A stretch of DNA of 64,000 nucleotides from an uncultured Kangiella sp. (GTDB lineage: Bacteria > Pseudomonadota > Gammaproteobacteria > Enterobacterales > Kangiellaceae), in the NCBI GenBank assembly GCA_947503435.1, contig CANNDL010000001.1, positions 395,469 through 459,468 on the forward strand, in the 5' to 3' direction. A program made the translations under genes and the position numbers. The notes under the pieces are model-generated. The model was not told the origin of the DNA. It made no database searches and saw nothing but the letters and a program-made list of their open reading frames with translations. Each line of letters opens with the position of its first letter. Positions within the stretch are counted from its first letter, which is position 1. Shown here in pieces: positions 1 to 64,000 of this stretch.

Positions 1-1005
1 ACCCTTTCTCATGAAGGGTATGTTAAATACCAAGCATTATCTGAATATAAGGCACAGCGTCGTGGTGGTCGCGGTAAATCAGCCACTAAAATGAAGAATG
101 AGGATTTTATTGAGAAGTTATTAGTTGCTTCGACCCACGATACGATTTTATGTTTCTCTTCTCGCGGTAAAGTTTATTGGTTAAAAGTCTTTGAATTACC
201 AAATGCTGGTCGTGGTTCACGTGGTAAACCAATTGTGAATGTCTTGCCATTAGAAGAAGGCGAAAAGATCAGTGCAATCTTGCCAATTCGCGAATATAAA
301 GAAGATGAATATGTCTTTATGGCGACGGCTAATGGTACGGTTAAGAAAACTTCTTTAGAGCAATTCTCACGCCCTCGTGCTAATGGCATTATCGCCTTAA
401 CCATTATGGACGATGATGAATTAATTGGTGTAGCAAAAACTGATGGAACTGATCATGTGATGATGTTTAGTGATGCCGGTAAAGTAATTCGATTCGATGA
501 AGCGAATGTACGTGCTATGGGCCGTACCGCGAAAGGAGTCAGAGGCATTCGCTTACTCGACGGGGCCAAAGTTATTGCCATGGTGGTAACCGAAGAAGAT
601 GGTTCTATTTTAACGGCGACTGAAAATGGTTACGGTAAACGTACTGCAATGGATGACCATCCATTACGTGGCCGAGGTGGTCAGGGTGTAATTTCAATTC
701 AAATGTCTGAGCGTAATGGCGGTGTTGTTAGTGCGGTTCCAGTTATTGATGGCGATGAAGTCATGTTAATCAGTAAAGGCGGAACTTTGATTCGTACTGG
801 GGTTGATGATATTCGTGTCATGGGTCGTAATACGCAAGGTGTGCGCTTGATTAAATTGGATGAAGGCGAAACTCTTGTAGGCTTACAGCGTATTGTTGAA
901 TTAGATGACGATGAAGACTTTGAAGAGAACCAAGTCGCTGACACTAGTGAAGCTTCAAGTGTGGTAGCTGCTGAAGTATCAACGGAAGAAGCACCTGAAG
1001 ATTAA
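1..1005 (+). CDS. gyrA: DNA gyrase subunit A, C-terminal part (5' end outside window)
   Basis: The reading frame is open from base 1, so this is the 3' third of gyrA, not a short gene starting at the internal ATG at 91. The frame shows the GyrA-box QRRGGRG at about residues 20-26 of the visible part, followed by the repeated blades of the C-terminal beta-pinwheel that wraps DNA (motifs such as GRGSRGKP, GRTAKGVRG, GRGGQGV and GRNTQGVR). The protein ends in the acidic tail typical of gammaproteobacterial GyrA (rich in D and E, ending APED). Gyrase introduces negative supercoils as an A2B2 tetramer with GyrB; the breakage-reunion domain and catalytic Tyr lie upstream of the window. serC follows after 12 bases. 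Confidence 0.97.
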   Translation, partial: TLSHEGYVKYQALSEYKAQRRGGRGKSATKMKNEDFIEKLLVASTHDTILCFSSRGKVYWLKVFELPNAGRGSRGKPIVNVLPLEEGEKISAILPIREYKEDEYVFMATANGTVKKTSLEQFSRPRANGIIALTIMDDDELIGVAKTDGTDHVMMFSDAGKVIRFDEANVRAMGRTAKGVRGIRLLDGAKVIAMVVTEEDGSILTATENGYGKRTAMDDHPLRGRGGQGVISIQMSERNGGVVSAVPVIDGDEVMLISKGGTLIRTGVDDIRVMGRNTQGVRLIKLDEGETLVGLQRIVELDDDEDFEENQVADTSEASSVVAAEVSTEEAPED

Positions 1006-1017
1006 TTGAGAAGACGA

Positions 1018-2103
1018 ATGACAAGGGCGTTTAATTTTTCTGCAGGTCCTGCAGCTATACCAACTGCGGTATTAGAGAAAGCGCAATCTGAGCTATTAAA
1101 TTGGAATGGGCAAGGTTGTTCGGTGATGGAGTTTGGTCATCGAACACCTGAATTTCAAGAGCTAATCGATCGAGCTGAAACTAATTTACGAAATTTATTA
1201 AAGATCCCTGAGCATTATAAAGTACTCTTTATGCACGGCAGCGCTTCCCATCAATTTGCGATGGTGCCAATGAATTTACTTAGTAACAACGATAGTGCTA
1301 ACTATTTAGAACAAGCTCATTGGTCCAAGAAAGCAATTAAAGAAGCCAGGCATTTTGGGAATATTCATGTACAGTCAGGTTTCGAGCAAACGGACTCTGG
1401 ATTAAGCATTATTCCTGAAAAAAAATGGCAATTAGACGACCAAGCAAAATATTTACACTTCACTTCTAATGAAACCATAGTTGGAGTGCAATTCCAGGAA
1501 GAACCAGAAGCATTTAGAGGGAAACTAGTTTGTGATATGTGCTCTGATATTTTGTCACGACCTATTGAAATAGAAAACTACGGCTTAATTTATGCCGGTG
1601 CACAAAAAAATATTGGCCCATCGGGGATGACTCTTGTCATTGTGCGTGAAGATTGGTTTGAACAGATGCAAAGCGATAGAGTTCCAAGCTTGTACCAGTA
1701 TCCTCTAATGGCTCAACATGGTTCGCTTTATAATACTCCTCCAAGCTTTGGAATCTATCTTGCCAGTTTAGTATTTGAGTGGTTGATAGAGCAAGGTGGT
1801 GTGAAAGCAATGGAGCAGCATAATCAAGCTAAAGCTGATTTGTTATACGATTATATTGAAGCATCAGATTTTTATCACTCACCTGTTGCAAAAGATTCAC
1901 GTTCAATCATGAATGTAGCCTTTACTTTAAGCGATCCGATTTTAGATGTTCAGTTTTTACAGCAAGCTAAACAGCAAGGACTAATTGCATTAAAAGGGCA
2001 TCGTGATTTCGGAGGAATGCGAGCAAGTTTATACAATGCTATGCCCATTGAAGGAGCTAAAGCGTTAGTTGAATTTATGAAGAAGTTTGAAGGTTCTGTT
2101 TAA
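1018..2103 (+). CDS. serC: Phosphoserine aminotransferase
   Basis: PLP-dependent class V aminotransferase of 361 aa that converts 3-phosphohydroxypyruvate to phosphoserine with glutamate, and also serves pyridoxal phosphate synthesis. It opens with FNFSAGPAAIP and has the family signature around the Schiff-base lysine (AGAQKNIGPSG, Lys197 from this start). The ATG at 1018 is chosen because MTRAFNF matches the usual N-terminus; an in-frame TTG lies 12 bases earlier, directly after the gyrA stop. The gyrA-serC order is common in gammaproteobacteria, and co-transcription is likely. The usual downstream pheA/aroA genes are absent. The 3' end overlaps the convergent diguanylate cyclase gene by 29 bases. 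Confidence 0.96.
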   Translation: MTRAFNFSAGPAAIPTAVLEKAQSELLNWNGQGCSVMEFGHRTPEFQELIDRAETNLRNLLKIPEHYKVLFMHGSASHQFAMVPMNLLSNNDSANYLEQAHWSKKAIKEARHFGNIHVQSGFEQTDSGLSIIPEKKWQLDDQAKYLHFTSNETIVGVQFQEEPEAFRGKLVCDMCSDILSRPIEIENYGLIYAGAQKNIGPSGMTLVIVREDWFEQMQSDRVPSLYQYPLMAQHGSLYNTPPSFGIYLASLVFEWLIEQGGVKAMEQHNQAKADLLYDYIEASDFYHSPVAKDSRSIMNVAFTLSDPILDVQFLQQAKQQGLIALKGHRDFGGMRASLYNAMPIEGAKALVEFMKKFEGSV

Positions 2104-2848
2104 GGATTTTTTCAGCATCATAAGTAACACTTTTATTACGACCGGTCCTTTTAGCCAAATACAAAGCTCTGTCAGCCTCAACAAGCAATTCATCAAAAGA
2201 TTGGGGCTGCTTTAAATCTAATCTGCTAATGCCTATACTGGCGGTTAATAAAATCTCATTGGTCTTATAAATTAATATAGAGTTTTTTAGTTTTTCACGT
2301 AAATATTCAGCAAATTTTTTGGCTGTATCATGGTTGGTCTGAGGCAGAATAATAGCAAATTCTTCGCCACCTAATCGGCCACAAATATATTTGTCATCGG
2401 CAAGAGAAGAAACTAACTCCCCAAATTTTATTAACGCATAATCACCAGAATCATGCCCATATTTGTCGTTGATGCTTTTAAATAAATCCAAATCTAAAGC
2501 TAAAATTGATAGTTCAGTTTTATTCTCAATAGCCTTTTGATGAGAATCATGAGCAAGCTCTAAAAAAGCATTTCGGGTATAAAGTTTGGTTAATCCATCA
2601 AAAGTGACTATTTTTTTAAGTTCACGTTCCACCCGAGCAAGTTTGAAAGCTCTATTGATTAACGTCCAAGCTAAAATAGGCACTAGGACTATAGGAATTA
2701 TAGTTGAGCGCACCAAATCGACACGAGTAAACTCACCCTCGAAATAAATGCTTATGAAATAATTCAAAGCATTGGCCAAAAGAATGGCCATTAAAGTTAA
2801 TCCAACCAACAAACCTTTGCGGCTGAATTTATACAACAGCTGTTTCAT
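2075..2848 (-). CDS. Membrane-anchored GGDEF diguanylate cyclase
   Basis: Protein of 257 aa with two predicted transmembrane helices (about residues 12-32 and 47-66), a short linker and one GGDEF domain. The domain begins at FDGLTKLYTRNAF and has the active-site loop RLGGEEFAI, so GGEEF is intact and c-di-GMP synthesis from two GTP is expected. No RxxD inhibitory site lies five residues before GGEEF (the place is taken by DDKY), so classical product inhibition is unlikely. No PAS, HAMP or other sensory domain is present; any sensing would be through the short membrane part. It is divergent from the enoyl-CoA hydratase gene and overlaps the 3' end of serC by 29 bases on the opposite strand. 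Confidence 0.9.
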   Translation of the reverse strand: MKQLLYKFSRKGLLVGLTLMAILLANALNYFISIYFEGEFTRVDLVRSTIIPIVLVPILAWTLINRAFKLARVERELKKIVTFDGLTKLYTRNAFLELAHDSHQKAIENKTELSILALDLDLFKSINDKYGHDSGDYALIKFGELVSSLADDKYICGRLGGEEFAIILPQTNHDTAKKFAEYLREKLKNSILIYKTNEILLTASIGISRLDLKQPQSFDELLVEADRALYLAKRTGRNKSVTYDAEKILKQNLQTSS

Positions 2849-2914
2849 GACACTTCGAAATCCTTTAATGATTTCAGCTATTTTGTTGTTATGGTGTGGT
2901 TTGGTACTATTATT

Positions 2915-2938
2915 GTTATACTAAAATTAGTGTATAAC
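2915..2938. promoter_or_regulatory. Inverted repeat between divergent genes, possible operator
   Basis: The arms GTTATAC (2915-2921) and GTATAAC (2932-2938) are perfect complements around a 10-base centre that itself holds ACTAA/TTAGT. It sits 25 bases before the enoyl-CoA hydratase start, in the divergent gap to the diguanylate cyclase. Size and symmetry suit a dimeric repressor site, but the regulator is unknown. Confidence 0.4.
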
Positions 2939-2962
2939 AGATAACCAACTCTTTAAAGCCTC

Positions 2963-3703
2963 ATGACTGACTTAGTAAAATCTTTTACAAATCAAGGTGT
3001 TTTGCACATTGAATTGCATCGCACGCATAAAAAAAATGCGCTAACCGCTGAAATGTACCTCGAATTAACTTCAGCATTACGAACAGCTGCTAAGGATGAA
3101 GAGGTAAAGGTTATCTTTTTGAAAGGAGGGCATAACTGTTTTTGTGCTGGGAATGACATTGCTGATTTCCTAGATGAATCGGTTCTTGATCCAGATGGAC
3201 CAATTGCTACCTTTTTGCATGAAATCGCATCAGTGACCAAGCCATTAGTTGCTGCAGTTTCAGGCCCAGCTATAGGAATTGGGACTACTATGTTGTTACA
3301 TTGCGATCTCGTTTATGCCACCGAGAATACAACCTTTAGTCTACCTTTTGTTAACTTAGGTGTTTGTGCGGAAGCAGGTTCAAGTTACTTATTGTCTCAA
3401 CAAATAGGGCATATTCGTGCAGCAGAGTTGTTACTAACAGGCGATGCATTCAGTTCAGAAAAAGCAAATGAATATGGACTGATTAATCAGATTGTAGATG
3501 CAGAAACTTATTGGGAATTTGCTCAAGCTAGAGCTGAAGCTTTAGCTAAAAAGCCTTCGCATGCTTTACAAGTTAATAGGCAATTGATGAAGCCAAATCA
3601 AGATAAGGTTCATCAAGTTATTGATCAAGAAATTGCAGAGTTTTCAAAATTACTTAAAACACCTGAAGCTAAAGCAATTTTTAAGAAATTCTTAGATAAA
3701 TAG
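2963..3703 (+). CDS. Enoyl-CoA hydratase/isomerase family protein
   Basis: Crotonase-fold protein of 246 aa. It carries the two oxyanion-hole segments of the family: CFCAGNDIADF (about residues 60-70) and GPAIGIGTTML (about 100-110), followed by the C-terminal FSSEKANEYGLINQIVD region. Family members hydrate or isomerise enoyl-CoA esters, for example in beta-oxidation. At this length, with no fused dehydrogenase, the substrate cannot be assigned; an enoyl-CoA delta-isomerase-like role is equally possible. It stands alone on the plus strand, with a possible operator just upstream and a convergent transporter gene 15 bases downstream. Confidence 0.88.
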   Translation: MTDLVKSFTNQGVLHIELHRTHKKNALTAEMYLELTSALRTAAKDEEVKVIFLKGGHNCFCAGNDIADFLDESVLDPDGPIATFLHEIASVTKPLVAAVSGPAIGIGTTMLLHCDLVYATENTTFSLPFVNLGVCAEAGSSYLLSQQIGHIRAAELLLTGDAFSSEKANEYGLINQIVDAETYWEFAQARAEALAKKPSHALQVNRQLMKPNQDKVHQVIDQEIAEFSKLLKTPEAKAIFKKFLDK

Positions 3704-3717
3704 ATTATAAAAGTTGT

Positions 3718-5142
3718 TTAAGTAACTAGGACGTACACCACAGCGCTAATTACTAATACACCTGCTATATTAAGCATAAATCCATTTCTCACCATTTGTT
3801 CAATAGTTAGTCGTTCGCTAGAGAAAATAACTGCATTCGGACCAGTAGCTACAGGCAACATAAATGCGCAACTTGCACTTATTGCTGCTGGTACCATAAA
3901 TAATGCTGGATCAATATTGGCCGCATGACCTGCAGCGGCTAAGACGGGCATCAATAGCGCTGTTGTAGCAGTGTTGCTGGTTAACTCTGTTAAGAAAGTT
4001 ACGATCAAACAAATCATAACAATAGTAACTAGGATTGGGAGTTGAGATAAAAAGGATAAAGATTCCCCTAAGGATGCGCTTAAGCCTGTTGCGGTAAATG
4101 CTTTTGCGATAGTAATACCACCAGCAAATAGTAACAAAACGCCCCAAGGTATTTTGTTAGCACTTTCCCAGTCTAATAATCTTTCTTTTTTACTATCAGT
4201 AACCTTACCGTTTGGAATAATAAACATTGCAATGACTGCTAGCAATGCAATTGAAGCATCGTTAGCATTATGCAAACCTAACGCGCCACTCCAACCACCA
4301 AATGGTTCCTTCCTAAAAATCCAAAGACATGCAGTGATAACAAAAACTATTAATGTGCGTTTTTCTTCTGTCCGCCATTCGCCTAATTTAGGGAGGCTGA
4401 AACTTTGATCTTTAGAGCTGACTAAATTCCGAGTTAGCCATAACCAAATTATAGGCACCATTAAAATAACCACTGGAATTGCCCATGTCATCCAGTCTAT
4501 AAAGCCAAGCTCTTTACCAGTAGACTCGGCGTAAACATTCATAAATAGAGTGTTCGGAGGTGTGCCAATTGGTGTGCCCATACCGCCAACACTTGCAGCA
4601 TAGCCAAGGCCTAAGATTAAAGCAGTTGAAAATGATAATAAACGTTTAGGGTCTTGGTACTGCTTTTCAGCAGTTTGGATGATGGCAACAGCAACTGGTA
4701 GTAGCATCAGTGTGGTGGCTGTATTTGAAATCCACATGCTTAATCCTGCACTAGCAATCATAAAGCCCAGAATTAAGCGTTTTTCAGAATGACCGCCTAT
4801 TAAAGTAATCATGCCAAGGGCTAGCCGTTTATGAGTGCCACTTTTTTCCAAAGCAGTAGAAAGAATAAAGCCACCAAGTAGTAATAATATTAGCCAGTGA
4901 CCATAAGCGCTTGCCACTTCTGCGCCGGTTAAAACTCCAGAGAATGGAAAAATTGCAATAGGGATTAAAGAAGTAGCAGGAATAGGAATAGGTTCAAAAA
5001 TCCACCAAATAGCACATAAAGCTGTTATTGCCGCCGCTATGGTTGCAGGCCAATCAAATCCATTGGTTTGCATCAGTACTAGAATTAAACTAGCTACAAG
5101 TGGCCCTAAATATAAGGCTATATTTTGAAGTTTAGGAGTCAT
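3718..5142 (-). CDS. SLC13/DASS-family sodium-dependent anion symporter
   Basis: Polytopic membrane protein of 474 aa with many hydrophobic helices. Signature stretches are SNTATTLMLLPVAVAI and, near the C-terminus, LTSNTATTALLMPVLAAAG; these are the paired SNT motifs of the divalent anion:sodium symporter family, which bind sodium and carboxylate. GMGTPIGTPPNTLF also matches the family. Substrates are usually C4-dicarboxylates, citrate or sulfate; I cannot tell which from sequence. It begins 17 bases after the small membrane protein gene and may be the last gene of the leftward map-glnD-dapD run, though its function is unrelated. Confidence 0.9.
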   Translation of the reverse strand: MTPKLQNIALYLGPLVASLILVLMQTNGFDWPATIAAAITALCAIWWIFEPIPIPATSLIPIAIFPFSGVLTGAEVASAYGHWLILLLLGGFILSTALEKSGTHKRLALGMITLIGGHSEKRLILGFMIASAGLSMWISNTATTLMLLPVAVAIIQTAEKQYQDPKRLLSFSTALILGLGYAASVGGMGTPIGTPPNTLFMNVYAESTGKELGFIDWMTWAIPVVILMVPIIWLWLTRNLVSSKDQSFSLPKLGEWRTEEKRTLIVFVITACLWIFRKEPFGGWSGALGLHNANDASIALLAVIAMFIIPNGKVTDSKKERLLDWESANKIPWGVLLLFAGGITIAKAFTATGLSASLGESLSFLSQLPILVTIVMICLIVTFLTELTSNTATTALLMPVLAAAGHAANIDPALFMVPAAISASCAFMLPVATGPNAVIFSSERLTIEQMVRNGFMLNIAGVLVISAVVYVLVT

Positions 5143-5159
5143 TAATCTGTTTTTATTTA

Positions 5160-5300
5160 TTAATCGTTATCATCTTCTGTATAGGGCTTAGACTTTACGT
5201 TCTTTGGGACTTTAAATTTGTTAGCAGAGCGCTTTAGAGCCCAAATCCCAGAGTAAAGTAATGCAAATATTAATACGGTTACCCCAATTGCTTCCCACAT
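5160..5300 (-). CDS. 46-aa single-pass membrane protein (DUF2897-like)
   Basis: Small gene of 47 codons including the stop. The product begins MWEAIGVTVLIFALLYSGIW, giving one membrane helix at about residues 4-22, then a basic stretch (KRSANKFKVPKNVKSK) and an acidic end (EDDND). Size, the MWE start and the charged tail resemble the gammaproteobacterial DUF2897 small proteins; the assignment is from memory and tentative. It lies 9 bases after the M15 peptidase gene and 17 before the transporter, in the same direction, so it is probably co-transcribed. In E. coli the unrelated small membrane protein gene ypfN also follows dapE. No function is known. Confidence 0.7.
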   Translation of the reverse strand: MWEAIGVTVLIFALLYSGIWALKRSANKFKVPKNVKSKPYTEDDND

Positions 5301-5309
5301 AATATACTC

Positions 5310-6017
5310 TTATGGTTGATTAATACGTTTAACGTACTTTTGAACTATAGACTCAAGTCGAGACAGGATTATTTCTTTTCCGCCAATATCCGCATTTTCT
5401 ATAGCAGTACGAAGTAGCTCAATTGGAAACTCGTCTAACGCAACTGTAGCAATTGAGGTATAACTTATGTGCCACGGCTCGCATGCTATGCCGCCTAGAT
5501 CTTCTGCGTAAGGTTTAAAGAAGCCAAATTCTGATAGGTTTTCTTCTAGCCAATAATGTAAATTCCCACAAGGACCATTAGCCTCGAATTCTTGTTCCGT
5601 TAATTCTGGTTTATAACCTTGATCTAATGAACAAGCATCAAATAAATCGAAGTCAGTGCCCCAATGATGTCGACTAGTGCCAGGTAACGCAGAGTAATTT
5701 AGAATAGCTTTAACACGATCGTTTGCATTTAACTCCTGAGAATTAACTTTATTGCCATCGCGTAAATTTAATTCTACTTCTTGGTAAAACTTTTTATTCC
5801 ATATGGCAAGTTGGTATTCAAACGAACGATAACTACTGACAACTCTTAAAGGAATGCCATCGACTTCTGACTGACGAATTAATTTAGCCAAAGGAACCAA
5901 AACTTCATGATGGCATTGAAACTTTTGTCCTAATAATTCTACATTATCTTCAATGGTAAGAAGGTGCGACTGATCCAGGCCAATTAAATGTTCTAATGTC
6001 ATCATGGAACTAGTCAC
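5310..6017 (-). CDS. M15-family D-alanyl-D-alanine carboxypeptidase (VanY-like)
   Basis: Protein of 235 aa with the zinc peptidase motifs of family M15[14 protein letters not shown], then [10 protein letters not shown] carrying the His and Asp zinc ligands, and EPWH with the catalytic Glu and third zinc ligand. Such enzymes trim the terminal D-Ala of peptidoglycan stem peptides. No clear signal peptide is visible, so export is uncertain. The longest start is a GTG at 6017, overlapping dapE by 8 bases; ATGs at 6005 and 6002 are alternatives. Its place behind dapE, a meso-DAP pathway gene, is consistent with a cell-wall role. Confidence 0.87.
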
Positions 6018-7164
6018 TGCTCAATAACTCCACCATGATCTCGTAATAAATATCGGCTAATTTGCTTAAATCAGATATTTTAACGCACTCATTCACTTGA
6101 TGAATGGTTTTGTTAACAGGTCCAATTTCAACGACTTCAGCCCCGGTTTTAGCAATAAAGCGACCATCTGATGTGCCGCCAGTTGTTAAAGCTTTAGATT
6201 GGATGGCGCATGCCTTTTGAATAGCATTCATTGAGGCATCTAATAGTTTTCCTTTTTTGGTAAGAAACGGTTCTCCGTTTAATTTCCATTGCAACTCGTA
6301 ATCAAGTTGATACTCATCAAGGATCGCTATAACAGCTTTTTCTAACTCTTGGTGATTGGTTTCAGTAGAATATCGGAAGTTAAATTCTGCATATAACTCT
6401 CCAGGAATAACGTTGTTAAAGGTGCCAGATTTAATAAGAGCAATCTGAAAACTAGTAGCTGGAAAAAAGTCGTTGCCTTGATCCCATTCGGTAGTTGCTA
6501 GATGATCTAAAGCTTTAAAAGATTTGTGTATAGCATTATCTGCTAAATGAGGGTATGCAACATGGCCTTGAGTTCCTTTAATGGTTAGAAAACCAGTAAA
6601 AGATCCTCGTCGTCCATTTTTAATTACATCCCCTAATTGTTCGGTGCTTGATGGCTCGCCAACTATACAATAGTCGATTGGTTGCTGTTGCTTTTGCAAT
6701 TCTTCCACAACTCGAACCGTGCCATTAATAAAAGGGCCTTCTTCATCACTGGTAATTAAAAAGCCAATAGAACCTTTATGGTTAGGGTAATCTTTAACAA
6801 AATTTTTACTAGCAACAAGCATGGCGGCTAAACTGCTTTTCATATCCGCAGCACCACGACCATACAAATACCCATCTTTTTCGGTAGCTACAAAAGGTGA
6901 CGTTTGCCAATTCTTGAGCTCGCCTGCTGGCACCACATCAGTATGACCAGCAAAAACTAATACGGGCCCGTCAGTTAGTCCTTTTTTTAATGACCAAAAG
7001 TTTTTTGTATCCTCAAAGTCCATGATTTGGTGCTCGAAACCTGAAGATTCCAAATATTCCATCATCATTCTCTGACAACCTTCATCAAGTGGTGTAACTG
7101 ACTCACGATTGATAAGATCTTTACTTAGGGCTAAAACTTCGCCGTTACTCATTGGCTTCGACAT
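6010..7164 (-). CDS. dapE: Succinyl-diaminopimelate desuccinylase
   Basis: M20-family dinuclear zinc hydrolase of 384 aa that cleaves N-succinyl-LL-diaminopimelate to LL-DAP and succinate, in the succinylase branch of lysine and peptidoglycan precursor synthesis. Visible motifs are [11 protein letters not shown] (metal-binding His), [14 protein letters not shown] (bridging Asp), TSDEEGP (catalytic Glu) and the C-terminal [10 protein letters not shown] of DapE. The length matches the family. Its start overlaps the stop of the arsC-like gene by one base (TAATG), implying translational coupling; the arsC-like (yffB)-dapE pairing is also found in E. coli. Confidence 0.96.
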
Positions 7165-7508
7165 TAAGCGAATATCTCTTGGTATTGCTCTGGTTTAAAA
7201 CCAAGAAAAACTTCAGCGCCTTTAACAAGTACAGGACGTTTTATTAAAGTGACTTTTTCTAGCATTAGCTCAAGCGCAGAGTTGCGATCAATATTATCTT
7301 TAACAGACTGCTCTAATGGTCGCCATGCAGTAGAGCGTTTGTTTAAGAATGCCTCCCAACCAATAGCTTTATCCCAGCTCTCGATTTCTGATTTAGGTAA
7401 TTGGTTTTTGCGGTAATCAATAAACTCATGTTCAATTGATTGTGCTTCAAGCCATTTAACGGCTTTACGCACCGTATCGCAATTAGGAATACCATAAATT
7501 TTAACCAT
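7164..7508 (-). CDS. ArsC/Spx-family thioredoxin-fold protein (YffB-like)
   Basis: Protein of 114 aa with a thioredoxin-like fold of the ArsC family. It has the N-terminal [12 protein letters not shown], with the single redox Cys at about residue 10, and the later LIKRPVL segment typical of the family. The YffB subgroup sits next to dapE in many gammaproteobacteria, as here. True arsenate reductases carry additional Arg residues near the active site; function in this subgroup is not established, and glutathione-dependent thiol reduction has been proposed. It follows dapD by 13 bases and overlaps dapE by one. Confidence 0.9.
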
Positions 7509-7521
7509 AGTTAGATAGCCC

Positions 7522-8346
7522 CTAATCCATTCTTAATAAATCGTTTATTGAAGTTTTAGACCGTGTTTTTGCGTCAACTTGCTTGACGATAACAGCGCAG
7601 TTTAAATTATATTTTCCATTATCAGAAGGTAATGAACCAGGCACTATTACCGAGCCAGCAGGTACGCGACCATAAGTTACTTCATCTGTCATACGGTTAT
7701 AAATTTTAGTGCTTTGGCCAATAAATACGCCCATTGATAGCACTGCACCTTCCTCAACAACCACGCCTTCTACCACTTCAGAACGGGCGCCAATAAAGCA
7801 ATTATCTTCAATAATTGTTGGGCCAGCTTGTAATGGTTCTAATACGCCACCAATGCCGGCGCCACCTGAAAGGTGAACATTCTTTCCGATTTGTGCACAT
7901 GAGCCAACGGTAGCCCAAGTATCAACCATGGTGCCTTCATCAATATAAGCACCGATATTGGTGTAGCTTGGCATTAAGACCACGTTTTTAGCAATAAAAG
8001 ACCCATGACGAGCAATCGCATGAGGAACAACTCGAGTACCACCTTGACGAAATTCTTCTTCAGTCATATTGGCATACTTCATCGGCACCTTGTCATAAAA
8101 CTGCGCTAAGTCAGTGTTAATGACTTTGTTATCATTTAAGCGGAATGACAAAAGCACCGCTTTTTTTAGCCATTGATGAACAGTCCAATTGCCATCAATT
8201 TTTTCGGCAACTCGAGCTTGGCCAGAATCAAGTAAGTTTAATGTTTCTTGCACCGCTTCTTTTATTTCAGCCGGCGCCGAAGTTATTGAGAGGCTATCAC
8301 GGTTATCAAAAGCTTGTTCGATGGTTGTTGCTAATGCTTGCGTCAT
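7522..8346 (-). CDS. dapD: 2,3,4,5-tetrahydropyridine-2,6-dicarboxylate N-succinyltransferase
   Basis: Left-handed beta-helix acyltransferase of 274 aa that succinylates tetrahydrodipicolinate with succinyl-CoA, two steps before DapE. Hexapeptide repeats run through the middle ([55 protein letters not shown]) and the C-terminal [21 protein letters not shown] is diagnostic. Length equals that of E. coli DapD. It lies 22 bases behind glnD, as in E. coli, and starts with ATG at 8346. Together with dapE it supplies meso-DAP for peptidoglycan and lysine. Confidence 0.97.
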
Positions 8347-8368
8347 TATAAACCCTTATAAATCTCTG

Positions 8369-10996
8369 TTATGTGTCTAAATGTTGATGAATAATTTGCT
8401 CAAGCTCTGCTTGTTGCGCTTGGCTTAATGCAATTTGTGCTTTATTACTCACTGTAAAAGTATCTTCTACTTTTTCACCTAAGGTGACGATTTTGGCTGC
8501 ATGTACTTTAACATCTGCATCTCTAAAAGCTATGGCTATTTTAGCAAGCAGAGCAGGGCGGTCTAGTGCAGAAATTTCTACTTGAGTAAAAAGTCCGCTG
8601 TCACTTTGGATAAAGTTAACCTGAGTCGCTATTTGGAAGTGCTTGTAGCGACTTGGAGCTAAGCGATGAACTTCAAGAGAGGCGTTATCAATGTCACTTA
8701 GAGTGTTTAGCAAATGCTGTTGGATTTCATCTAGGTGGTTTTGCGCGGTAATTGGATTGCCATCTTGATCTAGAACAATAAAAGTATCGAGGCACAATCC
8801 TTTATCTGAAGTATAAAGGCTGGCATTTTGAATATTTAAATTGTTTTGGCTTAAAGCGCTGGTGATAGCTGCAAAAAGATTTGGTTTGTCATTAACCGCA
8901 ATTAATATTTCAGTCCCGGCTTGGCTACGGTGATTTTTAATAGAAACCTGAGGTAACTCTGGATTGCTCGATAAAAGAGCTAAATGCCATTGAACCTGTT
9001 CTGGGTGATAGCGCAGCAAGTAATCATCACCTAACTCATCTAGTAAAGCTTGGTAAGAGTCTTTTCTATTAATTGGTGCTGATTCAAGAATTAATTGGCG
9101 ATTATCTTGTAGTTTCTCGAATTGCTCTGAGCTAGGTGTTTGTTGTGATAAATGGAATTTACTGGCTAAAAACAATTCTTTAAGTAATGACTCCTTCCAT
9201 GAATTCCACAAAGTAGGGTTGGTCGCTCGTATATCAGATACCGTTAAGACATAAAGCAGCTCTAGGTGCTTTATACTTGGAATGCGTTTACAAAAATCTT
9301 CAATCACTTCTGGATCGCTTATATCTTTACGTTGAGCAACCATTGACACCATTAAATGGTTTTTGACTAACCAAGAAACGGTTTGGGCATCACTCTCTGC
9401 AAGCCCAATCGACAGCGAGTACTCTAGTGCATCAACGGCTCCAAGTTCAGAATGATCACCACCACGACCTTTTGCAATATCATGAAAAATGGCCGCTAAA
9501 TGGATAACGCTATGGTTATCCAATTTGTTCATAATTTCAGAGCAAAGCGGGAATTCGTCAAAACACTCTGGTCGGTTATAGCGAACAATATAACGCAATA
9601 AAAATAAGGTGTGTTCGTCAACTGTATAGGCATGAAATAAATCAAACTGCATTTGTCCTTCAATTTTTGCGAACAAAGGCAAAACACTGCCTAATACGTT
9701 GGTCCGCTTCATTAAAGCAAATCCACGGCTGGTGAGTTGCTTGCTAGCAAAAAACTGTTGCAGGCTATCAATGACTTTCGGATCTTGCCGGAAAGCTTTA
9801 TTGATGAGGTGTTGGCTTGAGCGGATCTTACGTAAGGTATAGGCATCGATCTGCTTAATTTTTTGGTCAAGACTAATGTAGTGGAAAATACTAATTAGAG
9901 CCCAAGGAATTTCGCCAAATTCAAACTCTTCTTTTAAACCAATGCGGTTATCTTCAATATAAAAGTAATCGTTAAGCTCTTTGCGTAATAGCTTCTTATT
10001 TTTTGGTAAGTAATCTTGTTCAAATACTTGAATAAAAAGCCCATTGAGATTACGAATTGCCATAACCGCTTGGTAATAAGGCTGCATCAATTGTTCAACT
10101 GCCAATTGATGCTCCTCATCTTCAAAGCCAAGCCACTCGGCTACCTTTTTTTGGTATTCAAATAATAAACGGTCCTCTCTTTTGCGAGTAATGGCATGTA
10201 GTGCAAATCGAACCCGATTTAAGAACTGTTGGTGACTTAGCAAGGCCTTATATTCTCGCCTTGTGAAAACGCCTTTTTCAATCAAACCATATAAACTATT
10301 AGACTTAAATTGCTTTAATGAAATCCACTGCATGACTTGCAAATCACGCAAACCACCTGGGTTGGACTTTATGTTAGGTTCAAGATTAAAAGAAGTGTCT
10401 TTAAAGTTTGCGTGCCGATTTCGTTGCTCAGTAACTTTTGCATGATAGAACTCTTTTATTGGCCAATAAGTGTCGGCATTAACTAAATTTTGTAAACTAA
10501 TAAATAATTCTTTATTGCCAATGAGATGCCGTGACTCCATGAGAGTAGTAGCGACACTGATATCTTCAGAAGATAATTTTTCGCACTCAGGTAAAGTACG
10601 AACACTATGACCGACTTCTAAGCCAATATCCCAAAGAAAGCCAATCCACGCTTCTAACGCATCAGTATTTTTGCTGTTATTGCTAAGTAAAATTAGAATA
10701 TCAATATCAGAAAAGGGTTGGAGCTCGGAACGGCCATAGCCACCCACAGCAATCAAACTGCACTCGATATCCACCTCAAATTGTTGCCAGCTATGGATTA
10801 AAATATTATCAATAAAAGCACTGCGCGCTTTAAGCAGCTGGTTGATACTGATGCCTTTTTTGAATTGGGCTACCAATGCAAATAGACCATCATTGAGGTG
10901 TTTTTTATAAAGCTTTAATTGCTCTGAAGGATTAGCATTGCGCTTATTAACTTCAGAGCTTTTAGGAAGATAATGGTACTTATCGGAAGTTGCCAC
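8369..10996 (-). CDS. glnD: Bifunctional PII uridylyltransferase / uridylyl-removing enzyme
   Basis: Nitrogen-status sensor of 875 aa with the full family layout. The nucleotidyltransferase domain (about residues 70-200) has GGYGRSELQPFSDIDIL; the HD domain (about 440-560) has AAIFHDIAKGRGGDHSELGA; and two ACT domains sense glutamine at the C-terminus (ILIAVNDKPNLFAAITSAL and ISALDRPALLAKIAIAF). It uridylylates and deuridylylates PII proteins. The start is a GTG at 10996, six bases after the map stop. The map-glnD-dapD order matches E. coli. Confidence 0.97.
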   Translation of the reverse strand: MATSDKYHYLPKSSEVNKRNANPSEQLKLYKKHLNDGLFALVAQFKKGISINQLLKARSAFIDNILIHSWQQFEVDIECSLIAVGGYGRSELQPFSDIDILILLSNNSKNTDALEAWIGFLWDIGLEVGHSVRTLPECEKLSSEDISVATTLMESRHLIGNKELFISLQNLVNADTYWPIKEFYHAKVTEQRNRHANFKDTSFNLEPNIKSNPGGLRDLQVMQWISLKQFKSNSLYGLIEKGVFTRREYKALLSHQQFLNRVRFALHAITRKREDRLLFEYQKKVAEWLGFEDEEHQLAVEQLMQPYYQAVMAIRNLNGLFIQVFEQDYLPKNKKLLRKELNDYFYIEDNRIGLKEEFEFGEIPWALISIFHYISLDQKIKQIDAYTLRKIRSSQHLINKAFRQDPKVIDSLQQFFASKQLTSRGFALMKRTNVLGSVLPLFAKIEGQMQFDLFHAYTVDEHTLFLLRYIVRYNRPECFDEFPLCSEIMNKLDNHSVIHLAAIFHDIAKGRGGDHSELGAVDALEYSLSIGLAESDAQTVSWLVKNHLMVSMVAQRKDISDPEVIEDFCKRIPSIKHLELLYVLTVSDIRATNPTLWNSWKESLLKELFLASKFHLSQQTPSSEQFEKLQDNRQLILESAPINRKDSYQALLDELGDDYLLRYHPEQVQWHLALLSSNPELPQVSIKNHRSQAGTEILIAVNDKPNLFAAITSALSQNNLNIQNASLYTSDKGLCLDTFIVLDQDGNPITAQNHLDEIQQHLLNTLSDIDNASLEVHRLAPSRYKHFQIATQVNFIQSDSGLFTQVEISALDRPALLAKIAIAFRDADVKVHAAKIVTLGEKVEDTFTVSNKAQIALSQAQQAELEQIIHQHLDT

Positions 10997-11002
10997 TGGT
11001 TA

Positions 11003-11836
11003 TTAGAAACTTTCTTCTTGGCGCTTGGTTAGAACTTCAACCCCATCAGCGGTGCACAATAAAGTATGCTCCCATTGAGCTGATAATGAGCGGTCTTTAG
11101 TCGTTACTGTCCAGCCGTCTTTACGATTAAGCTTAACGTTGCGTTTACCAGAATTAACCATCGGCTCAATGGTAAATGTCATGCCTTCTTGTAATTCAAC
11201 ACCTGTGCCGGGACGACCATAGTGAGTCACTTGAGGCTCTTCATGGAAAACTTCACCGATGCCATGCCCGCAATACTCGCGTACTACGGAGTAGCCATGC
11301 TTTTCCACATACTTTTGGATTGCATGACCAATATCGCCTAAACGGGCGCCAGGTTTAACCATATCAATAGCTAGATAAAGTGATTCTTGAGTAATCTTGA
11401 TAAGCTTTTTTGCTTGCGGTGTGGCTTCGCCAACCACGAACATCTTACTAGTATCACCGTGGAATCCATCTTTGATTACAGTGACATCGATATTAACGAT
11501 ATCGCCATTTTTAAGTGGCTTCTTATTTGGTATGCCATGACAAACGACATCATTAACCGAAGTACATACAGACTTTGGAAAGCCATCCGCACGCACTGGC
11601 TCTAGGATTTTTCCCATTTCATCTAATGGTGCAGGGTAAGGATTACCGCCATAATACAATGGAGCAGGGTAGCCGCCTTGTTGTTGCACGATATAGTCGT
11701 GGCAAATTTGGTTCAATTCGTCTGTAGTGACGCCTTTAACCACATGCGGACCGATCATTTCCAGCACTTCAGATGCTAGTTTGCCAGCTTTGCGCATACC
11801 TTCGATTTGTTCAGGTGTTTTTAAATTAATAGCCAT
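11003..11836 (-). CDS. map: Type I methionine aminopeptidase
   Basis: Cytosolic dimetal peptidase of 277 aa that removes the initiator methionine. Metal-ligand motifs are visible: NIDVTVIKDGFHGDTSK (Asp ligands), YCGHGIGEVFHEEP (His) and TIEPMVN (Glu), with a final Glu in SAQWEHTLL. The ATG at 11836 giving MAINLKTPEQI is chosen over an in-frame TTG nine bases earlier because it matches the family N-terminus. map is normally divergent from and adjacent to rpsB; here roughly 24 kb of accessory DNA lies between them. It heads the leftward map-glnD-dapD operon. Confidence 0.97.
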   Translation of the reverse strand: MAINLKTPEQIEGMRKAGKLASEVLEMIGPHVVKGVTTDELNQICHDYIVQQQGGYPAPLYYGGNPYPAPLDEMGKILEPVRADGFPKSVCTSVNDVVCHGIPNKKPLKNGDIVNIDVTVIKDGFHGDTSKMFVVGEATPQAKKLIKITQESLYLAIDMVKPGARLGDIGHAIQKYVEKHGYSVVREYCGHGIGEVFHEEPQVTHYGRPGTGVELQEGMTFTIEPMVNSGKRNVKLNRKDGWTVTTKDRSLSAQWEHTLLCTADGVEVLTKRQEESF

Positions 11837-11891
11837 ATACAGCAATAAATATAAGAGTTGGCTTATTCTAGCGAATTGCTGGCTTGATTAG

Positions 11892-11922
11892 AAATAAAAA
11901 ATGCCAGCACGAGGCTGGCATT
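11892..11922 (-). terminator. Intrinsic terminator after the methyltransferase-like gene
   Basis: Nine-base perfect stem (11914-11922 with 11900-11908, AATGCCAGC/GCTGGCATT), five-base loop, and on the minus strand a following run TTTTTATTT. It ends leftward transcription from the accessory region just upstream of map. Confidence 0.85.
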
Positions 11923-11940
11923 AGGTATCCTAGTTGCTAA

Positions 11941-12831
11941 TTAAATCTTCTCGAACAATAGCGTCATACGGTTAGATTCGCCGATAGCATTCATTGCTTT
12001 TGCTTGCTCAGGCTTATCTTTGGCTCCTAAAAGCGTTGGCGGTAAGCGCCATACGATATCTTTTGGTCCTGGCATATCTTTTGGATTAGCGTGCATATTG
12101 CTTTTGGCTACCAGTTTAAATCCTGCATCTTGGAACATTTTGATGACAGCCGATTGTTTTAAATAACCGCGTTGGCCTTTAGCGCCTTCATCATCTGCCG
12201 TTTCAGCAACACTATGCTGTACAATTCCCACCATACCGCCAGTTTTTAGTAAATCATGCATGGTTTTAAGTGCTTGGCTGCGATATCCGCCGTTGTCTTC
12301 AAAGCGATTTAAGTTATGAAAAGCTCGGATTAACAAAACGCGATCAACAGTGCCATTTAAAGAGGCTGGAATCCCATCAAATGTATATCCTTTAGCCTTA
12401 ATGCCATTAGTCGTTTTTTCAGCAACAATCTCAGGGAAACGGGCTGTATCGGCAATTCTCATCTTTATGGCTTCTTCACTAAAGAAGCCAAATTTCGACC
12501 ACATATCGTCGTTATAATGTAAGCCGTAGATAGTGGCATCTGAACCAAGATAGTTAGCAATAATTTCCGTATACCAACCACCGCCTGGTAGAGCTTCTAC
12601 AACGGTCATACCCGGCTCAACTCGAAAGAACTCTAAGGTTTCTGCGGGCTTACGCCATCCATCACGGCCTTTGACTTTATCATCTCGAGCATCAACAACG
12701 GCATTTAACTTAGTTCGATTCTCAGCATTGAATTCGTAAGCTTTGTCTTTTGCTGAAAATTGCGCACAGGCTGATAGCGCTGCAGTTAAGGCGATTGTGC
12801 TCATCGCTAGTTTGATTTGTTTTAACTTCAT
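11941..12831 (-). CDS. Predicted exported SAM-dependent methyltransferase-like lipoprotein (COG4798 type)
   Basis: Protein of 296 aa from the ATG at 12831, which has a GGGGGA ribosome site; an upstream in-frame start would add 22 residues that hide the signal peptide. The N-terminus (MKLKQIKLAMSTIAL then TAALSACAQ) is a lipoprotein signal with lipobox LSAC, so the mature protein should be lipid-anchored outside the cytoplasm. The body resembles class I methyltransferases (VEPGMTVVEALPGGGWYTEIIA as motif I; VDRVLLIRAFHNL), as in the exported COG4798 family. SAM is not known in the periplasm, so real enzymatic activity is doubtful. It is the last gene before the terminator next to map. Confidence 0.8.
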   Translation of the reverse strand: MKLKQIKLAMSTIALTAALSACAQFSAKDKAYEFNAENRTKLNAVVDARDDKVKGRDGWRKPAETLEFFRVEPGMTVVEALPGGGWYTEIIANYLGSDATIYGLHYNDDMWSKFGFFSEEAIKMRIADTARFPEIVAEKTTNGIKAKGYTFDGIPASLNGTVDRVLLIRAFHNLNRFEDNGGYRSQALKTMHDLLKTGGMVGIVQHSVAETADDEGAKGQRGYLKQSAVIKMFQDAGFKLVAKSNMHANPKDMPGPKDIVWRLPPTLLGAKDKPEQAKAMNAIGESNRMTLLFEKI

Positions 12832-12921
12832 AATTCCCCCAATAATTTTTGACTTAGCCATCTTAGATACTTGAAAGAGAATGCTCAATCTAAGCATGTA
12901 ACAAAGTTTTGCAGACTTGAC

Positions 12922-13293
12922 TTATAAATGTTGTGAAACCCACCAAATGTTGCCCCATTCATCCCGAATGCCACCTTGTCTGTCGCCATAATCCATATCC
13001 ATGACTTCCATCTCTAAGTGGCCGCCTGCGCTAACTGCTTGAGCCGTTGATTTATCCGCATCTTCAACATACAAATATAATGAAGTAGTCATGGCTGGAT
13101 ATTCTTCGGTAGCTTCGCCAAGAAATAGTCTAGCGTTATTAAAAGATAGGCATACATTGGCAAGCCGTTCACCGCGCATGGTACGGCTAAGCTCTTCAGC
13201 ATCAAATGCAGCTTTGAGAAACTCTACATATTCGCTGGGTTTATCCACAAACAAATATGGGGTTATGGCACTAAAGCCTTCAGGCATTTTCAT
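12922..13293 (-). CDS. VOC-family (glyoxalase/bleomycin-resistance fold) protein
   Basis: Protein of 123 aa. It begins FSAITPYLFVDKPSEYVEFLK and ends with DYGDRQGGIRDEWGNIWWVSQH, the C-terminal half characteristic of PhnB-like members of the vicinal oxygen chelate superfamily. Such small VOC proteins are often of unknown substrate. A strong ribosome site (AAGGAG, seven bases before) supports the ATG at 13293. It precedes the methyltransferase-like gene by about 90 bases in the same direction and is divergent from the glutathione transferase gene. Confidence 0.82.
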   Translation of the reverse strand: MKMPEGFSAITPYLFVDKPSEYVEFLKAAFDAEELSRTMRGERLANVCLSFNNARLFLGEATEEYPAMTTSLYLYVEDADKSTAQAVSAGGHLEMEVMDMDYGDRQGGIRDEWGNIWWVSQHL

Positions 13294-13377
13294 AAAGCAC
13301 TCCTTGATTAAAATAACTATACAAGAATAAAGACGCTTGGGTTAGACTTAAATCGACACTAATTTATTGGATTTTTT

Positions 13378-14004
13378 ATGTATCAATTACACTATTGTCC
13401 TGGCACGGCTTCATTGGTTGCCCATTGGCTTTTAATTGAAATGGAATTGCCGCATGAATTGTTTATGGTGGACTTTTCCAAGAATCAGCAGAAATCCCCC
13501 GAATATTTGCAGATCAACCCTTCGGGCTTAGTACCTACTTTGATTGTCGATGGCAAGCCGATGTCAGAATTTGCTGCTATATCCATGTTTTTAGCCGATA
13601 AACATCCTGAGAAGGGTTTGGCGCCTGCTTTTGATAGTACCGATAGAGCTCAATACAATCAGTGGATGTTTTACATTTCAAATACCATTCAACCAGCCTT
13701 TAGATTGTGGTTCTACCCGCAAGATATCGTCGACGAAGGAGCTTTAATTAAAGATCAGATTCAACAAAAAATAGAGTTGTACTTTGAGCGAGTAGACAAC
13801 CATTTCTCTGATGGTCATCAGTATTTATTGGGCGACAAAATGTCTGCAGCTGATTTTTGTTTAACCATGATTATGCGCTGGTCTAGGAATATGCCAAAAC
13901 CTGCGGATACCTGGTCTTATTTATCCGAATACGCTAAACGTATGAAGTCTCTGGCTTCTTTCAAGGAACTGTATAAAAGAGAAGGAATTACTGATTGGAC
14001 GTAA
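13378..14004 (+). CDS. Glutathione S-transferase family protein
   Basis: Protein of 208 aa with the N-terminal thioredoxin-like GST domain (YQLHYCPGTASLVAHWLL, with NPSGLVPTLIVDG holding the cis-Pro and glutathione-binding loop at about residue 54, and SEFAAISMFLAD) and the helical C-terminal domain (SAADFCLTMIMRW). It resembles the bacterial beta-class/GstA group by layout. Substrate is not predictable. It is the only rightward gene in the left part of the accessory region and runs into the convergent GNAT gene with only one base between stops. Confidence 0.87.
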   Translation: MYQLHYCPGTASLVAHWLLIEMELPHELFMVDFSKNQQKSPEYLQINPSGLVPTLIVDGKPMSEFAAISMFLADKHPEKGLAPAFDSTDRAQYNQWMFYISNTIQPAFRLWFYPQDIVDEGALIKDQIQQKIELYFERVDNHFSDGHQYLLGDKMSAADFCLTMIMRWSRNMPKPADTWSYLSEYAKRMKSLASFKELYKREGITDWT

Positions 14005-14005
14005 G

Positions 14006-14491
14006 TTATAGAATCTTCTGCCAATAGGCTACATCAATCCACTTATCAAACTTAAAGCCTGTTTCTTTAAAGTGAGCAACTTTTGCCATGCCCATTTTTT
14101 CATGCAAGGCGACACTGGCAGGGTTGGGTAAAGAAATGCCGCCAATTACAGCGTGATAGCCTAAACCTTTGAGCTGATTAAAAAGTTCTTTGTAGAGAAG
14201 AGTGCCGTAACTTTTTCCAGTAGCCTTATGATCTAAATAAACCGTAGATTCAACAGAATAGCGATAAGCGCAACGACCTTTCCATTTACTGGCATAGGCA
14301 TAGCCAACAACTTTGCTTTTTTCTTCTATAACTAAATAGGGTAGGTTTTGAATTAGTGATTCTTCGATGCGATTGGCCATTTCTTCCGTTGAAACATGCT
14401 CTGTCTCAAAAGTAATAATGGAATTGTCGATATAATAATTATAAATATCGGCAATGGCTTTAGCGTCTTTTTCGTTTGCAGTTCTTATCAT
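14006..14491 (-). CDS. GNAT-family N-acetyltransferase (phosphinothricin/Pat-like)
   Basis: Protein of 161 aa with MIRTANEKDAKAIADIYNYY at the start, the acetyl-CoA loop region (LDHKATGKSYGTLLYKEL) and GLPNPAS-like ISLPNPASVALHEKMGM near the end, followed by FKETGFKFDKWIDVAYWQK. This is typical of the phosphinothricin or methionine-sulfoximine acetyltransferase subgroup. ATG at 14491 is preferred over the preceding TTG. It follows the DUF3565 gene by three bases and is likely the last gene of the leftward transcript. Confidence 0.87.
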   Translation of the reverse strand: MIRTANEKDAKAIADIYNYYIDNSIITFETEHVSTEEMANRIEESLIQNLPYLVIEEKSKVVGYAYASKWKGRCAYRYSVESTVYLDHKATGKSYGTLLYKELFNQLKGLGYHAVIGGISLPNPASVALHEKMGMAKVAHFKETGFKFDKWIDVAYWQKIL

Positions 14492-14494
14492 CAA

Positions 14495-14701
14495 TTAAAC
14501 CTTATCCTTAGGTTCACCTGCGTCGCACTTTACGCAATTTAGTTCAGAACCCAACATGGCATTACGTCCTTCAAGAGATTCTACCCATGGTCGATTAAAG
14601 AAGGGTGGCTTATGCCGAACGTGCTGAAAGTGGTCACACTCTAATTCGGCTACCCAATCATTCTCTTCATCTTTATGATAGCCAGTAATGGCTTGCTTCA
14701 T
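14495..14701 (-). CDS. DUF3565-family small protein
   Basis: Protein of 68 aa: the start MKQAITGYHKDEENDWVAEL, the middle HFQHVRHKPPFFNRPWV and the end GRNAMLGSELNCVKCD match the DUF3565 family as I recall it. The conserved Cys-x-x-Cys at the end and Cys/His in the middle suggest a metal site. No function is known. It sits between the SnoaL-like and GNAT genes with very short gaps, all leftward. Confidence 0.8.
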   Translation of the reverse strand: MKQAITGYHKDEENDWVAELECDHFQHVRHKPPFFNRPWVESLEGRNAMLGSELNCVKCDAGEPKDKV

Positions 14702-14722
14702 TTTGTTCTAGTCCTTAAATAT

Positions 14723-15085
14723 TCAGCCTTTAATTTCAGCGTTACCGACATTATAGAAAGAGCTAATGGATTTTATAAGGTCACCTTCAAATTGATACCA
14801 CTCACACACCGTCATTTCTAAGCCCGTATTAGCATTTTTCTGCTCAAATTGAACGCAGGCTTGTTCGCCTTCTTGAATATGTGCAGTTATCGTTAAAGTG
14901 TTTCCCAAAAAATCTTTACGATTCTTATTCACTATCTCCATATATTTAGACTTAGTGCTAATGGTGCCGAAAGGGCTGGTGTGACTGAAATCATCAGTAA
15001 TAGGTAAATCATCGATATCGCCGCTATTCCAGCAATCGAACCATTTTTGGACAGAGGGATGAATGGCTATATTTAATTTGCTCAT
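14723..15085 (-). CDS. SnoaL/NTF2-like small protein
   Basis: Protein of 120 aa with the cone-fold look of SnoaL-like proteins: an N-terminal helix ending VQKWFDCWNSGDIDDL, then strands with HTSPFGTISTKSKYMEIV, and a C-terminal ICEWYQFEGDLIKSISSF-like stretch. Such proteins are cyclases, isomerases or simple ligand binders. Its start overlaps the stop of the preceding array paralogue by four bases (ATGA), showing that at least this gene is translationally coupled to the array. Confidence 0.72.
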   Translation of the reverse strand: MSKLNIAIHPSVQKWFDCWNSGDIDDLPITDDFSHTSPFGTISTKSKYMEIVNKNRKDFLGNTLTITAHIQEGEQACVQFEQKNANTGLEMTVCEWYQFEGDLIKSISSFYNVGNAEIKG

Positions 15086-15828
15086 AGGGTGTTAGTTTTT
15101 GCCTGAGGGGTATAGCCAAGAACTTTTACCACGGCTTCTTGGAGTTTTTTAATGTTATTCTTATCATTCTCGGCATTTCTACGCTGGATTTGAAACATTG
15201 CTTTCATTTGTGACAAGCGATTTATAAAGCTTTGGTTATTTGCAATAGTGTCAAAGTCGTAAGCAATTTGGGTATTTCCGTTAGCCTCTAAATCAGATTG
15301 AATGAACCTCCAATGACTACTGACTTCGCTTAAATGTTTTCTTCTGATTTCTTTGGTGTGTCTATTGTGTTCCTGACTAACCTTTATTTTCTGCAATGTT
15401 AAACCGATTAACTCTCTTAACTCGATACTCTTAATATAGGGCATTCGACCAGAGGATTGAAGCTCACTTACAGCGATTAAGTCGGTATCGTTTATTGGGT
15501 AATACCCAAAGAATGCTAAACCACGTTCGAATAATTCTCTATCGCTATCCTTTAGTTGCTTATTCATTAAGGAGTCTATAACTATAACTTGAGCTTTAGC
15601 TTGATCATCAGACCAAGCAATATCATTATCGAGTTCTTCAATGATTCTGACGGTATCGAAATATATCCGCTCTAAATATTCTTTTTCTAAAGCGCGTTCA
15701 GCTCGTTCTTCATTCCAATTCGCCACTTGGATGCCAATAAAAACACCGACAACAACAATTAAGAAATCGATAAAAACTGCAAACCAGTTTTGATCTTTGA
15801 CATGTTGAGTGATTCGTCTTAATAACAC
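15082..15828 (-). CDS. Array paralogue 1: single-pass membrane protein with conserved leader
   Basis: Protein of 248 aa, last member of the tandem family. Residues 1-15 are the basic amphipathic leader (MLLRRITQHVKDQNW), residues about 17-37 form the one membrane helix ending GIQVANWNEE. The basic N-terminus predicts the leader inside and the ~210-residue C-terminal part outside the cytoplasm. A family motif is present near residue 115 (SELQSSGRMPYIKSIELREL). Start is GTG, sharing a base with the TAG stop of paralogue 2 (TAGTG). The C-terminal part is helical and charged. Function unknown; the helix and NWNE end resemble DUF6090-type proteins, a recollection not a search. Confidence 0.85.
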   Translation of the reverse strand: MLLRRITQHVKDQNWFAVFIDFLIVVVGVFIGIQVANWNEERAERALEKEYLERIYFDTVRIIEELDNDIAWSDDQAKAQVIVIDSLMNKQLKDSDRELFERGLAFFGYYPINDTDLIAVSELQSSGRMPYIKSIELRELIGLTLQKIKVSQEHNRHTKEIRRKHLSEVSSHWRFIQSDLEANGNTQIAYDFDTIANNQSFINRLSQMKAMFQIQRRNAENDKNNIKKLQEAVVKVLGYTPQAKTNTL

Positions 15829-16598
15829 TACTGGTTCTCTTTAATTGCTTTCATAAGCTTTTTACTCACATCTGCAAAACTTTCTAAATTAAATACCTTA
15901 GTATCATTAACCGCAATCTGGAACTGCAAATTGAATAGTATTTCAGGCTTTGAGCGAAGAAATTTTGCAGTTTTATGGAAGTCTTCATCGGGTAAGTCTA
16001 AATCGCAGGTTTTAGGTAGAGAAGAGGCAAATGAATGAGCAACATCAATTACGATATCGCCACAATGTTCTTTTATTTCATCTTGAATATGAACTGGTAT
16101 TAGGCCTCTAATGTATTCTCGATAAGGGGCTATTTTTGTCATAAGATCAGTGTTGGCGTAATCTACCGCATAATGGCCAAAAATATCAGCCTTCAACTCT
16201 TCGTTTTTAATCAGATTAATTTGTCCTGTACTGAGCATTTCATTGTAAGTAGCGCGATTACTCCAAGCTGTATTTATTTGACTCGCTTGATAAGCGCCAA
16301 TCACAAACTGTTCGTCACTCACTGAATTTTCTTTATTCAGGGCATCAATAGCAGTCATGGAGTAGTTTCTGACTACAGCCTGGTACTTCAGCTCAGTCTC
16401 TATCGATAATAGGTCATTATTTAAGTCATTATAAATACGATTTAGCAATACTTTAGCTTGCGCTTCACCTGCTTTTTCATCGTTCCAGTTGGCAACCTGA
16501 ATACCCAAATAAACGCCAAAAACGACAATGGCTAAATCTAATAATACTGCAAACCAGTTTTGGTCTTTGACGTGCTGTGTAATTCTTCTAAGTAGCAT
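15828..16598 (-). CDS. Array paralogue 2
   Basis: Protein of 256 aa with the constant leader and helix; the helix differs slightly (LLDLAIVVFGVYLGIQVANWND). The central family motif is well kept (TYNEMLSTGQINLIKNEELK, about residues 115-135). Two extracytoplasmic cysteines (EHCGD and KTCDL) could form a disulfide. The C-terminal half shares little else with its neighbours. It starts 38 bases after the PLP-enzyme gene stop and overlaps paralogue 1 by one base, so the two are coupled. Confidence 0.85.
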   Translation of the reverse strand: MLLRRITQHVKDQNWFAVLLDLAIVVFGVYLGIQVANWNDEKAGEAQAKVLLNRIYNDLNNDLLSIETELKYQAVVRNYSMTAIDALNKENSVSDEQFVIGAYQASQINTAWSNRATYNEMLSTGQINLIKNEELKADIFGHYAVDYANTDLMTKIAPYREYIRGLIPVHIQDEIKEHCGDIVIDVAHSFASSLPKTCDLDLPDEDFHKTAKFLRSKPEILFNLQFQIAVNDTKVFNLESFADVSKKLMKAIKENQ

Positions 16599-16636
16599 AT
16601 AGATTCCTTGTTAATGCTACTTAGATACTAGCAGTT

Positions 16637-18487
16637 TTATAATCCCTCAACAAACTGCTGGAAGACTTGTTTATGGCGCTCTAAATCTAAATCGCCAGAA
16701 ACCGCTACGCGAGCGATATAGTCTTTATCTTTCTCTTTGGTGGTGCCTTGAGTTGAAGTCGCTGGAATCGTCCAATAACAACCTTTTAGTTGGCCATAGC
16801 TGACGCAGTACTTACTCTCAGCAGGGATTTCATCAATCATCATATTGATAAGCTTGAGATTTAAAGCTCTTTTGTATTCTTCGCGCTCTTCTGGGGTATC
16901 GCCTTTAGTCGGCAAGTCCAAAGAAAATACCGAAGGAGTAAAGCCTTGTGCTGCTAATTCTTCGGGCACAAAATTAATTTTTGCTTCTGGTAATTTTTCT
17001 TCAATGAAATTTACGAACTCGCGAGTGTTTTTATAAGCGTCGGCAATGCGTTGATTCATTGACGGCATTTGTTCTGCCAATATTTCCATCTGCAATGGTG
17101 TTGCTTGGTTATCACAAAGCTCAAGATGCAAACCAATCTTTTGCATTAAATGCTCCGCCTTTTTATTGGCGACACAATAACCGGCAGTACATTTTCCTCC
17201 GCTTGGGAATTTAGAACCACTGATATAAGCGATAGTTTGAACATTTGATAAAATATCTTCATCGCCTAAAAAATGATAATTTGGGCAGAAGGTTTGATCT
17301 AATATAAATACTGGTGCAACGGCAATCTCGCCATTTGGTGTTCTGCGCTCCTGCGATAAAGCTTGTCGCAGCTTTTCTAATTCAGGGACTTCCACTCTTG
17401 GATTGGTGGGAATTTCCGCAATGATTAATGGCACAGCATCAGCTTGAGCAACTTGCGCTAAAATCTTCTCAACGCCTTGCACCATGTCATTACCGCCATC
17501 GACCGGTAAATCCAAGACTTCTACATTATCTAAACAAGCGGCAACGCGGCGCGATTGATCGTTAGTACCGCCATAACAATTGGGCGGAACAATAATCTTA
17601 ATGGCTTTATTTGGATGCGCTTCAATTGCATGATGGATTAAGCCCATCAAAATCGCGTATTGAGTGGATAAGCCGCTAGAAGCTACCAGCGCCTCTGTCT
17701 CAACGTTTGATATGGATTTAATGGTGTTAATAACCGATTTTTGGTTTTGCTCCTTATAAAAACTTGCCGGAGAGTAGGGTAGTCCTGCTAATTGATGTAA
17801 CACCGCATTAGAATCCGCCGGCGTCATGGCAATCGATTCACGACGACGAACGTGCTGAATTTCGGCCACATAATCATAGGCTTTTGGGCTAGTCGCTAGG
17901 ACAATACTGCCGTAATCATTATGAAGGTTGATAATAAAGTCTGCTTTGTTCTTAAGCCTGAAATCACCTACATTTTCTTTGTTCTCGATAAATACCCTAG
18001 AGCCATCAAAGTAAGCTATATCATCAGCACTGTTTACTTTTTGCAGCTCAAACTGATAGCCGTAGATTTTACGCACAATATCAGCGTCAAAATCTGCAGG
18101 TAATGAGTCTTTATAGCAAATCAACGTGTTAGTATTAGAAAGTAGGTTTTTGCGTAAAATCGCCAAAATTGGCATGGTTTGCGAGGCAAAAGAAATGACG
18201 TTGCTGGCTGGTAGCTGGTTTAACTTACCAATAGCCCATTCCAGTACTGAAGAAAGTGGATGCCCCAAACGAATATAATCATAGGCGGTTGGTAAATTGC
18301 TCAGCTCAGTCTCAGATGCAGAGCCATTAGCATACAAAGCATCAAGCTTTACTAGAAACTCAGATTTCGCTAGCTCTTCGTTGTAAATATCGAGTCTATG
18401 GGTAGTCAGTCTCAACCAGTTACTTGGCTGATTTTTAAGCACATCTTTAAGGAAATTAAGCATGTTCGGGCTCATGTTCTTGCTCAT
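16637..18487 (-). CDS. PLP-dependent Cys/Met-metabolism-type enzyme with long N-terminal extension
   Basis: Protein of 616 aa. Residues from about 230 look like a fold-type I PLP enzyme of the cystathionine gamma-synthase group: ALVASSGLSTQYAILMGLIH (cofactor phosphate region), FILDQTFCPN (Asp pairing with the pyridine N) and YISGSKFPSGGKCTAGY with the likely Schiff-base lysine in SGSK. Family members are about 400 aa, so roughly 220 N-terminal residues are an extra region I do not recognise. The substrate is unknown; lyase or synthase chemistry on sulfur amino acids is only a family inference. It is cytosolic, with no membrane segment. It interrupts the membrane-protein array and lies directly behind a decayed array leader. 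Confidence 0.75.
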   Translation of the reverse strand: MSKNMSPNMLNFLKDVLKNQPSNWLRLTTHRLDIYNEELAKSEFLVKLDALYANGSASETELSNLPTAYDYIRLGHPLSSVLEWAIGKLNQLPASNVISFASQTMPILAILRKNLLSNTNTLICYKDSLPADFDADIVRKIYGYQFELQKVNSADDIAYFDGSRVFIENKENVGDFRLKNKADFIINLHNDYGSIVLATSPKAYDYVAEIQHVRRRESIAMTPADSNAVLHQLAGLPYSPASFYKEQNQKSVINTIKSISNVETEALVASSGLSTQYAILMGLIHHAIEAHPNKAIKIIVPPNCYGGTNDQSRRVAACLDNVEVLDLPVDGGNDMVQGVEKILAQVAQADAVPLIIAEIPTNPRVEVPELEKLRQALSQERRTPNGEIAVAPVFILDQTFCPNYHFLGDEDILSNVQTIAYISGSKFPSGGKCTAGYCVANKKAEHLMQKIGLHLELCDNQATPLQMEILAEQMPSMNQRIADAYKNTREFVNFIEEKLPEAKINFVPEELAAQGFTPSVFSLDLPTKGDTPEEREEYKRALNLKLINMMIDEIPAESKYCVSYGQLKGCYWTIPATSTQGTTKEKDKDYIARVAVSGDLDLERHKQVFQQFVEGL

Positions 18488-18601
18488 ATAGGGGGCGTAA
18501 ATGCTCCGTCTTGCGAATAGTTGCTAATATACAACAACCCTAGGAATAAATGTATGAGTGGGGGCGGAATAATTTGTTACAAGGGGAGATAAAAGAGCGA
18601 G

Positions 18602-18647
18602 CTAGTTTTGATTTTTTAGGTGTTGAGTGATTTTTCTAAATAATACT
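18602..18647 (-). pseudogene. Decayed array leader remnant (first ~15 codons only)
   Basis: Reading leftward from the paralogue 3 stop, AATCACTCAACAC is identical to the leader coding for ITQH in other copies. The following CTAAAAAATCAAAACTAG matches GTCAAAGATCAAAACTGG with four differences. The start codon is lost, TGG has become TAG and a frame shift lies near the start, so it cannot be translated. Similarity ends at the Trp15 codon. It marks a lost array member, whose place is now held by the PLP-enzyme gene. Confidence 0.75.
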
Positions 18648-19363
18648 TATTTGTTCTCTTGTAAAATTTCCAAAACCTCTTTGAGCGCTCTGTTATGGTT
18701 TTCGATATTTGAATAAAACCAGCTTTGCAAATCTAGAGCTACCTTTTGTTGCTCATGATATTTTGTATCAGCCATCATATCTGAAAAGTTATACGACTTT
18801 ACGGTTCTAACTAACGGGTTAGCATGGTTCACATCTTCCAACACCGCATACTTAGGAAGGTAGCCATAAGCAGCAAGCATGGCATTGTGAATGCTACGAT
18901 AGTTATATTCTGTACTTAGCGCTGCTTGATCAAAAACAGCTAATGCACTTCTTATATTGTTATTAGTAATCAAGTTGAGTTGACCACTGGATAAAAGCTC
19001 TATGTAAGTGGGCGAGCGAAGCATGGTTTTTCTGTAACTACCACCCCAACGTAGCGCAAATTTGATAGCGTCATCTTCTTCAGGTAATGCAGAACCTCGT
19101 TCAAAAGCTTTAACTAAGGTTTCTAAATTAATGATGATTTCTTTATGCCGATTTAATGCCTGAATTGAAAACTCTTCTAGCATTTTGAAATCATTAACTA
19201 ATCGTTCATGAACTAATTTTTGACTCTTCTCATTTAAGCGTTCTTCATTCCAATTCGCAACCTGAATACCAATAAAAACACCGACGACAACAATTAGGAA
19301 GTCCACAAAAACCGCAAACCAGTTTTGATCTTTGATGTGTTTTGTTATTCTTCTTAGTAGCAT
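18647..19363 (-). CDS. Array paralogue 3
   Basis: Protein of 238 aa from the ATG at 19363, which shares one base with the stop of paralogue 4 (TGATG); a TTG codon just before is inside that stop region and is rejected. Leader is MLLRRITKHIKDQNW and the helix ends GIQVANWNEER. The central motif is among the best preserved (TYIELLSSGQLNLITNNNIR, about residues 110-130). The C-terminal part is predicted helical and extracytoplasmic. It is followed at once by the decayed leader. Confidence 0.85.
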   Translation of the reverse strand: MLLRRITKHIKDQNWFAVFVDFLIVVVGVFIGIQVANWNEERLNEKSQKLVHERLVNDFKMLEEFSIQALNRHKEIIINLETLVKAFERGSALPEEDDAIKFALRWGGSYRKTMLRSPTYIELLSSGQLNLITNNNIRSALAVFDQAALSTEYNYRSIHNAMLAAYGYLPKYAVLEDVNHANPLVRTVKSYNFSDMMADTKYHEQQKVALDLQSWFYSNIENHNRALKEVLEILQENK

Positions 19364-20124
19364 CAACGGCGCTCCAATTCTTGATTGATAAGGTCAATGG
19401 CTTTTTGTGCCGCCATATTTTGGTTTCCTAAAACAGTTGGTAAAGAAACGATTCCGCTAACCCATAATGTTAAATAAGGTTTAATATTTGGATTAGAAAT
19501 AATCTTTTCTATTATGGCTTTTGCTTCTTCATCAGAAATTCCCTTTGGGCAGTCAAGAATATAGTTCTCAAGGCCATCAACTAAAGACCAACACTGATCC
19601 CAGTAAAACTCTGAGGCCTTTACATCTACATATTGCCTAACCAATGAGCGGTACGGGGGAAATTCGAGGAATGTTATGGCATTGCTTTTATTCTGAGCTA
19701 AATAATCTTCGACTGCATCTATTATCTCAACACTTTGAGGAAAACCTTTGTTTCGCATATTTTGATAACTTGAGTCTGAAACATATAAATCTTGCCACTG
19801 TGATGCATGCATCAAATCAACTATTCTATTCCAACAGTTATCTTCACAATCAACTTCTGCATCAATAAAAGCCAGTGATCTTTTACCAGCATCTGCAGCC
19901 TGTTGATAAGAATTTATTTTAGATTCAGTTGTATTAATTGAAGCCAGAATTTCTTTTCTAAGCGCTATTAGAGCTTGCGTTTCTTTTTTGAAAACTGCGC
20001 GTTCATCATTCCAATTCGCCACCTGAATACCGATAAAGACACCAACAACGACAATCAAAAAATCCACAAAAACCGCAAACCAGTTTTGGTCTTTGACGTG
20101 TTGAGTTATTCTTCTTAGTAGCAT
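19363..20124 (-). CDS. Array paralogue 4 (cysteine-rich)
   Basis: Protein of 253 aa with the standard leader and helix (GIQVANWNDER). Downstream it is one of the most diverged members: the usual SSG motif is reduced to YQNMRNKGFPQSVEIIDAV. Its outer part has four cysteines (DCEDNCWNR and QCW, then LDCPKG), suggesting disulfides if exported. It overlaps the beta-propeller chimera by one base (TAATG) and paralogue 3 by one base, so all three are probably translated together. Confidence 0.83.
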   Translation of the reverse strand: MLLRRITQHVKDQNWFAVFVDFLIVVVGVFIGIQVANWNDERAVFKKETQALIALRKEILASINTTESKINSYQQAADAGKRSLAFIDAEVDCEDNCWNRIVDLMHASQWQDLYVSDSSYQNMRNKGFPQSVEIIDAVEDYLAQNKSNAITFLEFPPYRSLVRQYVDVKASEFYWDQCWSLVDGLENYILDCPKGISDEEAKAIIEKIISNPNIKPYLTLWVSGIVSLPTVLGNQNMAAQKAIDLINQELERR

Positions 20125-21377
20125 TATTTGGATACTCCATGCTTTCCAATTAATCCCATCGAACCAGGTCCTTCTCCTGTTCGCAAAACGTATGGATGCT
20201 TCGTTAGTTGGTATCCGTCGATTGTGTAGACATTGATATGATTTGCTTGGGTGGACTGCACAAATAGCTTTGATCCATCTGGACTAAACTCTATACCCTG
20301 AGTAACCGCTTCGATAGGTAGATAATAAAGAACTTGCATAGAGGCTGACGCTAAATCTATTACTGCCAGATGTCCAACATAAGGACCATCAATGCAAGTA
20401 ACCACAGCAAACTTTCCGCTTGGGTGAAAGGCGAGGCTTTCGAGCCCTTGAGCCACGTTAGGAATAAGGTCAGTTACCATCGGTATTGTTTTAGTCATAT
20501 CAATACTCAACACAGCATCTAGCGGCGGTTTAGCAGCAATTCCTAGTCCATTTAAGACCAAAGCACGCTTACCGTCTGGGCTGAAACGTGGTGCAAAAGG
20601 CTGATCAATTTCTCCTAAATCAGGAGCAATACCAATTTGGCTAACATGGCTTATAGAGTTACCTGACAATTCAAACAAATGTAATTCAACTGGTGTCGAG
20701 TAATCAAGCCTGTGTGCAGCAGTCGCGATGATAGATTTTTCATCAGGGCTTATAGCGAATGAAGTGAAAAACAAGTCGAACGGTTTACTTTCAGAAATAA
20801 TCTTGGGTTGCCCCGCATCCATCAATAGGACATGAAATTGATGATCTGTAATGGCAATGACGCGCTTATCATCGGGGTGTGCCATGGCCTGCCATGCATG
20901 GTTTGGTAACTTAATGGTATGGGTAGGAGAAAGATTTTTTGCCTCAAGATCAACCACTGTAATTTGACTTTGTGAATTACTCTTTTTGTCTCGATTACCA
21001 AATGGATGGTTGGGTATGAAAGCATATCGTCCGTTTGAAACTACCGCTAAATGAGGCGCTCCCGCAAAATTATTCGGAGCGACACCGGCAACAGTTCGTG
21101 TGGATGGTGGTTTGTTAGGCGAGATATCTATGACAGTCAAAGAATCTGGAAATTGACGCTTACCATTCCAAGCAGTAAAAAGTGCTTGTCCATCATTAGC
21201 ACTCACAATGCGTAGTGGTTCTGTAGAGGTAATGTAGGGAGTTTTATTTACCAAAGATGAAGTGCAAGCTGTGCAAAATACCACTGATATTAGTGTGAAT
21301 ATCTGTAAAAAATATCTAGTACCGGCTTCAAACCAATTTGGGTTCCTATTGTGTTGAGTGAGTCTTCTTAGTAGCAT
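20124..21377 (-). CDS. Chimera: array leader fused to a beta-propeller (YVTN/lactonase-like)
   Basis: Protein of 417 aa. Residues 1-16 are a clear array leader (MLLRRLTQHNRNPNWF), after which a different hydrophobic helix follows (about 22-40, FLQIFTLISVVFCTACTSS); it may serve as a signal or lipoprotein anchor, though the Cys context is a poor lipobox. From about residue 45 onward there are repeated propeller blades (LAVVSNGRYAFIPNHP, FAISPDEKSIIATAAH, PRFSPDGKRALVLNG, LAFHPSGKFAVVT, IEFSPDGSKLFVQS), the SPDG-type repeats of seven-bladed propellers. Such proteins bind ligands or are lactonase-like; no catalytic assignment is possible. It lies 5 bases after paralogue 5 and is coupled to paralogue 4. 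Confidence 0.82.
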   Translation of the reverse strand: MLLRRLTQHNRNPNWFEAGTRYFLQIFTLISVVFCTACTSSLVNKTPYITSTEPLRIVSANDGQALFTAWNGKRQFPDSLTVIDISPNKPPSTRTVAGVAPNNFAGAPHLAVVSNGRYAFIPNHPFGNRDKKSNSQSQITVVDLEAKNLSPTHTIKLPNHAWQAMAHPDDKRVIAITDHQFHVLLMDAGQPKIISESKPFDLFFTSFAISPDEKSIIATAAHRLDYSTPVELHLFELSGNSISHVSQIGIAPDLGEIDQPFAPRFSPDGKRALVLNGLGIAAKPPLDAVLSIDMTKTIPMVTDLIPNVAQGLESLAFHPSGKFAVVTCIDGPYVGHLAVIDLASASMQVLYYLPIEAVTQGIEFSPDGSKLFVQSTQANHINVYTIDGYQLTKHPYVLRTGEGPGSMGLIGKHGVSK

Positions 21378-21382
21378 TGATT

Positions 21383-22117
21383 CTAGTCCTTGTGATTGAG
21401 ATGTAAATCTTCATCAATTAATCGATGCAATTGCTCTAATTGTTTCGACCATGGAATAACGTGTGAATTAATGAAAGCATCAGTAATATCTATCCCATCA
21501 TTAATGGCATTAACAAACCTATTGTTAGCATGTAGTGCTTGTAAGTTACATAGACGATCTAATCGAATCTCGTTATTTTCATCAGTTCGTGCCCTCAATT
21601 TGATTGAGCTTGAAAAGACATCTGGAATATCAATCATTTCAGTTTTTGCGAAGTCTTGAAAACGTCTTAATACTTCAATACGAGTATGAAGTTGTAAAAT
21701 GGCACTTCTTATGTGTTCGTTACTGAGTAAGTTAAGATTTCCAGTGGCCAGCAATTCATTGATTGTTTTCAATGAGGGTAAATTAATCTGGATGCTTACT
21801 GTGGAAGGAAAGTAACAGCTAACGTAGTTGTCAGTGAATTCATTGCCATCACCATTCATTAGTTCGACCATTTCTAAACTAGAATTTAAAGTGTTGATTC
21901 TTCGAGTAATAGTTCTTTTGCTAAATTTTTCAGCGAACTCAATATCTCCATGTATTCGCGTTAGATATGTAATCTCGTCTTGTTTTGCCTTGATTGACTC
22001 ATTCCAATTAGCTACTTGAATACCAATAAAAACACCGACTACAACAATCAAAAAATCAATAAAAACCGCAAACCAGTTTTGGTTTTTAACGTGCTGAGTA
22101 ATTCTCCTTAGTAGCAT
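21383..22117 (-). CDS. Array paralogue 5
   Basis: Protein of 244 aa with leader MLLRRITQHVKNQNW and a helix ending GIQVANWNES. The central motif is clear (TINELLATGNLNLLSNEHIR, about residues 115-135). Cys residues at VSCYFP and RLCNLQ flank the motif on either side. It shares one base with paralogue 6 upstream and ends five bases before the propeller chimera. Sequence after residue 40 is not closely similar to any single neighbour. Confidence 0.85.
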   Translation of the reverse strand: MLLRRITQHVKNQNWFAVFIDFLIVVVGVFIGIQVANWNESIKAKQDEITYLTRIHGDIEFAEKFSKRTITRRINTLNSSLEMVELMNGDGNEFTDNYVSCYFPSTVSIQINLPSLKTINELLATGNLNLLSNEHIRSAILQLHTRIEVLRRFQDFAKTEMIDIPDVFSSSIKLRARTDENNEIRLDRLCNLQALHANNRFVNAINDGIDITDAFINSHVIPWSKQLEQLHRLIDEDLHLNHKD

Positions 22118-22878
22118 TAGTGGAGCTCCTTCTCAATTAAGGCAAGCGTGTTTTTAAGTGCGTTTCGCAAAACCTCCTGCTCAGACAATATCAGTGCTTG
22201 ATACCCTAAGACATTAATGACTTCATTTTGAAATTCTCTACTTGAAGCAAGCTGTTTGAATTCAGTAACAGACACAACATCATGACTATCATCTACATAT
22301 TCAGATTTGAAGTACGCACGCCACTTGCTACTGGAGAAGGAGACAGACCACAGCGGTGCGACTGGTAGGTGCTGACTGATATAAGGTATTCTGTGACTAT
22401 CAAGCCTTTGAACTGTATAGATTTCATCTTCTTTGGTATCTTCGAAAATAGCCGGCAATTCATTAATCGCGAGACGCAGTTCATTATCTTGCAAGTCATG
22501 AAAGGGTTCTAGCTCAAGTACATACATTAATGCACTCGTTGAATAACCAGAAGTGTTTCCATTAACGAAAACATTGCCGATTAAGGCTATCGGTACTTCG
22601 TCCAGTTCAGGATTACGAGCAGCCGCTAGTAGTTCTTTACCAGCTTGGGTAATTTTTTCATGTCGTTTCGACATTTTTTCAATTTCAGAGAGGTTGAACT
22701 TTATTTCATCCTGCAGCCGCTCAAGAGCTATATATAAAGACTGCTTGTCAGATTGTTCATCGGCCCACTTGGTGAATTGAAAGGCAATAAGAATACCGAC
22801 GACAACAATTAAGAAATCAACAAAGACTGCAAACCAGTTTTGGGATTTGACATGCTGGGTTATGCGTCTCAGTAGCAT
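22117..22878 (-). CDS. Array paralogue 6
   Basis: Protein of 253 aa. The leader is standard (MLLRRITQHVKSQNW), but the end of the helix differs: GILIAFQFTKWADE instead of GVFIGIQVANWNE, so the otherwise constant NWN is lost. The central motif is blurred (LMYVLELEPFHDLQDNELRL). No cysteines are visible in the outer part. It overlaps paralogues 5 and 7 by one base each. Confidence 0.83.
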   Translation of the reverse strand: MLLRRITQHVKSQNWFAVFVDFLIVVVGILIAFQFTKWADEQSDKQSLYIALERLQDEIKFNLSEIEKMSKRHEKITQAGKELLAAARNPELDEVPIALIGNVFVNGNTSGYSTSALMYVLELEPFHDLQDNELRLAINELPAIFEDTKEDEIYTVQRLDSHRIPYISQHLPVAPLWSVSFSSSKWRAYFKSEYVDDSHDVVSVTEFKQLASSREFQNEVINVLGYQALILSEQEVLRNALKNTLALIEKELH

Positions 22879-23651
22879 TAAGGTTTCTCCGATGCACTAG
22901 AAGTTGACTGTCCAGCTAATACGGCAGCCAGTTCATCCAAGCGTTGTAAATGGCGTTTCAAGAAGGTCACATACCATTGATTCATCTGTAATCCGAGTAC
23001 CATGTCGCTTAAGAAAGCTGGTTCGGGCTCAGTTTCAAGGAAATGGCATTGTGCGGCCATGCGATATCCGCCTATTGCAAAAACTTTATCATTTACACCC
23101 TCATCCACATTTTCTTTCGCACGCCTCCAACTGATAGCTTTGGGATATTTTTGGCTTAGTATAGGATTTCGGCTGCTCAACGAATCAATTACGGTGCGCA
23201 AGCGATCTTCGCCTTGCTGCACGATAAGAAGTGCTTGAATTAGTTTAGCTTCAGACAATAAATCAATTTTTCCACCGGCAAAAGCTTCGGTAATGCTTGG
23301 TACCGCAACTGGAGGAAGGGTAATGATGTGCATGCTGGCAAATTCTGTGCAATTTAACTCGCTGAGCACTTCAACTTTTTCATCACCGAAATACATATTT
23401 TCAACTTTGGCGATTGTGCGTAGCCTGTCTTCTCGCTCCGCCACAAACGCTGTTAACTGTGAACGAGTTCGATCAACATCAACTGCTAAGCGTTCGAGGA
23501 AAGCCGATTCTTCTGCACGTTCGGAGCGCGTTTCATTCCAGTTATTGATTTGTAATCCGATCAGCAAGCCGATCACCACAATGCAAATTTCGATTATAAC
23601 GGTAAACCAATCTTGTCGGCGAATGGCTTTTGATATGCGACGCAGGATCAT
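22878..23651 (-). CDS. Array paralogue 7, divergent and richer in G+C
   Basis: Protein of 257 aa and the outlier of the family: leader MILRRISKAIRRQDWFTVI and helix IEICIVVIGLLIGLQINNWNETR. The central motif is present (SITEAFAGGKIDLLSEAKLI). A hand count gives 57 G+C of 120 bases at 23461-23580, against 42 of 120 at 24061-24180 in paralogue 8, so its composition differs. The helix end QINNWNE is closer to what I recall of DUF6090 proteins of Bacteroidetes than the other copies are. Its ATG overlaps the stop of a 28-codon leader remnant (ATGA). It may have entered the array separately. Confidence 0.83.
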   Translation of the reverse strand: MILRRISKAIRRQDWFTVIIEICIVVIGLLIGLQINNWNETRSERAEESAFLERLAVDVDRTRSQLTAFVAEREDRLRTIAKVENMYFGDEKVEVLSELNCTEFASMHIITLPPVAVPSITEAFAGGKIDLLSEAKLIQALLIVQQGEDRLRTVIDSLSSRNPILSQKYPKAISWRRAKENVDEGVNDKVFAIGGYRMAAQCHFLETEPEPAFLSDMVLGLQMNQWYVTFLKRHLQRLDELAAVLAGQSTSSASEKP

Positions 23652-23734
23652 TGCACGTTACCTTTTACAGCCTTAATAAAAAACGCAAACCAGTCTTGGT
23701 CTTTTACGTGTTTGGTGATTCTTCTAAGTAACAT
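23648..23734 (-). pseudogene. Truncated array leader, 28-codon open frame
   Basis: The frame begins MLLRRITKHVKDQDWFAFF, an array leader, then runs IKAVKGNVQ and stops. Family similarity ends around residue 17-20, before the membrane helix is complete. A plausible ribosome site (AGGA, about six bases before the ATG) is present, and the TGA overlaps the ATG of paralogue 7. It may be a dead remnant whose body was replaced by paralogue 7, or it may still be translated and couple ribosomes into that gene. Confidence 0.75.
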
Positions 23735-23747
23735 ATTAATCCTAGTG

Positions 23748-24506
23748 TTAATGTAACGATGCTTTATGAGAATCAAGCATTTTGTGTGTCAGTTGTAATT
23801 CTTTTCTTATTTGCCTAGAAAAAACAGGAATGGTATCTTGCCAAGCTTCCCAGGTATAAAATGATTTCAACAATTGGTCATTTTTACAGGCTTCATTTAC
23901 AGGCACTTTCAAAAATAGTTGACGGTTTTTTTGACTATAATCTATGCCATAATAGCTCCAGTTTTCTAACTCTAAGTTTCCAACACCGATTATTGGATTG
24001 TTTTCAAAGCGCCCCTCTAATGGATGATTTTCTAGGAATTTAGAATCTTTATTAACGATATTGAATTGAAATGACATATCAGAAAGTCGTTTTTTTATTT
24101 CTTTATTTTGTAGTGCCAAAAGTCTAGGCGATGAAGTCAGCTCATCCAACGCATCTCGTCTTAAATGAAACCCATAGGTTCCTTTGATTTCATAAATGCC
24201 TTGGTTAATGATTTTTCTATTTTCCTCATTTTCAATACAAGATGACAATGAGCTTATGGCTTGATTTACATTATTAATTGATTGGTTTATATCAGGATCT
24301 AATGCATCTAATATCGCAATGTTCTCAGCAATTTCAACATCCAAGCGATCTAAAGCACGTTCATATTCAGCAAGATCACTTTGCAAGCTACTCCAATTCG
24401 CGACTTGAATACCGATAAAGACACCGACCACGACAATTAAGAAATCCACAAAAACCGCAAACCAGTTTTGGGATTTAACATGTTGAGTTATACGCCTTAA
24501 TAACAT
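23748..24506 (-). CDS. Array paralogue 8
   Basis: Protein of 252 aa from the ATG at 24506, which begins the family leader; an upstream in-frame start would add 24 residues overlapping the TPR gene and is rejected. Leader MLLRRITQHVKSQNW is standard; the helix ends GIQVANWSSLQ, with NWN changed to NWS. The central motif is weak (DALDELTSSPRLLALQNKEI). Cysteines occur at SSCIEN and NEACKN. It is the first array member after the three TPR genes, 40 bases behind the last of them, so it probably shares their promoter. Confidence 0.84.
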   Translation of the reverse strand: MLLRRITQHVKSQNWFAVFVDFLIVVVGVFIGIQVANWSSLQSDLAEYERALDRLDVEIAENIAILDALDPDINQSINNVNQAISSLSSCIENEENRKIINQGIYEIKGTYGFHLRRDALDELTSSPRLLALQNKEIKKRLSDMSFQFNIVNKDSKFLENHPLEGRFENNPIIGVGNLELENWSYYGIDYSQKNRQLFLKVPVNEACKNDQLLKSFYTWEAWQDTIPVFSRQIRKELQLTHKMLDSHKASLH

Positions 24507-24546
24507 AGCTTTTCTCTTTATATTTTTTATTTGGATTCCAAAATAT

Positions 24547-26469
24547 TTATTGGCAAATGAACTGCCCATTAGAACCATTTGTATTTTCTATAGGTTTGCA
24601 ATGCTCTGGCCATCCCAATGCCAGCCATGCGTCCGGCAGTTTGTGTTTTATTAACAGCGTTTTGAAACGTGGATCAGCGCGGAATGCTTTTGTCCCTTCT
24701 GAAGGAAGCCACATAAAATCTGTAGCAAAACTGCCAAAAAAACTGGGCTTTTGTTGTAATATTTCATATACGCGATCAATATTGCCTATCGCTAGATGGT
24801 GTTCCAGTTGCCAGATGCCAGTATCGTCATCACCTTTAATAAGTATGGTATTTAGTTTTCTTGCTGCCGCTTTTTGAGTTTCAGTGCCACCAAACATGGC
24901 ATCGATCAAGGTTTCAAGATCATCTTGTGATACATAGGCGTCCCTTAAACCTCTGGAACTCTCTAAATCTATGAAGTCATACATCCACTTTTTAGCCGTT
25001 TCTGATTCACCAAGAAACTGATAGATTTGGCTAACTTGCGGCATGATGCTGCCCCTCAAATCCCCAGTAATAGTAAAATAGCGTATGGCTTGCTCAGCAT
25101 TTCCTAACTTAAAATGAGTAGCCGCTAAGTTATAGGTATTAATGGATGAAAGTGGATCGATGGAATAAGTCCTTTGATATAAGGACATTGCCCGTTGATT
25201 ATAGTTTAGCTCGGAATAAATATTTCCCAGCCAGCGATTTGCTATAGAATTGGTAGCTTCTAATTTTAAGGCCAATTCTAGCTCTGCAATACTCTCTAAA
25301 TATTGCCCAGCATTGGCTAGAAGCAAACCTCGTACCGCATGGGGCAATGCTAATGATTCATTTAATGAAATAGCGGTTTGTGCATAATTTTCGGCCCGTA
25401 AATCAGAAGCTTTGGTTTCTTGAATGGTTTGTTTTATATAGCCAACACTAACGACCTCTGCCTCAGCCAGCACGGCCCAAGCTTCTGCAAAATTCGGATC
25501 TAGCTCTACGGCTTTTTGCAGTAGAATAAGGCCTTTCTCAAGATTTCCACCAATTCTTTTACTAACGGCCTCGCGCCCGCGTAAAAACAAATCATAGGCA
25601 TCTATGTCAGTAGTCATTTTGCTGGCAAGTCGTTCATTAGCGTTTAAGTTAAGTATCAGCTTTAATTCTTCAGTAACTTGGCGAGATATTTGATCTTGTA
25701 ATTCAAAAATATTATCCAGCGAGCCGTTATAGGTTTCAGACCATAGGTGAAAGCCATCGTCAGCTTTAATCAATTGGGCTGTGATCCTAACGGAATTGCC
25801 TTGTTTTCTAATCGATCCCTCTAGAACGTGAGCAACATTTAACGCTTCTGCGATTTCTTTGATTGTCGAGTCTTTGCCTTTAAAAGAAAAAGAAGAGGTT
25901 CGCCCTGCAACGCGCAGTCCTGTAGCTTTCACTAGCGCATTTAGTATTTCTTCAGATATTCCATCGGCAAAGTATTCTTGATCAGCATCTTGACTCATGT
26001 CAGCAAAAGGTAGAACCGCTATGGACTGTTCCTTTGGTTGGACGTCATTTTTCTTGGGTTTTTGTGGAGGTGTTAATTCAATGGTTTCATTTTTTTTATC
26101 TACAATTTCAGAGGCTTTATTTACTGTTGGTTGAAGTTGTTGCCAAGCGACTAAAGCAACGACTCCTATTAAAGCAATTAAAGTAATAATATCGAGTTTC
26201 TTGGCGGTTTGCGCGGTGACTGATTGAGTTCTATCGACTTCACTTTCTTTTTTAACCCCGTCAGGTGTGATCTCATACGCCCAAGAAAAGAGAAGGGTAG
26301 GGATAAACCCAAGGATTAAAATTAAAGTTATCGCTGAAACCAACGACTCTGGAAGTCGCAGAGCAGGGGTCAAAGTATCGGCTACCTGAATAAGCAACCA
26401 ACTAATCACAACATACGCTGCTGCAACGCGGAAAACATTACGGCGATTTAATTCTTTTATAAAACTCAT
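24547..26469 (-). CDS. TolB/FlgO-like-domain TPR membrane protein C
   Basis: Protein of 640 aa. The N-terminal ~110 residues hold two membrane helices (about 14-34 and 44-64, in MSFIKELNRRNVFRVAAAYV and onward) and a third near residue 92-108. Then follows a domain of about 120 residues starting KEQSIAVLPFADMSQDADQE, with the typical FADGISEEILNAL, RTSSFSFKG and HVLEGSIRKQG; this domain occurs at the front of many CyaB/adenylate-cyclase-associated TPR proteins. TPR-like repeats fill the rest (AVELDPNFAEAWAVLAEAE, YSIDPLSSINTYNLAATHF). There is no cyclase or DNA-binding domain. Start ATG overlaps the preceding gene by four bases. Confidence 0.85.
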   Translation of the reverse strand: MSFIKELNRRNVFRVAAAYVVISWLLIQVADTLTPALRLPESLVSAITLILILGFIPTLLFSWAYEITPDGVKKESEVDRTQSVTAQTAKKLDIITLIALIGVVALVAWQQLQPTVNKASEIVDKKNETIELTPPQKPKKNDVQPKEQSIAVLPFADMSQDADQEYFADGISEEILNALVKATGLRVAGRTSSFSFKGKDSTIKEIAEALNVAHVLEGSIRKQGNSVRITAQLIKADDGFHLWSETYNGSLDNIFELQDQISRQVTEELKLILNLNANERLASKMTTDIDAYDLFLRGREAVSKRIGGNLEKGLILLQKAVELDPNFAEAWAVLAEAEVVSVGYIKQTIQETKASDLRAENYAQTAISLNESLALPHAVRGLLLANAGQYLESIAELELALKLEATNSIANRWLGNIYSELNYNQRAMSLYQRTYSIDPLSSINTYNLAATHFKLGNAEQAIRYFTITGDLRGSIMPQVSQIYQFLGESETAKKWMYDFIDLESSRGLRDAYVSQDDLETLIDAMFGGTETQKAAARKLNTILIKGDDDTGIWQLEHHLAIGNIDRVYEILQQKPSFFGSFATDFMWLPSEGTKAFRADPRFKTLLIKHKLPDAWLALGWPEHCKPIENTNGSNGQFICQ

Positions 26470-28691
26470 TGAGAAGAATCCGGATTAGTTAGTTGACCGA
26501 GTAACTGCTGTTGCTCTTTGAGATCTTTCATGAGTTGCTGGCGTGCTTGTATAAATGCAGCTTCTTGTCGCATGTCGTTATATTGTGGTAAGTGATCAAC
26601 CCAATACCAGCCACGAGTGCGTTTAGACTTAACAATGTCGGCATAAACCTGTGCCGCTTGCGATGAATTTCCGCTGACGGCTAAATAGCCCATCTTTTGA
26701 AAGAACCCTTGAGTGTCCGTTGGGCCAATTTGGATTATTTTTTCGATTGCAGATAAAAGCTTGTTTGACTCTTCTGCACGATTTACTTCTTGTAGACACC
26801 ATGCAATGCTTAAGTCGTTAAACACTTCTGCTGCATTGGATTGGTAGTTTTGTCTAAACTTATTTGGTGATGTTTGTTGCCATTGTTCTAATGAAAGAGT
26901 GCAATCACGATTGAGGCCTGCAATTACAGCCAGACTATTTCGGTTTATTCTATCCGGACTTCCTTCTACGATGTTTAGAAATTGCCTTTTAGGTGTTAGG
27001 TAATCTCCATTATTCATGGCTAATAAAAATTCTTGCCAAGGGATATTGACGTAATTTGGAGATATGGTTTTAGATTCTTCTAAAACAGAAGTGGCGGACT
27101 CAATGTCGTTAATATTAAGGTAATGTAATAGTAACCAAAAACGATTAAGGATGTTGCCTTGATCTAAATTAACAGCTCTAGTTTGCTCTATAACGGCTTT
27201 GGCATAATTTCCTAGATCGTCATTAACCCAAGCTAAACCGTTAACTGCACCTGGAAACTTGGGATCGGCTTGATGTACTTTTTCAAATTGAACCAATGCT
27301 TCTTCCATAAAGTTATTTGAGCGCAAACTCCAACCTACATTAACTAAAATTACACTAGATAGTGGGTCAAGTTCTGCTGCTTTTCGATGAAACTCTAGTG
27401 CTTCAGATGCTCTACCTAAATCGACCCTAAGCATATGTCCATACCAGTGATAAGCGGCGGCAATATTAGGATTCAAACTTATAGAATATAAATACTCCTT
27501 TTCGGCTTCATTAAAATTGCCTTTTTCGTCTAGTAACGCAGCATTAACTAAGTGTGCTTTTGCGGATAAAGGATCTAATTCAAGAGCCTTAGCAATAACT
27601 GGTTCACTAAGTGCCTGTGACTCTATTGGGTTTAAATCACTGTATTCATTTAACAAACGATAGGCTATGGCTTGCCCTACATAGGCATCGACGTAATTAG
27701 GATCAAGTGTAGTCGCTTTTTGATAAAGTGCTAAGGCCTCTTTTAAAGCTGGTCCTGTGCGCTTTTCTATCAGTTGTTGTGCTGCTATATAAGCATCATA
27801 GGCTTCTAAATTAGTAGTTGGGATTTTGGCTATACTTTTACTTTCTTGTTCAGTGAGTTGTGCTTTTAGCGCAGCTGCAATCTGTTGCGAAATTTCTGTT
27901 TGAATTTTAAAAATATTTTCTGTTGTGAGTTCACGATCATATATTTCAGCCCATAAATGCTCATCTGTATTGGCATCAATTAACTGAACATTTAAACGGA
28001 TTTGATTGCCAGCGCGTTGTACGCCTCCTTCGAGGATATTGGCAACGCCCAATTCGCTGGCGATTTGTTTTATTGGCAAAGTAGTATCTTTGTATTGCAA
28101 AACCGAAGTCCGAGAAATAACTTTTAGCGCTGAAATTTTGGATAAGTGTGTAAGCAAGTCATCGTGCAAGCCTAAGGTAAATGGCTCATTAGCTACATCA
28201 TTCGCCATATTGGCAAAAGGTAGAACCGCGATTGATTTGTCTGATACAGAGGTTATCGGAGCAACTTGCGCAGGGGGTTCTGCAGTTTCTTGATTATTTT
28301 CTACAACTTGTGGTGTTATAGAATTGTCATCTAAAACATTATTCGATGATGGAAACATTTGTTGCCATACAATTAAACCTGCAAGACCAATTACAGCGAA
28401 TAAAGTGACTATATCGAGTTTCTTAGCAGTATGAGCTGTTATCGAGTTATCCCTATCAACATCTTTTTCTTTTTTAATGCCCTCAGGCGTAATCTCATAG
28501 GCCCAAGAAAAAAGCATTGCTGGAATAAAGCCAAGAATGAGTACTAAGGTAATTGCGGAAATGATCCAGTCGGGTAGTAGCAGGGCAGGAGTAAGAATGT
28601 CAGCAATTTGCAGCAACAACCAGCCTATAACCGCATAGGCAACCGCTACACGAACAACATTACGACGCTTAAGTTCTTTTATAAAGCTCAC
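26466..28691 (-). CDS. TolB/FlgO-like-domain TPR membrane protein B
   Basis: Protein of 741 aa with the same layout as its neighbours: N-terminal membrane region (KELKRRNVVRVAVAYAVIGW and LVLILGFIPAMLFSWAYEIT), a third helix near residue 95-110, the domain SDKSIAVLPFANMANDVANE with ISRTSVLQYKD and ANILEGGVQRAGN, then many TPRs (ATTLDPNYVDAYVGQAIAYR, SISLNPNIAAAYHWYGHML, AELDPLSSVILVNVGW). The start is GTG and overlaps the preceding stop (GTGA). TPR arrays usually bind partner proteins; the partner here is unknown. Confidence 0.85.
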   Translation of the reverse strand: MSFIKELKRRNVVRVAVAYAVIGWLLLQIADILTPALLLPDWIISAITLVLILGFIPAMLFSWAYEITPEGIKKEKDVDRDNSITAHTAKKLDIVTLFAVIGLAGLIVWQQMFPSSNNVLDDNSITPQVVENNQETAEPPAQVAPITSVSDKSIAVLPFANMANDVANEPFTLGLHDDLLTHLSKISALKVISRTSVLQYKDTTLPIKQIASELGVANILEGGVQRAGNQIRLNVQLIDANTDEHLWAEIYDRELTTENIFKIQTEISQQIAAALKAQLTEQESKSIAKIPTTNLEAYDAYIAAQQLIEKRTGPALKEALALYQKATTLDPNYVDAYVGQAIAYRLLNEYSDLNPIESQALSEPVIAKALELDPLSAKAHLVNAALLDEKGNFNEAEKEYLYSISLNPNIAAAYHWYGHMLRVDLGRASEALEFHRKAAELDPLSSVILVNVGWSLRSNNFMEEALVQFEKVHQADPKFPGAVNGLAWVNDDLGNYAKAVIEQTRAVNLDQGNILNRFWLLLHYLNINDIESATSVLEESKTISPNYVNIPWQEFLLAMNNGDYLTPKRQFLNIVEGSPDRINRNSLAVIAGLNRDCTLSLEQWQQTSPNKFRQNYQSNAAEVFNDLSIAWCLQEVNRAEESNKLLSAIEKIIQIGPTDTQGFFQKMGYLAVSGNSSQAAQVYADIVKSKRTRGWYWVDHLPQYNDMRQEAAFIQARQQLMKDLKEQQQLLGQLTNPDSSQ

Positions 28692-30919
28692 AAGGCTTTT
28701 CCAGTAATGGCAATTTGTTGCTGCTTAACTTTTTCCATGATTTTTGCTTGAATAGCTTTGAATCTAGGCTCCTCACGAACCCAATCATATCTATGTCCAG
28801 AATATTCCAACCACCAAAACCTATTTACTCGCACTTCGCTCTCTTTTTCTAGTCCTGAAAGTAAGGCTTCTTTGTTTTTAGTAGCCATTGCCATTTGAAT
28901 GCCGAATTTATCCAAATCATCTGATTTTGCTTTGTATTCTATTGCATTTTTTATGAGGTCCTGTGCATGTTCCTTTCCATAAATGGACTCAATTAAATCG
29001 ATATATCTTAATTTCACAAAGTATTGTGTAATTGATTCTACCTTAGAGTTAGTGATTTCCGCTTTTGCCCAAGGTAAAAATTTGTCTGCGATCAATTCGG
29101 GGGTATTACTTTTGTGAGAAAGATATTCAATAATTCTACCCACAGACGGATTGACGTCACTCCCACGAGAGGATTCGTTATCATCAATTAGTTTATTGAT
29201 TATTTCCTTTGATTGTTCAACTTCACCAATTTGAAAATAATAAGTAGCTTTTGCTGCTAATGTCATTTGGCCTTGTGGATTAGTTTTTTCTGCTTTCTCA
29301 ATTTCAATTAGCGCATTTTCTGGTAGCAGAACCGATAAAAAGTTAAAAGCAATAGTGGCAGGAATTTCATGATCTTTAGTATCTATTTTTTCAGATTTCA
29401 AAAGAAGTTCATTCGCCTTCTGCATTTCTAGTGTTTTAGCATAGATATTTTCTAATGGTTGAGTTGAACTAGGATCTTCAGGAGCTAGATTTGCGCTTTG
29501 CAAGGCATGGAATAATGCTTTGTCGTTTATATCATCTCTATTATACAGAAGGGATAAAGATGAGTGTAAATCAGCTGACATGGGATCCTTAGATAGTAAT
29601 TTTTTGTATATGATTATTGACCGCTGTCCTTTGCCAGTAATTCTATAAAATCTTGCCATCCAATCTCCAACAAATGGATTTTCCGGCGATAGTTCATAAC
29701 CTTTTTCAATATAATGTTGAAATGACAATGGATCTGATTGATTCTTTGACCACTCAGACAATCCCCGCATGACAAATGCTGCTCCCGAACGCTCGTCTAT
29801 CCTTAGCATACTTTCCGCAATGGGTTTAAGTGTAAGTCCAACTTCTCTCCAGTTCATAAGCCCAGTAAAGGCCATTTTGGAATATGTTTCTCCGAGTCCT
29901 TGATAAGCTAATAAGTAATTAGGATCTTCTTTAATGGCCGCTTCAAAATGCTCTATTGCTTGAGGTAAGCTTTCGTAGCTGTAGATATTTAAGTCTTGTC
30001 TGCCTTTAATGTATTCATCATATGCACGTGAACTAATCGTTCCGCCAATGGATTCTGTATCATGGAGTTGATCAAGCAGTTTAACCTTTAATGCTTCAAC
30101 AACTGCATGGGATATTTCATCTTGAATGGCAAAAATATCGTCTTTAGTTCTGTCGTAAGTTCCTGACCATAGATGAAAACCATTATCGACTTTAATTAAT
30201 TGAGCTGTAATACGAATTTTATCGCCATGACTTCTAACACTACCTTCTAACAAATGTGCAACCCTAAGTTGCTTACCAATAGAAGTCATGTCCTCATTCT
30301 TACCTTTAAAGTAGAAAGAGGAGGTTCGAGCAGCTACTCTCAACTCATCGACTTGCGCTAACAAGTGCAGTAAAGATTCCGTAAGCCCATCAGAAAAATA
30401 ATCTTGTTCCGAATCAGAACTCATATTGACAAAAGGTAATACGGCAATGGATTTTTCAGAAACCACGTCAGTAACTTTAAATGACCCTTCAGTGGCTTTT
30501 TCTTGTGTAGAGTTATCTGTAGAAACAACTTGAGACGGTTGCTCGATGTTACTAATGGACTTTTCTTTACTAGGAGCAATGAAACGATTAGCGATCATCA
30601 AACCAATTAAGACAACTACGGCGAATAATGTTATGTAATCTAGTTTTTTTGCAGTGACATGAGTTATAGACTCATCCCGCTCAATATCTTTTTCACGTTT
30701 TATCCCTTCAGGAGTTAGCTCAAAAGCCCATGAAAAGAGTAAAGTTGGAATAAAGCCTAAGATTAAAATTAAGGTTATTGCTGAAACCAGAGATTCAGGA
30801 AGACGTAGAGCGGGGGTCAAAATATCGGCTATTTGCAGCAACAGCCAGCCTATAACCGCATAGGCTACAGCTACGCGGAAAACATTACGCCGTTTTAGCT
30901 CTTTGAAGAAGCTATCCAT
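28688..30919 (-). CDS. TolB/FlgO-like-domain TPR membrane protein A
   Basis: Protein of 743 aa and first gene of the leftward transcript. N-terminal membrane region with MDSFFKELKRRNVFRVAVAY and LILILGFIPTLLFSWAFELT, a third helix near 93-111, then SEKSIAVLPFVNMSSDSEQD, RTSSFYFKGKNEDM and HLLEGSVRSHGDKI of the TolB/FlgO-like domain, followed by divergent TPRs (AIKEDPNYLLAYQGLGETY, LLSKDPMSADLHSSLSLLY). The ATG has a good ribosome site (GAGGGG). A sigma70-type promoter lies 35-63 bases upstream. Its first 110 residues are nearly the same as in B and C, while the TPR parts have diverged. Confidence 0.86.
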   Translation of the reverse strand: MDSFFKELKRRNVFRVAVAYAVIGWLLLQIADILTPALRLPESLVSAITLILILGFIPTLLFSWAFELTPEGIKREKDIERDESITHVTAKKLDYITLFAVVVLIGLMIANRFIAPSKEKSISNIEQPSQVVSTDNSTQEKATEGSFKVTDVVSEKSIAVLPFVNMSSDSEQDYFSDGLTESLLHLLAQVDELRVAARTSSFYFKGKNEDMTSIGKQLRVAHLLEGSVRSHGDKIRITAQLIKVDNGFHLWSGTYDRTKDDIFAIQDEISHAVVEALKVKLLDQLHDTESIGGTISSRAYDEYIKGRQDLNIYSYESLPQAIEHFEAAIKEDPNYLLAYQGLGETYSKMAFTGLMNWREVGLTLKPIAESMLRIDERSGAAFVMRGLSEWSKNQSDPLSFQHYIEKGYELSPENPFVGDWMARFYRITGKGQRSIIIYKKLLSKDPMSADLHSSLSLLYNRDDINDKALFHALQSANLAPEDPSSTQPLENIYAKTLEMQKANELLLKSEKIDTKDHEIPATIAFNFLSVLLPENALIEIEKAEKTNPQGQMTLAAKATYYFQIGEVEQSKEIINKLIDDNESSRGSDVNPSVGRIIEYLSHKSNTPELIADKFLPWAKAEITNSKVESITQYFVKLRYIDLIESIYGKEHAQDLIKNAIEYKAKSDDLDKFGIQMAMATKNKEALLSGLEKESEVRVNRFWWLEYSGHRYDWVREEPRFKAIQAKIMEKVKQQQIAITGKAL

Positions 30920-30953
30920 ATCCCCTCATAATTATCCGTAATTACTTGATTCC

Positions 30954-30982
30954 ACTATACCTTTTGCTTATTTTTTGTGCAA
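30954..30982 (-). promoter_or_regulatory. Promoter P2 for the TPR genes and following array block
   Basis: On the minus strand TTGCAC (30977-30982), 17 bases, then TATAGT (30954-30959), flanked GGTATAGTGGA. Hexamers, spacing and the flanking GG...G are identical to promoter P1 at 34896-34924. Confidence 0.75.
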
Positions 30983-31041
30983 TCGGAAGTGTTTGATTTA
31001 GTTGGCTTTTTGACTTGTTGGGGAAAGGTTTTTATGAGTGT

Positions 31042-31809
31042 CTATTTATCTTTAAAACTATCATCGCCTTTAAGTATAGCTAAAATAGCATCAGCTCTAT
31101 TATTTAAGTTGCCAGCAATACCGATCGAAACACCAGCATAACTGAGCATATAACGAAGATCATCTTTAAGTTCATTATTAGATTGAAGAGTTTTGGCAAG
31201 ACTTATCAAATCGCCATGCTTAGCGGGAGCGGGACATCTTAAAAGTTCATGTGTATCGGGAATTTTTACTTTATAACACTTTGATTGGAAATAGCTTTGT
31301 AGTTCAAAAGGTATAATTCGCCGTAGATTTTCTCGATAGCTAGGGATTACTTGAATCGTCGAGAAGCCCGAGTGGGAATAAAAATCACTTAAGGTGTTAA
31401 CTAACTCCTGATCTTCTAAAAGCCCCAAATTGCCAGAGCTAATAATTTCGTCGTAGGTACCTCTTTGAATGGTGATAGTAAAGGCATGGCTTGATTGAAA
31501 AAAATCACGAACCATTAGCCAAGCGGTCTCATCATTTTCTGGTTCTTTTGAATGCTCCATTGCAGCGAGGCCATACTCTATTTGTTGAGCATAACTATCT
31601 TGACGCGCAAGGAGCATTTTTCGATTGTTTGATATTTCCTCTATAAGACGAGTCTTATAATTTTCTGCGCGCTGTTTATCGTTTATGCGTTCATTCCAAT
31701 TCGCCACCTGAATACCGATAAAAACACCAACCACGACTATTAAGAAATCCACAAAAACCGCGAACCAATTTTGGTTTTTAACGTGTTGAGTGATTCGTCT
31801 TAGTAGCAT
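31042..31809 (-). CDS. Array paralogue 9
   Basis: Protein of 255 aa with leader MLLRRITQHVKNQNW and helix ending GIQVANWNERI. The central motif is strong (TYDEIISSGNLGLLEDQELV, about residues 110-130). Two outer cysteines (SKCYKV and LLRCPAP) resemble those in paralogue 2, and FELQSYFQSKC parallels its VHIQDEIKEHC, so paralogues 2 and 9 may be closest relatives. It is the last gene of the block driven by P1; no clear terminator separates it from P2. Confidence 0.85.
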   Translation of the reverse strand: MLLRRITQHVKNQNWFAVFVDFLIVVVGVFIGIQVANWNERINDKQRAENYKTRLIEEISNNRKMLLARQDSYAQQIEYGLAAMEHSKEPENDETAWLMVRDFFQSSHAFTITIQRGTYDEIISSGNLGLLEDQELVNTLSDFYSHSGFSTIQVIPSYRENLRRIIPFELQSYFQSKCYKVKIPDTHELLRCPAPAKHGDLISLAKTLQSNNELKDDLRYMLSYAGVSIGIAGNLNNRADAILAILKGDDSFKDK

Positions 31810-31814
31810 TTTAT

Positions 31815-32549
31815 TTATTTCCCTTGAAGAGATGCATGTCCATTAGGGTAGAGTGCGGCTTCAAGTTCCTTTACTGATTGAACTATTTCGTTATGAGCTC
31901 TTCTGAAAGTATTTCTGCTTAACTTATTGAAGTGATACAGCTGCGCCACCGCATGTACAAAAGCCTTGTCATTAACTAGTTGCTTAAAATTATACTGAGG
32001 GATTGGAACAAAGTTTTCAGATGGACTCATATATACTCTATTAAAAACGAGATCTCGAGCGCTTTTAGCTTGATCAACGTAGGTTTTCATATTACGACTT
32101 GCTCTAGTCCAGGATGAATATAATCTCGATAAAATCTCGTGGTACTTGGTTCCTTGATAATCATCAACAATATCAGATGTTTCTAAGCGTTTTACCAGTA
32201 AGGAAGTATCAGGTTGATGAACACGAATAATAGTAACTAAACCAGAGTTGAATCGGGTAGTTTCCGAATTGTCCAGCTTTCCGCTGCGCAAGGTTTCAAC
32301 GACAAAGCGTTCATTGTTGCCGACTTCCTCCAAAGATTCAAAAAACCTTTCATAATTTTCTATACGTGGAGCTAATTCAGTATGCAGTAATTCTAAATAG
32401 GAGAGTTGCTCTTTTTGGTTTTGTCGTTCTGCATTCCAATTGGCCACTTGTATACCAATATAAACCCCCACCACAACTATTAACAAGTCCACAAAAACCG
32501 CAAACCAGTTTTGATCTTTGACGTGTTGGGTGACTCTTCTAAGTAACAT
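31815..32549 (-). CDS. Array paralogue 10
   Basis: Protein of 244 aa with leader MLLRRVTQHVKDQNW and helix VDLLIVVVGVYIGIQVANWNAER. The SSG motif is strongly altered (LLVKRLETSDIVDDYQG, then KYHEILSRLY). The outer part has no cysteine. It follows paralogue 11 by 34 bases and precedes paralogue 9 by five. Confidence 0.83.
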   Translation of the reverse strand: MLLRRVTQHVKDQNWFAVFVDLLIVVVGVYIGIQVANWNAERQNQKEQLSYLELLHTELAPRIENYERFFESLEEVGNNERFVVETLRSGKLDNSETTRFNSGLVTIIRVHQPDTSLLVKRLETSDIVDDYQGTKYHEILSRLYSSWTRASRNMKTYVDQAKSARDLVFNRVYMSPSENFVPIPQYNFKQLVNDKAFVHAVAQLYHFNKLSRNTFRRAHNEIVQSVKELEAALYPNGHASLQGK

Positions 32550-32583
32550 TTTTTGTCCTATCCTAGGTAAATCGTTTCATGTC

Positions 32584-33315
32584 TTACTGCTGAACTTTTT
32601 GTTCTTCTGTAAGGGTTTGAGAAAATTGCGTTATCCCTTTTTTTAGACTTGCTAACCGTAAACCAATTACTTCATAAAACCCCATGGTATTATTGAATTC
32701 GCGTCTAAAATTAGAGTCTCTACAAATGTCATTTATGGGCTTCGATAGCTTGATATCGTAGTATGCGTCATCAACTAGATTGTTAAAGTTGGCATCAATA
32801 AAATTATTATTTCTAATATGATTAATCCACATTAAATTAAAGTTAAGCGTTATTTGTTCTTCTTGCTCTTTGATACCATATTGATAATAAGAGAGTTGTT
32901 TGCGGAACTCTGGAGTTAATAAATTAAGCGAGCGTTCTTGAGAAGTGATCTCCTTTAGAGAGGCATTTAAAAAAGTTGGCACAGGATCTCTAGATAAAAG
33001 ATTAATAGCTGCAACTATTGTTGCGCGATTGGTGCTTGAGTCTTCGCAAGATTGTAAAATCGAAATCGCGTCGAATTTTGTTTTCTTTCCGTCTGTGATT
33101 TTTGTAGTGATACTATCAATGATAGTTATGTTTGCTTGAACTTCTAATTGAAGGCGCTCAAGGTTTTGATTAAGCGCTTTTTTATTATTAATTTGCTCAT
33201 TCCAATTAGCGACCTGAATACCGATAAAAACACCGACCACGACAATTAAAAAGTCGACAAAAACCGCAAACCAGTTTTGGTCTTTTACGTGTTGTGTGAT
33301 TCTTCTTAATAGCAT
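32584..33315 (-). CDS. Array paralogue 11
   Basis: Protein of 243 aa with the exact consensus leader MLLRRITQHVKDQNWFAVF and helix ending GIQVANWNEQI. The central motif is partly kept (SLKEITSQERSLNLLTPEFR). Cysteines at LQSCEDS and NDICRDS. It shares one base with the stop of paralogue 12 (TAATG), so the two are translationally coupled. Confidence 0.84.
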   Translation of the reverse strand: MLLRRITQHVKDQNWFAVFVDFLIVVVGVFIGIQVANWNEQINNKKALNQNLERLQLEVQANITIIDSITTKITDGKKTKFDAISILQSCEDSSTNRATIVAAINLLSRDPVPTFLNASLKEITSQERSLNLLTPEFRKQLSYYQYGIKEQEEQITLNFNLMWINHIRNNNFIDANFNNLVDDAYYDIKLSKPINDICRDSNFRREFNNTMGFYEVIGLRLASLKKGITQFSQTLTEEQKVQQ

Positions 33316-34079
33316 TATTGTTCACCCACTTTCTTAACTGTGTCCAGCTCAATATCTATTGCTTCTGAAAGCTCTGCTAACTTTTGGCTCAATGGTTTTA
33401 TCCCGCGTCTATAATAAGATTGGTAAAGGTCTAAGTTCTTAGTGAGAGAGTTACGGAAATTGTGATTGTTTCTCATTTTCTCTACGTCGCATTGAGCTCC
33501 AAGAGTAATTCCTTCACTTTTAGTAAAATTGTCTAAATCAATTATCATTAATGTGAACATTTCAGGATATTTTTCAGTAATTAACGATTTTTTGCCTTGT
33601 GTAGCATAAATATAGTCACGGGCTTTATTGACTTCTTGTATGTAGTTGAGGATTTCTATTCTTAATGATTCTGATGAAATTGTTTCTAATCGGCCAGATG
33701 CAAGCAACTCTGTAATGGTTGGTAATTCACTGGGTGGAATTGTTCTAAATGTTTCAGAAATCCAAACCATAGAACGGCATTCACGATCAGTGAATGAAAT
33801 GGTGTCGTCATCACTGAATATCTTTTTATACGCTTCTGAAGCAACGCTGATGATTAATGGCCGAAACTCATCATATGGCTTTCTTAATTCAATGAGTTGT
33901 TTTATTTCATCATTTAACCTTTCAAGATATGCAATTTCATCTTTTTTCCTATCTTGCTCTATTGCCCACTCTTGGACTTGCAAACCGATAAAAACACCGA
34001 CAACGACAATTAAAAAATCCACAAAAACTGCAAACCAGTTTTGGTCTTTGACGTGATGGGTGATTCTTCGTAGTAACAT
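33315..34079 (-). CDS. Array paralogue 12
   Basis: Protein of 254 aa with leader MLLRRITHHVKDQNW; the helix ends GVFIGLQVQEWAIEQ, so the NWN is replaced. The central motif is well preserved (TITELLASGRLETISSESLR, about residues 115-135). Cysteines at RECRSMV and GAQCDVE. The overall pattern, including the late QCDVEKMRNNHNFRNSL stretch, is similar in position to the CDHVGMRTDQEF of paralogue 13, suggesting these two are close. Confidence 0.84.
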   Translation of the reverse strand: MLLRRITHHVKDQNWFAVFVDFLIVVVGVFIGLQVQEWAIEQDRKKDEIAYLERLNDEIKQLIELRKPYDEFRPLIISVASEAYKKIFSDDDTISFTDRECRSMVWISETFRTIPPSELPTITELLASGRLETISSESLRIEILNYIQEVNKARDYIYATQGKKSLITEKYPEMFTLMIIDLDNFTKSEGITLGAQCDVEKMRNNHNFRNSLTKNLDLYQSYYRRGIKPLSQKLAELSEAIDIELDTVKKVGEQ

Positions 34080-34119
34080 TATCCTTATCCTCGAAGTATC
34101 TTTGGACGTGTCAATTTAA

Positions 34120-34860
34120 TCATTGCGAATCTCTTTTGATATTAGGATTAACCAATTGTTTTAGCCTTTCTCGTAATTTAGAAAATGCAGTTTCAACACT
34201 CAAAATACGTCGAGTCATAAGGTCTTGATAGTCTAAATTGACGGTTATAACGTTAATAAACTCTTGATCTGTACGCATTCCCACATGATCGCACGTGGCT
34301 TTTGCCCGAACTTCCTCGTTATCATCGTAATAGTGAGTTAATTTTATGTATTTGGAATAGTTTACGACGGGATCGATAATATAACGCCCTCGTTTTGCAA
34401 CCGATTCGTCGATGAGGTTTTTGGTCTGAGAAATATTAGAAAGTAAGCTAAGTACTTCAGCATCCTGTATCAAGCCTAACCCGTTGGTTGCCCTTAACTC
34501 TTCAACACTTGGCAGTGAGGGGAGGGCATTAGAGTGAAGGGCTGATCCTGCTATTGCAATGCACTCTTCATCTGTAAGAGGTTGCGGTTTGTCAGCTTCA
34601 AGCTTTTCCACACCAGAGGCTAATGCGCCAAAGCGAGAACTGTGTCGACCAAGCAGTGTGCCAGCAAGCTCATTGGATCGCTCAGAGTCTTCATAAAGTC
34701 TTTTTAGAAATTGGGCCTCTAAAACCCGATCAGCCCGTTCCTCATTCCAATTCGCTACCTGAATACCAATAAAAACACCAACCACGACTATTAAGAAGTC
34801 CACAAAAACCGCAAACCAGTTTTGGTCTTTGACGTGTTGGGTGATGCGTCTGAGTAACAT
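34120..34860 (-). CDS. Array paralogue 13 (first gene after promoter P1)
   Basis: Protein of 246 aa with the exact consensus leader and helix ending GIQVANWNEERAD. Central motif SVEELRATNGLGLIQDAEVL lies at about residues 110-130. Cysteines at DEECIAI and KATCDHV. As the first gene of the right-hand block it starts 35 bases downstream of the P1 -10 box, with AAGGATAAG giving a ribosome site before the ATG. The gap of 40 bases to paralogue 12 holds nothing obvious. Confidence 0.85.
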   Translation of the reverse strand: MLLRRITQHVKDQNWFAVFVDFLIVVVGVFIGIQVANWNEERADRVLEAQFLKRLYEDSERSNELAGTLLGRHSSRFGALASGVEKLEADKPQPLTDEECIAIAGSALHSNALPSLPSVEELRATNGLGLIQDAEVLSLLSNISQTKNLIDESVAKRGRYIIDPVVNYSKYIKLTHYYDDNEEVRAKATCDHVGMRTDQEFINVITVNLDYQDLMTRRILSVETAFSKLRERLKQLVNPNIKRDSQ

Positions 34861-34895
34861 TCTTATCCTTATTCCTTGTTAACTTCCCCGAATTC

Positions 34896-34924
34896 ACTAT
34901 ACCTACAGGCTTGGGCTTGTGCAA
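34896..34924 (-). promoter_or_regulatory. Promoter P1 for array paralogues 13 to 9
   Basis: On the minus strand TTGCAC (34919-34924), 17 bases, TATAGT (34896-34901), flanked GGTATAGTGAA. Hexamers and spacing are the same as P2, while the spacer sequence differs, so the match is to the promoter rather than a simple duplication of DNA. Confidence 0.75.
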
Positions 34925-34954
34925 TTTTTAACCAGTTGATATTTCTAGGATTTA

Positions 34955-35653
34955 TCAGTCGATATTCCAGCTATCGAGCTCGCTTAAAGCAGTTGAGTGG
35001 AGGAGGTAGGTTACTTGGTGTTCAATGGATAATTGTCGGGTTAGTTTCAACATTTTTGAATTATTGTTGATAACAGACGCTTTATCGCCGTCATAATAGT
35101 CAGAAACATATCCCCACATATGCTGTAAGGCATTATTGATAAGTTTCGGGTTTGGTGATTGTCTTAGTAGTAAGGTTAATTCTAAGCAAAGCGCTTCAAA
35201 GAATTGTTTAGAGTTGTTCTTGGCAACTTCCTTGCCAATCCGTTTATAAGCGGCAATATCACGCGCCATGACTGAATATTTATGCTGCGCCCATAATTCT
35301 TGCGCGTTTTTAGGGAGAGGAATGCGACCCCATTCCAAGTGCTCATATTTCTTTTTTACGATTTGAAACTGCTGGTAAGGGCTATCAATAAAGGTATCAG
35401 GCCATTGATTAGGTTTAGCACGAAGGTTTACTGGGGATTTATCTTGATAACCACGTAGCTCCATTTCAGATTTTAGCAATTGATGTCTTTGTCGAACCGC
35501 CCAGCCATGTTGTAACCAACGAATGGTTTCTGGGTGGCGAGAATAGCCTTTCTTGTTGTTCTTTATAATCGAGACAATACCATGCAATTCGCGATGCTCG
35601 CCGAGTAAGCTTTGTCGGTTTAGGTAACCAGGATTAAGATCCCAAATGCGCAT
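34955..35653 (-). CDS. Pyrimidine-dimer glycosylase-like domain plus DUF1722-like domain protein
   Basis: Protein of 232 aa. Residues 1-75 (MRIWDLNPGYLNRQSLLGEH, HPETIRWLQHGWAVRQRHQ) resemble the Pyr_excise family related to T4 endonuclease V. From about residue 120 onward, HKYSVMARDIAAYKRIGKEV and NNALQHMWGYVSDY match the DUF1722 domain seen in YbgA-like proteins. DNA-repair activity on UV dimers is a family inference, and the catalytic residues cannot be confirmed by eye. It is the outermost gene of the accessory region next to rpsB and has no coupling with the array; P1 begins just beyond its stop. Confidence 0.7.
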   Translation of the reverse strand: MRIWDLNPGYLNRQSLLGEHRELHGIVSIIKNNKKGYSRHPETIRWLQHGWAVRQRHQLLKSEMELRGYQDKSPVNLRAKPNQWPDTFIDSPYQQFQIVKKKYEHLEWGRIPLPKNAQELWAQHKYSVMARDIAAYKRIGKEVAKNNSKQFFEALCLELTLLLRQSPNPKLINNALQHMWGYVSDYYDGDKASVINNNSKMLKLTRQLSIEHQVTYLLHSTALSELDSWNID

Positions 35654-35966
35654 GGTTAAAAGTAATAATTCTTGTTAAGAAAAATTGTAGCTCATTTGGC
35701 TGTGAAAGCCAGTAATCATAAGGTTTTTAGAGGGAAAAGAATGGTTGCCTAGCATGTCGAAAAGTGGTTTAATGCGCGCCGAGATTGAGATAGCTATAAA
35801 TTATTGATTTGTTGCTTCCTTCTCGATGAACTGTAACTTATTGATTTTCAATAAGATTACTTAAATAAAACACACACGAACCGTCACATTGGTCGGGGTG
35901 CAAATCGAAAGATTTGTCGGCTTAATGGGGTTTGTGGAGGCTTAACCCGAAATTCGGAGAAAAATT
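35654..35966 (+). promoter_or_regulatory. Gene-free rpsB upstream region with promoter and S2-type (T44-like) leader
   Basis: This 313-base gap has no gene. It holds a perfect inverted repeat CTTATTGA-TTT-TCAATAAG (35837-35855), a possible promoter (TTGTTG, 17 bases, TGTAAC at about 35810-35838) and, from about 35870, the leader ACACACGAACCGTCAC...GGTCGGGGTGC. A stable hairpin follows, CAAATC-GAAA-GATTTG (35901-35916) with a GNRA-type loop. Gammaproteobacterial rpsB leaders (the T44 RNA) form a conserved structure through which ribosomal protein S2 represses rpsB-tsf; the placement and features fit. Confidence 0.65.
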
Positions 35967-36695
35967 ATGTCTAAAGTTAGTATGCGTGACATGCTACAAG
36001 CGGGTGTGCACTTCGGTCACAAAACTCGTTTCTGGAACCCTCAAATGCGTCCATACATTTTCGGCGCGCGTAACAAGGTTCACATCATCAACTTGGAGCA
36101 AACTGTTCCAATGTTCAACGATGCACTTAACTACTTAGGTAAAGTTGCGTCGAACAAAGGTAAAATTCTTTTTGTAGGCACTAAGCGTGCAGCTGGCAGC
36201 ATTGTTAAAGAAGAAGCGACTCGTGCGGGTCAATACTTCGTAGACAAGCGTTGGTTAGGCGGCATGTTAACGAACTACAAAACTATCCGTGGTTCTATTA
36301 ACCGTTTAAAAGATCTTGAAAAGCAAGCTGAAGATGGCACTTTCGAGCGTTTAACGAAGAAAGAAGCTTTAATGCGTTCTCGTGAAATGACTAAGTTAGA
36401 AGCTTCTATCGGTGGTATCAAGAACATGGGCGGTCTTCCAGACGTATTATTCGTTGTTGACGCTGATCACGAAAACATCGCTATCGCAGAAGCAAACAAA
36501 ATGGGTATTCCAGTAGTAGCAGTAGTTGATACTAATACTAACCCTAAAGGCGTTGATTACATCATCCCAGGTAACGATGATGCAATCCGTGCGATTCGTT
36601 TGTACTGTGGCGCTGTTGCTGATGCTGTTCTTGACGGCAAGCAAGCTTCTGCTACTACAGCTGATTCTTCTGAAGAGTTTGTAGCTGCTGAGTAA
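35967..36695 (+). CDS. rpsB: 30S ribosomal protein S2
   Basis: Protein of 242 aa matching S2 across its length: [20 protein letters not shown] at the start, the FVGTKRAA segment, [14 protein letters not shown] and [13 protein letters not shown], and a C-terminal acidic tail. S2 is a late-assembling small-subunit protein on the 30S back and is also the autorepressor of its operon. The start has the ribosome site CGGAGAAA. tsf follows after 240 bases with a large stem-loop in between, which could lower downstream expression or protect the mRNA. Confidence 0.98.
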
Positions 36696-36707
36696 ATAAC
36701 TTGCTGC

Positions 36708-36805
36708 AAAGCTCAATAGCTTTGTTGGATACTATGAAAATCTGCTCAATTACCTGTTAGGTAATCTCCGCTATTTTAATAGTATCCGCCGCGCTCTTGA
36801 GCTTT
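36708..36805. repeat. Large three-tier stem-loop between rpsB and tsf (repeat copy A)
   Basis: Nested perfect arms: AAAGCTCAA (36708-36716) with TTGAGCTTT (36797-36805); GGATACTAT (36727-36735) with ATAGTATCC (36779-36787); and ATTACCT (36749-36755) with AGGTAAT (36759-36765). The order of blocks GCTTTGTT, TGCTCA-TTACC, a -GTAA-CT-CGC-TTTT part and GCCGCGC-C-T-AGCTTT is shared with copy B at 42574-42660, so it belongs to a dispersed repeat family. Confidence 0.75.
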
Positions 36806-36935
36806 TCGCTGCGTTATTACGAGTGAGGCGAATAGGTACTTTCCCGTACCAAAAATGAATCTATTGAATTTCTGATGAATGGCTCAATATAGGGTTCTAT
36901 GTTGAAAGACCATTGGTCAAACCGGAGAAAATATC

Positions 36936-37802
36936 ATGGCTATTACAGCTGCATTAGTTAAAGAATTACGCGAGCGCACAGGCGTTGGCATGATGGAATG
37001 TAAAAAAGCATTGGTAGAAAGTAACGGTGATATCGAACTAGCTATCGATAACATGCGTAAATCTGGCCAAGCAAAGGCTGCTAAGAAAGCAGGTCGTGTT
37101 GCTGCTGAAGGTTCAGTATTAGTAAAAACTAACGGTAACACAGGCGTTTTAGTTGAAGTTAACTCTGAAACTGATTTCTTGGCGCGTGACGAAAATTTCG
37201 TAAACTTCAGTAACGCAGTTGCTGATTTAGCGTTAGAAAAAGGCATTGATGACGTAGCAGTATTAAACGATACGGTTATGGCTTCTGGCGAAACTGTTGA
37301 AACAACTCGTGCAAACTTAGTTGCTAAGATTGGCGAAAACATCACTGTACGTCGCGTTGTTAAAGTTGAGGGCGACGTTTTAGGTGGTTATATCCACGGC
37401 GGTCGTATCGGCGTTTTAGTTTCTATGAATGGCGGTACTGAAGATTTAGCAAAAGACGTTGCAATGCACGTTGCTGCTGCTAATCCTCAGTTCAACAAAG
37501 CTGACGAAGTGTCGCAAGACGTTTTAGATAAAGAAAAAGAAATCTTCACTGCTCAAGCGTTAGAATCAGGTAAGCCTGCTGAAATCGTTGAGAAAATGAT
37601 TGGCGGTCGTATCCGTAAGTTCGTTGGTGAAATTACTTTAGAAGGTCAAAACTTCGTTAAAGATCCTTCAACGACTGTAGGCGCTTTAGTTAAAGCTGCT
37701 GGCGCAGACGTTGTATCATTCACTCGTTTTGAAGTGGGTGAAGGTATCGAGAAAGCTGAAGACGACTTCGCTGCAGAAGTTGCTGCTCAAATGGGTGCTT
37801 AA
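36936..37802 (+). CDS. tsf: Translation elongation factor Ts
   Basis: Protein of 288 aa; EF-Ts releases GDP from EF-Tu. The start [20 protein letters not shown] and CKKAL are the UBA-like N-terminal signature, and [11 protein letters not shown], with the TDF motif before it (SETDF), is the core that inserts into EF-Tu. Length is near the usual 283. ATG has the site CGGAGAAAA. An intrinsic terminator follows the stop by 35 bases, so rpsB-tsf forms a closed unit, and pyrH, usually next, is displaced by about 3.3 kb of other genes. Confidence 0.98.
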
Positions 37803-37836
37803 TTAAGTATCGATTGAAGTTCTTCTAGTAAAATTG

Positions 37837-37873
37837 AAAAGCCGCTTCTCTTATAAAGAGCAGCGGCTTTTTT
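37837..37873 (+). terminator. Intrinsic terminator after tsf
   Basis: Ten-base stem AAAAGCCGCT (37837-37846) with AGCGGCTTTT (37862-37871), extended by inner CTCT/AGAG pairs, followed by a T run. The A-tract on the left side could also serve the convergent regulator gene. Confidence 0.92.
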
Positions 37874-37884
37874 GTGTCTGTAGT

Positions 37885-38304
37885 TTATATATCCCAGAGG
37901 CCTTTGTTATCAGCGTGTCGTATAGTTAGTCCTGTAAAATAAGCTGCGAAAATAAAAGAGATTACCCAACGGTTTTCAACATCCGCATATAATAAAACTA
38001 TCCCAATAATTAAAAACGTAATTTCAGTAGTTACAAGAGCAACTCTAGTTCGAATTCCAAAGAGCATATATCTAATTAACCATGGCTGCTCTTTCCATTT
38101 TTCTGATTGTTTATCGATCACATTAATTTCCTCTGTTAGTTTTGATACATCAGTTTCAAATACAGAGGCGAGGCTTTTTAAAGTTTCAAGGCTGGCACTT
38201 TGACCGCTTTCAACTCGCTGAATGGTTCTAATACTTAAACCGCTCATGGTTGCTAGTTGTTCTTGTGACCAATTGTTTTTCTGTCTTAATCGTTTAACTA
38301 TCAT
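37885..38304 (-). CDS. XRE-type HTH regulator with C-terminal membrane helices (copy 1)
   Basis: Protein of 139 aa. Residues 1-60 are an XRE/Cro helix-turn-helix (LRQKNNWSQEQLATMSGLS, IRTIQRVESGQSASLETLKS); residues about 85-128 contain two membrane helices (TEITFLIIGIVLLYA and WVISFIFAAYFTGL). It is therefore a membrane-tethered transcription factor. A close relative of the N-terminal half lies at 57649-58221. It is divergent from the AraC-type gene and convergent to tsf. The target genes are unknown. Confidence 0.85.
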   Translation of the reverse strand: MIVKRLRQKNNWSQEQLATMSGLSIRTIQRVESGQSASLETLKSLASVFETDVSKLTEEINVIDKQSEKWKEQPWLIRYMLFGIRTRVALVTTEITFLIIGIVLLYADVENRWVISFIFAAYFTGLTIRHADNKGLWDI

Positions 38305-38495
38305 TGTTATTAGGTCTCAACACTCTGTGAGGAAATCATGCCTCGATTGTAGCATTGGCGGTGACGAAAATGACCTGACAATCGGGCGACAGTGCAGATA
38401 AAACTGTTAAATACCCCCATTAGTGTGCACAAATAAGGTGATAATCGATAAGAATCGTCATTCGTGCAGGACTAGTCCTATGCTATATTTTTGTC

Positions 38496-39092
38496 ATGGA
38501 TTTAAGAATTGAAAAAACGCTAGATTATATTGAGTGTCATCTTGGTGAGCTTTTAGATTTGGCTAATTTAGCTGACGTTGCGGGCATGTCGCCTTCAAAT
38601 TTCCATAAGGTGTTTAAAAAGCAAACATCCTATACGCCGTTTCAATTTGTTGAAAAGCTGAGGGTGACCAAAGCTCATAATCTACTGATGGAAGGTGACC
38701 TCTTAGTCAGTGATTTATCCGATATGTTGGGTTATAAGGACTACGAAACCTTTTCACGGGTATTTAAGAAGCATTATCTATTGTCCCCTGATGACTTCAA
38801 GGCGATCGCCAACCATATTAAAGCTCAAATTCATGCTAATGGAGCTGGTGACTTTATTATCGCAACGGTCGATTCCGAAACCTTTTCATCAGGGAACCCG
38901 GCGCAACAGCTTTTACAGCTTGCTCAAGAAAAAAACGTTGCCATCAAAGAGCTAGAGGAGGCAAAAATCTTCACTATTTCCCAAGAAGATGATGTCGTTC
39001 ATAGTGAAATAAGAATAAAAAATAAATTTAACGTCAGAGATAATTCCAAAGTTTGGCAAACTATCTTGCAGGATATTTCCAATGAATCTTAA
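38496..39092 (+). CDS. AraC-family transcriptional regulator
   Basis: Protein of 198 aa with an N-terminal double HTH of the AraC/XylS type (residues about 5-105: YIECHLGELLDLANLADVAG, SPSNFHKVFKKQTSYTPFQF and VSDLSDMLGYKDYETFSRVF). The remaining ~90 residues are unassigned and too short for the usual GyrI-like effector domain, so any ligand is unknown. It overlaps the CPBP protease gene by 11 bases, indicating co-transcription. The 190-base divergent gap to the XRE gene probably holds both promoters. Confidence 0.87.
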   Translation: MDLRIEKTLDYIECHLGELLDLANLADVAGMSPSNFHKVFKKQTSYTPFQFVEKLRVTKAHNLLMEGDLLVSDLSDMLGYKDYETFSRVFKKHYLLSPDDFKAIANHIKAQIHANGAGDFIIATVDSETFSSGNPAQQLLQLAQEKNVAIKELEEAKIFTISQEDDVVHSEIRIKNKFNVRDNSKVWQTILQDISNES

Positions 39093-39771
39093 TAACCTAT
39101 TACTAGCCGCTGGTTTGTTGGTTGGTGTGGCTTATCCTCTGTACGCTATGTTTGAAGGGCATAAAGTTCGTGTTTTTTTGGAAGAATCACCGAACCAACT
39201 AACACGTGTATTACTACAAAGCATAGTACTGCTGTTATCGTCTTTGACCATAGTGTTAGTCGCTATGAATTACGCTGAGAATTCAATCAATATTATTGGA
39301 CTTGAGTTTGTTAATTCTCCATGGAAACTGGCGATATTAGTGGCGATTCCGTTTTTGAGTGTTTGGTTGCTAGGAAAAATTTCATTAACCGAAGAAAGCG
39401 CAAAACAGTTAGAGGAAAAATTATTAGACGTTAGTTACCTAATGCCTAAAACCAAACCTGAATATCGAGTAGGTTTAATAACCGCTGTGGTTGCTGGAGT
39501 TGCTGAAGAGGTTGTTTTTAGAGGGTTTTTATATGAATTACTAGTGCAATATATTTCCGTCATCTTTTCTATATTGATAGTCAATGTTTTATTCGCATTG
39601 GCCCATATTGGAACTAAATTTAAAAATTTCGTCAGTTCATTCATTTTAGGATTGATATGGTCAGTAACCTATTATTTTACGGAATCCTTATGGCTACCAA
39701 TCGCAACTCATATGCTGATTGATATATATTCAATCACCTTGGGTTATAAGGTATATAGAAAGTTATCTTAA
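39082..39771 (+). CDS. CPBP-family intramembrane metalloprotease (Abi-type)
   Basis: Polytopic membrane protein of 229 aa with about six to seven hydrophobic helices. The family motifs are present: AEEVVFRGFLYELL (EExxxR, about residues 144-155), FALAHIGTK and ATHMLIDIYS, carrying the glutamates and histidines of the active site. CPBP proteases resemble eukaryotic CAAX-prenyl endopeptidase; in bacteria roles range from bacteriocin self-immunity to regulated intramembrane cleavage. It follows the AraC-type regulator and overlaps the convergent dioxygenase gene by four bases. Confidence 0.87.
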   Translation: MNLNNLLLAAGLLVGVAYPLYAMFEGHKVRVFLEESPNQLTRVLLQSIVLLLSSLTIVLVAMNYAENSINIIGLEFVNSPWKLAILVAIPFLSVWLLGKISLTEESAKQLEEKLLDVSYLMPKTKPEYRVGLITAVVAGVAEEVVFRGFLYELLVQYISVIFSILIVNVLFALAHIGTKFKNFVSSFILGLIWSVTYYFTESLWLPIATHMLIDIYSITLGYKVYRKLS

Positions 39772-40526
39772 CGATTAATGGCTTTGGAAGTAGTAATAAA
39801 CGCTGTTGGGTCTTCAATTAGCTTAAGCTGCTCTTCAGAGGGTAAACAGTTGGGATTGGCATATTGCAATAGTTCCTTATCGTTATCGCAAAACAGAATA
39901 TCAAGCGATAAGCGGTCTAAGCCATAAATCCCACGATGGATCATTTTCCCTGAAAAGATGAGTAAGTCGCCAGCTTTTAATTCAATGACTTTACCAGTGG
40001 ATAGGTCATGATGGCTCTTCTTGCCATTTTGCTCTAAGCGAACGTCTAATTCTTCCTGAGTATCCCAATTCTTGTGGGAACCAGTTACCAATTCAATCCC
40101 TGGTTCATCTTTAAGCGCAATTCTAAAGTGTAGCGCTTGCGAACCCGATAACGCTGCTTTTTGCTGTTCAAGATCTAAATCGTATTGGATATCCCGATGC
40201 CAATAATTCTTTTGTTCAGGATTAACTGGATCAAAGAACAACTGAGTATTCATAAAGGCGGGATCTGTAGGGATGATGGAGTAAACCTGTTCCATCAATT
40301 GATTCGAGCCAATAAACTGGAATAGGACGTTTCTTTGTTCCTCGTTTAGATGTTCTTTACCTGTGAGATATGCTGAATTTATAGCTTTGGATTGGTAAAA
40401 GTCTTTATTAGCTTCAATCCAAGAGTGATGGAAAGACTCAATGGCAGTTCTTAAATCATTTATTTGATTTTTGACTAGAAACCCCTGCTTTTTTATAAAA
40501 CCATTCTTTAAAAAGAAGTTGTTCAT
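39768..40526 (-). CDS. Phytanoyl-CoA dioxygenase (PhyH) family protein
   Basis: Protein of 252 aa with a double-stranded beta-helix Fe(II)/2-oxoglutarate oxygenase layout. The iron ligands can be read: HRD in YWHRDIQYDLD (about residue 142) and the distal His in GKMIHRGIYGLDR, with the 2-oxoglutarate-binding Arg close by. Family members hydroxylate varied substrates, such as ectoine, phytanoyl-CoA or halogenation targets; this one cannot be assigned. It stands between unrelated genes, preceding gene 40553-40849 by 26 bases in the same direction. Confidence 0.83.
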   Translation of the reverse strand: MNNFFLKNGFIKKQGFLVKNQINDLRTAIESFHHSWIEANKDFYQSKAINSAYLTGKEHLNEEQRNVLFQFIGSNQLMEQVYSIIPTDPAFMNTQLFFDPVNPEQKNYWHRDIQYDLDLEQQKAALSGSQALHFRIALKDEPGIELVTGSHKNWDTQEELDVRLEQNGKKSHHDLSTGKVIELKAGDLLIFSGKMIHRGIYGLDRLSLDILFCDNDKELLQYANPNCLPSEEQLKLIEDPTAFITTSKAINR

Positions 40527-40552
40527 ATTAAGATTTTAAAATTCACTTTTCT

Positions 40553-40849
40553 CTAATCATCCAAACGAATCATGCTAAGGAACTCTCCTTCACTTTTAGC
40601 AACGATGTCTTCATTCAATGTATCTCGATTAGAACGAAAAATATAACCTCCTGAATGTCTGAGATAAAAGTATCCATTGTCGTCAGCGGCAATTAAATAT
40701 GATTGTTTGCCTTTCCACCAGGAGGCTTGAAATGGCCTTCTATCTTCTTCCCGTAAAAGGCAAGCTAATTTAATAACTTCACCATTGAATTCTATGGTGC
40801 GTTTAAAACCTAGATTTTTAATGGCATTCAATAATTGCTTAGGATCCAT
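40553..40849 (-). CDS. Hypothetical protein, 98 aa
   Basis: Protein of 98 aa that I do not recognise. It has an N-terminal helix (MDPKQLLNAIKNLGFKRTI), then alternating short strands with several aromatic residues (SWWKGKQSYLIAADDNGYFY, HSGGYIFRS) and a charged end. No membrane helix or signal peptide. Codon use looks like that of its neighbours. It precedes the dioxygenase gene by 26 bases in the same direction, so the two may be an operon. Confidence 0.62.
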   Translation of the reverse strand: MDPKQLLNAIKNLGFKRTIEFNGEVIKLACLLREEDRRPFQASWWKGKQSYLIAADDNGYFYLRHSGGYIFRSNRDTLNEDIVAKSEGEFLSMIRLDD

Positions 40850-40868
40850 AACAGTTTTTTTAAATAAC

Positions 40869-40905
40869 TTAATTCAATTTAATTCAATTCAATTGAATTT
40901 AATTG
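40869..40905. repeat. Short imperfect A+T-rich tandem repeat
   Basis: TTAATTCAAT-type units of about 10 bases repeat three to four times in a row, the last with the inverted form TTGAATT. It lies in the 289-base gap before pyrH, which otherwise holds the pyrH promoter and no gene. Confidence 0.6.
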
Positions 40906-41050
40906 TATCAGCTAAATTTTGACGCTTAAAGCTGAGGAGTCATTCCCTTAAAATTAGCTGTGCGAGGAAAAGTTATTGCTAAATTGGCGTGGATAGCCCA
41001 ATTTAGCAAAGACGAAACAAGAAAAACATTACGGAGCTTATTAGAAAAAA

Positions 41051-41082
41051 TTGATTACCTGATTAACTCTGGCATATATAAT
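41051..41082 (+). promoter_or_regulatory. Probable pyrH promoter
   Basis: TTGATT (41051-41056) or TTACCT (41054-41059) as -35, then TATATA/TATAAT (41075-41082) as -10, with spacing of 17-18 bases. It lies 57 bases before the pyrH start, which has an ideal AAGGAG site. Confidence 0.55.
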
Positions 41083-41138
41083 TGCCCCAATTCCCTAACC
41101 AAACTATAATCTCTCCAATCAAACCATAAGGAGCCATC

Positions 41139-41855
41139 ATGCCTGAACTTGCCTATCAACGAATTCTTTTAAAACTTAGTGGTGAAGCGCTACAGGGCGA
41201 GCAGTCGTTTGGTATCGATCCAGCTATTTTGCAACAAATGGCGGATGAGATTAAAGAAATCACGGCTATGGGCGTTGAAGTTGGCGTGGTGATTGGTGGC
41301 GGTAATATTTACCGTGGTCAGGCTTTGTCGGAAGCGGGTATGAATCGCGTTACTGGCGACCATATGGGGATGTTGGCCACCGTGATGAATTCATTGGCCT
41401 TGCAGGACTCATTAGAGCGTAATGATGTGCCGGTAAAGGTTTTATCAGCCATGCCGATTGATGGAGTTTGCGAAGGTTTTTCGCGTCGTGGCGCTATAAA
41501 TACTTTAGAGAAGGGCAAAGTAGTGATTTTCTGTGCGGGTACGGGCAATCCATTCTTTACCACCGATACCGCGGCTTGTTTGCGTGGGATTGAGATTGAA
41601 GCAGATTTAATCTTAAAAGCGACTAAGGTTGATGGCGTTTATAACGCTGATCCAGCAAAAGATCCGAATGCTGTGAAATATGACCAATTAAGCTATAAAG
41701 AAGCGTTGGATAAAGAGTTGGCGGTAATGGATTTAACCGCCTTCCACCTAGCTCGTGACCATAACAAATACCTGCGAGTCTTTAATATGACTAAAAAGGG
41801 CGCTCTGCAGAACGTAATAGCGGGTCAGCCGGAAGGTACGCTGGTTCATCCATAG
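41139..41855 (+). CDS. pyrH: UMP kinase
   Basis: Protein of 238 aa that phosphorylates UMP to UDP. Amino-acid-kinase fold motifs: [15 protein letters not shown] at the start, [27 protein letters not shown], and [18 protein letters not shown]. The bacterial enzyme is a hexamer, activated by GTP and inhibited by UTP. Strong ribosome site AAGGAG. It begins a second unit (pyrH-frr) with its own promoter, since tsf ends at a terminator and 3.3 kb of unrelated genes lie between, unlike the direct tsf-pyrH junction of E. coli. Confidence 0.97.
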
Positions 41856-41992
41856 ATTTATCAGTAGTTTAGCAAGCTTTAATAAATCATTATTTTACTT
41901 AGAATTTAGCCCGTTTTAGGGCATAATATGCGGCTTGCGAGGGCGATTAAACTTGTCCGCAAAATGAATTAGAAAGAATTTAGGAGTTTGAA

Positions 41993-42550
41993 GTGATAAA
42001 CGAGATTCATCAAGATGCTAACGAGCGTATGGATAAAAGCCTTGAGTCCTTAAAAACGGCTTTGACTAAAATTCGTACCGGCCGCGCGCACCCAAGTTTA
42101 TTAGAGCATTTAATGGTGCCTTATTACGGTGCTGACACTCCTATTTCTCAGGTGGCGAGTATTTCAGTACAAGAAGGGCGTACTTTGGTATTGCAGATTT
42201 TCGATAAAGGCGCGATTGAAGCGACTGAAAAAGCAATTCTAAAGTCTGACTTAGGCCTAACACCAAATGTTGCTGGCCAAGTAATCCGCATCACCTTGCC
42301 ACCTTTAAACGAAGAGCGTCGTCGTGAACTAACGAAGGTTGTTGGCGGCGAAGCGGAGAATGCTAAAGTCGCTATCCGTAATATTCGTCGTGATGCTAAC
42401 TCGACGCTTAAAGAGTTAGAGAAAGAAAAAGAAATTTCTGAAGACGAGTTACGCGCTGCTGAGTCGAATATCCAAACTTTAACCGACGATATGATTGTTA
42501 AAGTTGATGCGATGGCGGCGGAGAAGGAAAAAGAGTTAATGGAAATCTAA
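41993..42550 (+). CDS. frr: Ribosome recycling factor
   Basis: Protein of 185 aa, the standard length, which together with EF-G splits post-termination ribosomes. The three-helix-bundle domain and beta domain are seen in [18 protein letters not shown], the central [13 protein letters not shown], and [11 protein letters not shown]-like segments. The start is GTG with the site TAGGAG six bases earlier. It lies 137 bases after pyrH; in between is a small GCCC-GTTTTA-GGGC hairpin. A structured repeat and a terminator-like hairpin follow. Confidence 0.97.
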
Positions 42551-42573
42551 TTTAAGCGAATTTTGTTCGCTAT

Positions 42574-42660
42574 GGCTTTGTTACAGTCTTTACTCAAATG
42601 CTCATTTACCATAGTAAACTGCGCGTTTTCATTAAAGCCTTTGCCGCGCCCTAGCTTTCC
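42574..42660. repeat. Structured intergenic repeat after frr (copy B)
   Basis: Contains TTTAC-CATA-GTAAA (42605-42618) inside CTTTA (42588-42592) / TAAAG (42633-42637). Blocks GGCTTTGTTAC, AATGCTCATTTACC, GTAAACTGCGCGTTTTC and GCCGCGCCCTAGCTTT follow the same order as copy A at 36708-36805. Arms have changed in pairs between the copies, suggesting selection on the folded form. Confidence 0.7.
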
Positions 42661-42689
42661 AAATTCACTTAAAAAGACTAAATAATGAC

Positions 42690-42716
42690 GCCGCGTGGAT
42701 TCGCGGCTTTATTGTA
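42690..42716 (+). terminator. Probable intrinsic terminator before uppS
   Basis: GCCGCG (42690-42695) pairs with CGCGGC (42702-42707) across a six-base loop, followed by TTTATTGTATTT. The T run is interrupted, so it may be leaky. Confidence 0.55.
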
Positions 42717-42734
42717 TTTATAAGATATTAAATC

Positions 42735-43454
42735 ATGAACGAAGCTAAACCTTACATTCCAGAGAATCTACAGCACATTGCTATCATTATGGATGGCAAT
42801 GGTCGCTGGGCTCAGAAACGTGGTAAGAAACGGGTTATGGGTCATAAAGCTGGCATGGAACGTGCTCGTGAAATGGCGGAATATTGTGGTGAGCAAGGTA
42901 TTCAGGTTTTAACCTTGTTTGCCTTTTCCAGTGAGAATTGGAAGCGACCGCAAGATGAAGTTAGTTTTTTGATGGATTTATTCGCCACTAGCTTGAAAAA
43001 TGAATCCAAAAAACTGCATAAGAATAATGTAAAATTGACCATTATTGGCGATAAGTCCGGTTTCGATAAGCGCTTACAAAAAGCGATTGATAAAGCTGAA
43101 GACTTAACTAAAGATAATGATGGTTTGTTGCTGCAAATTGCAGCGAACTATGGTGGTCGCTGGGATATTGCTCAAGCGGCAAGCAGGTTGGCCCAAGCGG
43201 GTATTACGGAAATAACTGAAGCGTTACTGTCAGAACAATTGGTCACCGCCAATATTGTTGAGCCGGACTTAATGATTCGTACTGGTGGTGAGCAGCGAAT
43301 TAGTAACTTTCTAATCTGGCAAACCGCTTATTCGGAGCTGTATTTCAGCGAAGCCTTATGGCCAGATTTTGATAGCGCAGAATTACAAAAAGCCATTGAT
43401 GATTTTGCCAAGCGTCAAAGACGTTTCGGCAAAACAGGCGAACAAATCAGCTAG
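42735..43454 (+). CDS. uppS: Undecaprenyl diphosphate synthase
   Basis: Protein of 239 aa, cis-prenyltransferase that builds the C55 carrier for peptidoglycan and O-antigen. Motifs are [17 protein letters not shown] at the start (catalytic Asp and the FPP-binding loop), [11 protein letters not shown], and [20 protein letters not shown] near the end. It starts with ATG at 42735 without a strong ribosome site. First gene of the long rightward cluster uppS-cdsA-dxr-rseP-bamA-skp-lpx, probably one transcript with internal promoters. Confidence 0.97.
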
Positions 43455-43484
43455 TTTATTTGGAATCAGAGGAAGGATATATCA

Positions 43485-44384
43485 ATGTTAAAACAGAGAA
43501 TAATTACCGCATTAATATTATTGCCATTGGCAATTGTTCTGTTGTTCTATCCCTCTTTGCAAAACTTTTCACTAATCTTAATTCCAGTTTTTGGATTGCT
43601 GGCATGGGAATGGTCTGGATTATTAGAGTCTAAAAATACCATTGTTAAGTATGGTTTTATTGCGGCATCTTTAGCGATTATTGGTTTTTTCTGGTATCAA
43701 TTATTTGAAATGGGCTTTTTTGATAGCCCTAATCATATTTTTATTCAGAAAGCTGGTATTGGTTTAATAAATATTTACCCTTTCAAAGCGCTAATGGTAG
43801 CCGCTTTAGTTTGGGTATTGGCCTTTGTATTAGTCTTAATGTTCCCCAAAGGCACCAAATTGTGGACCCGCGGCGCGGCCCTTAGAATGTTATTCGGTTG
43901 GGTTATGTTAGCGGCAGCATGGTTAGCGGTTGTTATGATACGTTCTAGCCAATACGAAACGGATGCAAACTACGGTGGCTTTATGCTGTTGCTGATGTTC
44001 CTGATTATTTGGGGCGCTGATGTTGGAGCCTATTTTGCTGGCAAAACTATGGGTAAACACAAGCTTTCGCCAATAGTGAGCCCGAATAAGACATGGGAAG
44101 GATTCTTTGGTGGCTTGGTGACTTCGTTGGTTGTAGCTTATGGTTTAGCGACTTATATGGGTATGCCATTATCATTAAAATACTTCATCCCATTTGTATT
44201 AATACTAGGAATTGTTTCTGTTATTGGTGATTTATTTGTATCCATGCTCAAGCGTCAAGCTAGCGTAAAAGATACCAGTAATATTTTACCAGGCCATGGC
44301 GGTATTTTAGACCGTTTAGACAGTACACTTTCAGTAGCACCATTTTTCGTTATTTTAATGCTTTGGCTTAAAGGCGGTTTCTAA
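43485..44384 (+). CDS. cdsA: Phosphatidate cytidylyltransferase
   Basis: Polytopic membrane enzyme of 299 aa that makes CDP-diacylglycerol for all phospholipids. About eight hydrophobic helices are visible, and the family signature is near the C-terminus (GDLFVSMLKRQASVKDTSNI, GHGGILDRLDS) with the metal-binding Asp pair. GADVGAYFAGKTMGKH is the other conserved part. It follows uppS by 30 bases and precedes dxr by five. Confidence 0.95.
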   Translation: MLKQRIITALILLPLAIVLLFYPSLQNFSLILIPVFGLLAWEWSGLLESKNTIVKYGFIAASLAIIGFFWYQLFEMGFFDSPNHIFIQKAGIGLINIYPFKALMVAALVWVLAFVLVLMFPKGTKLWTRGAALRMLFGWVMLAAAWLAVVMIRSSQYETDANYGGFMLLLMFLIIWGADVGAYFAGKTMGKHKLSPIVSPNKTWEGFFGGLVTSLVVAYGLATYMGMPLSLKYFIPFVLILGIVSVIGDLFVSMLKRQASVKDTSNILPGHGGILDRLDSTLSVAPFFVILMLWLKGGF

Positions 44385-44389
44385 ACTGT

Positions 44390-45595
44390 ATGTCTGAGCA
44401 AAAAGAACAAATTACGGTACTTGGCGCTACGGGTTCTATTGGCGTTAATACCTTAGACGTTATTGCTCGTCACCCTGATAAATATCAAGTTTTTGCCTTA
44501 ACCGCGCATCGAAACTTACAGTTGTTAAAAGAACAATGTTTACGATTTAAACCCCGTTTTGCAGTAATTACAGATCAGCAAAAAGCAGAGCTATTAAAAG
44601 AAGTTCTTTCAAGCCACAAAATAGAAACGCAAGTATTGTCATCTATCGAAGATTTGACGATGGTAGCAAGCCATTCAGACGTTGATACCGTAATGGCTGC
44701 TATCGTTGGAGCTGCAGGGTTATTACCAACTCTGGCTGCGGTTAAAGCTAGCAAAAAAGTCTTACTTGCTAATAAAGAAGCTTTAGTCATGTCTGGCTCA
44801 ATATTTATGCAAGCGGTGGAAGATTCTGGCGCGACTTTGCTGCCGATCGATAGCGAGCATAATGCCATTTTTCAGTCCTTACCTGAGCATTTTGTTTCGG
44901 GTGGAATCCAATCATGCGGTATTGAGAATATTGTTTTGACCGGTTCTGGCGGACCATTCTTAAATAAACCGCTAGAAGAGTTTGCTTCTATCACACCAGA
45001 TGAAGCTTGCGCTCACCCGAATTGGGATATGGGTCGCAAGATTTCGGTAGACTCTGCAACTATGATGAATAAAGGCTTGGAGCTTATCGAAGCTTGCTGG
45101 ATGTTTGCAGTAAAACCTGCTGATATTGAGATTGTGCTACATCCTCAAAGTATTATTCATTCGATGGTTCGCTATAAAGATGGTTCGGTAATTTCGCAGA
45201 TGGGTAATCCTGATATGCGTACACCGATTGCACATGCGCTTGCATTCCCTGAACGAATAGATGCGGGCGTTGCGCCTTTAGACTTTATGCAGATCAGTCA
45301 ATTGACCTTTGATAAGCCCTGTTTTGAACGGTATCCCTGCTTGAAGTTGGCGATTGATGCGATTGGGGAAGGTGGAAACATGCCAGCGACTTTGAATGCC
45401 GCCAATGAAATAGCAGTTGATGCTTTTCTAAATGAACAAATTGGCTTTGCACAAATCGCAGAAGTGATTCAGCAAGTGTTAAGCCAAACGAGTTATGCTG
45501 AAGTGGCAGATTTAGAGGCTGTTTTAGCGGCAGATTCAAATGCTCGTCAAATGGCGCAGCAGGTTTTAAATGACATTAAATTATATAAGAGATAA
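44390..45595 (+). CDS. dxr: 1-deoxy-D-xylulose 5-phosphate reductoisomerase
   Basis: Protein of 401 aa, the second enzyme of the MEP isoprenoid route, converting DXP to MEP with NADPH. It has the dinucleotide site LGATGSIGVNTLDV, the ANKEALVMSG stretch, LPIDSEHNAIFQ (metal-binding Asp/Glu), LTGSGGPF and MNKGLELIEA. The product leads to the prenyl substrate used by UppS two genes upstream. ATG at 44390 lies five bases after the cdsA stop. Confidence 0.97.
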   Translation: MSEQKEQITVLGATGSIGVNTLDVIARHPDKYQVFALTAHRNLQLLKEQCLRFKPRFAVITDQQKAELLKEVLSSHKIETQVLSSIEDLTMVASHSDVDTVMAAIVGAAGLLPTLAAVKASKKVLLANKEALVMSGSIFMQAVEDSGATLLPIDSEHNAIFQSLPEHFVSGGIQSCGIENIVLTGSGGPFLNKPLEEFASITPDEACAHPNWDMGRKISVDSATMMNKGLELIEACWMFAVKPADIEIVLHPQSIIHSMVRYKDGSVISQMGNPDMRTPIAHALAFPERIDAGVAPLDFMQISQLTFDKPCFERYPCLKLAIDAIGEGGNMPATLNAANEIAVDAFLNEQIGFAQIAEVIQQVLSQTSYAEVADLEAVLAADSNARQMAQQVLNDIKLYKR

Positions 45596-45598
45596 ACA

Positions 45599-46939
45599 TT
45601 GAGCTTTTTCTATAGCATTTTCGGCTTATTAATTCTTTTAGGCATTCTTGTGACAATCCATGAGTGGGGGCACTATTGGGTTGCTAAAAAGTTAGGAGTT
45701 AAAGCTTTACGTTTTTCAGTGGGTTTTGGTAAGCCTTTTTGGAGTAAATTCAATCGAGCTGGAACTGAATTTGCAATAGCCCCTATACCATTAGGCGGAT
45801 ACGTTAAATTTGTTGATGAGCGAGAAGGTGACGTAGCGCCAGAAGAACTACCCTATGCTTTTAACCGAGCACCTGTTTGGAAACGCATTTTGATTGTCTT
45901 GGCAGGGCCCATGGCAAATTTCCTGTTGGCTATTTTGCTCTATGCCGGTGTTTACATGCTGGGAATAGCAGTGAGTAAACCCTTTGTTTCTGAAGTGAAG
46001 CAAGGAACAGTAGCTGCTCAATCAGGATTTAAGGAAAACAGTGAGATTCTGTCAGTAAATGGTGTTCCTGTTAAGCGGTTAGAGGATTTTGTTTTTGCTT
46101 TAGTTGATGAAATTGGTAACCAAGAAAAAGTGGCCATTGAAGTTCGACCGATAAATCAAGCTAAAGAAACCATTTATCTTGATGTCCAAAACTGGAAAGA
46201 GCCAGATGAAGGAACTGTTTTTGATAGTTTAGGTTTGGAGTTCGGTCAATATAAACTTAATCCAATTGTAGGGCATGTGAGTCAAGGCTCAGCTGCCGAA
46301 CAAGCGGGTATTAGAGTTGACGATAGAATTGTCAAAATTAATGGGCAAGAAATACCTTTTTGGAGAGATATCTCTCAGGCCCTTAGCGGAACGGTGGATT
46401 CAGAAACGCAAATTACTGTTGAGCGCGATGGTTATACCATTGAATTAATCGCAAAACCGACAAAAAAGGAAGATGACTTTAGTAATCAAGGTATTTTAGG
46501 CGTTGGTGTTAAGGATGCTTATGTAGGGTTCAATACAATCCAATATGGTTTTTTCGAGTCTTTGCAAAAGGGTACTGAGCAAACTTGGGTGATGGTTGAG
46601 CGTATTGTTAGCTTTTTAGGAAAATTAGTCACTGGAAAGCTATCGGTTAAAAACCTTGGTGGGCCTGTCGGAATAGCTCAAGGAGCAGGGCAAATGGTAC
46701 AGGCAGGAATGGTTGCATTCTTGCTTTATCTCGCTATGATAAGCGTCAATCTGGGATTCGTGAATTTACTACCTATTCCTATGCTTGATGGCGGTCATTT
46801 AATGTACTATTTGGCCGAATTAGTGCGTGGAAAGCCAGTTTCTGAAAAAATTATGGAACTTGGTATGCGGATAGGCATCATATTACTGCTGACAATCATG
46901 GCGATTGCGCTATATAACGACATAATTCGAACTATTTAG
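45599..46939 (+). CDS. rseP: RIP metalloprotease RseP
   Basis: Inner-membrane site-2 protease of 446 aa that cleaves anti-sigma factor RseA in the sigma-E envelope-stress pathway. The zinc motif HEWGH is in the first helix (about residue 22), two PDZ domains lie in the periplasmic loop (VSEVKQGTVAAQSGF and VGHVSQGSAAEQAGI), and NLLPIPMLDGGH carries the third zinc ligand. The start is a TTG four bases after dxr, preceded by AAGAG; no ATG precedes the HEWGH helix. bamA, whose folding failures trigger this pathway, is next. Confidence 0.95.
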   Translation: MSFFYSIFGLLILLGILVTIHEWGHYWVAKKLGVKALRFSVGFGKPFWSKFNRAGTEFAIAPIPLGGYVKFVDEREGDVAPEELPYAFNRAPVWKRILIVLAGPMANFLLAILLYAGVYMLGIAVSKPFVSEVKQGTVAAQSGFKENSEILSVNGVPVKRLEDFVFALVDEIGNQEKVAIEVRPINQAKETIYLDVQNWKEPDEGTVFDSLGLEFGQYKLNPIVGHVSQGSAAEQAGIRVDDRIVKINGQEIPFWRDISQALSGTVDSETQITVERDGYTIELIAKPTKKEDDFSNQGILGVGVKDAYVGFNTIQYGFFESLQKGTEQTWVMVERIVSFLGKLVTGKLSVKNLGGPVGIAQGAGQMVQAGMVAFLLYLAMISVNLGFVNLLPIPMLDGGHLMYYLAELVRGKPVSEKIMELGMRIGIILLLTIMAIALYNDIIRTI

Positions 46940-46951
46940 AGTATTTAATTA

Positions 46952-49426
46952 ATGCGCTTGATAACAAAAACACTAACAGCTTTAGCTATCTCTCTGGCCG
47001 TAGCAAAAACTCATGCCATAGAACCATTTGTAGTAGAAGACATTAAAGTAGAAGGCTTGCAACGTGTAGAGCTGGGAACTTTCTTTACAGCTTTACCCAT
47101 TCGTGTTGGCGAAACGGTAGATGATGCCCGTGTGCCTAACATTATTAGAGCACTTTATAAAACCGGAAACTTTGACTTTGTTAAGTTGGAGAAAGAAGGG
47201 ACTACCTTAAAAGTGGTGGTTGCTGAGCGACCAACAATTGCTAACATTATTTTAACGGGTAATAAAATTTTAAAAACCGAGCAATTACTTGAAGGTATGC
47301 GAGATTCTGGCATTTCTAAAGGTGAGGTTCTTGATAGTTTCGTTTTAGATAAAATGGAACAGGCAGTAAGAGGTCAATATTTTTCTAACGGACATTATCA
47401 TCTAGAAATTGATCGAAAACTTCGTCAACTTTCTAGAAATAGAGTTCAATTAGTTATTAAAGTTAAAGAAGGTGAAACGGCAAAGATAAAATCAATAAAT
47501 ATTGTTGGAAACAAAATATTTAATGAAGAAGAGTTGCTGGATCAGTTTGAGTCAACCAGTGGTGGTTTATTTTCTTTTATATCTTCAGACAATAAGTATT
47601 CATCAAATACTTTAGAAGCAGATATTGAAACTCTAGAATCATTTTATCGTGACAGAGGCTACTTAAAGTTTAAAGTTGATAAGACTCTTGTTTCTCTTAG
47701 TGAAAACAAAGAAGAAGTTTATATTACTTTGAATGTTACCGAAGGTGATGTATTTAAAGTTAAAGATGTTAACTTTATTGGTGAGTTGGTCTATGAGCAA
47801 ACATTATATGAACAGCTTTTTCCTCTAAAAGAGGGCGATAATTATTCGCAAGCCTTAGTTACTTTTAACGAAGAACAGTTTAAGAATTTGCTTGGGTTGG
47901 AAGGTTTTACTTTCGCAGAAATTAATACTTATCCTGAGGTTTTGGACGAGACTAATGAAGTTAACTTGAATGTCATCGTGCAGCCAGGTGAAAGATTTTA
48001 TGCTAAAAACATCCAATTTACTGGTAATCAAAATACAGATGATTATGTCTTTAGGCGCGAAGTGAGATTGCAAGAAGGTACACCGCTTTCCTCTTCATTA
48101 GTCGAAAGATCTAAGCAACGAATTCAGCAGTTGCCTTATGTTGAAGAAGTAGATGTAGATGTAAAGAAAAGCCCTCAACCAGGTGAAGCAGATGTTGTGT
48201 TTGATATAAAAGAACGGAACTCTTCTGAAGCTACGTTAAGTTTAGGCTACAATGACTTTTACGGATTACAATTGCAAGGCGGAATCACTAATCGAAACTT
48301 TTTAGGTGAGGGCAAAACTATAGGTATTAATTTAAATACTAATAAAGCTATCACTAATTTGAATTTAAGTTATTCCGATCCTTATTTTTTCCAAGATATC
48401 ATTGGCTTTAGTACAAACCTTAGATACAGCAAAACAGATTTTTCTGAATTTTTTCAAGTGGGAAGAAGCTTAGATACTTTGAGTTTAGGTGCTGGCTTAT
48501 ACTATCCTGTTACTGAAAGCTCAAATATTAGCTTTGGTTTAACTTATCAAGATAATACCTTGAACGCACCAGTGCAAAACGGTCTTCAAGATCAAAGAGT
48601 TATTGATTTCTTTAATACTCTGGGCGCAGATGCAAGAATTGAAAATACTGTCGATTTTGAAGTCTTAAGTGCAAATTTGGGATATCAGATTAATACTTTA
48701 AATAGGTTCGTGTTCCCTACTAACGGTTATAGTCATAATATAGGTTTGGAAGTGGCAACTCCAGCTGGCGATGTTGAGTACTATAAATTCAATTATGACT
48801 ACAAGCATTACTTCCCAATAAATGATGACTGGATTTTCTTATTGAGAGGTAATTTTGGTTACGGTCAGGGTTTAGGTGATACGGATCGACTGCCGTACTT
48901 TGTTAATTATTATGCTGGAGGCGCAACTTCTATACGAGGTTTTGAAACCAATACTATTGGTCCAAAGAGTATTCAGCGTCAGTTGTCGTCGATACCAGCT
49001 GGCACTCCGATTCCAGGTATACCGGGTACTGGAGTTATTTTACCTCCCTCGCAAGATCAATTGTTTGTAAATAATCGATTCTCGGTTGGCGGAAATGCTA
49101 AGGCATTTGCTTCATTCGAGTTTATTTTCCCAACGCCATTTGCAGAAGGTAATCGCAATGTTAGAACCAGTGCATTTATAGATGTTGGTAATGTTTGGGA
49201 TACCGAATTTGATCCATCACGTTTTGATGGTTTAACGTTAATTAATGATGATATGGACACTATTCCAGACTATAGTGAGCCATCTGCATACCGTGGTTCT
49301 TATGGCATATCTTTACAATGGTGGTCACCTTTTGCCCCATTGCAATTTAGTCTATCAAGAACCTTTAAATCACAAGAGTTTGACGATACCAAAACTTTTA
49401 CCTTTACTATTGGTCAAACATTTTAA
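46952..49426 (+). CDS. bamA: Outer-membrane protein assembly factor BamA
   Basis: Omp85-family protein of 824 aa that inserts beta-barrels into the outer membrane. A signal peptide (residues 1-22, ending THA) precedes five POTRA domains (about 23-430, beginning FVVEDIKVEGLQRV, with later repeats such as IKSINIVGNKIFNEEEL) and a C-terminal 16-strand barrel (from about 435). The barrel loop has the family YAGGATSIRGFETNTIGP (the VRGF/Y-type motif), and the protein ends in an aromatic residue (Phe). It is somewhat longer than E. coli BamA (810). Confidence 0.97.
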   Translation: MRLITKTLTALAISLAVAKTHAIEPFVVEDIKVEGLQRVELGTFFTALPIRVGETVDDARVPNIIRALYKTGNFDFVKLEKEGTTLKVVVAERPTIANIILTGNKILKTEQLLEGMRDSGISKGEVLDSFVLDKMEQAVRGQYFSNGHYHLEIDRKLRQLSRNRVQLVIKVKEGETAKIKSINIVGNKIFNEEELLDQFESTSGGLFSFISSDNKYSSNTLEADIETLESFYRDRGYLKFKVDKTLVSLSENKEEVYITLNVTEGDVFKVKDVNFIGELVYEQTLYEQLFPLKEGDNYSQALVTFNEEQFKNLLGLEGFTFAEINTYPEVLDETNEVNLNVIVQPGERFYAKNIQFTGNQNTDDYVFRREVRLQEGTPLSSSLVERSKQRIQQLPYVEEVDVDVKKSPQPGEADVVFDIKERNSSEATLSLGYNDFYGLQLQGGITNRNFLGEGKTIGINLNTNKAITNLNLSYSDPYFFQDIIGFSTNLRYSKTDFSEFFQVGRSLDTLSLGAGLYYPVTESSNISFGLTYQDNTLNAPVQNGLQDQRVIDFFNTLGADARIENTVDFEVLSANLGYQINTLNRFVFPTNGYSHNIGLEVATPAGDVEYYKFNYDYKHYFPINDDWIFLLRGNFGYGQGLGDTDRLPYFVNYYAGGATSIRGFETNTIGPKSIQRQLSSIPAGTPIPGIPGTGVILPPSQDQLFVNNRFSVGGNAKAFASFEFIFPTPFAEGNRNVRTSAFIDVGNVWDTEFDPSRFDGLTLINDDMDTIPDYSEPSAYRGSYGISLQWWSPFAPLQFSLSRTFKSQEFDDTKTFTFTIGQTF

Positions 49427-49454
49427 TTAGTTTATTGTTATTAGGAGTTTTATT

Positions 49455-49955
49455 TTGAAAAAGTTACTGTTAGTTTTAGCCACTTTAGTGAGCATGACAA
49501 CTTATTCCACTATGGCTGAAGCACGTATTGCAACGGTTAATACTGCGCTTGTACAGGCTAAAGCACCGCAAAACGACTCTATCGGTCAACGTTTAAAGTC
49601 TCAATTTTCTGGCCGTCAAAATGAAATTAAGCGCCTTGCAGAAAATATCGAAAAAGATAAAGAGAGTTTAAGCAAAAATGCTGCAACTATGTCTGACACT
49701 CAATTGACCAATTCGCGTCGTCAAATTGAAAAGAAAATTGCTGACATCCAATTAATGCAAAAAAATGCTAAAGATGATTTTGAGAAAGCACGTCGTGACG
49801 AAGTGATTAAGCTTAATACTCAAATCAAAAAAGCCATTGATGCAGTCGCTATTCGTAGCGGCTTCAACTTAGTTATAGAAAAACAAGCTGCTATTTTTAC
49901 GGATGTAACTGTCCCAGATTTAACTGAGCAAGTTATTGCTGAGCTTAAAAAATAG
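49455..49955 (+). CDS. skp: Periplasmic chaperone Skp (OmpH)
   Basis: Protein of 166 aa with a signal peptide (about residues 1-22, ending MAEA) and the long charged coiled-coil arms of Skp (LKSQFSGRQNEIKRLAENI through IKKAIDAVAIRSGFNLVIEK). As a trimer Skp holds unfolded outer-membrane proteins. The start is TTG with the site AGGAG seven bases upstream; no ATG fits. It follows bamA, its functional partner, by 28 bases. Confidence 0.94.
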   Translation: MKKLLLVLATLVSMTTYSTMAEARIATVNTALVQAKAPQNDSIGQRLKSQFSGRQNEIKRLAENIEKDKESLSKNAATMSDTQLTNSRRQIEKKIADIQLMQKNAKDDFEKARRDEVIKLNTQIKKAIDAVAIRSGFNLVIEKQAAIFTDVTVPDLTEQVIAELKK

Positions 49956-49966
49956 ATAGGACAGTT

Positions 49967-51028
49967 TTGAAGAAAACACTTCAAGACATAGCGTCTCAGT
50001 TAGATGCTGAGCTATTAGGCGAACCGCAGTGCGAAATCACTGCGGTTTTGCCGTTAGATAGAGCGAATGATTCAAGCATAAGCTTTATCAATGATGTTAA
50101 GTATTTAGAGCAGCTTAACAACTGCAAAGCAGGGGCTTTAATCATTAAACCTGCTTATAAGGAATCTATTCCTCAAGCTTATTTGGGCTCTTTGCTAGTT
50201 GTTGATGACCCGTATTTAGCTTTCGCCAAAGTCTCACAGTTATTAGATCCAAGTCCTATCCCTAATGCCACTATTAGTGAAAAAGCCAGTATTTCGAAGA
50301 ATGCCTCTATTGGTAATAACGTATTTATCGGCGATTTTGTGAGTATAGGTGATAATGTCTCTATAGCCGATAACACTATTATTGAGGCTGGCACCGTTAT
50401 TGCCGAGAAGTGTCGAATAGGCGAAAATTGCCGAGTGTACTCCAATGTTAGCATTTATCATGGCGTAGAAATTGGTGATAACTGTATAATCCATGCTAAC
50501 GCTGTAATTGGCAGTGATGGATTTGGTTATGCCAACGATAACGGCACTTGGGTTAAAATTCCGCAAGTAGGTAGCGTCGTTATTGGCAACAATGTAGAGA
50601 TTGGTGCTCATACTGCAATAGATAGGGGAGCGTTAGACAATACTGTTATTGCTGATGGCGTTATTTTAGATAATCATATACATATTGCTCATAACGTTCA
50701 TATCGGTGAAAATACAGCTATTGCAGGTTGCACAGCGGTGGCGGGTAGTACAAAAGTTGGTGCTAATTGCACTATCGCAGGCAGAGTGAGTATTATAGGT
50801 CACCTCGATATTTGTGATGGAGTACACCTAACAGCATGTACATTCGTCAATAAATCAATAAGCCAACCTGGTGCCTATTCTTCAGCGACCACTTTCCAAA
50901 CTAATAAAAATTGGCAAAAAAGTGCTGTCCGTTTTAGACAATTGGATGATATGTGGCGTAAGCTGAAAACCTTAAGTAAAGAAATTAAAGAACTTAAACA
51001 TAAAGACATTGGAAATAAAGAGAAATAA
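49967..51028 (+). CDS. lpxD: UDP-3-O-(3-hydroxyacyl)glucosamine N-acyltransferase
   Basis: Hexapeptide-repeat acyltransferase of 353 aa, the third lipid A step. The N-terminal uridine-binding domain ([20 protein letters not shown]) is followed by the left-handed beta-helix with repeats such as [16 protein letters not shown] and the [19 protein letters not shown] stretch; the catalytic His is in [16 protein letters not shown]. The start is TTG with AGG seven bases before. It ends one base before the fabZ start. Confidence 0.96.
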
Positions 51029-51029
51029 C

Positions 51030-51494
51030 ATGACTACTGAAAGCGCAGTAATGAACTCGATGGATATATATGAAGTGATGAAACATTTGCCACATCGCTA
51101 TCCCTTTCTATTGATTGATCGGGTAATTGATTACACGCCTGGTGAAAGTTTGACTGCTATCAAAAATGTTACTGTTAATGAACCATTCTTCCCAGGTCAC
51201 TTCCCGCATCGTCCGGTATTTCCTGGTGTATTAATGTTGGAAGCACTAGCTCAAGCCACAGGCATATTATCTTTCAAAACTACTCAAGATGTACCGACTG
51301 AAGATACGCTATATTATTTTGCAGGTATTGATAAAGCTCGTTTTAAGAAGCCTGTAGAACCAGGCGATCAATTAGTGATGACTGTTAAACTGTTGAAACG
51401 CAAAAGAAATTTATGGCGTTTTGAAGCTGAGGCAAGAGTTGACGGCAAGGTAGTTTGTACTGCAGAATTAATGTGTGCTAAATCAGAAGTTTAA
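51030..51494 (+). CDS. fabZ: (3R)-hydroxyacyl-ACP dehydratase FabZ
   Basis: Hot-dog-fold dehydratase of 154 aa from the ATG at 51030 (AAAGAGA upstream); a TTG 21 bases earlier lies inside lpxD and is rejected. Motifs: [16 protein letters not shown] and [20 protein letters not shown], which holds the catalytic His and Glu. It dehydrates the same 3-hydroxyacyl-ACP pool used by LpxD and LpxA, which surround it here, so it helps balance membrane lipid and lipid A synthesis. Confidence 0.96.
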
Positions 51495-51509
51495 TTAGGA
51501 ATTAAAATT

Positions 51510-52268
51510 ATGATTCACCCAACTGCGATTATCCATGATTCTGCGACTATTGCTGATGATGTATCCATTGGACCCTATTCTATTATAGGGAAAGAGGTTG
51601 TTATTGGTGCTGGCACTGTAGTTGGACCGCATGTGGTGGTTGGTGACTATACGGAAATAGGTAAAAATAATCGATTTTTCCAGTTTTCATCAATTGGTGA
51701 AGAAAACCAAGATAAAAAGTATGCTGGAGAACCAACCAAGACCATTATTGGCGATGGTAATGTTTTTCGGGAATGCTGCACGGTGCATAGAGGCACCACA
51801 CAAGATAAGTCTGAAACTCGAATTGGTAATAATGGTTGGTTTATGGCTTATACCCACATTGCTCATGATTGTATCTTAGGCGATCACATTATTATGTCGA
51901 ATAACGCTACTTTAGCGGGTCATGTGGAAGTCGGTGACCATGTTATTTTGTCCGGGTTTGCCAAAGTTCATCAGTTTTGCAAAATTGGAGCTCATGCTTT
52001 TGTGGGTATGGATTGTGCAATCTCAAAAGACATTCCGCCTTTCATCTTAGTGGCAGAGAATTCTCCCTATGGCCTTAACAGCGAAGGACTTAAACGCCGT
52101 GGTTTTTCGCCAGAAGCGATTAGCGATCTAAAAAAAGCCTATCGAGCGATTTATCGCAAGTCATTAAAAATCGATGAAGCAATTGAAGAGTTATCTGAAT
52201 TAACTGACGATAGTGTGAACGACCTTATTAACTTCCTAAAAGGTGCCAACCGAGGCATTCTTAGATAG
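51510..52268 (+). CDS. lpxA: UDP-N-acetylglucosamine acyltransferase
   Basis: First enzyme of lipid A synthesis, 252 aa, slightly shorter than in E. coli (262). Left-handed beta-helix repeats run from IHPTAIIHDSATIADDVSIG through VVIGAGTVVGPHVVVGDYTEIG; the catalytic His is in YTHIAHDCILGDHIIM, and a C-terminal helical part follows (LKKAYRAIYRKS). Ribosome site TAGGAATT precedes ATG at 51510. The next gene lpxB begins 25 bases after its stop. Confidence 0.96.
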   Translation: MIHPTAIIHDSATIADDVSIGPYSIIGKEVVIGAGTVVGPHVVVGDYTEIGKNNRFFQFSSIGEENQDKKYAGEPTKTIIGDGNVFRECCTVHRGTTQDKSETRIGNNGWFMAYTHIAHDCILGDHIIMSNNATLAGHVEVGDHVILSGFAKVHQFCKIGAHAFVGMDCAISKDIPPFILVAENSPYGLNSEGLKRRGFSPEAISDLKKAYRAIYRKSLKIDEAIEELSELTDDSVNDLINFLKGANRGILR

Positions 52269-52293
52269 GTTTAAAAAAGAAACAAAAAAAGCT

Positions 52294-53472
52294 ATGCAGA
52301 AAGCTTATCAATTAAAACGAATTGCCATTGTCGCCGGAGAATCCTCCGGCGATATTTTAGGTGCTGGTTTAATTCGAAAATTTAAAGAGAAATATCCTTG
52401 GCTTAAAGTTGAAGGAATTGGTGGCCCTTTGATGCAGGAAGCGGGTTGTGATTCGCTGTATCCCATGGAGCGCTTATCTGTAATGGGTATAGTGCCGATT
52501 TTGAAGCGTCTTCCTGAATTGCTTAAGATTCGAAAATCCTTAGTGGCTCGATGGAAACAATCGCCACCAGATTTGTTTATTGGAATTGATGCTCCTGAGT
52601 TTAATATTGGCCTTGCTAAAAAGCTAAAAGCCGTCGATATAAAAACCGTTCATTATGTTAGCCCATCGGTTTGGGCATGGCGACCGAAGCGTATTTTTAA
52701 AATTAAAAAGGCTGTCGATTTAATGCTCTGCTTATTTCCATTCGAGCAAGCTATTTATCAAAAACATGCGATTGATAATTTTTGTGTGGGACATCCGCTT
52801 GCAGATGAAATTCCTTTGCAGTCGGATAAAGTAGAAGCTAGAAGTACTCTTAATTTGGAGCTGGATGCGAAATATTTGTGTGTTATGCCAGGATCTCGTG
52901 GAAGTGAACTAAAGTATTTAAGCCAAGATTTTTTAAAAGCGGTGAAGTTGGTTCACCAGTTCTATCCTGATGTTAAGTTTATTGCTCCAATGGCAAATAC
53001 CTCACGTCGAGAACAGTTTGAGAATGAATTAAAACAAGTGGACGGCTTACCGCCGATTAAGATTATTGACGGTCAATCACGCCAAGTTATGACAGCCTCA
53101 GACATTATTTTGATGGCTTCGGGAACGGCTACATTAGAAGCAATGCTTATAAAAAGGCCGATGGTAGTGGCTTACAAAGTTGGAGGTTTGAGTTATCGAA
53201 TTTTCAAAAAACTACTAATTATAGATACTTTTGCAATTCCTAATTTATTGTCAGGAAAAACTTTAGTACCAGAAGCAATGCAAGAAGAGTGTACGCCAGA
53301 TGCTTTATTCAGTGAGATTCGAGCATGGTTTGATGCACCAGATTCACGTTGGCAAGAAACGGAAACTGTATTTATGGATTGGCATAACAAGTTAAGAAAA
53401 GATGCCGATCAATATGCAGCTGATTCGATTGCTAACTGGTATGCGCAACAAAATGTAAAACCAAATGCTTGA
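52294..53472 (+). CDS. lpxB: Lipid-A-disaccharide synthase
   Basis: GT-B-type glycosyltransferase of 392 aa that joins UDP-2,3-diacylglucosamine to lipid X. Visible: [19 protein letters not shown] at the start, [39 protein letters not shown], and [15 protein letters not shown] at 52294 is chosen; a longer in-frame start would overlap lpxA by 26 bases and adds an unmatched basic stretch. It overlaps rnhB by eight bases, indicating co-transcription. Confidence 0.95.
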
Positions 53473-54046
53473 TCGGAGTCAACATATATATATTGCAGGT
53501 GCTGATGAGGTTGGGCGCGGGCCTTTGGCTGGTCCAGTAGTTGCCGCGGCAGTGATACTAGATCCTAATAACCCCATCGAAGGACTAGCAGACTCAAAAA
53601 AGCTTTCTAAAATTAAACGAGAACAATTGTCTTTAGAGATTAAAGAAAAAGCTTTGGCCTGGTCTATTGCTAGAGCTGAAATTGAAGAAATTGATAAAAT
53701 TAATATCCTGCAAGCTAGTCTTTTGGCAATGAAACGCGCTGTTGAAAGCCTTTCAACTCTTCCGACATTAGCATTGATAGATGGCAATAAATTGCCGGAT
53801 TTGGCCATGGAAATGGAGGCCATTGTAAAAGGAGACTCTAAAGAAGCATGCATCAGCGCAGCATCGATTATAGCTAAGGTAGCTCGAGATAATGAAATGA
53901 TAGAGATGGATAAGCTATACCCTGGCTATGGTTTTGCCAAACACAAAGGTTATCCAACTAAACAGCACCGAGAAGCTATTCAAAATTTAGGGATTACGCC
54001 AATACACCGTCGTTCTTATGCCCCTGTTCAAAAATTGCTCTTCTAG
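53465..54046 (+). CDS. rnhB: Ribonuclease HII
   Basis: Protein of 193 aa that nicks RNA-DNA hybrids and starts removal of misincorporated ribonucleotides. The four acidic active-site residues can be read in [15 protein letters not shown] (Asp and Glu), [10 protein letters not shown] (Asp) and [13 protein letters not shown] (Asp). The last part, [20 protein letters not shown], is typical. The gene overlaps lpxB by eight bases. Confidence 0.96.
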
Positions 54047-54162
54047 CCAAGTTAGAACGCCCTTGACCTAAGAATCTGTATTTAAAAGCTGAAAAGTTTT
54101 TCATCTGCTCTTATAATCATTTGTAGCAGAAAAATAATTATTACCAGTAAACATAAGGCTTT

Positions 54163-57100
54163 ATGAATCCAAGTTTTGTTCATCTGAAAATTCACACTGA
54201 ATACTCTATGGTAGATGGTTTAGTGCGTGTTAAGCCTTTAATTAAAAATTGTGTCGAGCAAGGCCATGCGGCTATAGCAATGACCGATCAGATGAACATG
54301 TGTGGCCTGGTTAAATTTTATTCCGGAACTATAGCTTCTGGGGTTAAGCCTATCGTTGGCGCAGATTTACTGATTCAGTATCTCGAGCAAGAAGATGAAT
54401 ATTTTAGGATCACTGCGCTTTGCATGGATGAGCAAGGTTATTTGAACCTCAAAGAGTTGATTTCTAAAGCCTACCTAACTAATCAACACCGAGGATTACC
54501 GTTAGTTAAAAAAGAGTGGTTACCACAGCATAACCAAGGGCTAATCATTCTTTCAGGAGCGCGGGAAGGGGATGTTGGTAAAGCACTATTAGCTGCAAAT
54601 TTGGATGCGGCAGCGGAAAGCTTGGGATTCTGGAATCATCATTTTAAAGACCGTTTTTATTTAGAATTACAAAGAACAGGGCGCCCACAAGAAAATGAAT
54701 ATATTCACCAAGTTATTGGAATTGCTCAAGGCTCTAACACGCCGGTAGTCGCTACTAATGATGTGCGCTTTTTAGACTCTAGTGATTTCGGTGCTCATGA
54801 AGCTAGGGTTTGCATTAATCAGGGACGTGTTCTAGGCGATCCGCGTAGGCCAAGAGATTATTCTAATCAACAGTACTTAAGAAGTGCTGAGGAAATGATT
54901 GAGTTATTCTCAGACATTCCTGAGGCCATTGAAAACACTGTTGAGATTGCTAAGCGGTGTAATCTTGATTTGATGCTCGGTAAATACTTTTTACCAGACT
55001 TCCCGATTCCAGATGGCATGACTATAGATGAATTCTTTGCTGAAGAGTCGCGTAAAGGGTTAGAAAATCGTCTTGATCATTTATACGACAGGAGCGCAGA
55101 TAATTTTTCGGAAATTCGTAAGCCATACGATGAGCGTCTTCAAATTGAATTAGACGTTATTAATCAAATGGGTTTTCCTGGTTATTTTTTAATTGTTGCT
55201 GACTTTATTCAATGGTCAAAAAACAACGGTGTTCCGGTTGGTCCTGGTCGTGGTTCTGGTGCTGGCTCCCTGATTGCTTATGCTTTGGATATCACTGATC
55301 TCGACCCATTAGAATATGATCTTCTTTTTGAGCGATTCTTAAATCCAGAGCGGGTTTCGATGCCAGATTTCGATGTTGATTTCTGTATGGAAGGGCGCGA
55401 TAAAGTTATTGATTATGTGGCGCAAACCTATGGTCGTAATAGTGTATCTCAGATCATCACTTTTGGTACTATGGCCGCTAAAGCGGTGATTCGCGATGTT
55501 GGTCGTGTTTTAAGTCAGCCATATGGCTTTGTTGATAAGTTGGCAAAACTTATTCCATTCGAAGTAGGTATGACGCTTGAAAAAGCTTGGGAGCAAGAGC
55601 CAGAACTTCCTCGCCGTTATGAAGAAGATGGCGATATGCGCGAATTATGGGACCTTGCTAGAAAATTAGAAGGTATCACTCGTAACGCAGGTAAGCACGC
55701 TGGTGGCGTAGTTATTGCCCCAAATGATCTTACTGAATTCGCTCCACTTTATTGTGATGAAACGGGTTCTAACATTGTTACTCAATTCGACAAAGACGAT
55801 GTGGAAAAAGCTGGTTTAGTAAAGTTCGATTTCTTGGGCTTGAGAACATTGACGATTATCGATTGGGCCCTTGAGATAGCTAATCATCAATTATCACAGG
55901 AAGGTTTAGAAGCGGTTGATATTACTCGCATTGATACCGAAGATCCGCAAGTCTATAAGTTGTTACAAAAGGCCGATACCACTGCGGTATTCCAGTTAGA
56001 ATCACGTGGTATGAAAGACCTAATCAAACGCCTGCAACCTAGTCGCTTTGAAGATATTATCGCACTCGTAGCCTTGTTCCGTCCGGGCCCATTGCAATCC
56101 GGGATGGTTGATGACTTTATTGCTCGTAAACATAATCGCCAACCGGTTTCTTATCCACATCCTGATTATCAGCACGAGTCATTGAAAGAAACACTGGAGC
56201 CTACTTACGGTATTATTTTGTACCAAGAGCAAGTAATGCAAATTGCTCAGATATTATCGGGTTATTCGCTTGGCGGCGCTGATATTTTACGTCGTGCAAT
56301 GGGTAAGAAAAAGCTCGAAGAGATGGAAAAACAGAGAGCCATCTTTAAAGAAGGCGCTATTGAAAACGGAGTAGATGGCGATTTATCCATGAAGATTTTC
56401 GATCTGGTGGAAAAATTCGCTGGTTACGGCTTCAATAAATCGCACTCAGCAGCTTATGCTTTAGTTGCATACCAAACTGCTTGGCTAAAAACACACCACC
56501 CAGCAGCCTTTATGGCGGCGGTTATGTCATCGGATATGGACAATACCGACAAGGTAGTGACTTATGTAGAAGATGCTGAAAACAATGGTTTAACCATTCG
56601 TCCACCGGATGTGAATGAGGGACAGTACCGTTTTTCTGTAGATGATGACAATAACGTTATTTATGGCATTGGCGCGATTAAAGGTGTTGGTGAAGCTGCT
56701 ATAGAATCGATCGTTAATGAGCGAGAAGAAAATGGTAATTACTCAGATCTTTTTGATTTTTGTAGTCGTATTGATCTAAAAAAGGCCAATCGTCGAGTTT
56801 TAGAGTCACTGATTAAAGCTGGTGCGTTAGATAAAGTCGCACCTAATCGTGCGACCTTAATGGCCAGCCTTGATGAAGCGATAAAAGCGGCCGAGCAATT
56901 CAATAAAAGCCAAGAAGCAGGGCAGGATGATTTATTTGGCTCAGTGGTAACGGAAACCGCAACCCAGCAGCATCAGTACATTAAGGTTAAACCTTGGACT
57001 GATGAGCAGGTTTTGCAGGGTGAAAAGGAAACCCTAGGGCTTTATTTAACCGGCCACCCGATTGAACGTTACTTACCTGAAATCACGCAAATGTCTATTC

Positions 57101-57648
57101 GTCGTCTGCGTGACTTACAACCCACTAGACGGGGTGAAAACACAAAAGTTTCTGGCTTGATTGTCGGAATGCGAGTGATGAATACTAAGCGTGGCGACAA
57201 GATGGCAATTTTAACGCTAGATGATAAGTCGGGTCGCTGCGATATCACTGCATATGCAGAAACTTTTGAAAATTATCGTCATTTACTCATTAAAGATACT
57301 GTGATTGTTGTCGAAGGCGAAGCTCGGAATGATGAATATTCCGGCGGGGTCAGTGTTAGCGCTAAAACTATCATGTCGTTTGAAGAAACGCGTGAGCGCT
57401 ACTGCAAAAGAATTCAGATTACTTTATCAGATTCGATTATTGGCCCTGATACTATGATTGAATTAAAAGATCTACTACAGATGAATCGCGATGGTGCCTG
57501 CCCATTTAGTATTAAGTTGCAAGCTCAACAGGCTAAGTTATCTGGTGAATTTAATATGCCTGAAGATTGGTACGTACAGCCTAGCGACAGTTTAGTTTTT
57601 AGCTTAAAGCATCTGCCAGGCTGCATTGAGCATAAGGTTGTTTACTAA
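54163..57648 (+). CDS. dnaE: DNA polymerase III alpha subunit
   Basis: Replicative polymerase of 1161 aa, the usual length. It has the PHP domain at the start (HLKIHTEYSMVDG), palm-domain motifs GPGRGSGAGSLIAYALDITDLDPL and PDFDVDFCMEGRD with the catalytic aspartates, FGTMAAKAVIRDVGR, the fingers region (GYGFNKSHSAAYALVAYQTA), an HhH region, and a C-terminal OB domain (KVSGLIVGMRVMNTKRGDKM). A 116-base gap to rnhB includes TTATAAT about 50 bases before the start, a possible -10. accA, usually directly downstream, is 3.4 kb away here. Confidence 0.97.
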   Translation: MNPSFVHLKIHTEYSMVDGLVRVKPLIKNCVEQGHAAIAMTDQMNMCGLVKFYSGTIASGVKPIVGADLLIQYLEQEDEYFRITALCMDEQGYLNLKELISKAYLTNQHRGLPLVKKEWLPQHNQGLIILSGAREGDVGKALLAANLDAAAESLGFWNHHFKDRFYLELQRTGRPQENEYIHQVIGIAQGSNTPVVATNDVRFLDSSDFGAHEARVCINQGRVLGDPRRPRDYSNQQYLRSAEEMIELFSDIPEAIENTVEIAKRCNLDLMLGKYFLPDFPIPDGMTIDEFFAEESRKGLENRLDHLYDRSADNFSEIRKPYDERLQIELDVINQMGFPGYFLIVADFIQWSKNNGVPVGPGRGSGAGSLIAYALDITDLDPLEYDLLFERFLNPERVSMPDFDVDFCMEGRDKVIDYVAQTYGRNSVSQIITFGTMAAKAVIRDVGRVLSQPYGFVDKLAKLIPFEVGMTLEKAWEQEPELPRRYEEDGDMRELWDLARKLEGITRNAGKHAGGVVIAPNDLTEFAPLYCDETGSNIVTQFDKDDVEKAGLVKFDFLGLRTLTIIDWALEIANHQLSQEGLEAVDITRIDTEDPQVYKLLQKADTTAVFQLESRGMKDLIKRLQPSRFEDIIALVALFRPGPLQSGMVDDFIARKHNRQPVSYPHPDYQHESLKETLEPTYGIILYQEQVMQIAQILSGYSLGGADILRRAMGKKKLEEMEKQRAIFKEGAIENGVDGDLSMKIFDLVEKFAGYGFNKSHSAAYALVAYQTAWLKTHHPAAFMAAVMSSDMDNTDKVVTYVEDAENNGLTIRPPDVNEGQYRFSVDDDNNVIYGIGAIKGVGEAAIESIVNEREENGNYSDLFDFCSRIDLKKANRRVLESLIKAGALDKVAPNRATLMASLDEAIKAAEQFNKSQEAGQDDLFGSVVTETATQQHQYIKVKPWTDEQVLQGEKETLGLYLTGHPIERYLPEITQMSIRRLRDLQPTRRGENTKVSGLIVGMRVMNTKRGDKMAILTLDDKSGRCDITAYAETFENYRHLLIKDTVIVVEGEARNDEYSGGVSVSAKTIMSFEETRERYCKRIQITLSDSIIGPDTMIELKDLLQMNRDGACPFSIKLQAQQAKLSGEFNMPEDWYVQPSDSLVFSLKHLPGCIEHKVVY

Positions 57649-58221
57649 TTACAGCTTACGACCAAGTTTCATTTCGGCAATTTTCTTTTCCCAATCGGTT
57701 TTAAAAATATTAAAAAAAGTGATTTTCTCAAAGGCATAAAGTCCATGTAAGATGGTGCCCGCTATCCAGGCTAAAACCACCCACATTACCGATGAGTTAA
57801 ATTCAACTTTATATAAAATAACCGGTATAAAGACCACCATCAGTAAAGCATTAGTTAAGAAGTCTTTAATATTTTTAGCGTATTGAATGGCGGCTTGCTC
57901 ATCCTCCTTGATATCGGCGACGATAGCTTCATTGGTTTCCAATTCGGCATCTGTTTCTGGGCTTAAGGATTCGAATTTCTGTTCAGTCATGATTGGTTCT
58001 CCTGATGAAGAGGCAAATACCGCTGGCTCTTTAGCATCGGCATGCAAATGCTCGAAGCTAGCAAGATCCACCTCAAACACAGCGGCTAAGGATTTTTTAG
58101 ATTCAAGGCTGGGTTTTTGACCACGTTCAATACGCTGAATAGTACGCACATTCAACCCGCATAGCTGAGCCAAATGTTCTTGTGACCAACCCCGTTGTAA
58201 TCTTAATTTTCTAACAATCAT
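57649..58221 (-). CDS. XRE-type HTH regulator with C-terminal membrane helices (copy 2)
   Basis: Protein of 190 aa. The HTH (LRLQRGWSQEHLAQLCGLNV, RTIQRIERGQKPSLESKKSL, residues 1-55) is closely related to that of copy 1 at 37885-38304. An acidic linker (about 60-115) is longer than in copy 1, and two membrane helices follow (ALLMVVFIPVILYKV and MWVVLAWIAGTILHGLYAF), ending in a 2TM-domain-like KTDWEKKIAEMKLGRKL. Probably a membrane-tethered regulator. Its stop abuts that of dnaE on the other strand with no bases between. Confidence 0.84.
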   Translation of the reverse strand: MIVRKLRLQRGWSQEHLAQLCGLNVRTIQRIERGQKPSLESKKSLAAVFEVDLASFEHLHADAKEPAVFASSSGEPIMTEQKFESLSPETDAELETNEAIVADIKEDEQAAIQYAKNIKDFLTNALLMVVFIPVILYKVEFNSSVMWVVLAWIAGTILHGLYAFEKITFFNIFKTDWEKKIAEMKLGRKL

Positions 58222-58350
58222 TGCTTATGTGTTTCTGGTTAATGGAGAGACAATACTCATGGATCAGCCAATATTGTACCACGGCATCCTGACGGTATTA
58301 ACCCGACTTTTACCCGGCAACCAAATAAAATCAAAGGGTTACGCTTGGGT

Positions 58351-58827
58351 TTAAAGAATACCTTCGTGTTTTAACAGCCACTGTTTTGCCGCTAATCCAC
58401 CAGCATACCCAGTCAAGGATCCGTTTGCGCCAATTACACGGTGACATGGCACTATAATGGAAATTGGATTTTTACCATTGGCCGCACCTACTGCACGGCT
58501 GGCATTTTTATTGCCAATGGCTCTAGCCAACTGGCCGTAACTCCAACTCTCACCAAATGGAATTTGATAAAGTTTCTGCCATACTTTTTGTTGGAATTCT
58601 GTGCCTTCTGCATCAAGAGGTAAATTAAAAGATGCGCGCTGGCCTAGAAAATATTCTGTTAACTGTTGATGACAGCAATCAATAATCGGATTGGTTTGCT
58701 CAATTGCATTATTTGCTAATGCATTCTGCCAAGGTTTAAACAATAGTGCTTTAATCGCTTTATTATTGGCGTATATAAAAATTTGTCCGAAAGGTGACGA
58801 AAATTCTTGGAAATATAATGGCTTCAT
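58351..58827 (-). CDS. ogt: Methylated-DNA--protein-cysteine methyltransferase
   Basis: Suicide repair protein of 158 aa that takes alkyl groups from O6-alkylguanine onto its own Cys. The active-site PCHRVIGANG is present, along with FQQKVWQKLYQIPFGE and SYGQLARAIGN, the HTH-like DNA-binding region with Arg finger nearby. ATG at 58827 is chosen because it overlaps the stop of the upstream ada-alkA gene as ATGA; longer starts would lie wholly inside that gene. The two repair genes are therefore one translationally coupled unit. Confidence 0.93.
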   Translation of the reverse strand: MKPLYFQEFSSPFGQIFIYANNKAIKALLFKPWQNALANNAIEQTNPIIDCCHQQLTEYFLGQRASFNLPLDAEGTEFQQKVWQKLYQIPFGESWSYGQLARAIGNKNASRAVGAANGKNPISIIVPCHRVIGANGSLTGYAGGLAAKQWLLKHEGIL

Positions 58828-60188
58828 AAAGTATTCCATAATTGTAGCGTCGCGTAGCTTCGCCATGGACTCCATTGCTCGGGGTTAGTTAGTTTATATT
58901 TTTTTACGGCTTTGATAATGCCTAAGTCTTTTTCTGGAAACGCATCGCTATCAATACCTGAGCGCAGTTTTATATATTCCAGTGTCCATGGCCCAATACC
59001 CTTAATGTCTAAAATAGAATCTAACGAATGCCCATTGGAATCTAGATGCCACTGAGCAAAGGCTTTCAAGGTTTCCTTACGGCTATTGGGCATTTTTAAA
59101 AAAGATAAGTCAGCATCCGCAACCAGTTGTGGCGTTGGGAAGAAGTGGTACTCATGAGAGTGCTTACGACTTAATTTCTGGATAAGATTCTGTGTGTGGC
59201 CATAAGCAGCTTTAACAGACACTTGCTGTCCTAATATTGCTTTAACACCGGCTTCAAAGGTATCCCAGCAAGCCGGAAGCCTTAAGCCTTTTGCTAATAA
59301 CGGTTTTAATAGTATATCTTGGGCTAAGTGCGACTCGATTAATTCCATATTGGCATCAATATCCAAAACCTGTCTGATCTTTGATACTGCGAGCATTAAG
59401 TAGTTAATATCATTAATTTCGATGTTTAAATCAAACTCACCCATCTTCTCATTGTGAGTCGCAGTAAATTGTCCTTCTATCACCTGAGCCGAATCAATAA
59501 GTTCGAAACTTCGCTGATAACTGTTGTCTGAAACGGTTTCAATTTCAGGTATTTCTCGTTGTTTCAAAAAATTTTGCATCAGCTGCCAGTTATAATTACC
59601 TTGATAGTTAAGCTTTAGCTGAATCCCTGATTGTTCACAGGGTGCATAATTCCTAATCTCACTTGGAGTAAGTTTTATGGTTTTCTTAAAGGCATCGTTA
59701 AACCGGCGAATACTATTAAAACCGGCACTAAAAGCAATATCTGTTATTGGTAATTTAGTTTGATGTAACAATTGTTTAGCGAACATTAGCCTTACATGGT
59801 TGCCGTATTTACGGGGGGATGTACCGATATAATGTTGGAAAAGCTTGCGTAAATAACGCTCGGATATTCCCAATGGTTCACAAAAGCTATTTAAGTCTTG
59901 GCTATTTAATTCGCCAGCATGAATTTTTCTAACGGCTTTTCGCAATACGGCTTGTGTACCAATCCATGCAGCGGATTGAGGAGCAGATTCAGGACGGCAG
60001 CGTCTGCAAGGTCTAAAACCGGCCTCCTGGGCGGCAATAGCGGTATCGTAATAAACCACGTTTTGCTCTTTAGGCGAAGGCGCAGGGCAAATAGGGCGGC
60101 AATATATTTTGGTGGTTTTCACGGCTACAAAAAACTTACCATCGTAGCGCGCGTCTCTAGATATCCTGGCCTTTTGAAAAGCTTGCAT
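58824..60188 (-). CDS. Ada N-terminal domain / AraC HTH / AlkA glycosylase fusion
   Basis: Protein of 454 aa with three parts. Residues about 5-75 are the Ada zinc domain (YCRPICPAP and FRPCRRCRPE, whose first Cys repairs methylphosphotriesters and becomes the signal); about 80-180 is an AraC-type HTH (ISERYLRKLFQHYIGTSPRK, PITDIAFSAGFNSIRRFNDA); about 190-450 is AlkA 3-methyladenine glycosylase (KAILGQQVSVKAA, DIKGIGPWTLEYIKLR as HhH, with the Asp near FPEKDLGI). This layout is a known AdaA-AlkA arrangement; the protein can both regulate and repair. ATG at 60188 preferred over a TTG 24 bases earlier. Confidence 0.92.
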   Translation of the reverse strand: MQAFQKARISRDARYDGKFFVAVKTTKIYCRPICPAPSPKEQNVVYYDTAIAAQEAGFRPCRRCRPESAPQSAAWIGTQAVLRKAVRKIHAGELNSQDLNSFCEPLGISERYLRKLFQHYIGTSPRKYGNHVRLMFAKQLLHQTKLPITDIAFSAGFNSIRRFNDAFKKTIKLTPSEIRNYAPCEQSGIQLKLNYQGNYNWQLMQNFLKQREIPEIETVSDNSYQRSFELIDSAQVIEGQFTATHNEKMGEFDLNIEINDINYLMLAVSKIRQVLDIDANMELIESHLAQDILLKPLLAKGLRLPACWDTFEAGVKAILGQQVSVKAAYGHTQNLIQKLSRKHSHEYHFFPTPQLVADADLSFLKMPNSRKETLKAFAQWHLDSNGHSLDSILDIKGIGPWTLEYIKLRSGIDSDAFPEKDLGIIKAVKKYKLTNPEQWSPWRSYATLQLWNTL

Positions 60189-60341
60189 AGGTCTTATGTT
60201 TAGCCTTAACAATTATTATAAAATTAATTTTAGCATGCAGCTTATGCTTTTGTAGCCATTTTCGGTACTCTATTGAAATTAAGATAAATGAACTAAAAGT
60301 TTTATTTCCACTCGTAATTATAAAGCTACAACTATTTGTTA

Positions 60342-60944
60342 ATGATGAAATATGTTTTTAAATCAATTTCCATTTTTCTTGTTATTCTTTCGCCCGTATT
60401 AAGTGCTGATTTCAAAGTAACGAGTGAAAATTTAGTTAATTCGGCCAAACAGCGAACCCAATCCTATGTTATTTATAACGGTGCCTACCGTAAGATCGCT
60501 TATCCTATGGGGGATGTACCTGCCAATATTGGTGTTTGCACGGATCTAGTTATTCGCAGTTATCGTAAATTAGGCATAGATTTGCAAGAACTGGTTCATA
60601 AGGATATGAAAGCAAATTTTAGTGCTTACCCTAAAATTTGGGGTTTAAGCAAACCAGATCCTAATATCGATCACCGCCGTGTCCCAAACTTAGAAACATT
60701 TTTTGCTAAATTTGGTGAGGTGCTTGTGGTCAGTGATAAATCAGAGGATTATCAGCCTGGGGATATTGTGAGTTGGCGCTTGGATAACAACCTTCCGCAT
60801 ATTGGCATTGTCTCCGATATTAAGGACTCACAAAGCGGTCATTTCAAAATTGTACATAATATCGGCAGAGGCCCTCAGCTCGAAGATATGCTTTTTGACT
60901 ATAAAATAGTCGGTCATTTTCGATTCCTTCCGCATAAGAATTAA
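60342..60944 (+). CDS. DUF1287-family exported protein
   Basis: Protein of 200 aa with an N-terminal signal peptide (about residues 1-20, KSISIFLVILSPVLSADF). The DUF1287 features are visible: YRKIAYPMGDVP, IGVCTDLVIRSYRKLGIDLQ with the likely catalytic Cys, DHRRVPNLETFF, PGDIVSWRL and LPHIGIVSD with the likely His. The fold is probably NlpC/P60-like, hence a possible cell-wall or amidase role, but no substrate is known. ATGs at 60342 and 60345 are both possible. It stands alone between the repair genes and accA. Confidence 0.83.
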   Translation: MMKYVFKSISIFLVILSPVLSADFKVTSENLVNSAKQRTQSYVIYNGAYRKIAYPMGDVPANIGVCTDLVIRSYRKLGIDLQELVHKDMKANFSAYPKIWGLSKPDPNIDHRRVPNLETFFAKFGEVLVVSDKSEDYQPGDIVSWRLDNNLPHIGIVSDIKDSQSGHFKIVHNIGRGPQLEDMLFDYKIVGHFRFLPHKN

Positions 60945-61033
60945 TGTCTGACCAGTACAGATTGCTTTCCTTAAGCCATTGAAAACGGGTAGAATAGTGT
61001 CCCATTAGGTTGTAACAACAATAGAAATAACCA

Positions 61034-61993
61034 ATGAGTTTAAACTTTTTAGAATTTGAACGCCCGATTGCTGAGTTAGAAGCGCAAATTGATGAACTTC
61101 GATTAATGGGTGAAGATAAAGAACTGAATATTAGTGAAGAAATTGAACGCTTAAAGGCTAAGTCAAAAGACTTAACCGAACAAATTTTTAAGGATTTGAC
61201 GCCTTGGCAAGTTGCTCAATTAGCACGTCATCCTCAGCGTCCTTATACTCGTGACTATATTCAGAACATATTTACTGATTTCGATGAGTTGGCTGGCGAT
61301 AGAGCATTTGCTGATGATGCTTCGATTGTAGGCGGTATGGCGCGTCTTGATGGCCAGCCTGTCGTGGTGATTGGTCACCAAAAAGGCCGAGATACTAAGG
61401 AAAAGGTGAAGCATAACTTTGGAATGTCTCGTCCTGAAGGATATCGAAAGGCAAGACGTTTGATGGAGTTAGCTGAACGTTTTGAATTACCTATTTTTAC
61501 CTTTATCGATACTCCTGGCGCATTCCCAGGTGTTGGCGCGGAAGAGCGTGGTCAATCTGAAGCGATTGCTCGTAACTTAAAAGTTATGGCGACATTAAAA
61601 GTCCCTGTAGTTGCCACGGTTATTGGTGAGGGCGGCTCTGGTGGTGCTTTAGCTATTGGCGTGGGCGATCGAGTGAATATGTTGCAATACTCTACTTATT
61701 CTGTGATTTCGCCAGAAGGTTGTGCTTCAATCCTTTGGAAAAGCGCAGAGAAAGCTGAAGAGGCAGCTTCTGCGATGGGAATTACTGCAGAGCGAATTAA
61801 AGAACTTGGTTTGATTGATAATATTGTCGCGGAACCAAAAGGCGGCGCGCATCGCGATTATCAAATAATGGCTTCTAATTTAAAACAGCGTTTAACTGAA
61901 GATTTAGATTATTTACAAAGCCTTGATAATGATACTTTGCTAAATAATCGTTTCGATAAACTAATGGCTGTAGGAACTGTTAGCGAAGACTAA
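61034..61993 (+). CDS. accA: Acetyl-CoA carboxylase carboxyltransferase subunit alpha
   Basis: Protein of 319 aa, equal to the E. coli length. With AccD it transfers carboxyl from biotin to acetyl-CoA, making malonyl-CoA for fatty acid synthesis. Motifs: [20 protein letters not shown] start, the crotonase-fold [21 protein letters not shown] and [14 protein letters not shown] oxyanion segments, and [20 protein letters not shown]. Its stop shares one base with the tilS ATG (TAATG), so the two are coupled. The accA-tilS neighbourhood is common in gammaproteobacteria. Confidence 0.97.
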
Positions 61994-63270
61994 TGAGTGA
62001 CAGCAATCTATCTGGAAAGCCAGTTATTCATGCGGTAGATGAATTCCTGGCTTTTTTGCTTTCTGAGCACCTCAATATTAGTAAGATCTTGGTAGCACTA
62101 AGTGGCGGCAAAGACTCAGTTTGTTTATTAACAGCCTTAGCAAACCAGAATTCAAAATATCAATTAAAAGCCGTTTATATTGATCATGGATTGCAATCTG
62201 GATCTAGGAAATGGAGAGAATTTAATAAACAGTTATGCGCTGCTTTAGATATTGAATTCTTATCTCAGCAAGTTCAAATCGATTCCACTAAGGCAAGCTT
62301 AGAACAAGAAGCACGTAATGCACGTTATAGTGCATTGGCTAGCTTGATGGATGAAACAACGTGTTTGGTGACCGCGCAGCATCTTGATGATCAGGCGGAA
62401 ACCGTATTATTACAATTACTTCGAGGGGCGGGCACAAAGGGATTATCAGCAATGCCTTATTGTAAAACGTTTGCTAACGGCATACATGCAAGGCCTTTAT
62501 TAAAAACCGCTCAATCTTGTGTTGAAAGTTATATTTCGGAGAGCAAATTAAATTATATAGAAGACCCTAGTAACCAGGATGAATCTATTCGACGTAATTT
62601 TTTGCGGCATACAATTATCCCTGCACTGGAGCAACATTGGCCACAAGTTAATAAATTGTTGGGAAAGGTATCGGATAATCAATCTGAAACACAAATGATT
62701 TTGGATGAATTAGCTCAAGGTGATCTGCAAATTTGTGAAAATGGAAATTGCTTACTAATCTCGGAATTAAAAACATTATCCGCAAGCAGGCAGAATAATT
62801 TATTACGCTATTGGTTGGCTAGCTTTGGAATACGAATGCCAGCTAGAACCTTTTTAAGTGAAATTAAGCAGCAGTTACTGTTAGCTGAAGAGGGAGCTGA
62901 ACCGGTACTTGAACTTGCTGAGTTTCAGTTACGGCGCTATAGAAATAATTTGTACTGTGTTCCGGCAAAAAATTTAGAAGTAAATAATGAGCAGCAATGG
63001 TTATGGAGCTTGGATAGAAATTTTGATGCAATTCCAGGACAAATAATCCAATATGAACAAGTCTTAAAATTATGGCCTGAATTAATAGGGCAAAAAGTCT
63101 TAGTCAGATACCGTCAGGCTGGTGATAAATTCTATAGCCCTAAGAAAGAACATAGTCAGAGTATAAAAAATTACTTTCAAGAAAAAGCTACTCCTAATTG
63201 GTTAAGAGATAGTGCTTTACTAGTAGTGCATCAAGATAAAGTTATATTTATTCAAGAAAAAATTTCTTAA
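61993..63270 (+). CDS. tilS: tRNA(Ile)-lysidine synthetase
   Basis: Protein of 425 aa that changes C34 of the CAU anticodon tRNA(Ile2) to lysidine, an essential step for AUA decoding. The N-terminal PP-loop ATPase motif is in ILVALSGGKDSVCLL (about residue 33-47); AQHLDDQAETVLLQLLRGAG and the ENPSN-like IEDPSNQDESIRRNFLRH are typical. The C-terminal domain ends with KVLVRYRQAGDKFY and an IFIQEK tail. The 3' end overlaps the convergent patatin gene by 23 bases. Confidence 0.95.
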   Translation: MSDSNLSGKPVIHAVDEFLAFLLSEHLNISKILVALSGGKDSVCLLTALANQNSKYQLKAVYIDHGLQSGSRKWREFNKQLCAALDIEFLSQQVQIDSTKASLEQEARNARYSALASLMDETTCLVTAQHLDDQAETVLLQLLRGAGTKGLSAMPYCKTFANGIHARPLLKTAQSCVESYISESKLNYIEDPSNQDESIRRNFLRHTIIPALEQHWPQVNKLLGKVSDNQSETQMILDELAQGDLQICENGNCLLISELKTLSASRQNNLLRYWLASFGIRMPARTFLSEIKQQLLLAEEGAEPVLELAEFQLRRYRNNLYCVPAKNLEVNNEQQWLWSLDRNFDAIPGQIIQYEQVLKLWPELIGQKVLVRYRQAGDKFYSPKKEHSQSIKNYFQEKATPNWLRDSALLVVHQDKVIFIQEKIS

Positions 63271-64000
63271 TGGCATCAGCTTCTTTCAATGCATCTTTAT
63301 AACCAACTTGCATGAGATGCTGAGTAAAGGGAGCATAAAACAATAAATAACTTAATATGCTTTCACCCTTATCTTCAGCAACTCCAATTCGTTTGAAAAA
63401 GAATTTTAACCCTTTGGGCAATTCCTTAAAGTAACGACCAGCTAATTCAGCGGGATCAATACTGGGTGAAATTATTAACGCATCTATTGGCTTTAAGGAT
63501 AACTGTTCTTTTATGGCATCCTCTTCCGGTATGTGTTCGAGTAATTCATTAACTCGAATAAGTCGCTCAATATCACTTTCAAGACTATCAATAAAAATAC
63601 TATTAAGCAGATGACCGCTTATGTCGCCCAACGAGGGTGTTTTTAAATGTACTTGCTCATCAACATTTAATGGGTTGACTGTTACTACAAATAATTTGCG
63701 AGCGCCAAGATGCAGCGCTGGGCTTAGTGGAGTTAAAAAACGCATTGCACCATCGCCATAATGAACACCATCGATATCGGTGGAAGGGAATAGCATAGGA
63801 ATGGCGGCGGAAGCTAGCAAATGATTTACAGTAATTTTATCCGCTGTACCTCGACGTCTAAATCTGTGCCAAGGTTTGATCTGCCCGTGGCTTTGATAAA
63901 AACTTACTGAATCGCCAGTATTGTAATCGTAGGCTGTAGTACAAACCGCATCTAGAACACCTTGGTTAATATTATTTTCAATATTATCGAATTGTACCAG
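63248..64000 (-). CDS. Patatin-like phospholipase, C-terminal part (5' end outside window)
   Basis: The frame is open to base 64000, so the gene enters from the right and only about 250 codons are visible. The stretch ASAAIPMLFPSTDIDG followed by VHYGDGAMRF is the patatin second catalytic region, in which DG carries the catalytic Asp; the Ser in GxSxG must lie outside the window. The C-terminal part includes LHLGARKLFVVTVNP. Preceding visible sequence (VLDAVCTTAYDYNTGDSVSF) is also patatin-like. Such hydrolases release fatty acids from phospholipids; target unknown. Confidence 0.85.
   Translation of the reverse strand: MVQFDNIENNINQGVLDAVCTTAYDYNTGDSVSFYQSHGQIKPWHRFRRRGTADKITVNHLLASAAIPMLFPSTDIDGVHYGDGAMRFLTPLSPALHLGARKLFVVTVNPLNVDEQVHLKTPSLGDISGHLLNSIFIDSLESDIERLIRVNELLEHIPEEDAIKEQLSLKPIDALIISPSIDPAELAGRYFKELPKGLKFFFKRIGVAEDKGESILSYLLFYAPFTQHLMQVGYKDALKEADAIKKFFLE

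Follow-up and report, generated by a model that had tools for sequence, protein, structure and literature searches.

A tandem array of membrane-protein genes in a marine Kangiella joins a constant leader to bodies of apparently separate history

A marine bacterium of the genus Kangiella carries a tandem row of 13 membrane-protein genes that have their membrane anchor in common and differ in their outer domains. The row lies in a stretch of 64,000 nucleotides, the whole of which we call the window. We consider it probable that this is a modular array of DUF6090-related proteins in which recombination through the leaders exchanges bodies; the bodies may be a repertoire that serves to recognise, sense or protect. 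Each gene would consist of a constant 40-residue leader, formed by a basic helix and a membrane helix with acidic residue 21, Gly28, Gln34 and Trp38, and of a helical-bundle body drawn from many that are old and diverged. The tandem leaders would serve as short homologous arms through which bodies are swapped, added and deleted in frame, and an incoming body would immediately gain the anchor and the stop/start coupling of the array. The recombination would most simply be of the RecA type; a linked tyrosine recombinase, the sole recombinase kind searched for, was not found. The body may reside in the periplasm, and the anchor might be retained for docking, either to a partner that all copies share or between the paralogues.

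A sequence-only reading of the window had described 13 leftward paralogues of 238-257 codons, and all 13 ORFs were verified on the minus strand, encoding 238-257 aa from the leader start codon (Table 1). A leader query matches all 13 proteins with E-values from 5.9e-12 to 5.3e-25. Nearly the same 40-residue start had been claimed for every gene; this holds for 12 of them, while the leader of 22878 is divergent (50% over 42 residues). The motif QVANWNE, called usual, was a little generously described, as the strict form occurs in 6/13 leaders and QVANWN in 9/13. One-base sharing was confirmed at five junctions between family genes of the window, and across the sampled arrays 149 of 173 junctions are stop/start-coupled at -4 or -1.

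Table 1 Features of the array in window coordinates; array genes are numbered 1-13 in order of transcription.
Feature	Position	Strand	Evidence or remark
Array gene 1, constant leader and body	34120..34860	-	ORF, leader match
Array gene 2	33315..34079	-	Orthologue in G026 (L046:4817-5581), body 90.3% nt; AlphaFold model ma2372c9912aa
Array gene 3	32584..33315	-	One-base overlap with 33315
Array gene 4	31815..32549	-	Body a singleton in single-linkage clustering
Array gene 5	31042..31809	-	Body 57% to Lysobacterales gene (L109)
Three TPR genes inside array	24547..30919	-	Two with sub-threshold FlgO matches
Array gene 6	23748..24506	-	Body 57% to alphaproteobacterial gene (L123)
Bodiless half-leader, codons 1-20	23675..23734	-	Short ORF stop/start-coupled to 22878
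Array gene 7, divergent leader type	22878..23651	-	Body 67% to Paraglaciecola L090; above DUF6090 cut-off
Array gene 8	22117..22878	-	Body 51% to Marinicaulis L123
Array gene 9	21383..22117	-	Body 53% to Marinicella L084
Beta-propeller lipoprotein gene	20124..21377	-	Frame opens with half-leader, codons 1-16, 15.3 bits; lipobox by eye
Array gene 10	19363..20124	-	Body 62.5% to Lysobacterales L109
Array gene 11	18647..19363	-	Orthologue in G026 (L046:5581-6297)
Decayed half-leader, sub-array end	18591..18643	-	Scar common to G026 (L046:6305-6352)
Cys/Met-metabolism PLP-dependent enzyme gene	16637..18487	-	Same site in G025, G026, G008, G011, G024
Array gene 12	15828..16598	-	Above DUF6090 cut-off; AlphaFold model m3b706465067e
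Array gene 13, GTG start	15082..15828	-	ORF
SnoaL-like gene	14723..15085	-	4-base overlap with end of gene 13

Relatives were collected via leader patterns, and many of the assemblies are metagenome bins. Removing duplicate loci (L057, L065, L130, L135, L141) and identical DNA reduced the set from 312 to 298 genes, and 273 remained once genes below 200 aa and loci absent from the assembly table were dropped. Residue 21 is D or E and residue 28 is G in 273/273 family genes, W38 is present in 270/273 and Q34 in 266/273. The leader is conserved across the classes Alpha- and Gammaproteobacteria, with polar residues retained in the membrane helix, and pN/pS is 0.153 across 66 paralogue leader pairs. 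The earlier statements that its synonymous sites vary between copies, that it is held at protein level and that a constant anchor is combined with a diverged outer part are supported.

This constraint, its reach across classes and the tandem position of the copies all speak for ordinary tandem duplication and divergence, with the leader constrained as an anchor and the body evolving fast, without exchange. However, copies from one array are seldom closest body relatives: in 7/229 cases the closest body relative comes from the same genome. The closest leader does so at a frequency of 0.32 (aa) or 0.38 (nt), with a random expectation of 0.031. The body of 15828 reaches 70% to a Marinicella gene (L100), yet 52% to the nearest copy in the congener G025. 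Among 24 pairs of genes from different genomes whose bodies were shared recently, synonymous identity is lower in the leader than in the body in 22 (p 2e-5), and by halves codons 1-20 are lower than the body in 18 and codons 21-40 in 19. When no gene enters more than one pair (18 pairs), the whole leader is lower in 17, codons 1-20 in 14 and codons 21-40 in 15. Taken singly, 6/24 pairs give Fisher p < 0.05, and the leader is lower in only 2/7 pairs with body synonymous identity < 0.55, which is near saturation. Ordinary neighbouring genes, used as control, behave in the opposite way, their first 40 codons being less alike in 3/18 pairs, although there are few such pairs and rpsB accounts for three of them.

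For 18647 and its G026 orthologue, dS is 0.14 in the body and 0.97 in the leader. Two array pairs give a body omega of 0.21 and 0.27, and a pair from the C6 array gives 0.15; two more pairs are saturated. The view of the leader as the plainly conserved part and the exterior as the fast part was thus not borne out, since between recent relatives the leader is synonymously the more diverged and the bodies are under purifying selection where measurable. Separate rates for the two parts, proposed as a check, confirm constraint on the leader but reveal it in the bodies as well.

Rearranged loci point in the same direction. The G026 orthologue of 33315 is joined directly to the body of 18647, with the junction within a leader. 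At a second locus, compared between G000 and G025, the upstream DNA is similar, the leader agrees at 35/40 aa and the downstream half-leader scar is the same, while the bodies are 23% identical. Breakpoints in the genes' own leaders, read by eye, range from about codon 21 to 41, and array content and copy number differ between close relatives. At the level of sequence, these comparisons show that leader and body have separate histories, with exchange points in the leaders, and that bodies are common to different genera and to both Alpha- and Gammaproteobacteria, whereas a leader tends to look like others from its own genome. Duplication on its own is contradicted by the leader/body synonymous comparison and its control genes, the different bodies at one locus also count against it, and we hold it to be very unlikely.

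Leaders also occur as fragments. Of 26 half-leaders found, 23 are genuine and all 23 end at codons 12-23, in a search that would have detected ends up to codon 35; dropped from the count were L076 (a frameshift in an otherwise full leader), L082 (a stop inside a full leader) and L122 (a contig end). Together with the exchange points in leaders and the constancy of residue 21 and Gly28, these ends indicate, as far as sequence can tell, that the leader is both a constrained membrane part and the joint for body exchange.

Integron cassette arrays likewise hold serial exchangeable units and leave half sites behind. An integron-like, site-specific system would use a fixed leader point at about codon 13-20 and move a unit of 3' leader, body and next 5' half-leader. 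The half-leader ends agree with such a point, as does Kangiella DNA, in which extra conservation covers codons 13-19 and reaches as far as the scar ends, and a few pairs show the unit (in L109/L126 the next 5' half scores 0.96 and the own 5' half 0.73). Over 45 pairs, however, the fixed-cassette model finds no support: the better match is given by the 5' half-leader downstream in 19 and by the gene's own in 21 (p 0.8). For 3' halves these pairs favour the gene's own over that of the next gene by 34 to 9, as expected for body-adjacent DNA. The idea that a DNA box conserved at codons 13-19 is the general recombination site was also rejected, as the conservation does not extend through all of 14 groups: its excess reaches 0.69 for Kangiella, 0.75 for Hyphomonas LADU and 0.77 for WGLS, whereas Marinicella litoralis has -0.18 and three other groups have 0.09-0.10. 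The own-leader breakpoints given above also count against a fixed point. That the scars stop short of the membrane helix may only mean that cells tolerate such scars. Unlike in integrons, the array has no integrase nearby, its joint lies within the coding region and its unit is not fixed. The five Phage_integrase matches in the genome include none on the main-array contig C1 and none on C6; those on C2 lie at 66 and 166 kb, its leader gene at 402 kb. Such cassettes are, in our judgement, highly improbable.

Whether an HMM search would reveal a well-characterised family has a divided answer: DUF6090 (PF19578) fits part of the members, sharing the membrane-helix motif and part of the body, and Pfam assigns it no function. 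Its cut-off of 23.5 bits is passed by 2/13 proteins, 15828 (34.2) and 22878 (38.7). Eight of the other 11 fall below it, with 18647 (22.0) and 31815 (22.7) just under, and no match is listed for 19363, 23748 and 32584. In alignment A2, 57/65 members match DUF6090 at E up to 0.1. Single-linkage clustering (E < 1e-5) places the bodies of 11/13 window genes in one cluster of 251/273, outside which are 31815 and 22117.

AlphaFold models of 15828 and 33315, from two divergent subfamilies, have the same order of secondary structure (mean pLDDT 94.6 and 90.7). A short basic helix precedes a membrane helix that runs unbroken into a helical bundle (15-88 and 15-87), and both models close with a long helix of the bundle (219-255 or 206-253). 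Near-invariant Cys pairs in two subfamilies fit an extracytoplasmic body. With the 15828 model as query, Foldseek gave no PDB match at E up to 0.001 and the VIA list of structural neighbours gave prominence to no family of known role; the best PDB sequence match of alignment A2 had E 0.014, to a short chain named m4D2. Kinship of the membrane-helix region to ExbD/TolR was rejected (hhalign probability 0.4, 3 columns), although the ExbD side held only 3/5 genome copies and the test is weak.

The structural neighbours do include sensor bundles of chemoreceptors and kinases (Tar 7.9, Tsr 7.0, 4k0d 7.3). With the unbroken helix and the polar residues retained in it, they would suit half-receptors, that is, single-pass sensors whose four-helix-bundle ligand domains signal to a shared partner by way of the constant membrane helix. 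In contrast to chemoreceptors and sensor kinases, the proteins of 238-257 aa have, by inspection, a single N-terminal hydrophobic helix and neither a second membrane helix nor a cytoplasmic output domain. We regard half-receptors as an unlikely alternative.

Arrays of orphan immunity proteins, each body neutralising a different delivered toxin in interbacterial defence, are resembled in array form, horizontally shared bodies, patchy presence and changing copy number. No immunity or defence model matched well: no Pfam immunity family scored above cut-off in the 13 proteins, 15082 having a sub-threshold YezG-like match (E 0.007), and in the 10/13 proteins scanned NCBIfam and PADLOC gave weak matches only, those of PADLOC in two proteins at E 0.02-0.03. 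Purifying selection on the bodies also argues against this role. Immunity to an own T6SS was rejected: among 10 genomes searched, the five leader-bearing Kangiella genomes have no sheath gene (VipB) and the sole match is in the leaderless G021, though victims need none. The rAID orphan immunity arrays (PMC12247911) similarly consist of diverged, horizontally gained genes; the present array differs in lacking a linked tyrosine recombinase and an immunity domain above cut-off and in having a shared membrane leader. We rate this explanation as rather improbable.

Although widespread in Alpha- and Gammaproteobacteria, the arrays occur patchily, being present in 5/20 genomes of the genus at E up to 0.01 and in 13/398 sampled from the phylum at E up to 1e-6. 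Carriage by phages or plasmids was not supported, as no relative was confirmed in viral contigs (27 pattern stretches), and 33315, as sole query, had no match in plasmids or phages.

In terminal reassortment of type III effectors, a conserved N-terminal part is joined by recombination to varied C-terminal parts. In Phytophthora Crinklers, too, a conserved N-terminal part is recombined with many different C-terminal parts (PMC3726527). The array proteins resemble these effector families in this respect, but their constant part is a membrane anchor, their genes are coupled in tandem and nothing hints at host injection. A literature search found neither a description of such a modular, exchangeable membrane-protein set nor the name DUF6090. 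If the leader is both docking part and joint, two bacterial classes keep such a set, in which dozens of naturally swapped domains can be tested. Caution is needed, as in such families the stretch of strongest conservation can have the least stable genealogy, so that trees based on the leader mislead.

The exchangeable array that we prefer might serve as a repertoire for recognition, sensing or protection. A stricter form, a constant-region/variable-region system with a fixed docking helix read by one partner, traded recogniser bodies spliced inside the coding sequence and an array as the repertoire of each genome, seems rather unlikely. The sequence-only reading, partly supported as a whole, was right to claim no function.

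Two more full-length copies at C2:402030 and C1:110707 and, set apart, a tandem group of three genes with a different leader at C6:169.6-171.9 kb had been missed by that reading, as had both bodiless leader pieces, the half-leader of the lipoprotein gene and the SnoaL-like, PLP-enzyme and TPR genes. ORFs related to the window's TPR genes lie near family genes in 11/56 assemblies.

ORF inspection confirmed the array of 13 leftward genes (15082-34860; 238-257 codons), named here by their lower coordinates. A nearly identical 40-residue start, attributed to all 13 by the sequence-only reading, is found in 12; the leader of 22878 is of a separate type (50% over 42 residues). Two of the 13 proteins, 15828 and 22878, pass the Pfam cut-off for DUF6090 (PF19578), eight others fall below it and three are unlisted. 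Beyond the leader, 11 of the 13 proteins have bodies that belong to one cluster and have a loose EL.S.G motif in common.

AlphaFold with natural relatives modelled both 15828 (65 sequences, mean pLDDT 94.6) and 33315 (50 sequences, mean pLDDT 90.7) with confidence. Both models predict a helix at 2-11 and an unbroken helix from 15 to 87/88, which would comprise the membrane part and ~50 residues past it, then short helices, a pair of strands and, at the C terminus, a long helix. The basic residues that precede the membrane helix, like the near-invariant cysteine pairs (C179/C198 in A2 and C101/C197 in A3, alignments of two family subsets), fit a putative topology with the N terminus inside and the body outside. 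Leader position 21 is D or E and position 28 is G in 273 of 273 genes, followed by W15 (272), W38 (270) and Q34 (266), in a set gathered by leader likeness, so that overall leader conservation is partly selected. Conservation at these positions exceeds the needs of a plain anchor. Structure searches with the 15828 model returned generic bundles only, and comparison with defence and immunity libraries produced no firm match among the array proteins.

Exchange at the leader is well supported. Between 18647 and its orthologue in the congener G026, dS is 0.14 in the body and 0.97 in the leader; for 33315 the values are 0.29 and 0.48. For 15082, leader dS is 1.03 and the body saturated against G026, and both are saturated against G025, another congener. 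The body of 18647 directly follows the 33315 orthologue in G026, where the DNA upstream of the junction matches the end of 33315 and then the beginning of the leader that comes next. A second locus is flanked by what look by eye to be an rRNA operon and an M61-like peptidase gene; there, our genome and G025 have in common the gene-proximal upstream DNA, the leader (35/40 residues) and a downstream half-leader scar, while the bodies are just 23% identical. The 15828 body is 70% identical to one in Marinicella and 52% to its closest copy in G025.

Among 31 cross-genome pairs with bodies at least 70% identical, 24 reach a body synonymous identity of at least 0.55. In these, synonymous identity is below that of the body in 22 pairs for the whole leader (p 2e-5), 18 for codons 1-20 and 19 for codons 21-40; using each gene once gives 17, 14 and 15 of 18. 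Individually, 6/24 pairs have a Fisher p <0.05, and below the 0.55 cut the leader is lower in 2/7. Of 35 control pairs of ordinary neighbouring genes, 18 exceed the same cut; their first 40 codons are lower in 3 and on average 0.064 higher. In 30 assemblies with at least four copies, the closest body lies within the same genome for 7 of 229 genes, and the closest leader for a mean of 0.32 (protein) or 0.38 (DNA), versus 0.031 by chance. Bodies 60-70% alike connect Alpha- and Gammaproteobacteria, as in Henriciella and Paraglaciecola, respectively (body 69%, leader 50%). Two close Lysobacterales relatives, both metagenome bins, have flanks 94% identical in DNA over 4.8 kb, and each carries one short gene, alongside five full genes in one relative and a single full gene in the other.

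Junctions between genes <150 nt apart are 4-base or 1-base overlaps in 149 of 173 cases. Alongside 317 full leaders we found 26 5'-only pieces, in a search requiring >12 bits, hence at least ~12 codons, and allowing ends as far as codon 35. Three are not genuine; the other 23, not all independent since one scar occurs in both L041 and L045, stop at codons 12-23. A family gene precedes 16 of the 23 within 120 nt, 10 with the same overlaps. A 24th, in L046, was detected by DNA only and corresponds to the scar at 18591-18643. Ten genes of only 39-148 aa keep a full leader. Synonymous sites at codons 13-19 are extra-conserved, strongly so in Kangiella but not regularly in other groups. A fixed cassette as the mobile unit is not supported by the data. 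Two half-leaders match weakly (15.3 and 16.3 bits) as in-frame fusions to unrelated exported proteins, a beta-propeller lipoprotein (20124-21377) and one with an SprT-like match below threshold (L081:7314-8180); these are apparently two separate events. At L126:6762-6887 a leader breaks off at codon 41 and abuts a gene in reverse orientation; L109, a close relative, carries an intact gene at that place.

The repeated leaders probably supply homologous arms. Exchange within them would preserve frame, anchor and stop/start coupling, and bodies could therefore be freely gained, lost and swapped. The leader itself is constrained as protein, probably for a membrane task common to the paralogues. 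Body omega is 0.15-0.27 in the three measurable pairs, indicating purifying selection; together with the range and sharing of bodies, this suggests a stable set of different specificities, i.e. recognition, sensing or protection. The earlier interpretation, a constant membrane anchor with variable exteriors, is partly supported, and the observation behind it confirmed.

The pattern is not tied to the main array's leader alone, since the same genome contains an independent tandem DUF6090 array. Its three genes (G000:C6:169633-171915; L043:4634-6916) have a different leader, which we take to be Bacteroidetes-like, 93-96% alike over 46 residues, with bodies 15-19% alike. The matching place in G026 (L047) holds two genes, one with a body match of 69%; order and bodies differ.

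The main array lies between map/glnD and rpsB (names by eye). Leader genes occupy this site in G025 and G026 too, and none was detected at it in the seven other congeners inspected (G004, G011, G024, G008, G006, G010, G021; nhmmer matches only E 1 or worse). Counting our genome, leader searches matched 5/20 genomes of the genus (E up to 0.01), 14/295 of the order and 13/398 sampled across the phylum (both E up to 1e-6). Multi-copy loci occur in Robiginitomaculum, Marinicaulis, Hyphomonas, Henriciella, Hellea, Marinicella, Wenzhouxiangella, Paraglaciecola and others, the largest named among the loci listed having 15 copies within 12.7 kb. Two or more leader matches were present in 55/91 loci scanned. 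The listing covers the 80 top-ranked among 173 confirmed stretches. The map-rpsB interval (11941-18487; same site in L044, L046, L050-L052) has the appearance of an accessory hot spot in the genus, with changing small genes, e.g. glyoxalase-, GST-, GNAT- and SnoaL-like (names mostly by eye).

No constant neighbour of family genes was found among 56 assemblies. Repeated neighbours are TPR/FlgO-like proteins (11 assemblies), SnoaL/DUF4440 proteins (7) and two further small families (12 and 8) whose N terminus carries a hydrophobic segment. Small families of this kind also occur in or next to the arrays at the places tabulated below; in the L087, L083, L078 and L060 genes Pfam gave the segment no name.

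Genes in or beside arrays of the family
Gene	Location	Remark
Small, N-terminal hydrophobic segment	L087:6935-7879	
Small, N-terminal hydrophobic segment	L083:5393-5983	
Small, N-terminal hydrophobic segment	L078:5456-6004	
Small, N-terminal hydrophobic segment	L060:8420-8911	
Small, N-terminal hydrophobic segment	L122:947-1921	overlaps next family gene by 4 bases
Small, N-terminal hydrophobic segment	L088:2781-3704	overlaps next family gene by 4 bases
Cysteine-synthase-like (by eye), Marinicaulis	L062:2839-3900	directly after half-leader
Cysteine-synthase-like (by eye), Marinicaulis	L070:5992-7089	
Cysteine-synthase-like (by eye), Marinicaulis	L081:9613-10674	
Cysteine-synthase-like (by eye), Marinicaulis	L129:7607-8653	directly after half-leader

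In the four Marinicaulis assemblies the cysteine-synthase-like gene lies 55-599 nt past the last family gene. The Kangiella array likewise adjoins a Cys/Met PLP-enzyme gene; the parallel is possibly a coincidence. Within the window, three tandem TPR genes lie at 24547-30919, with relatives close to family genes in 11 of the 56 assemblies; a conserved N-terminal hydrophobic segment is common to all three.
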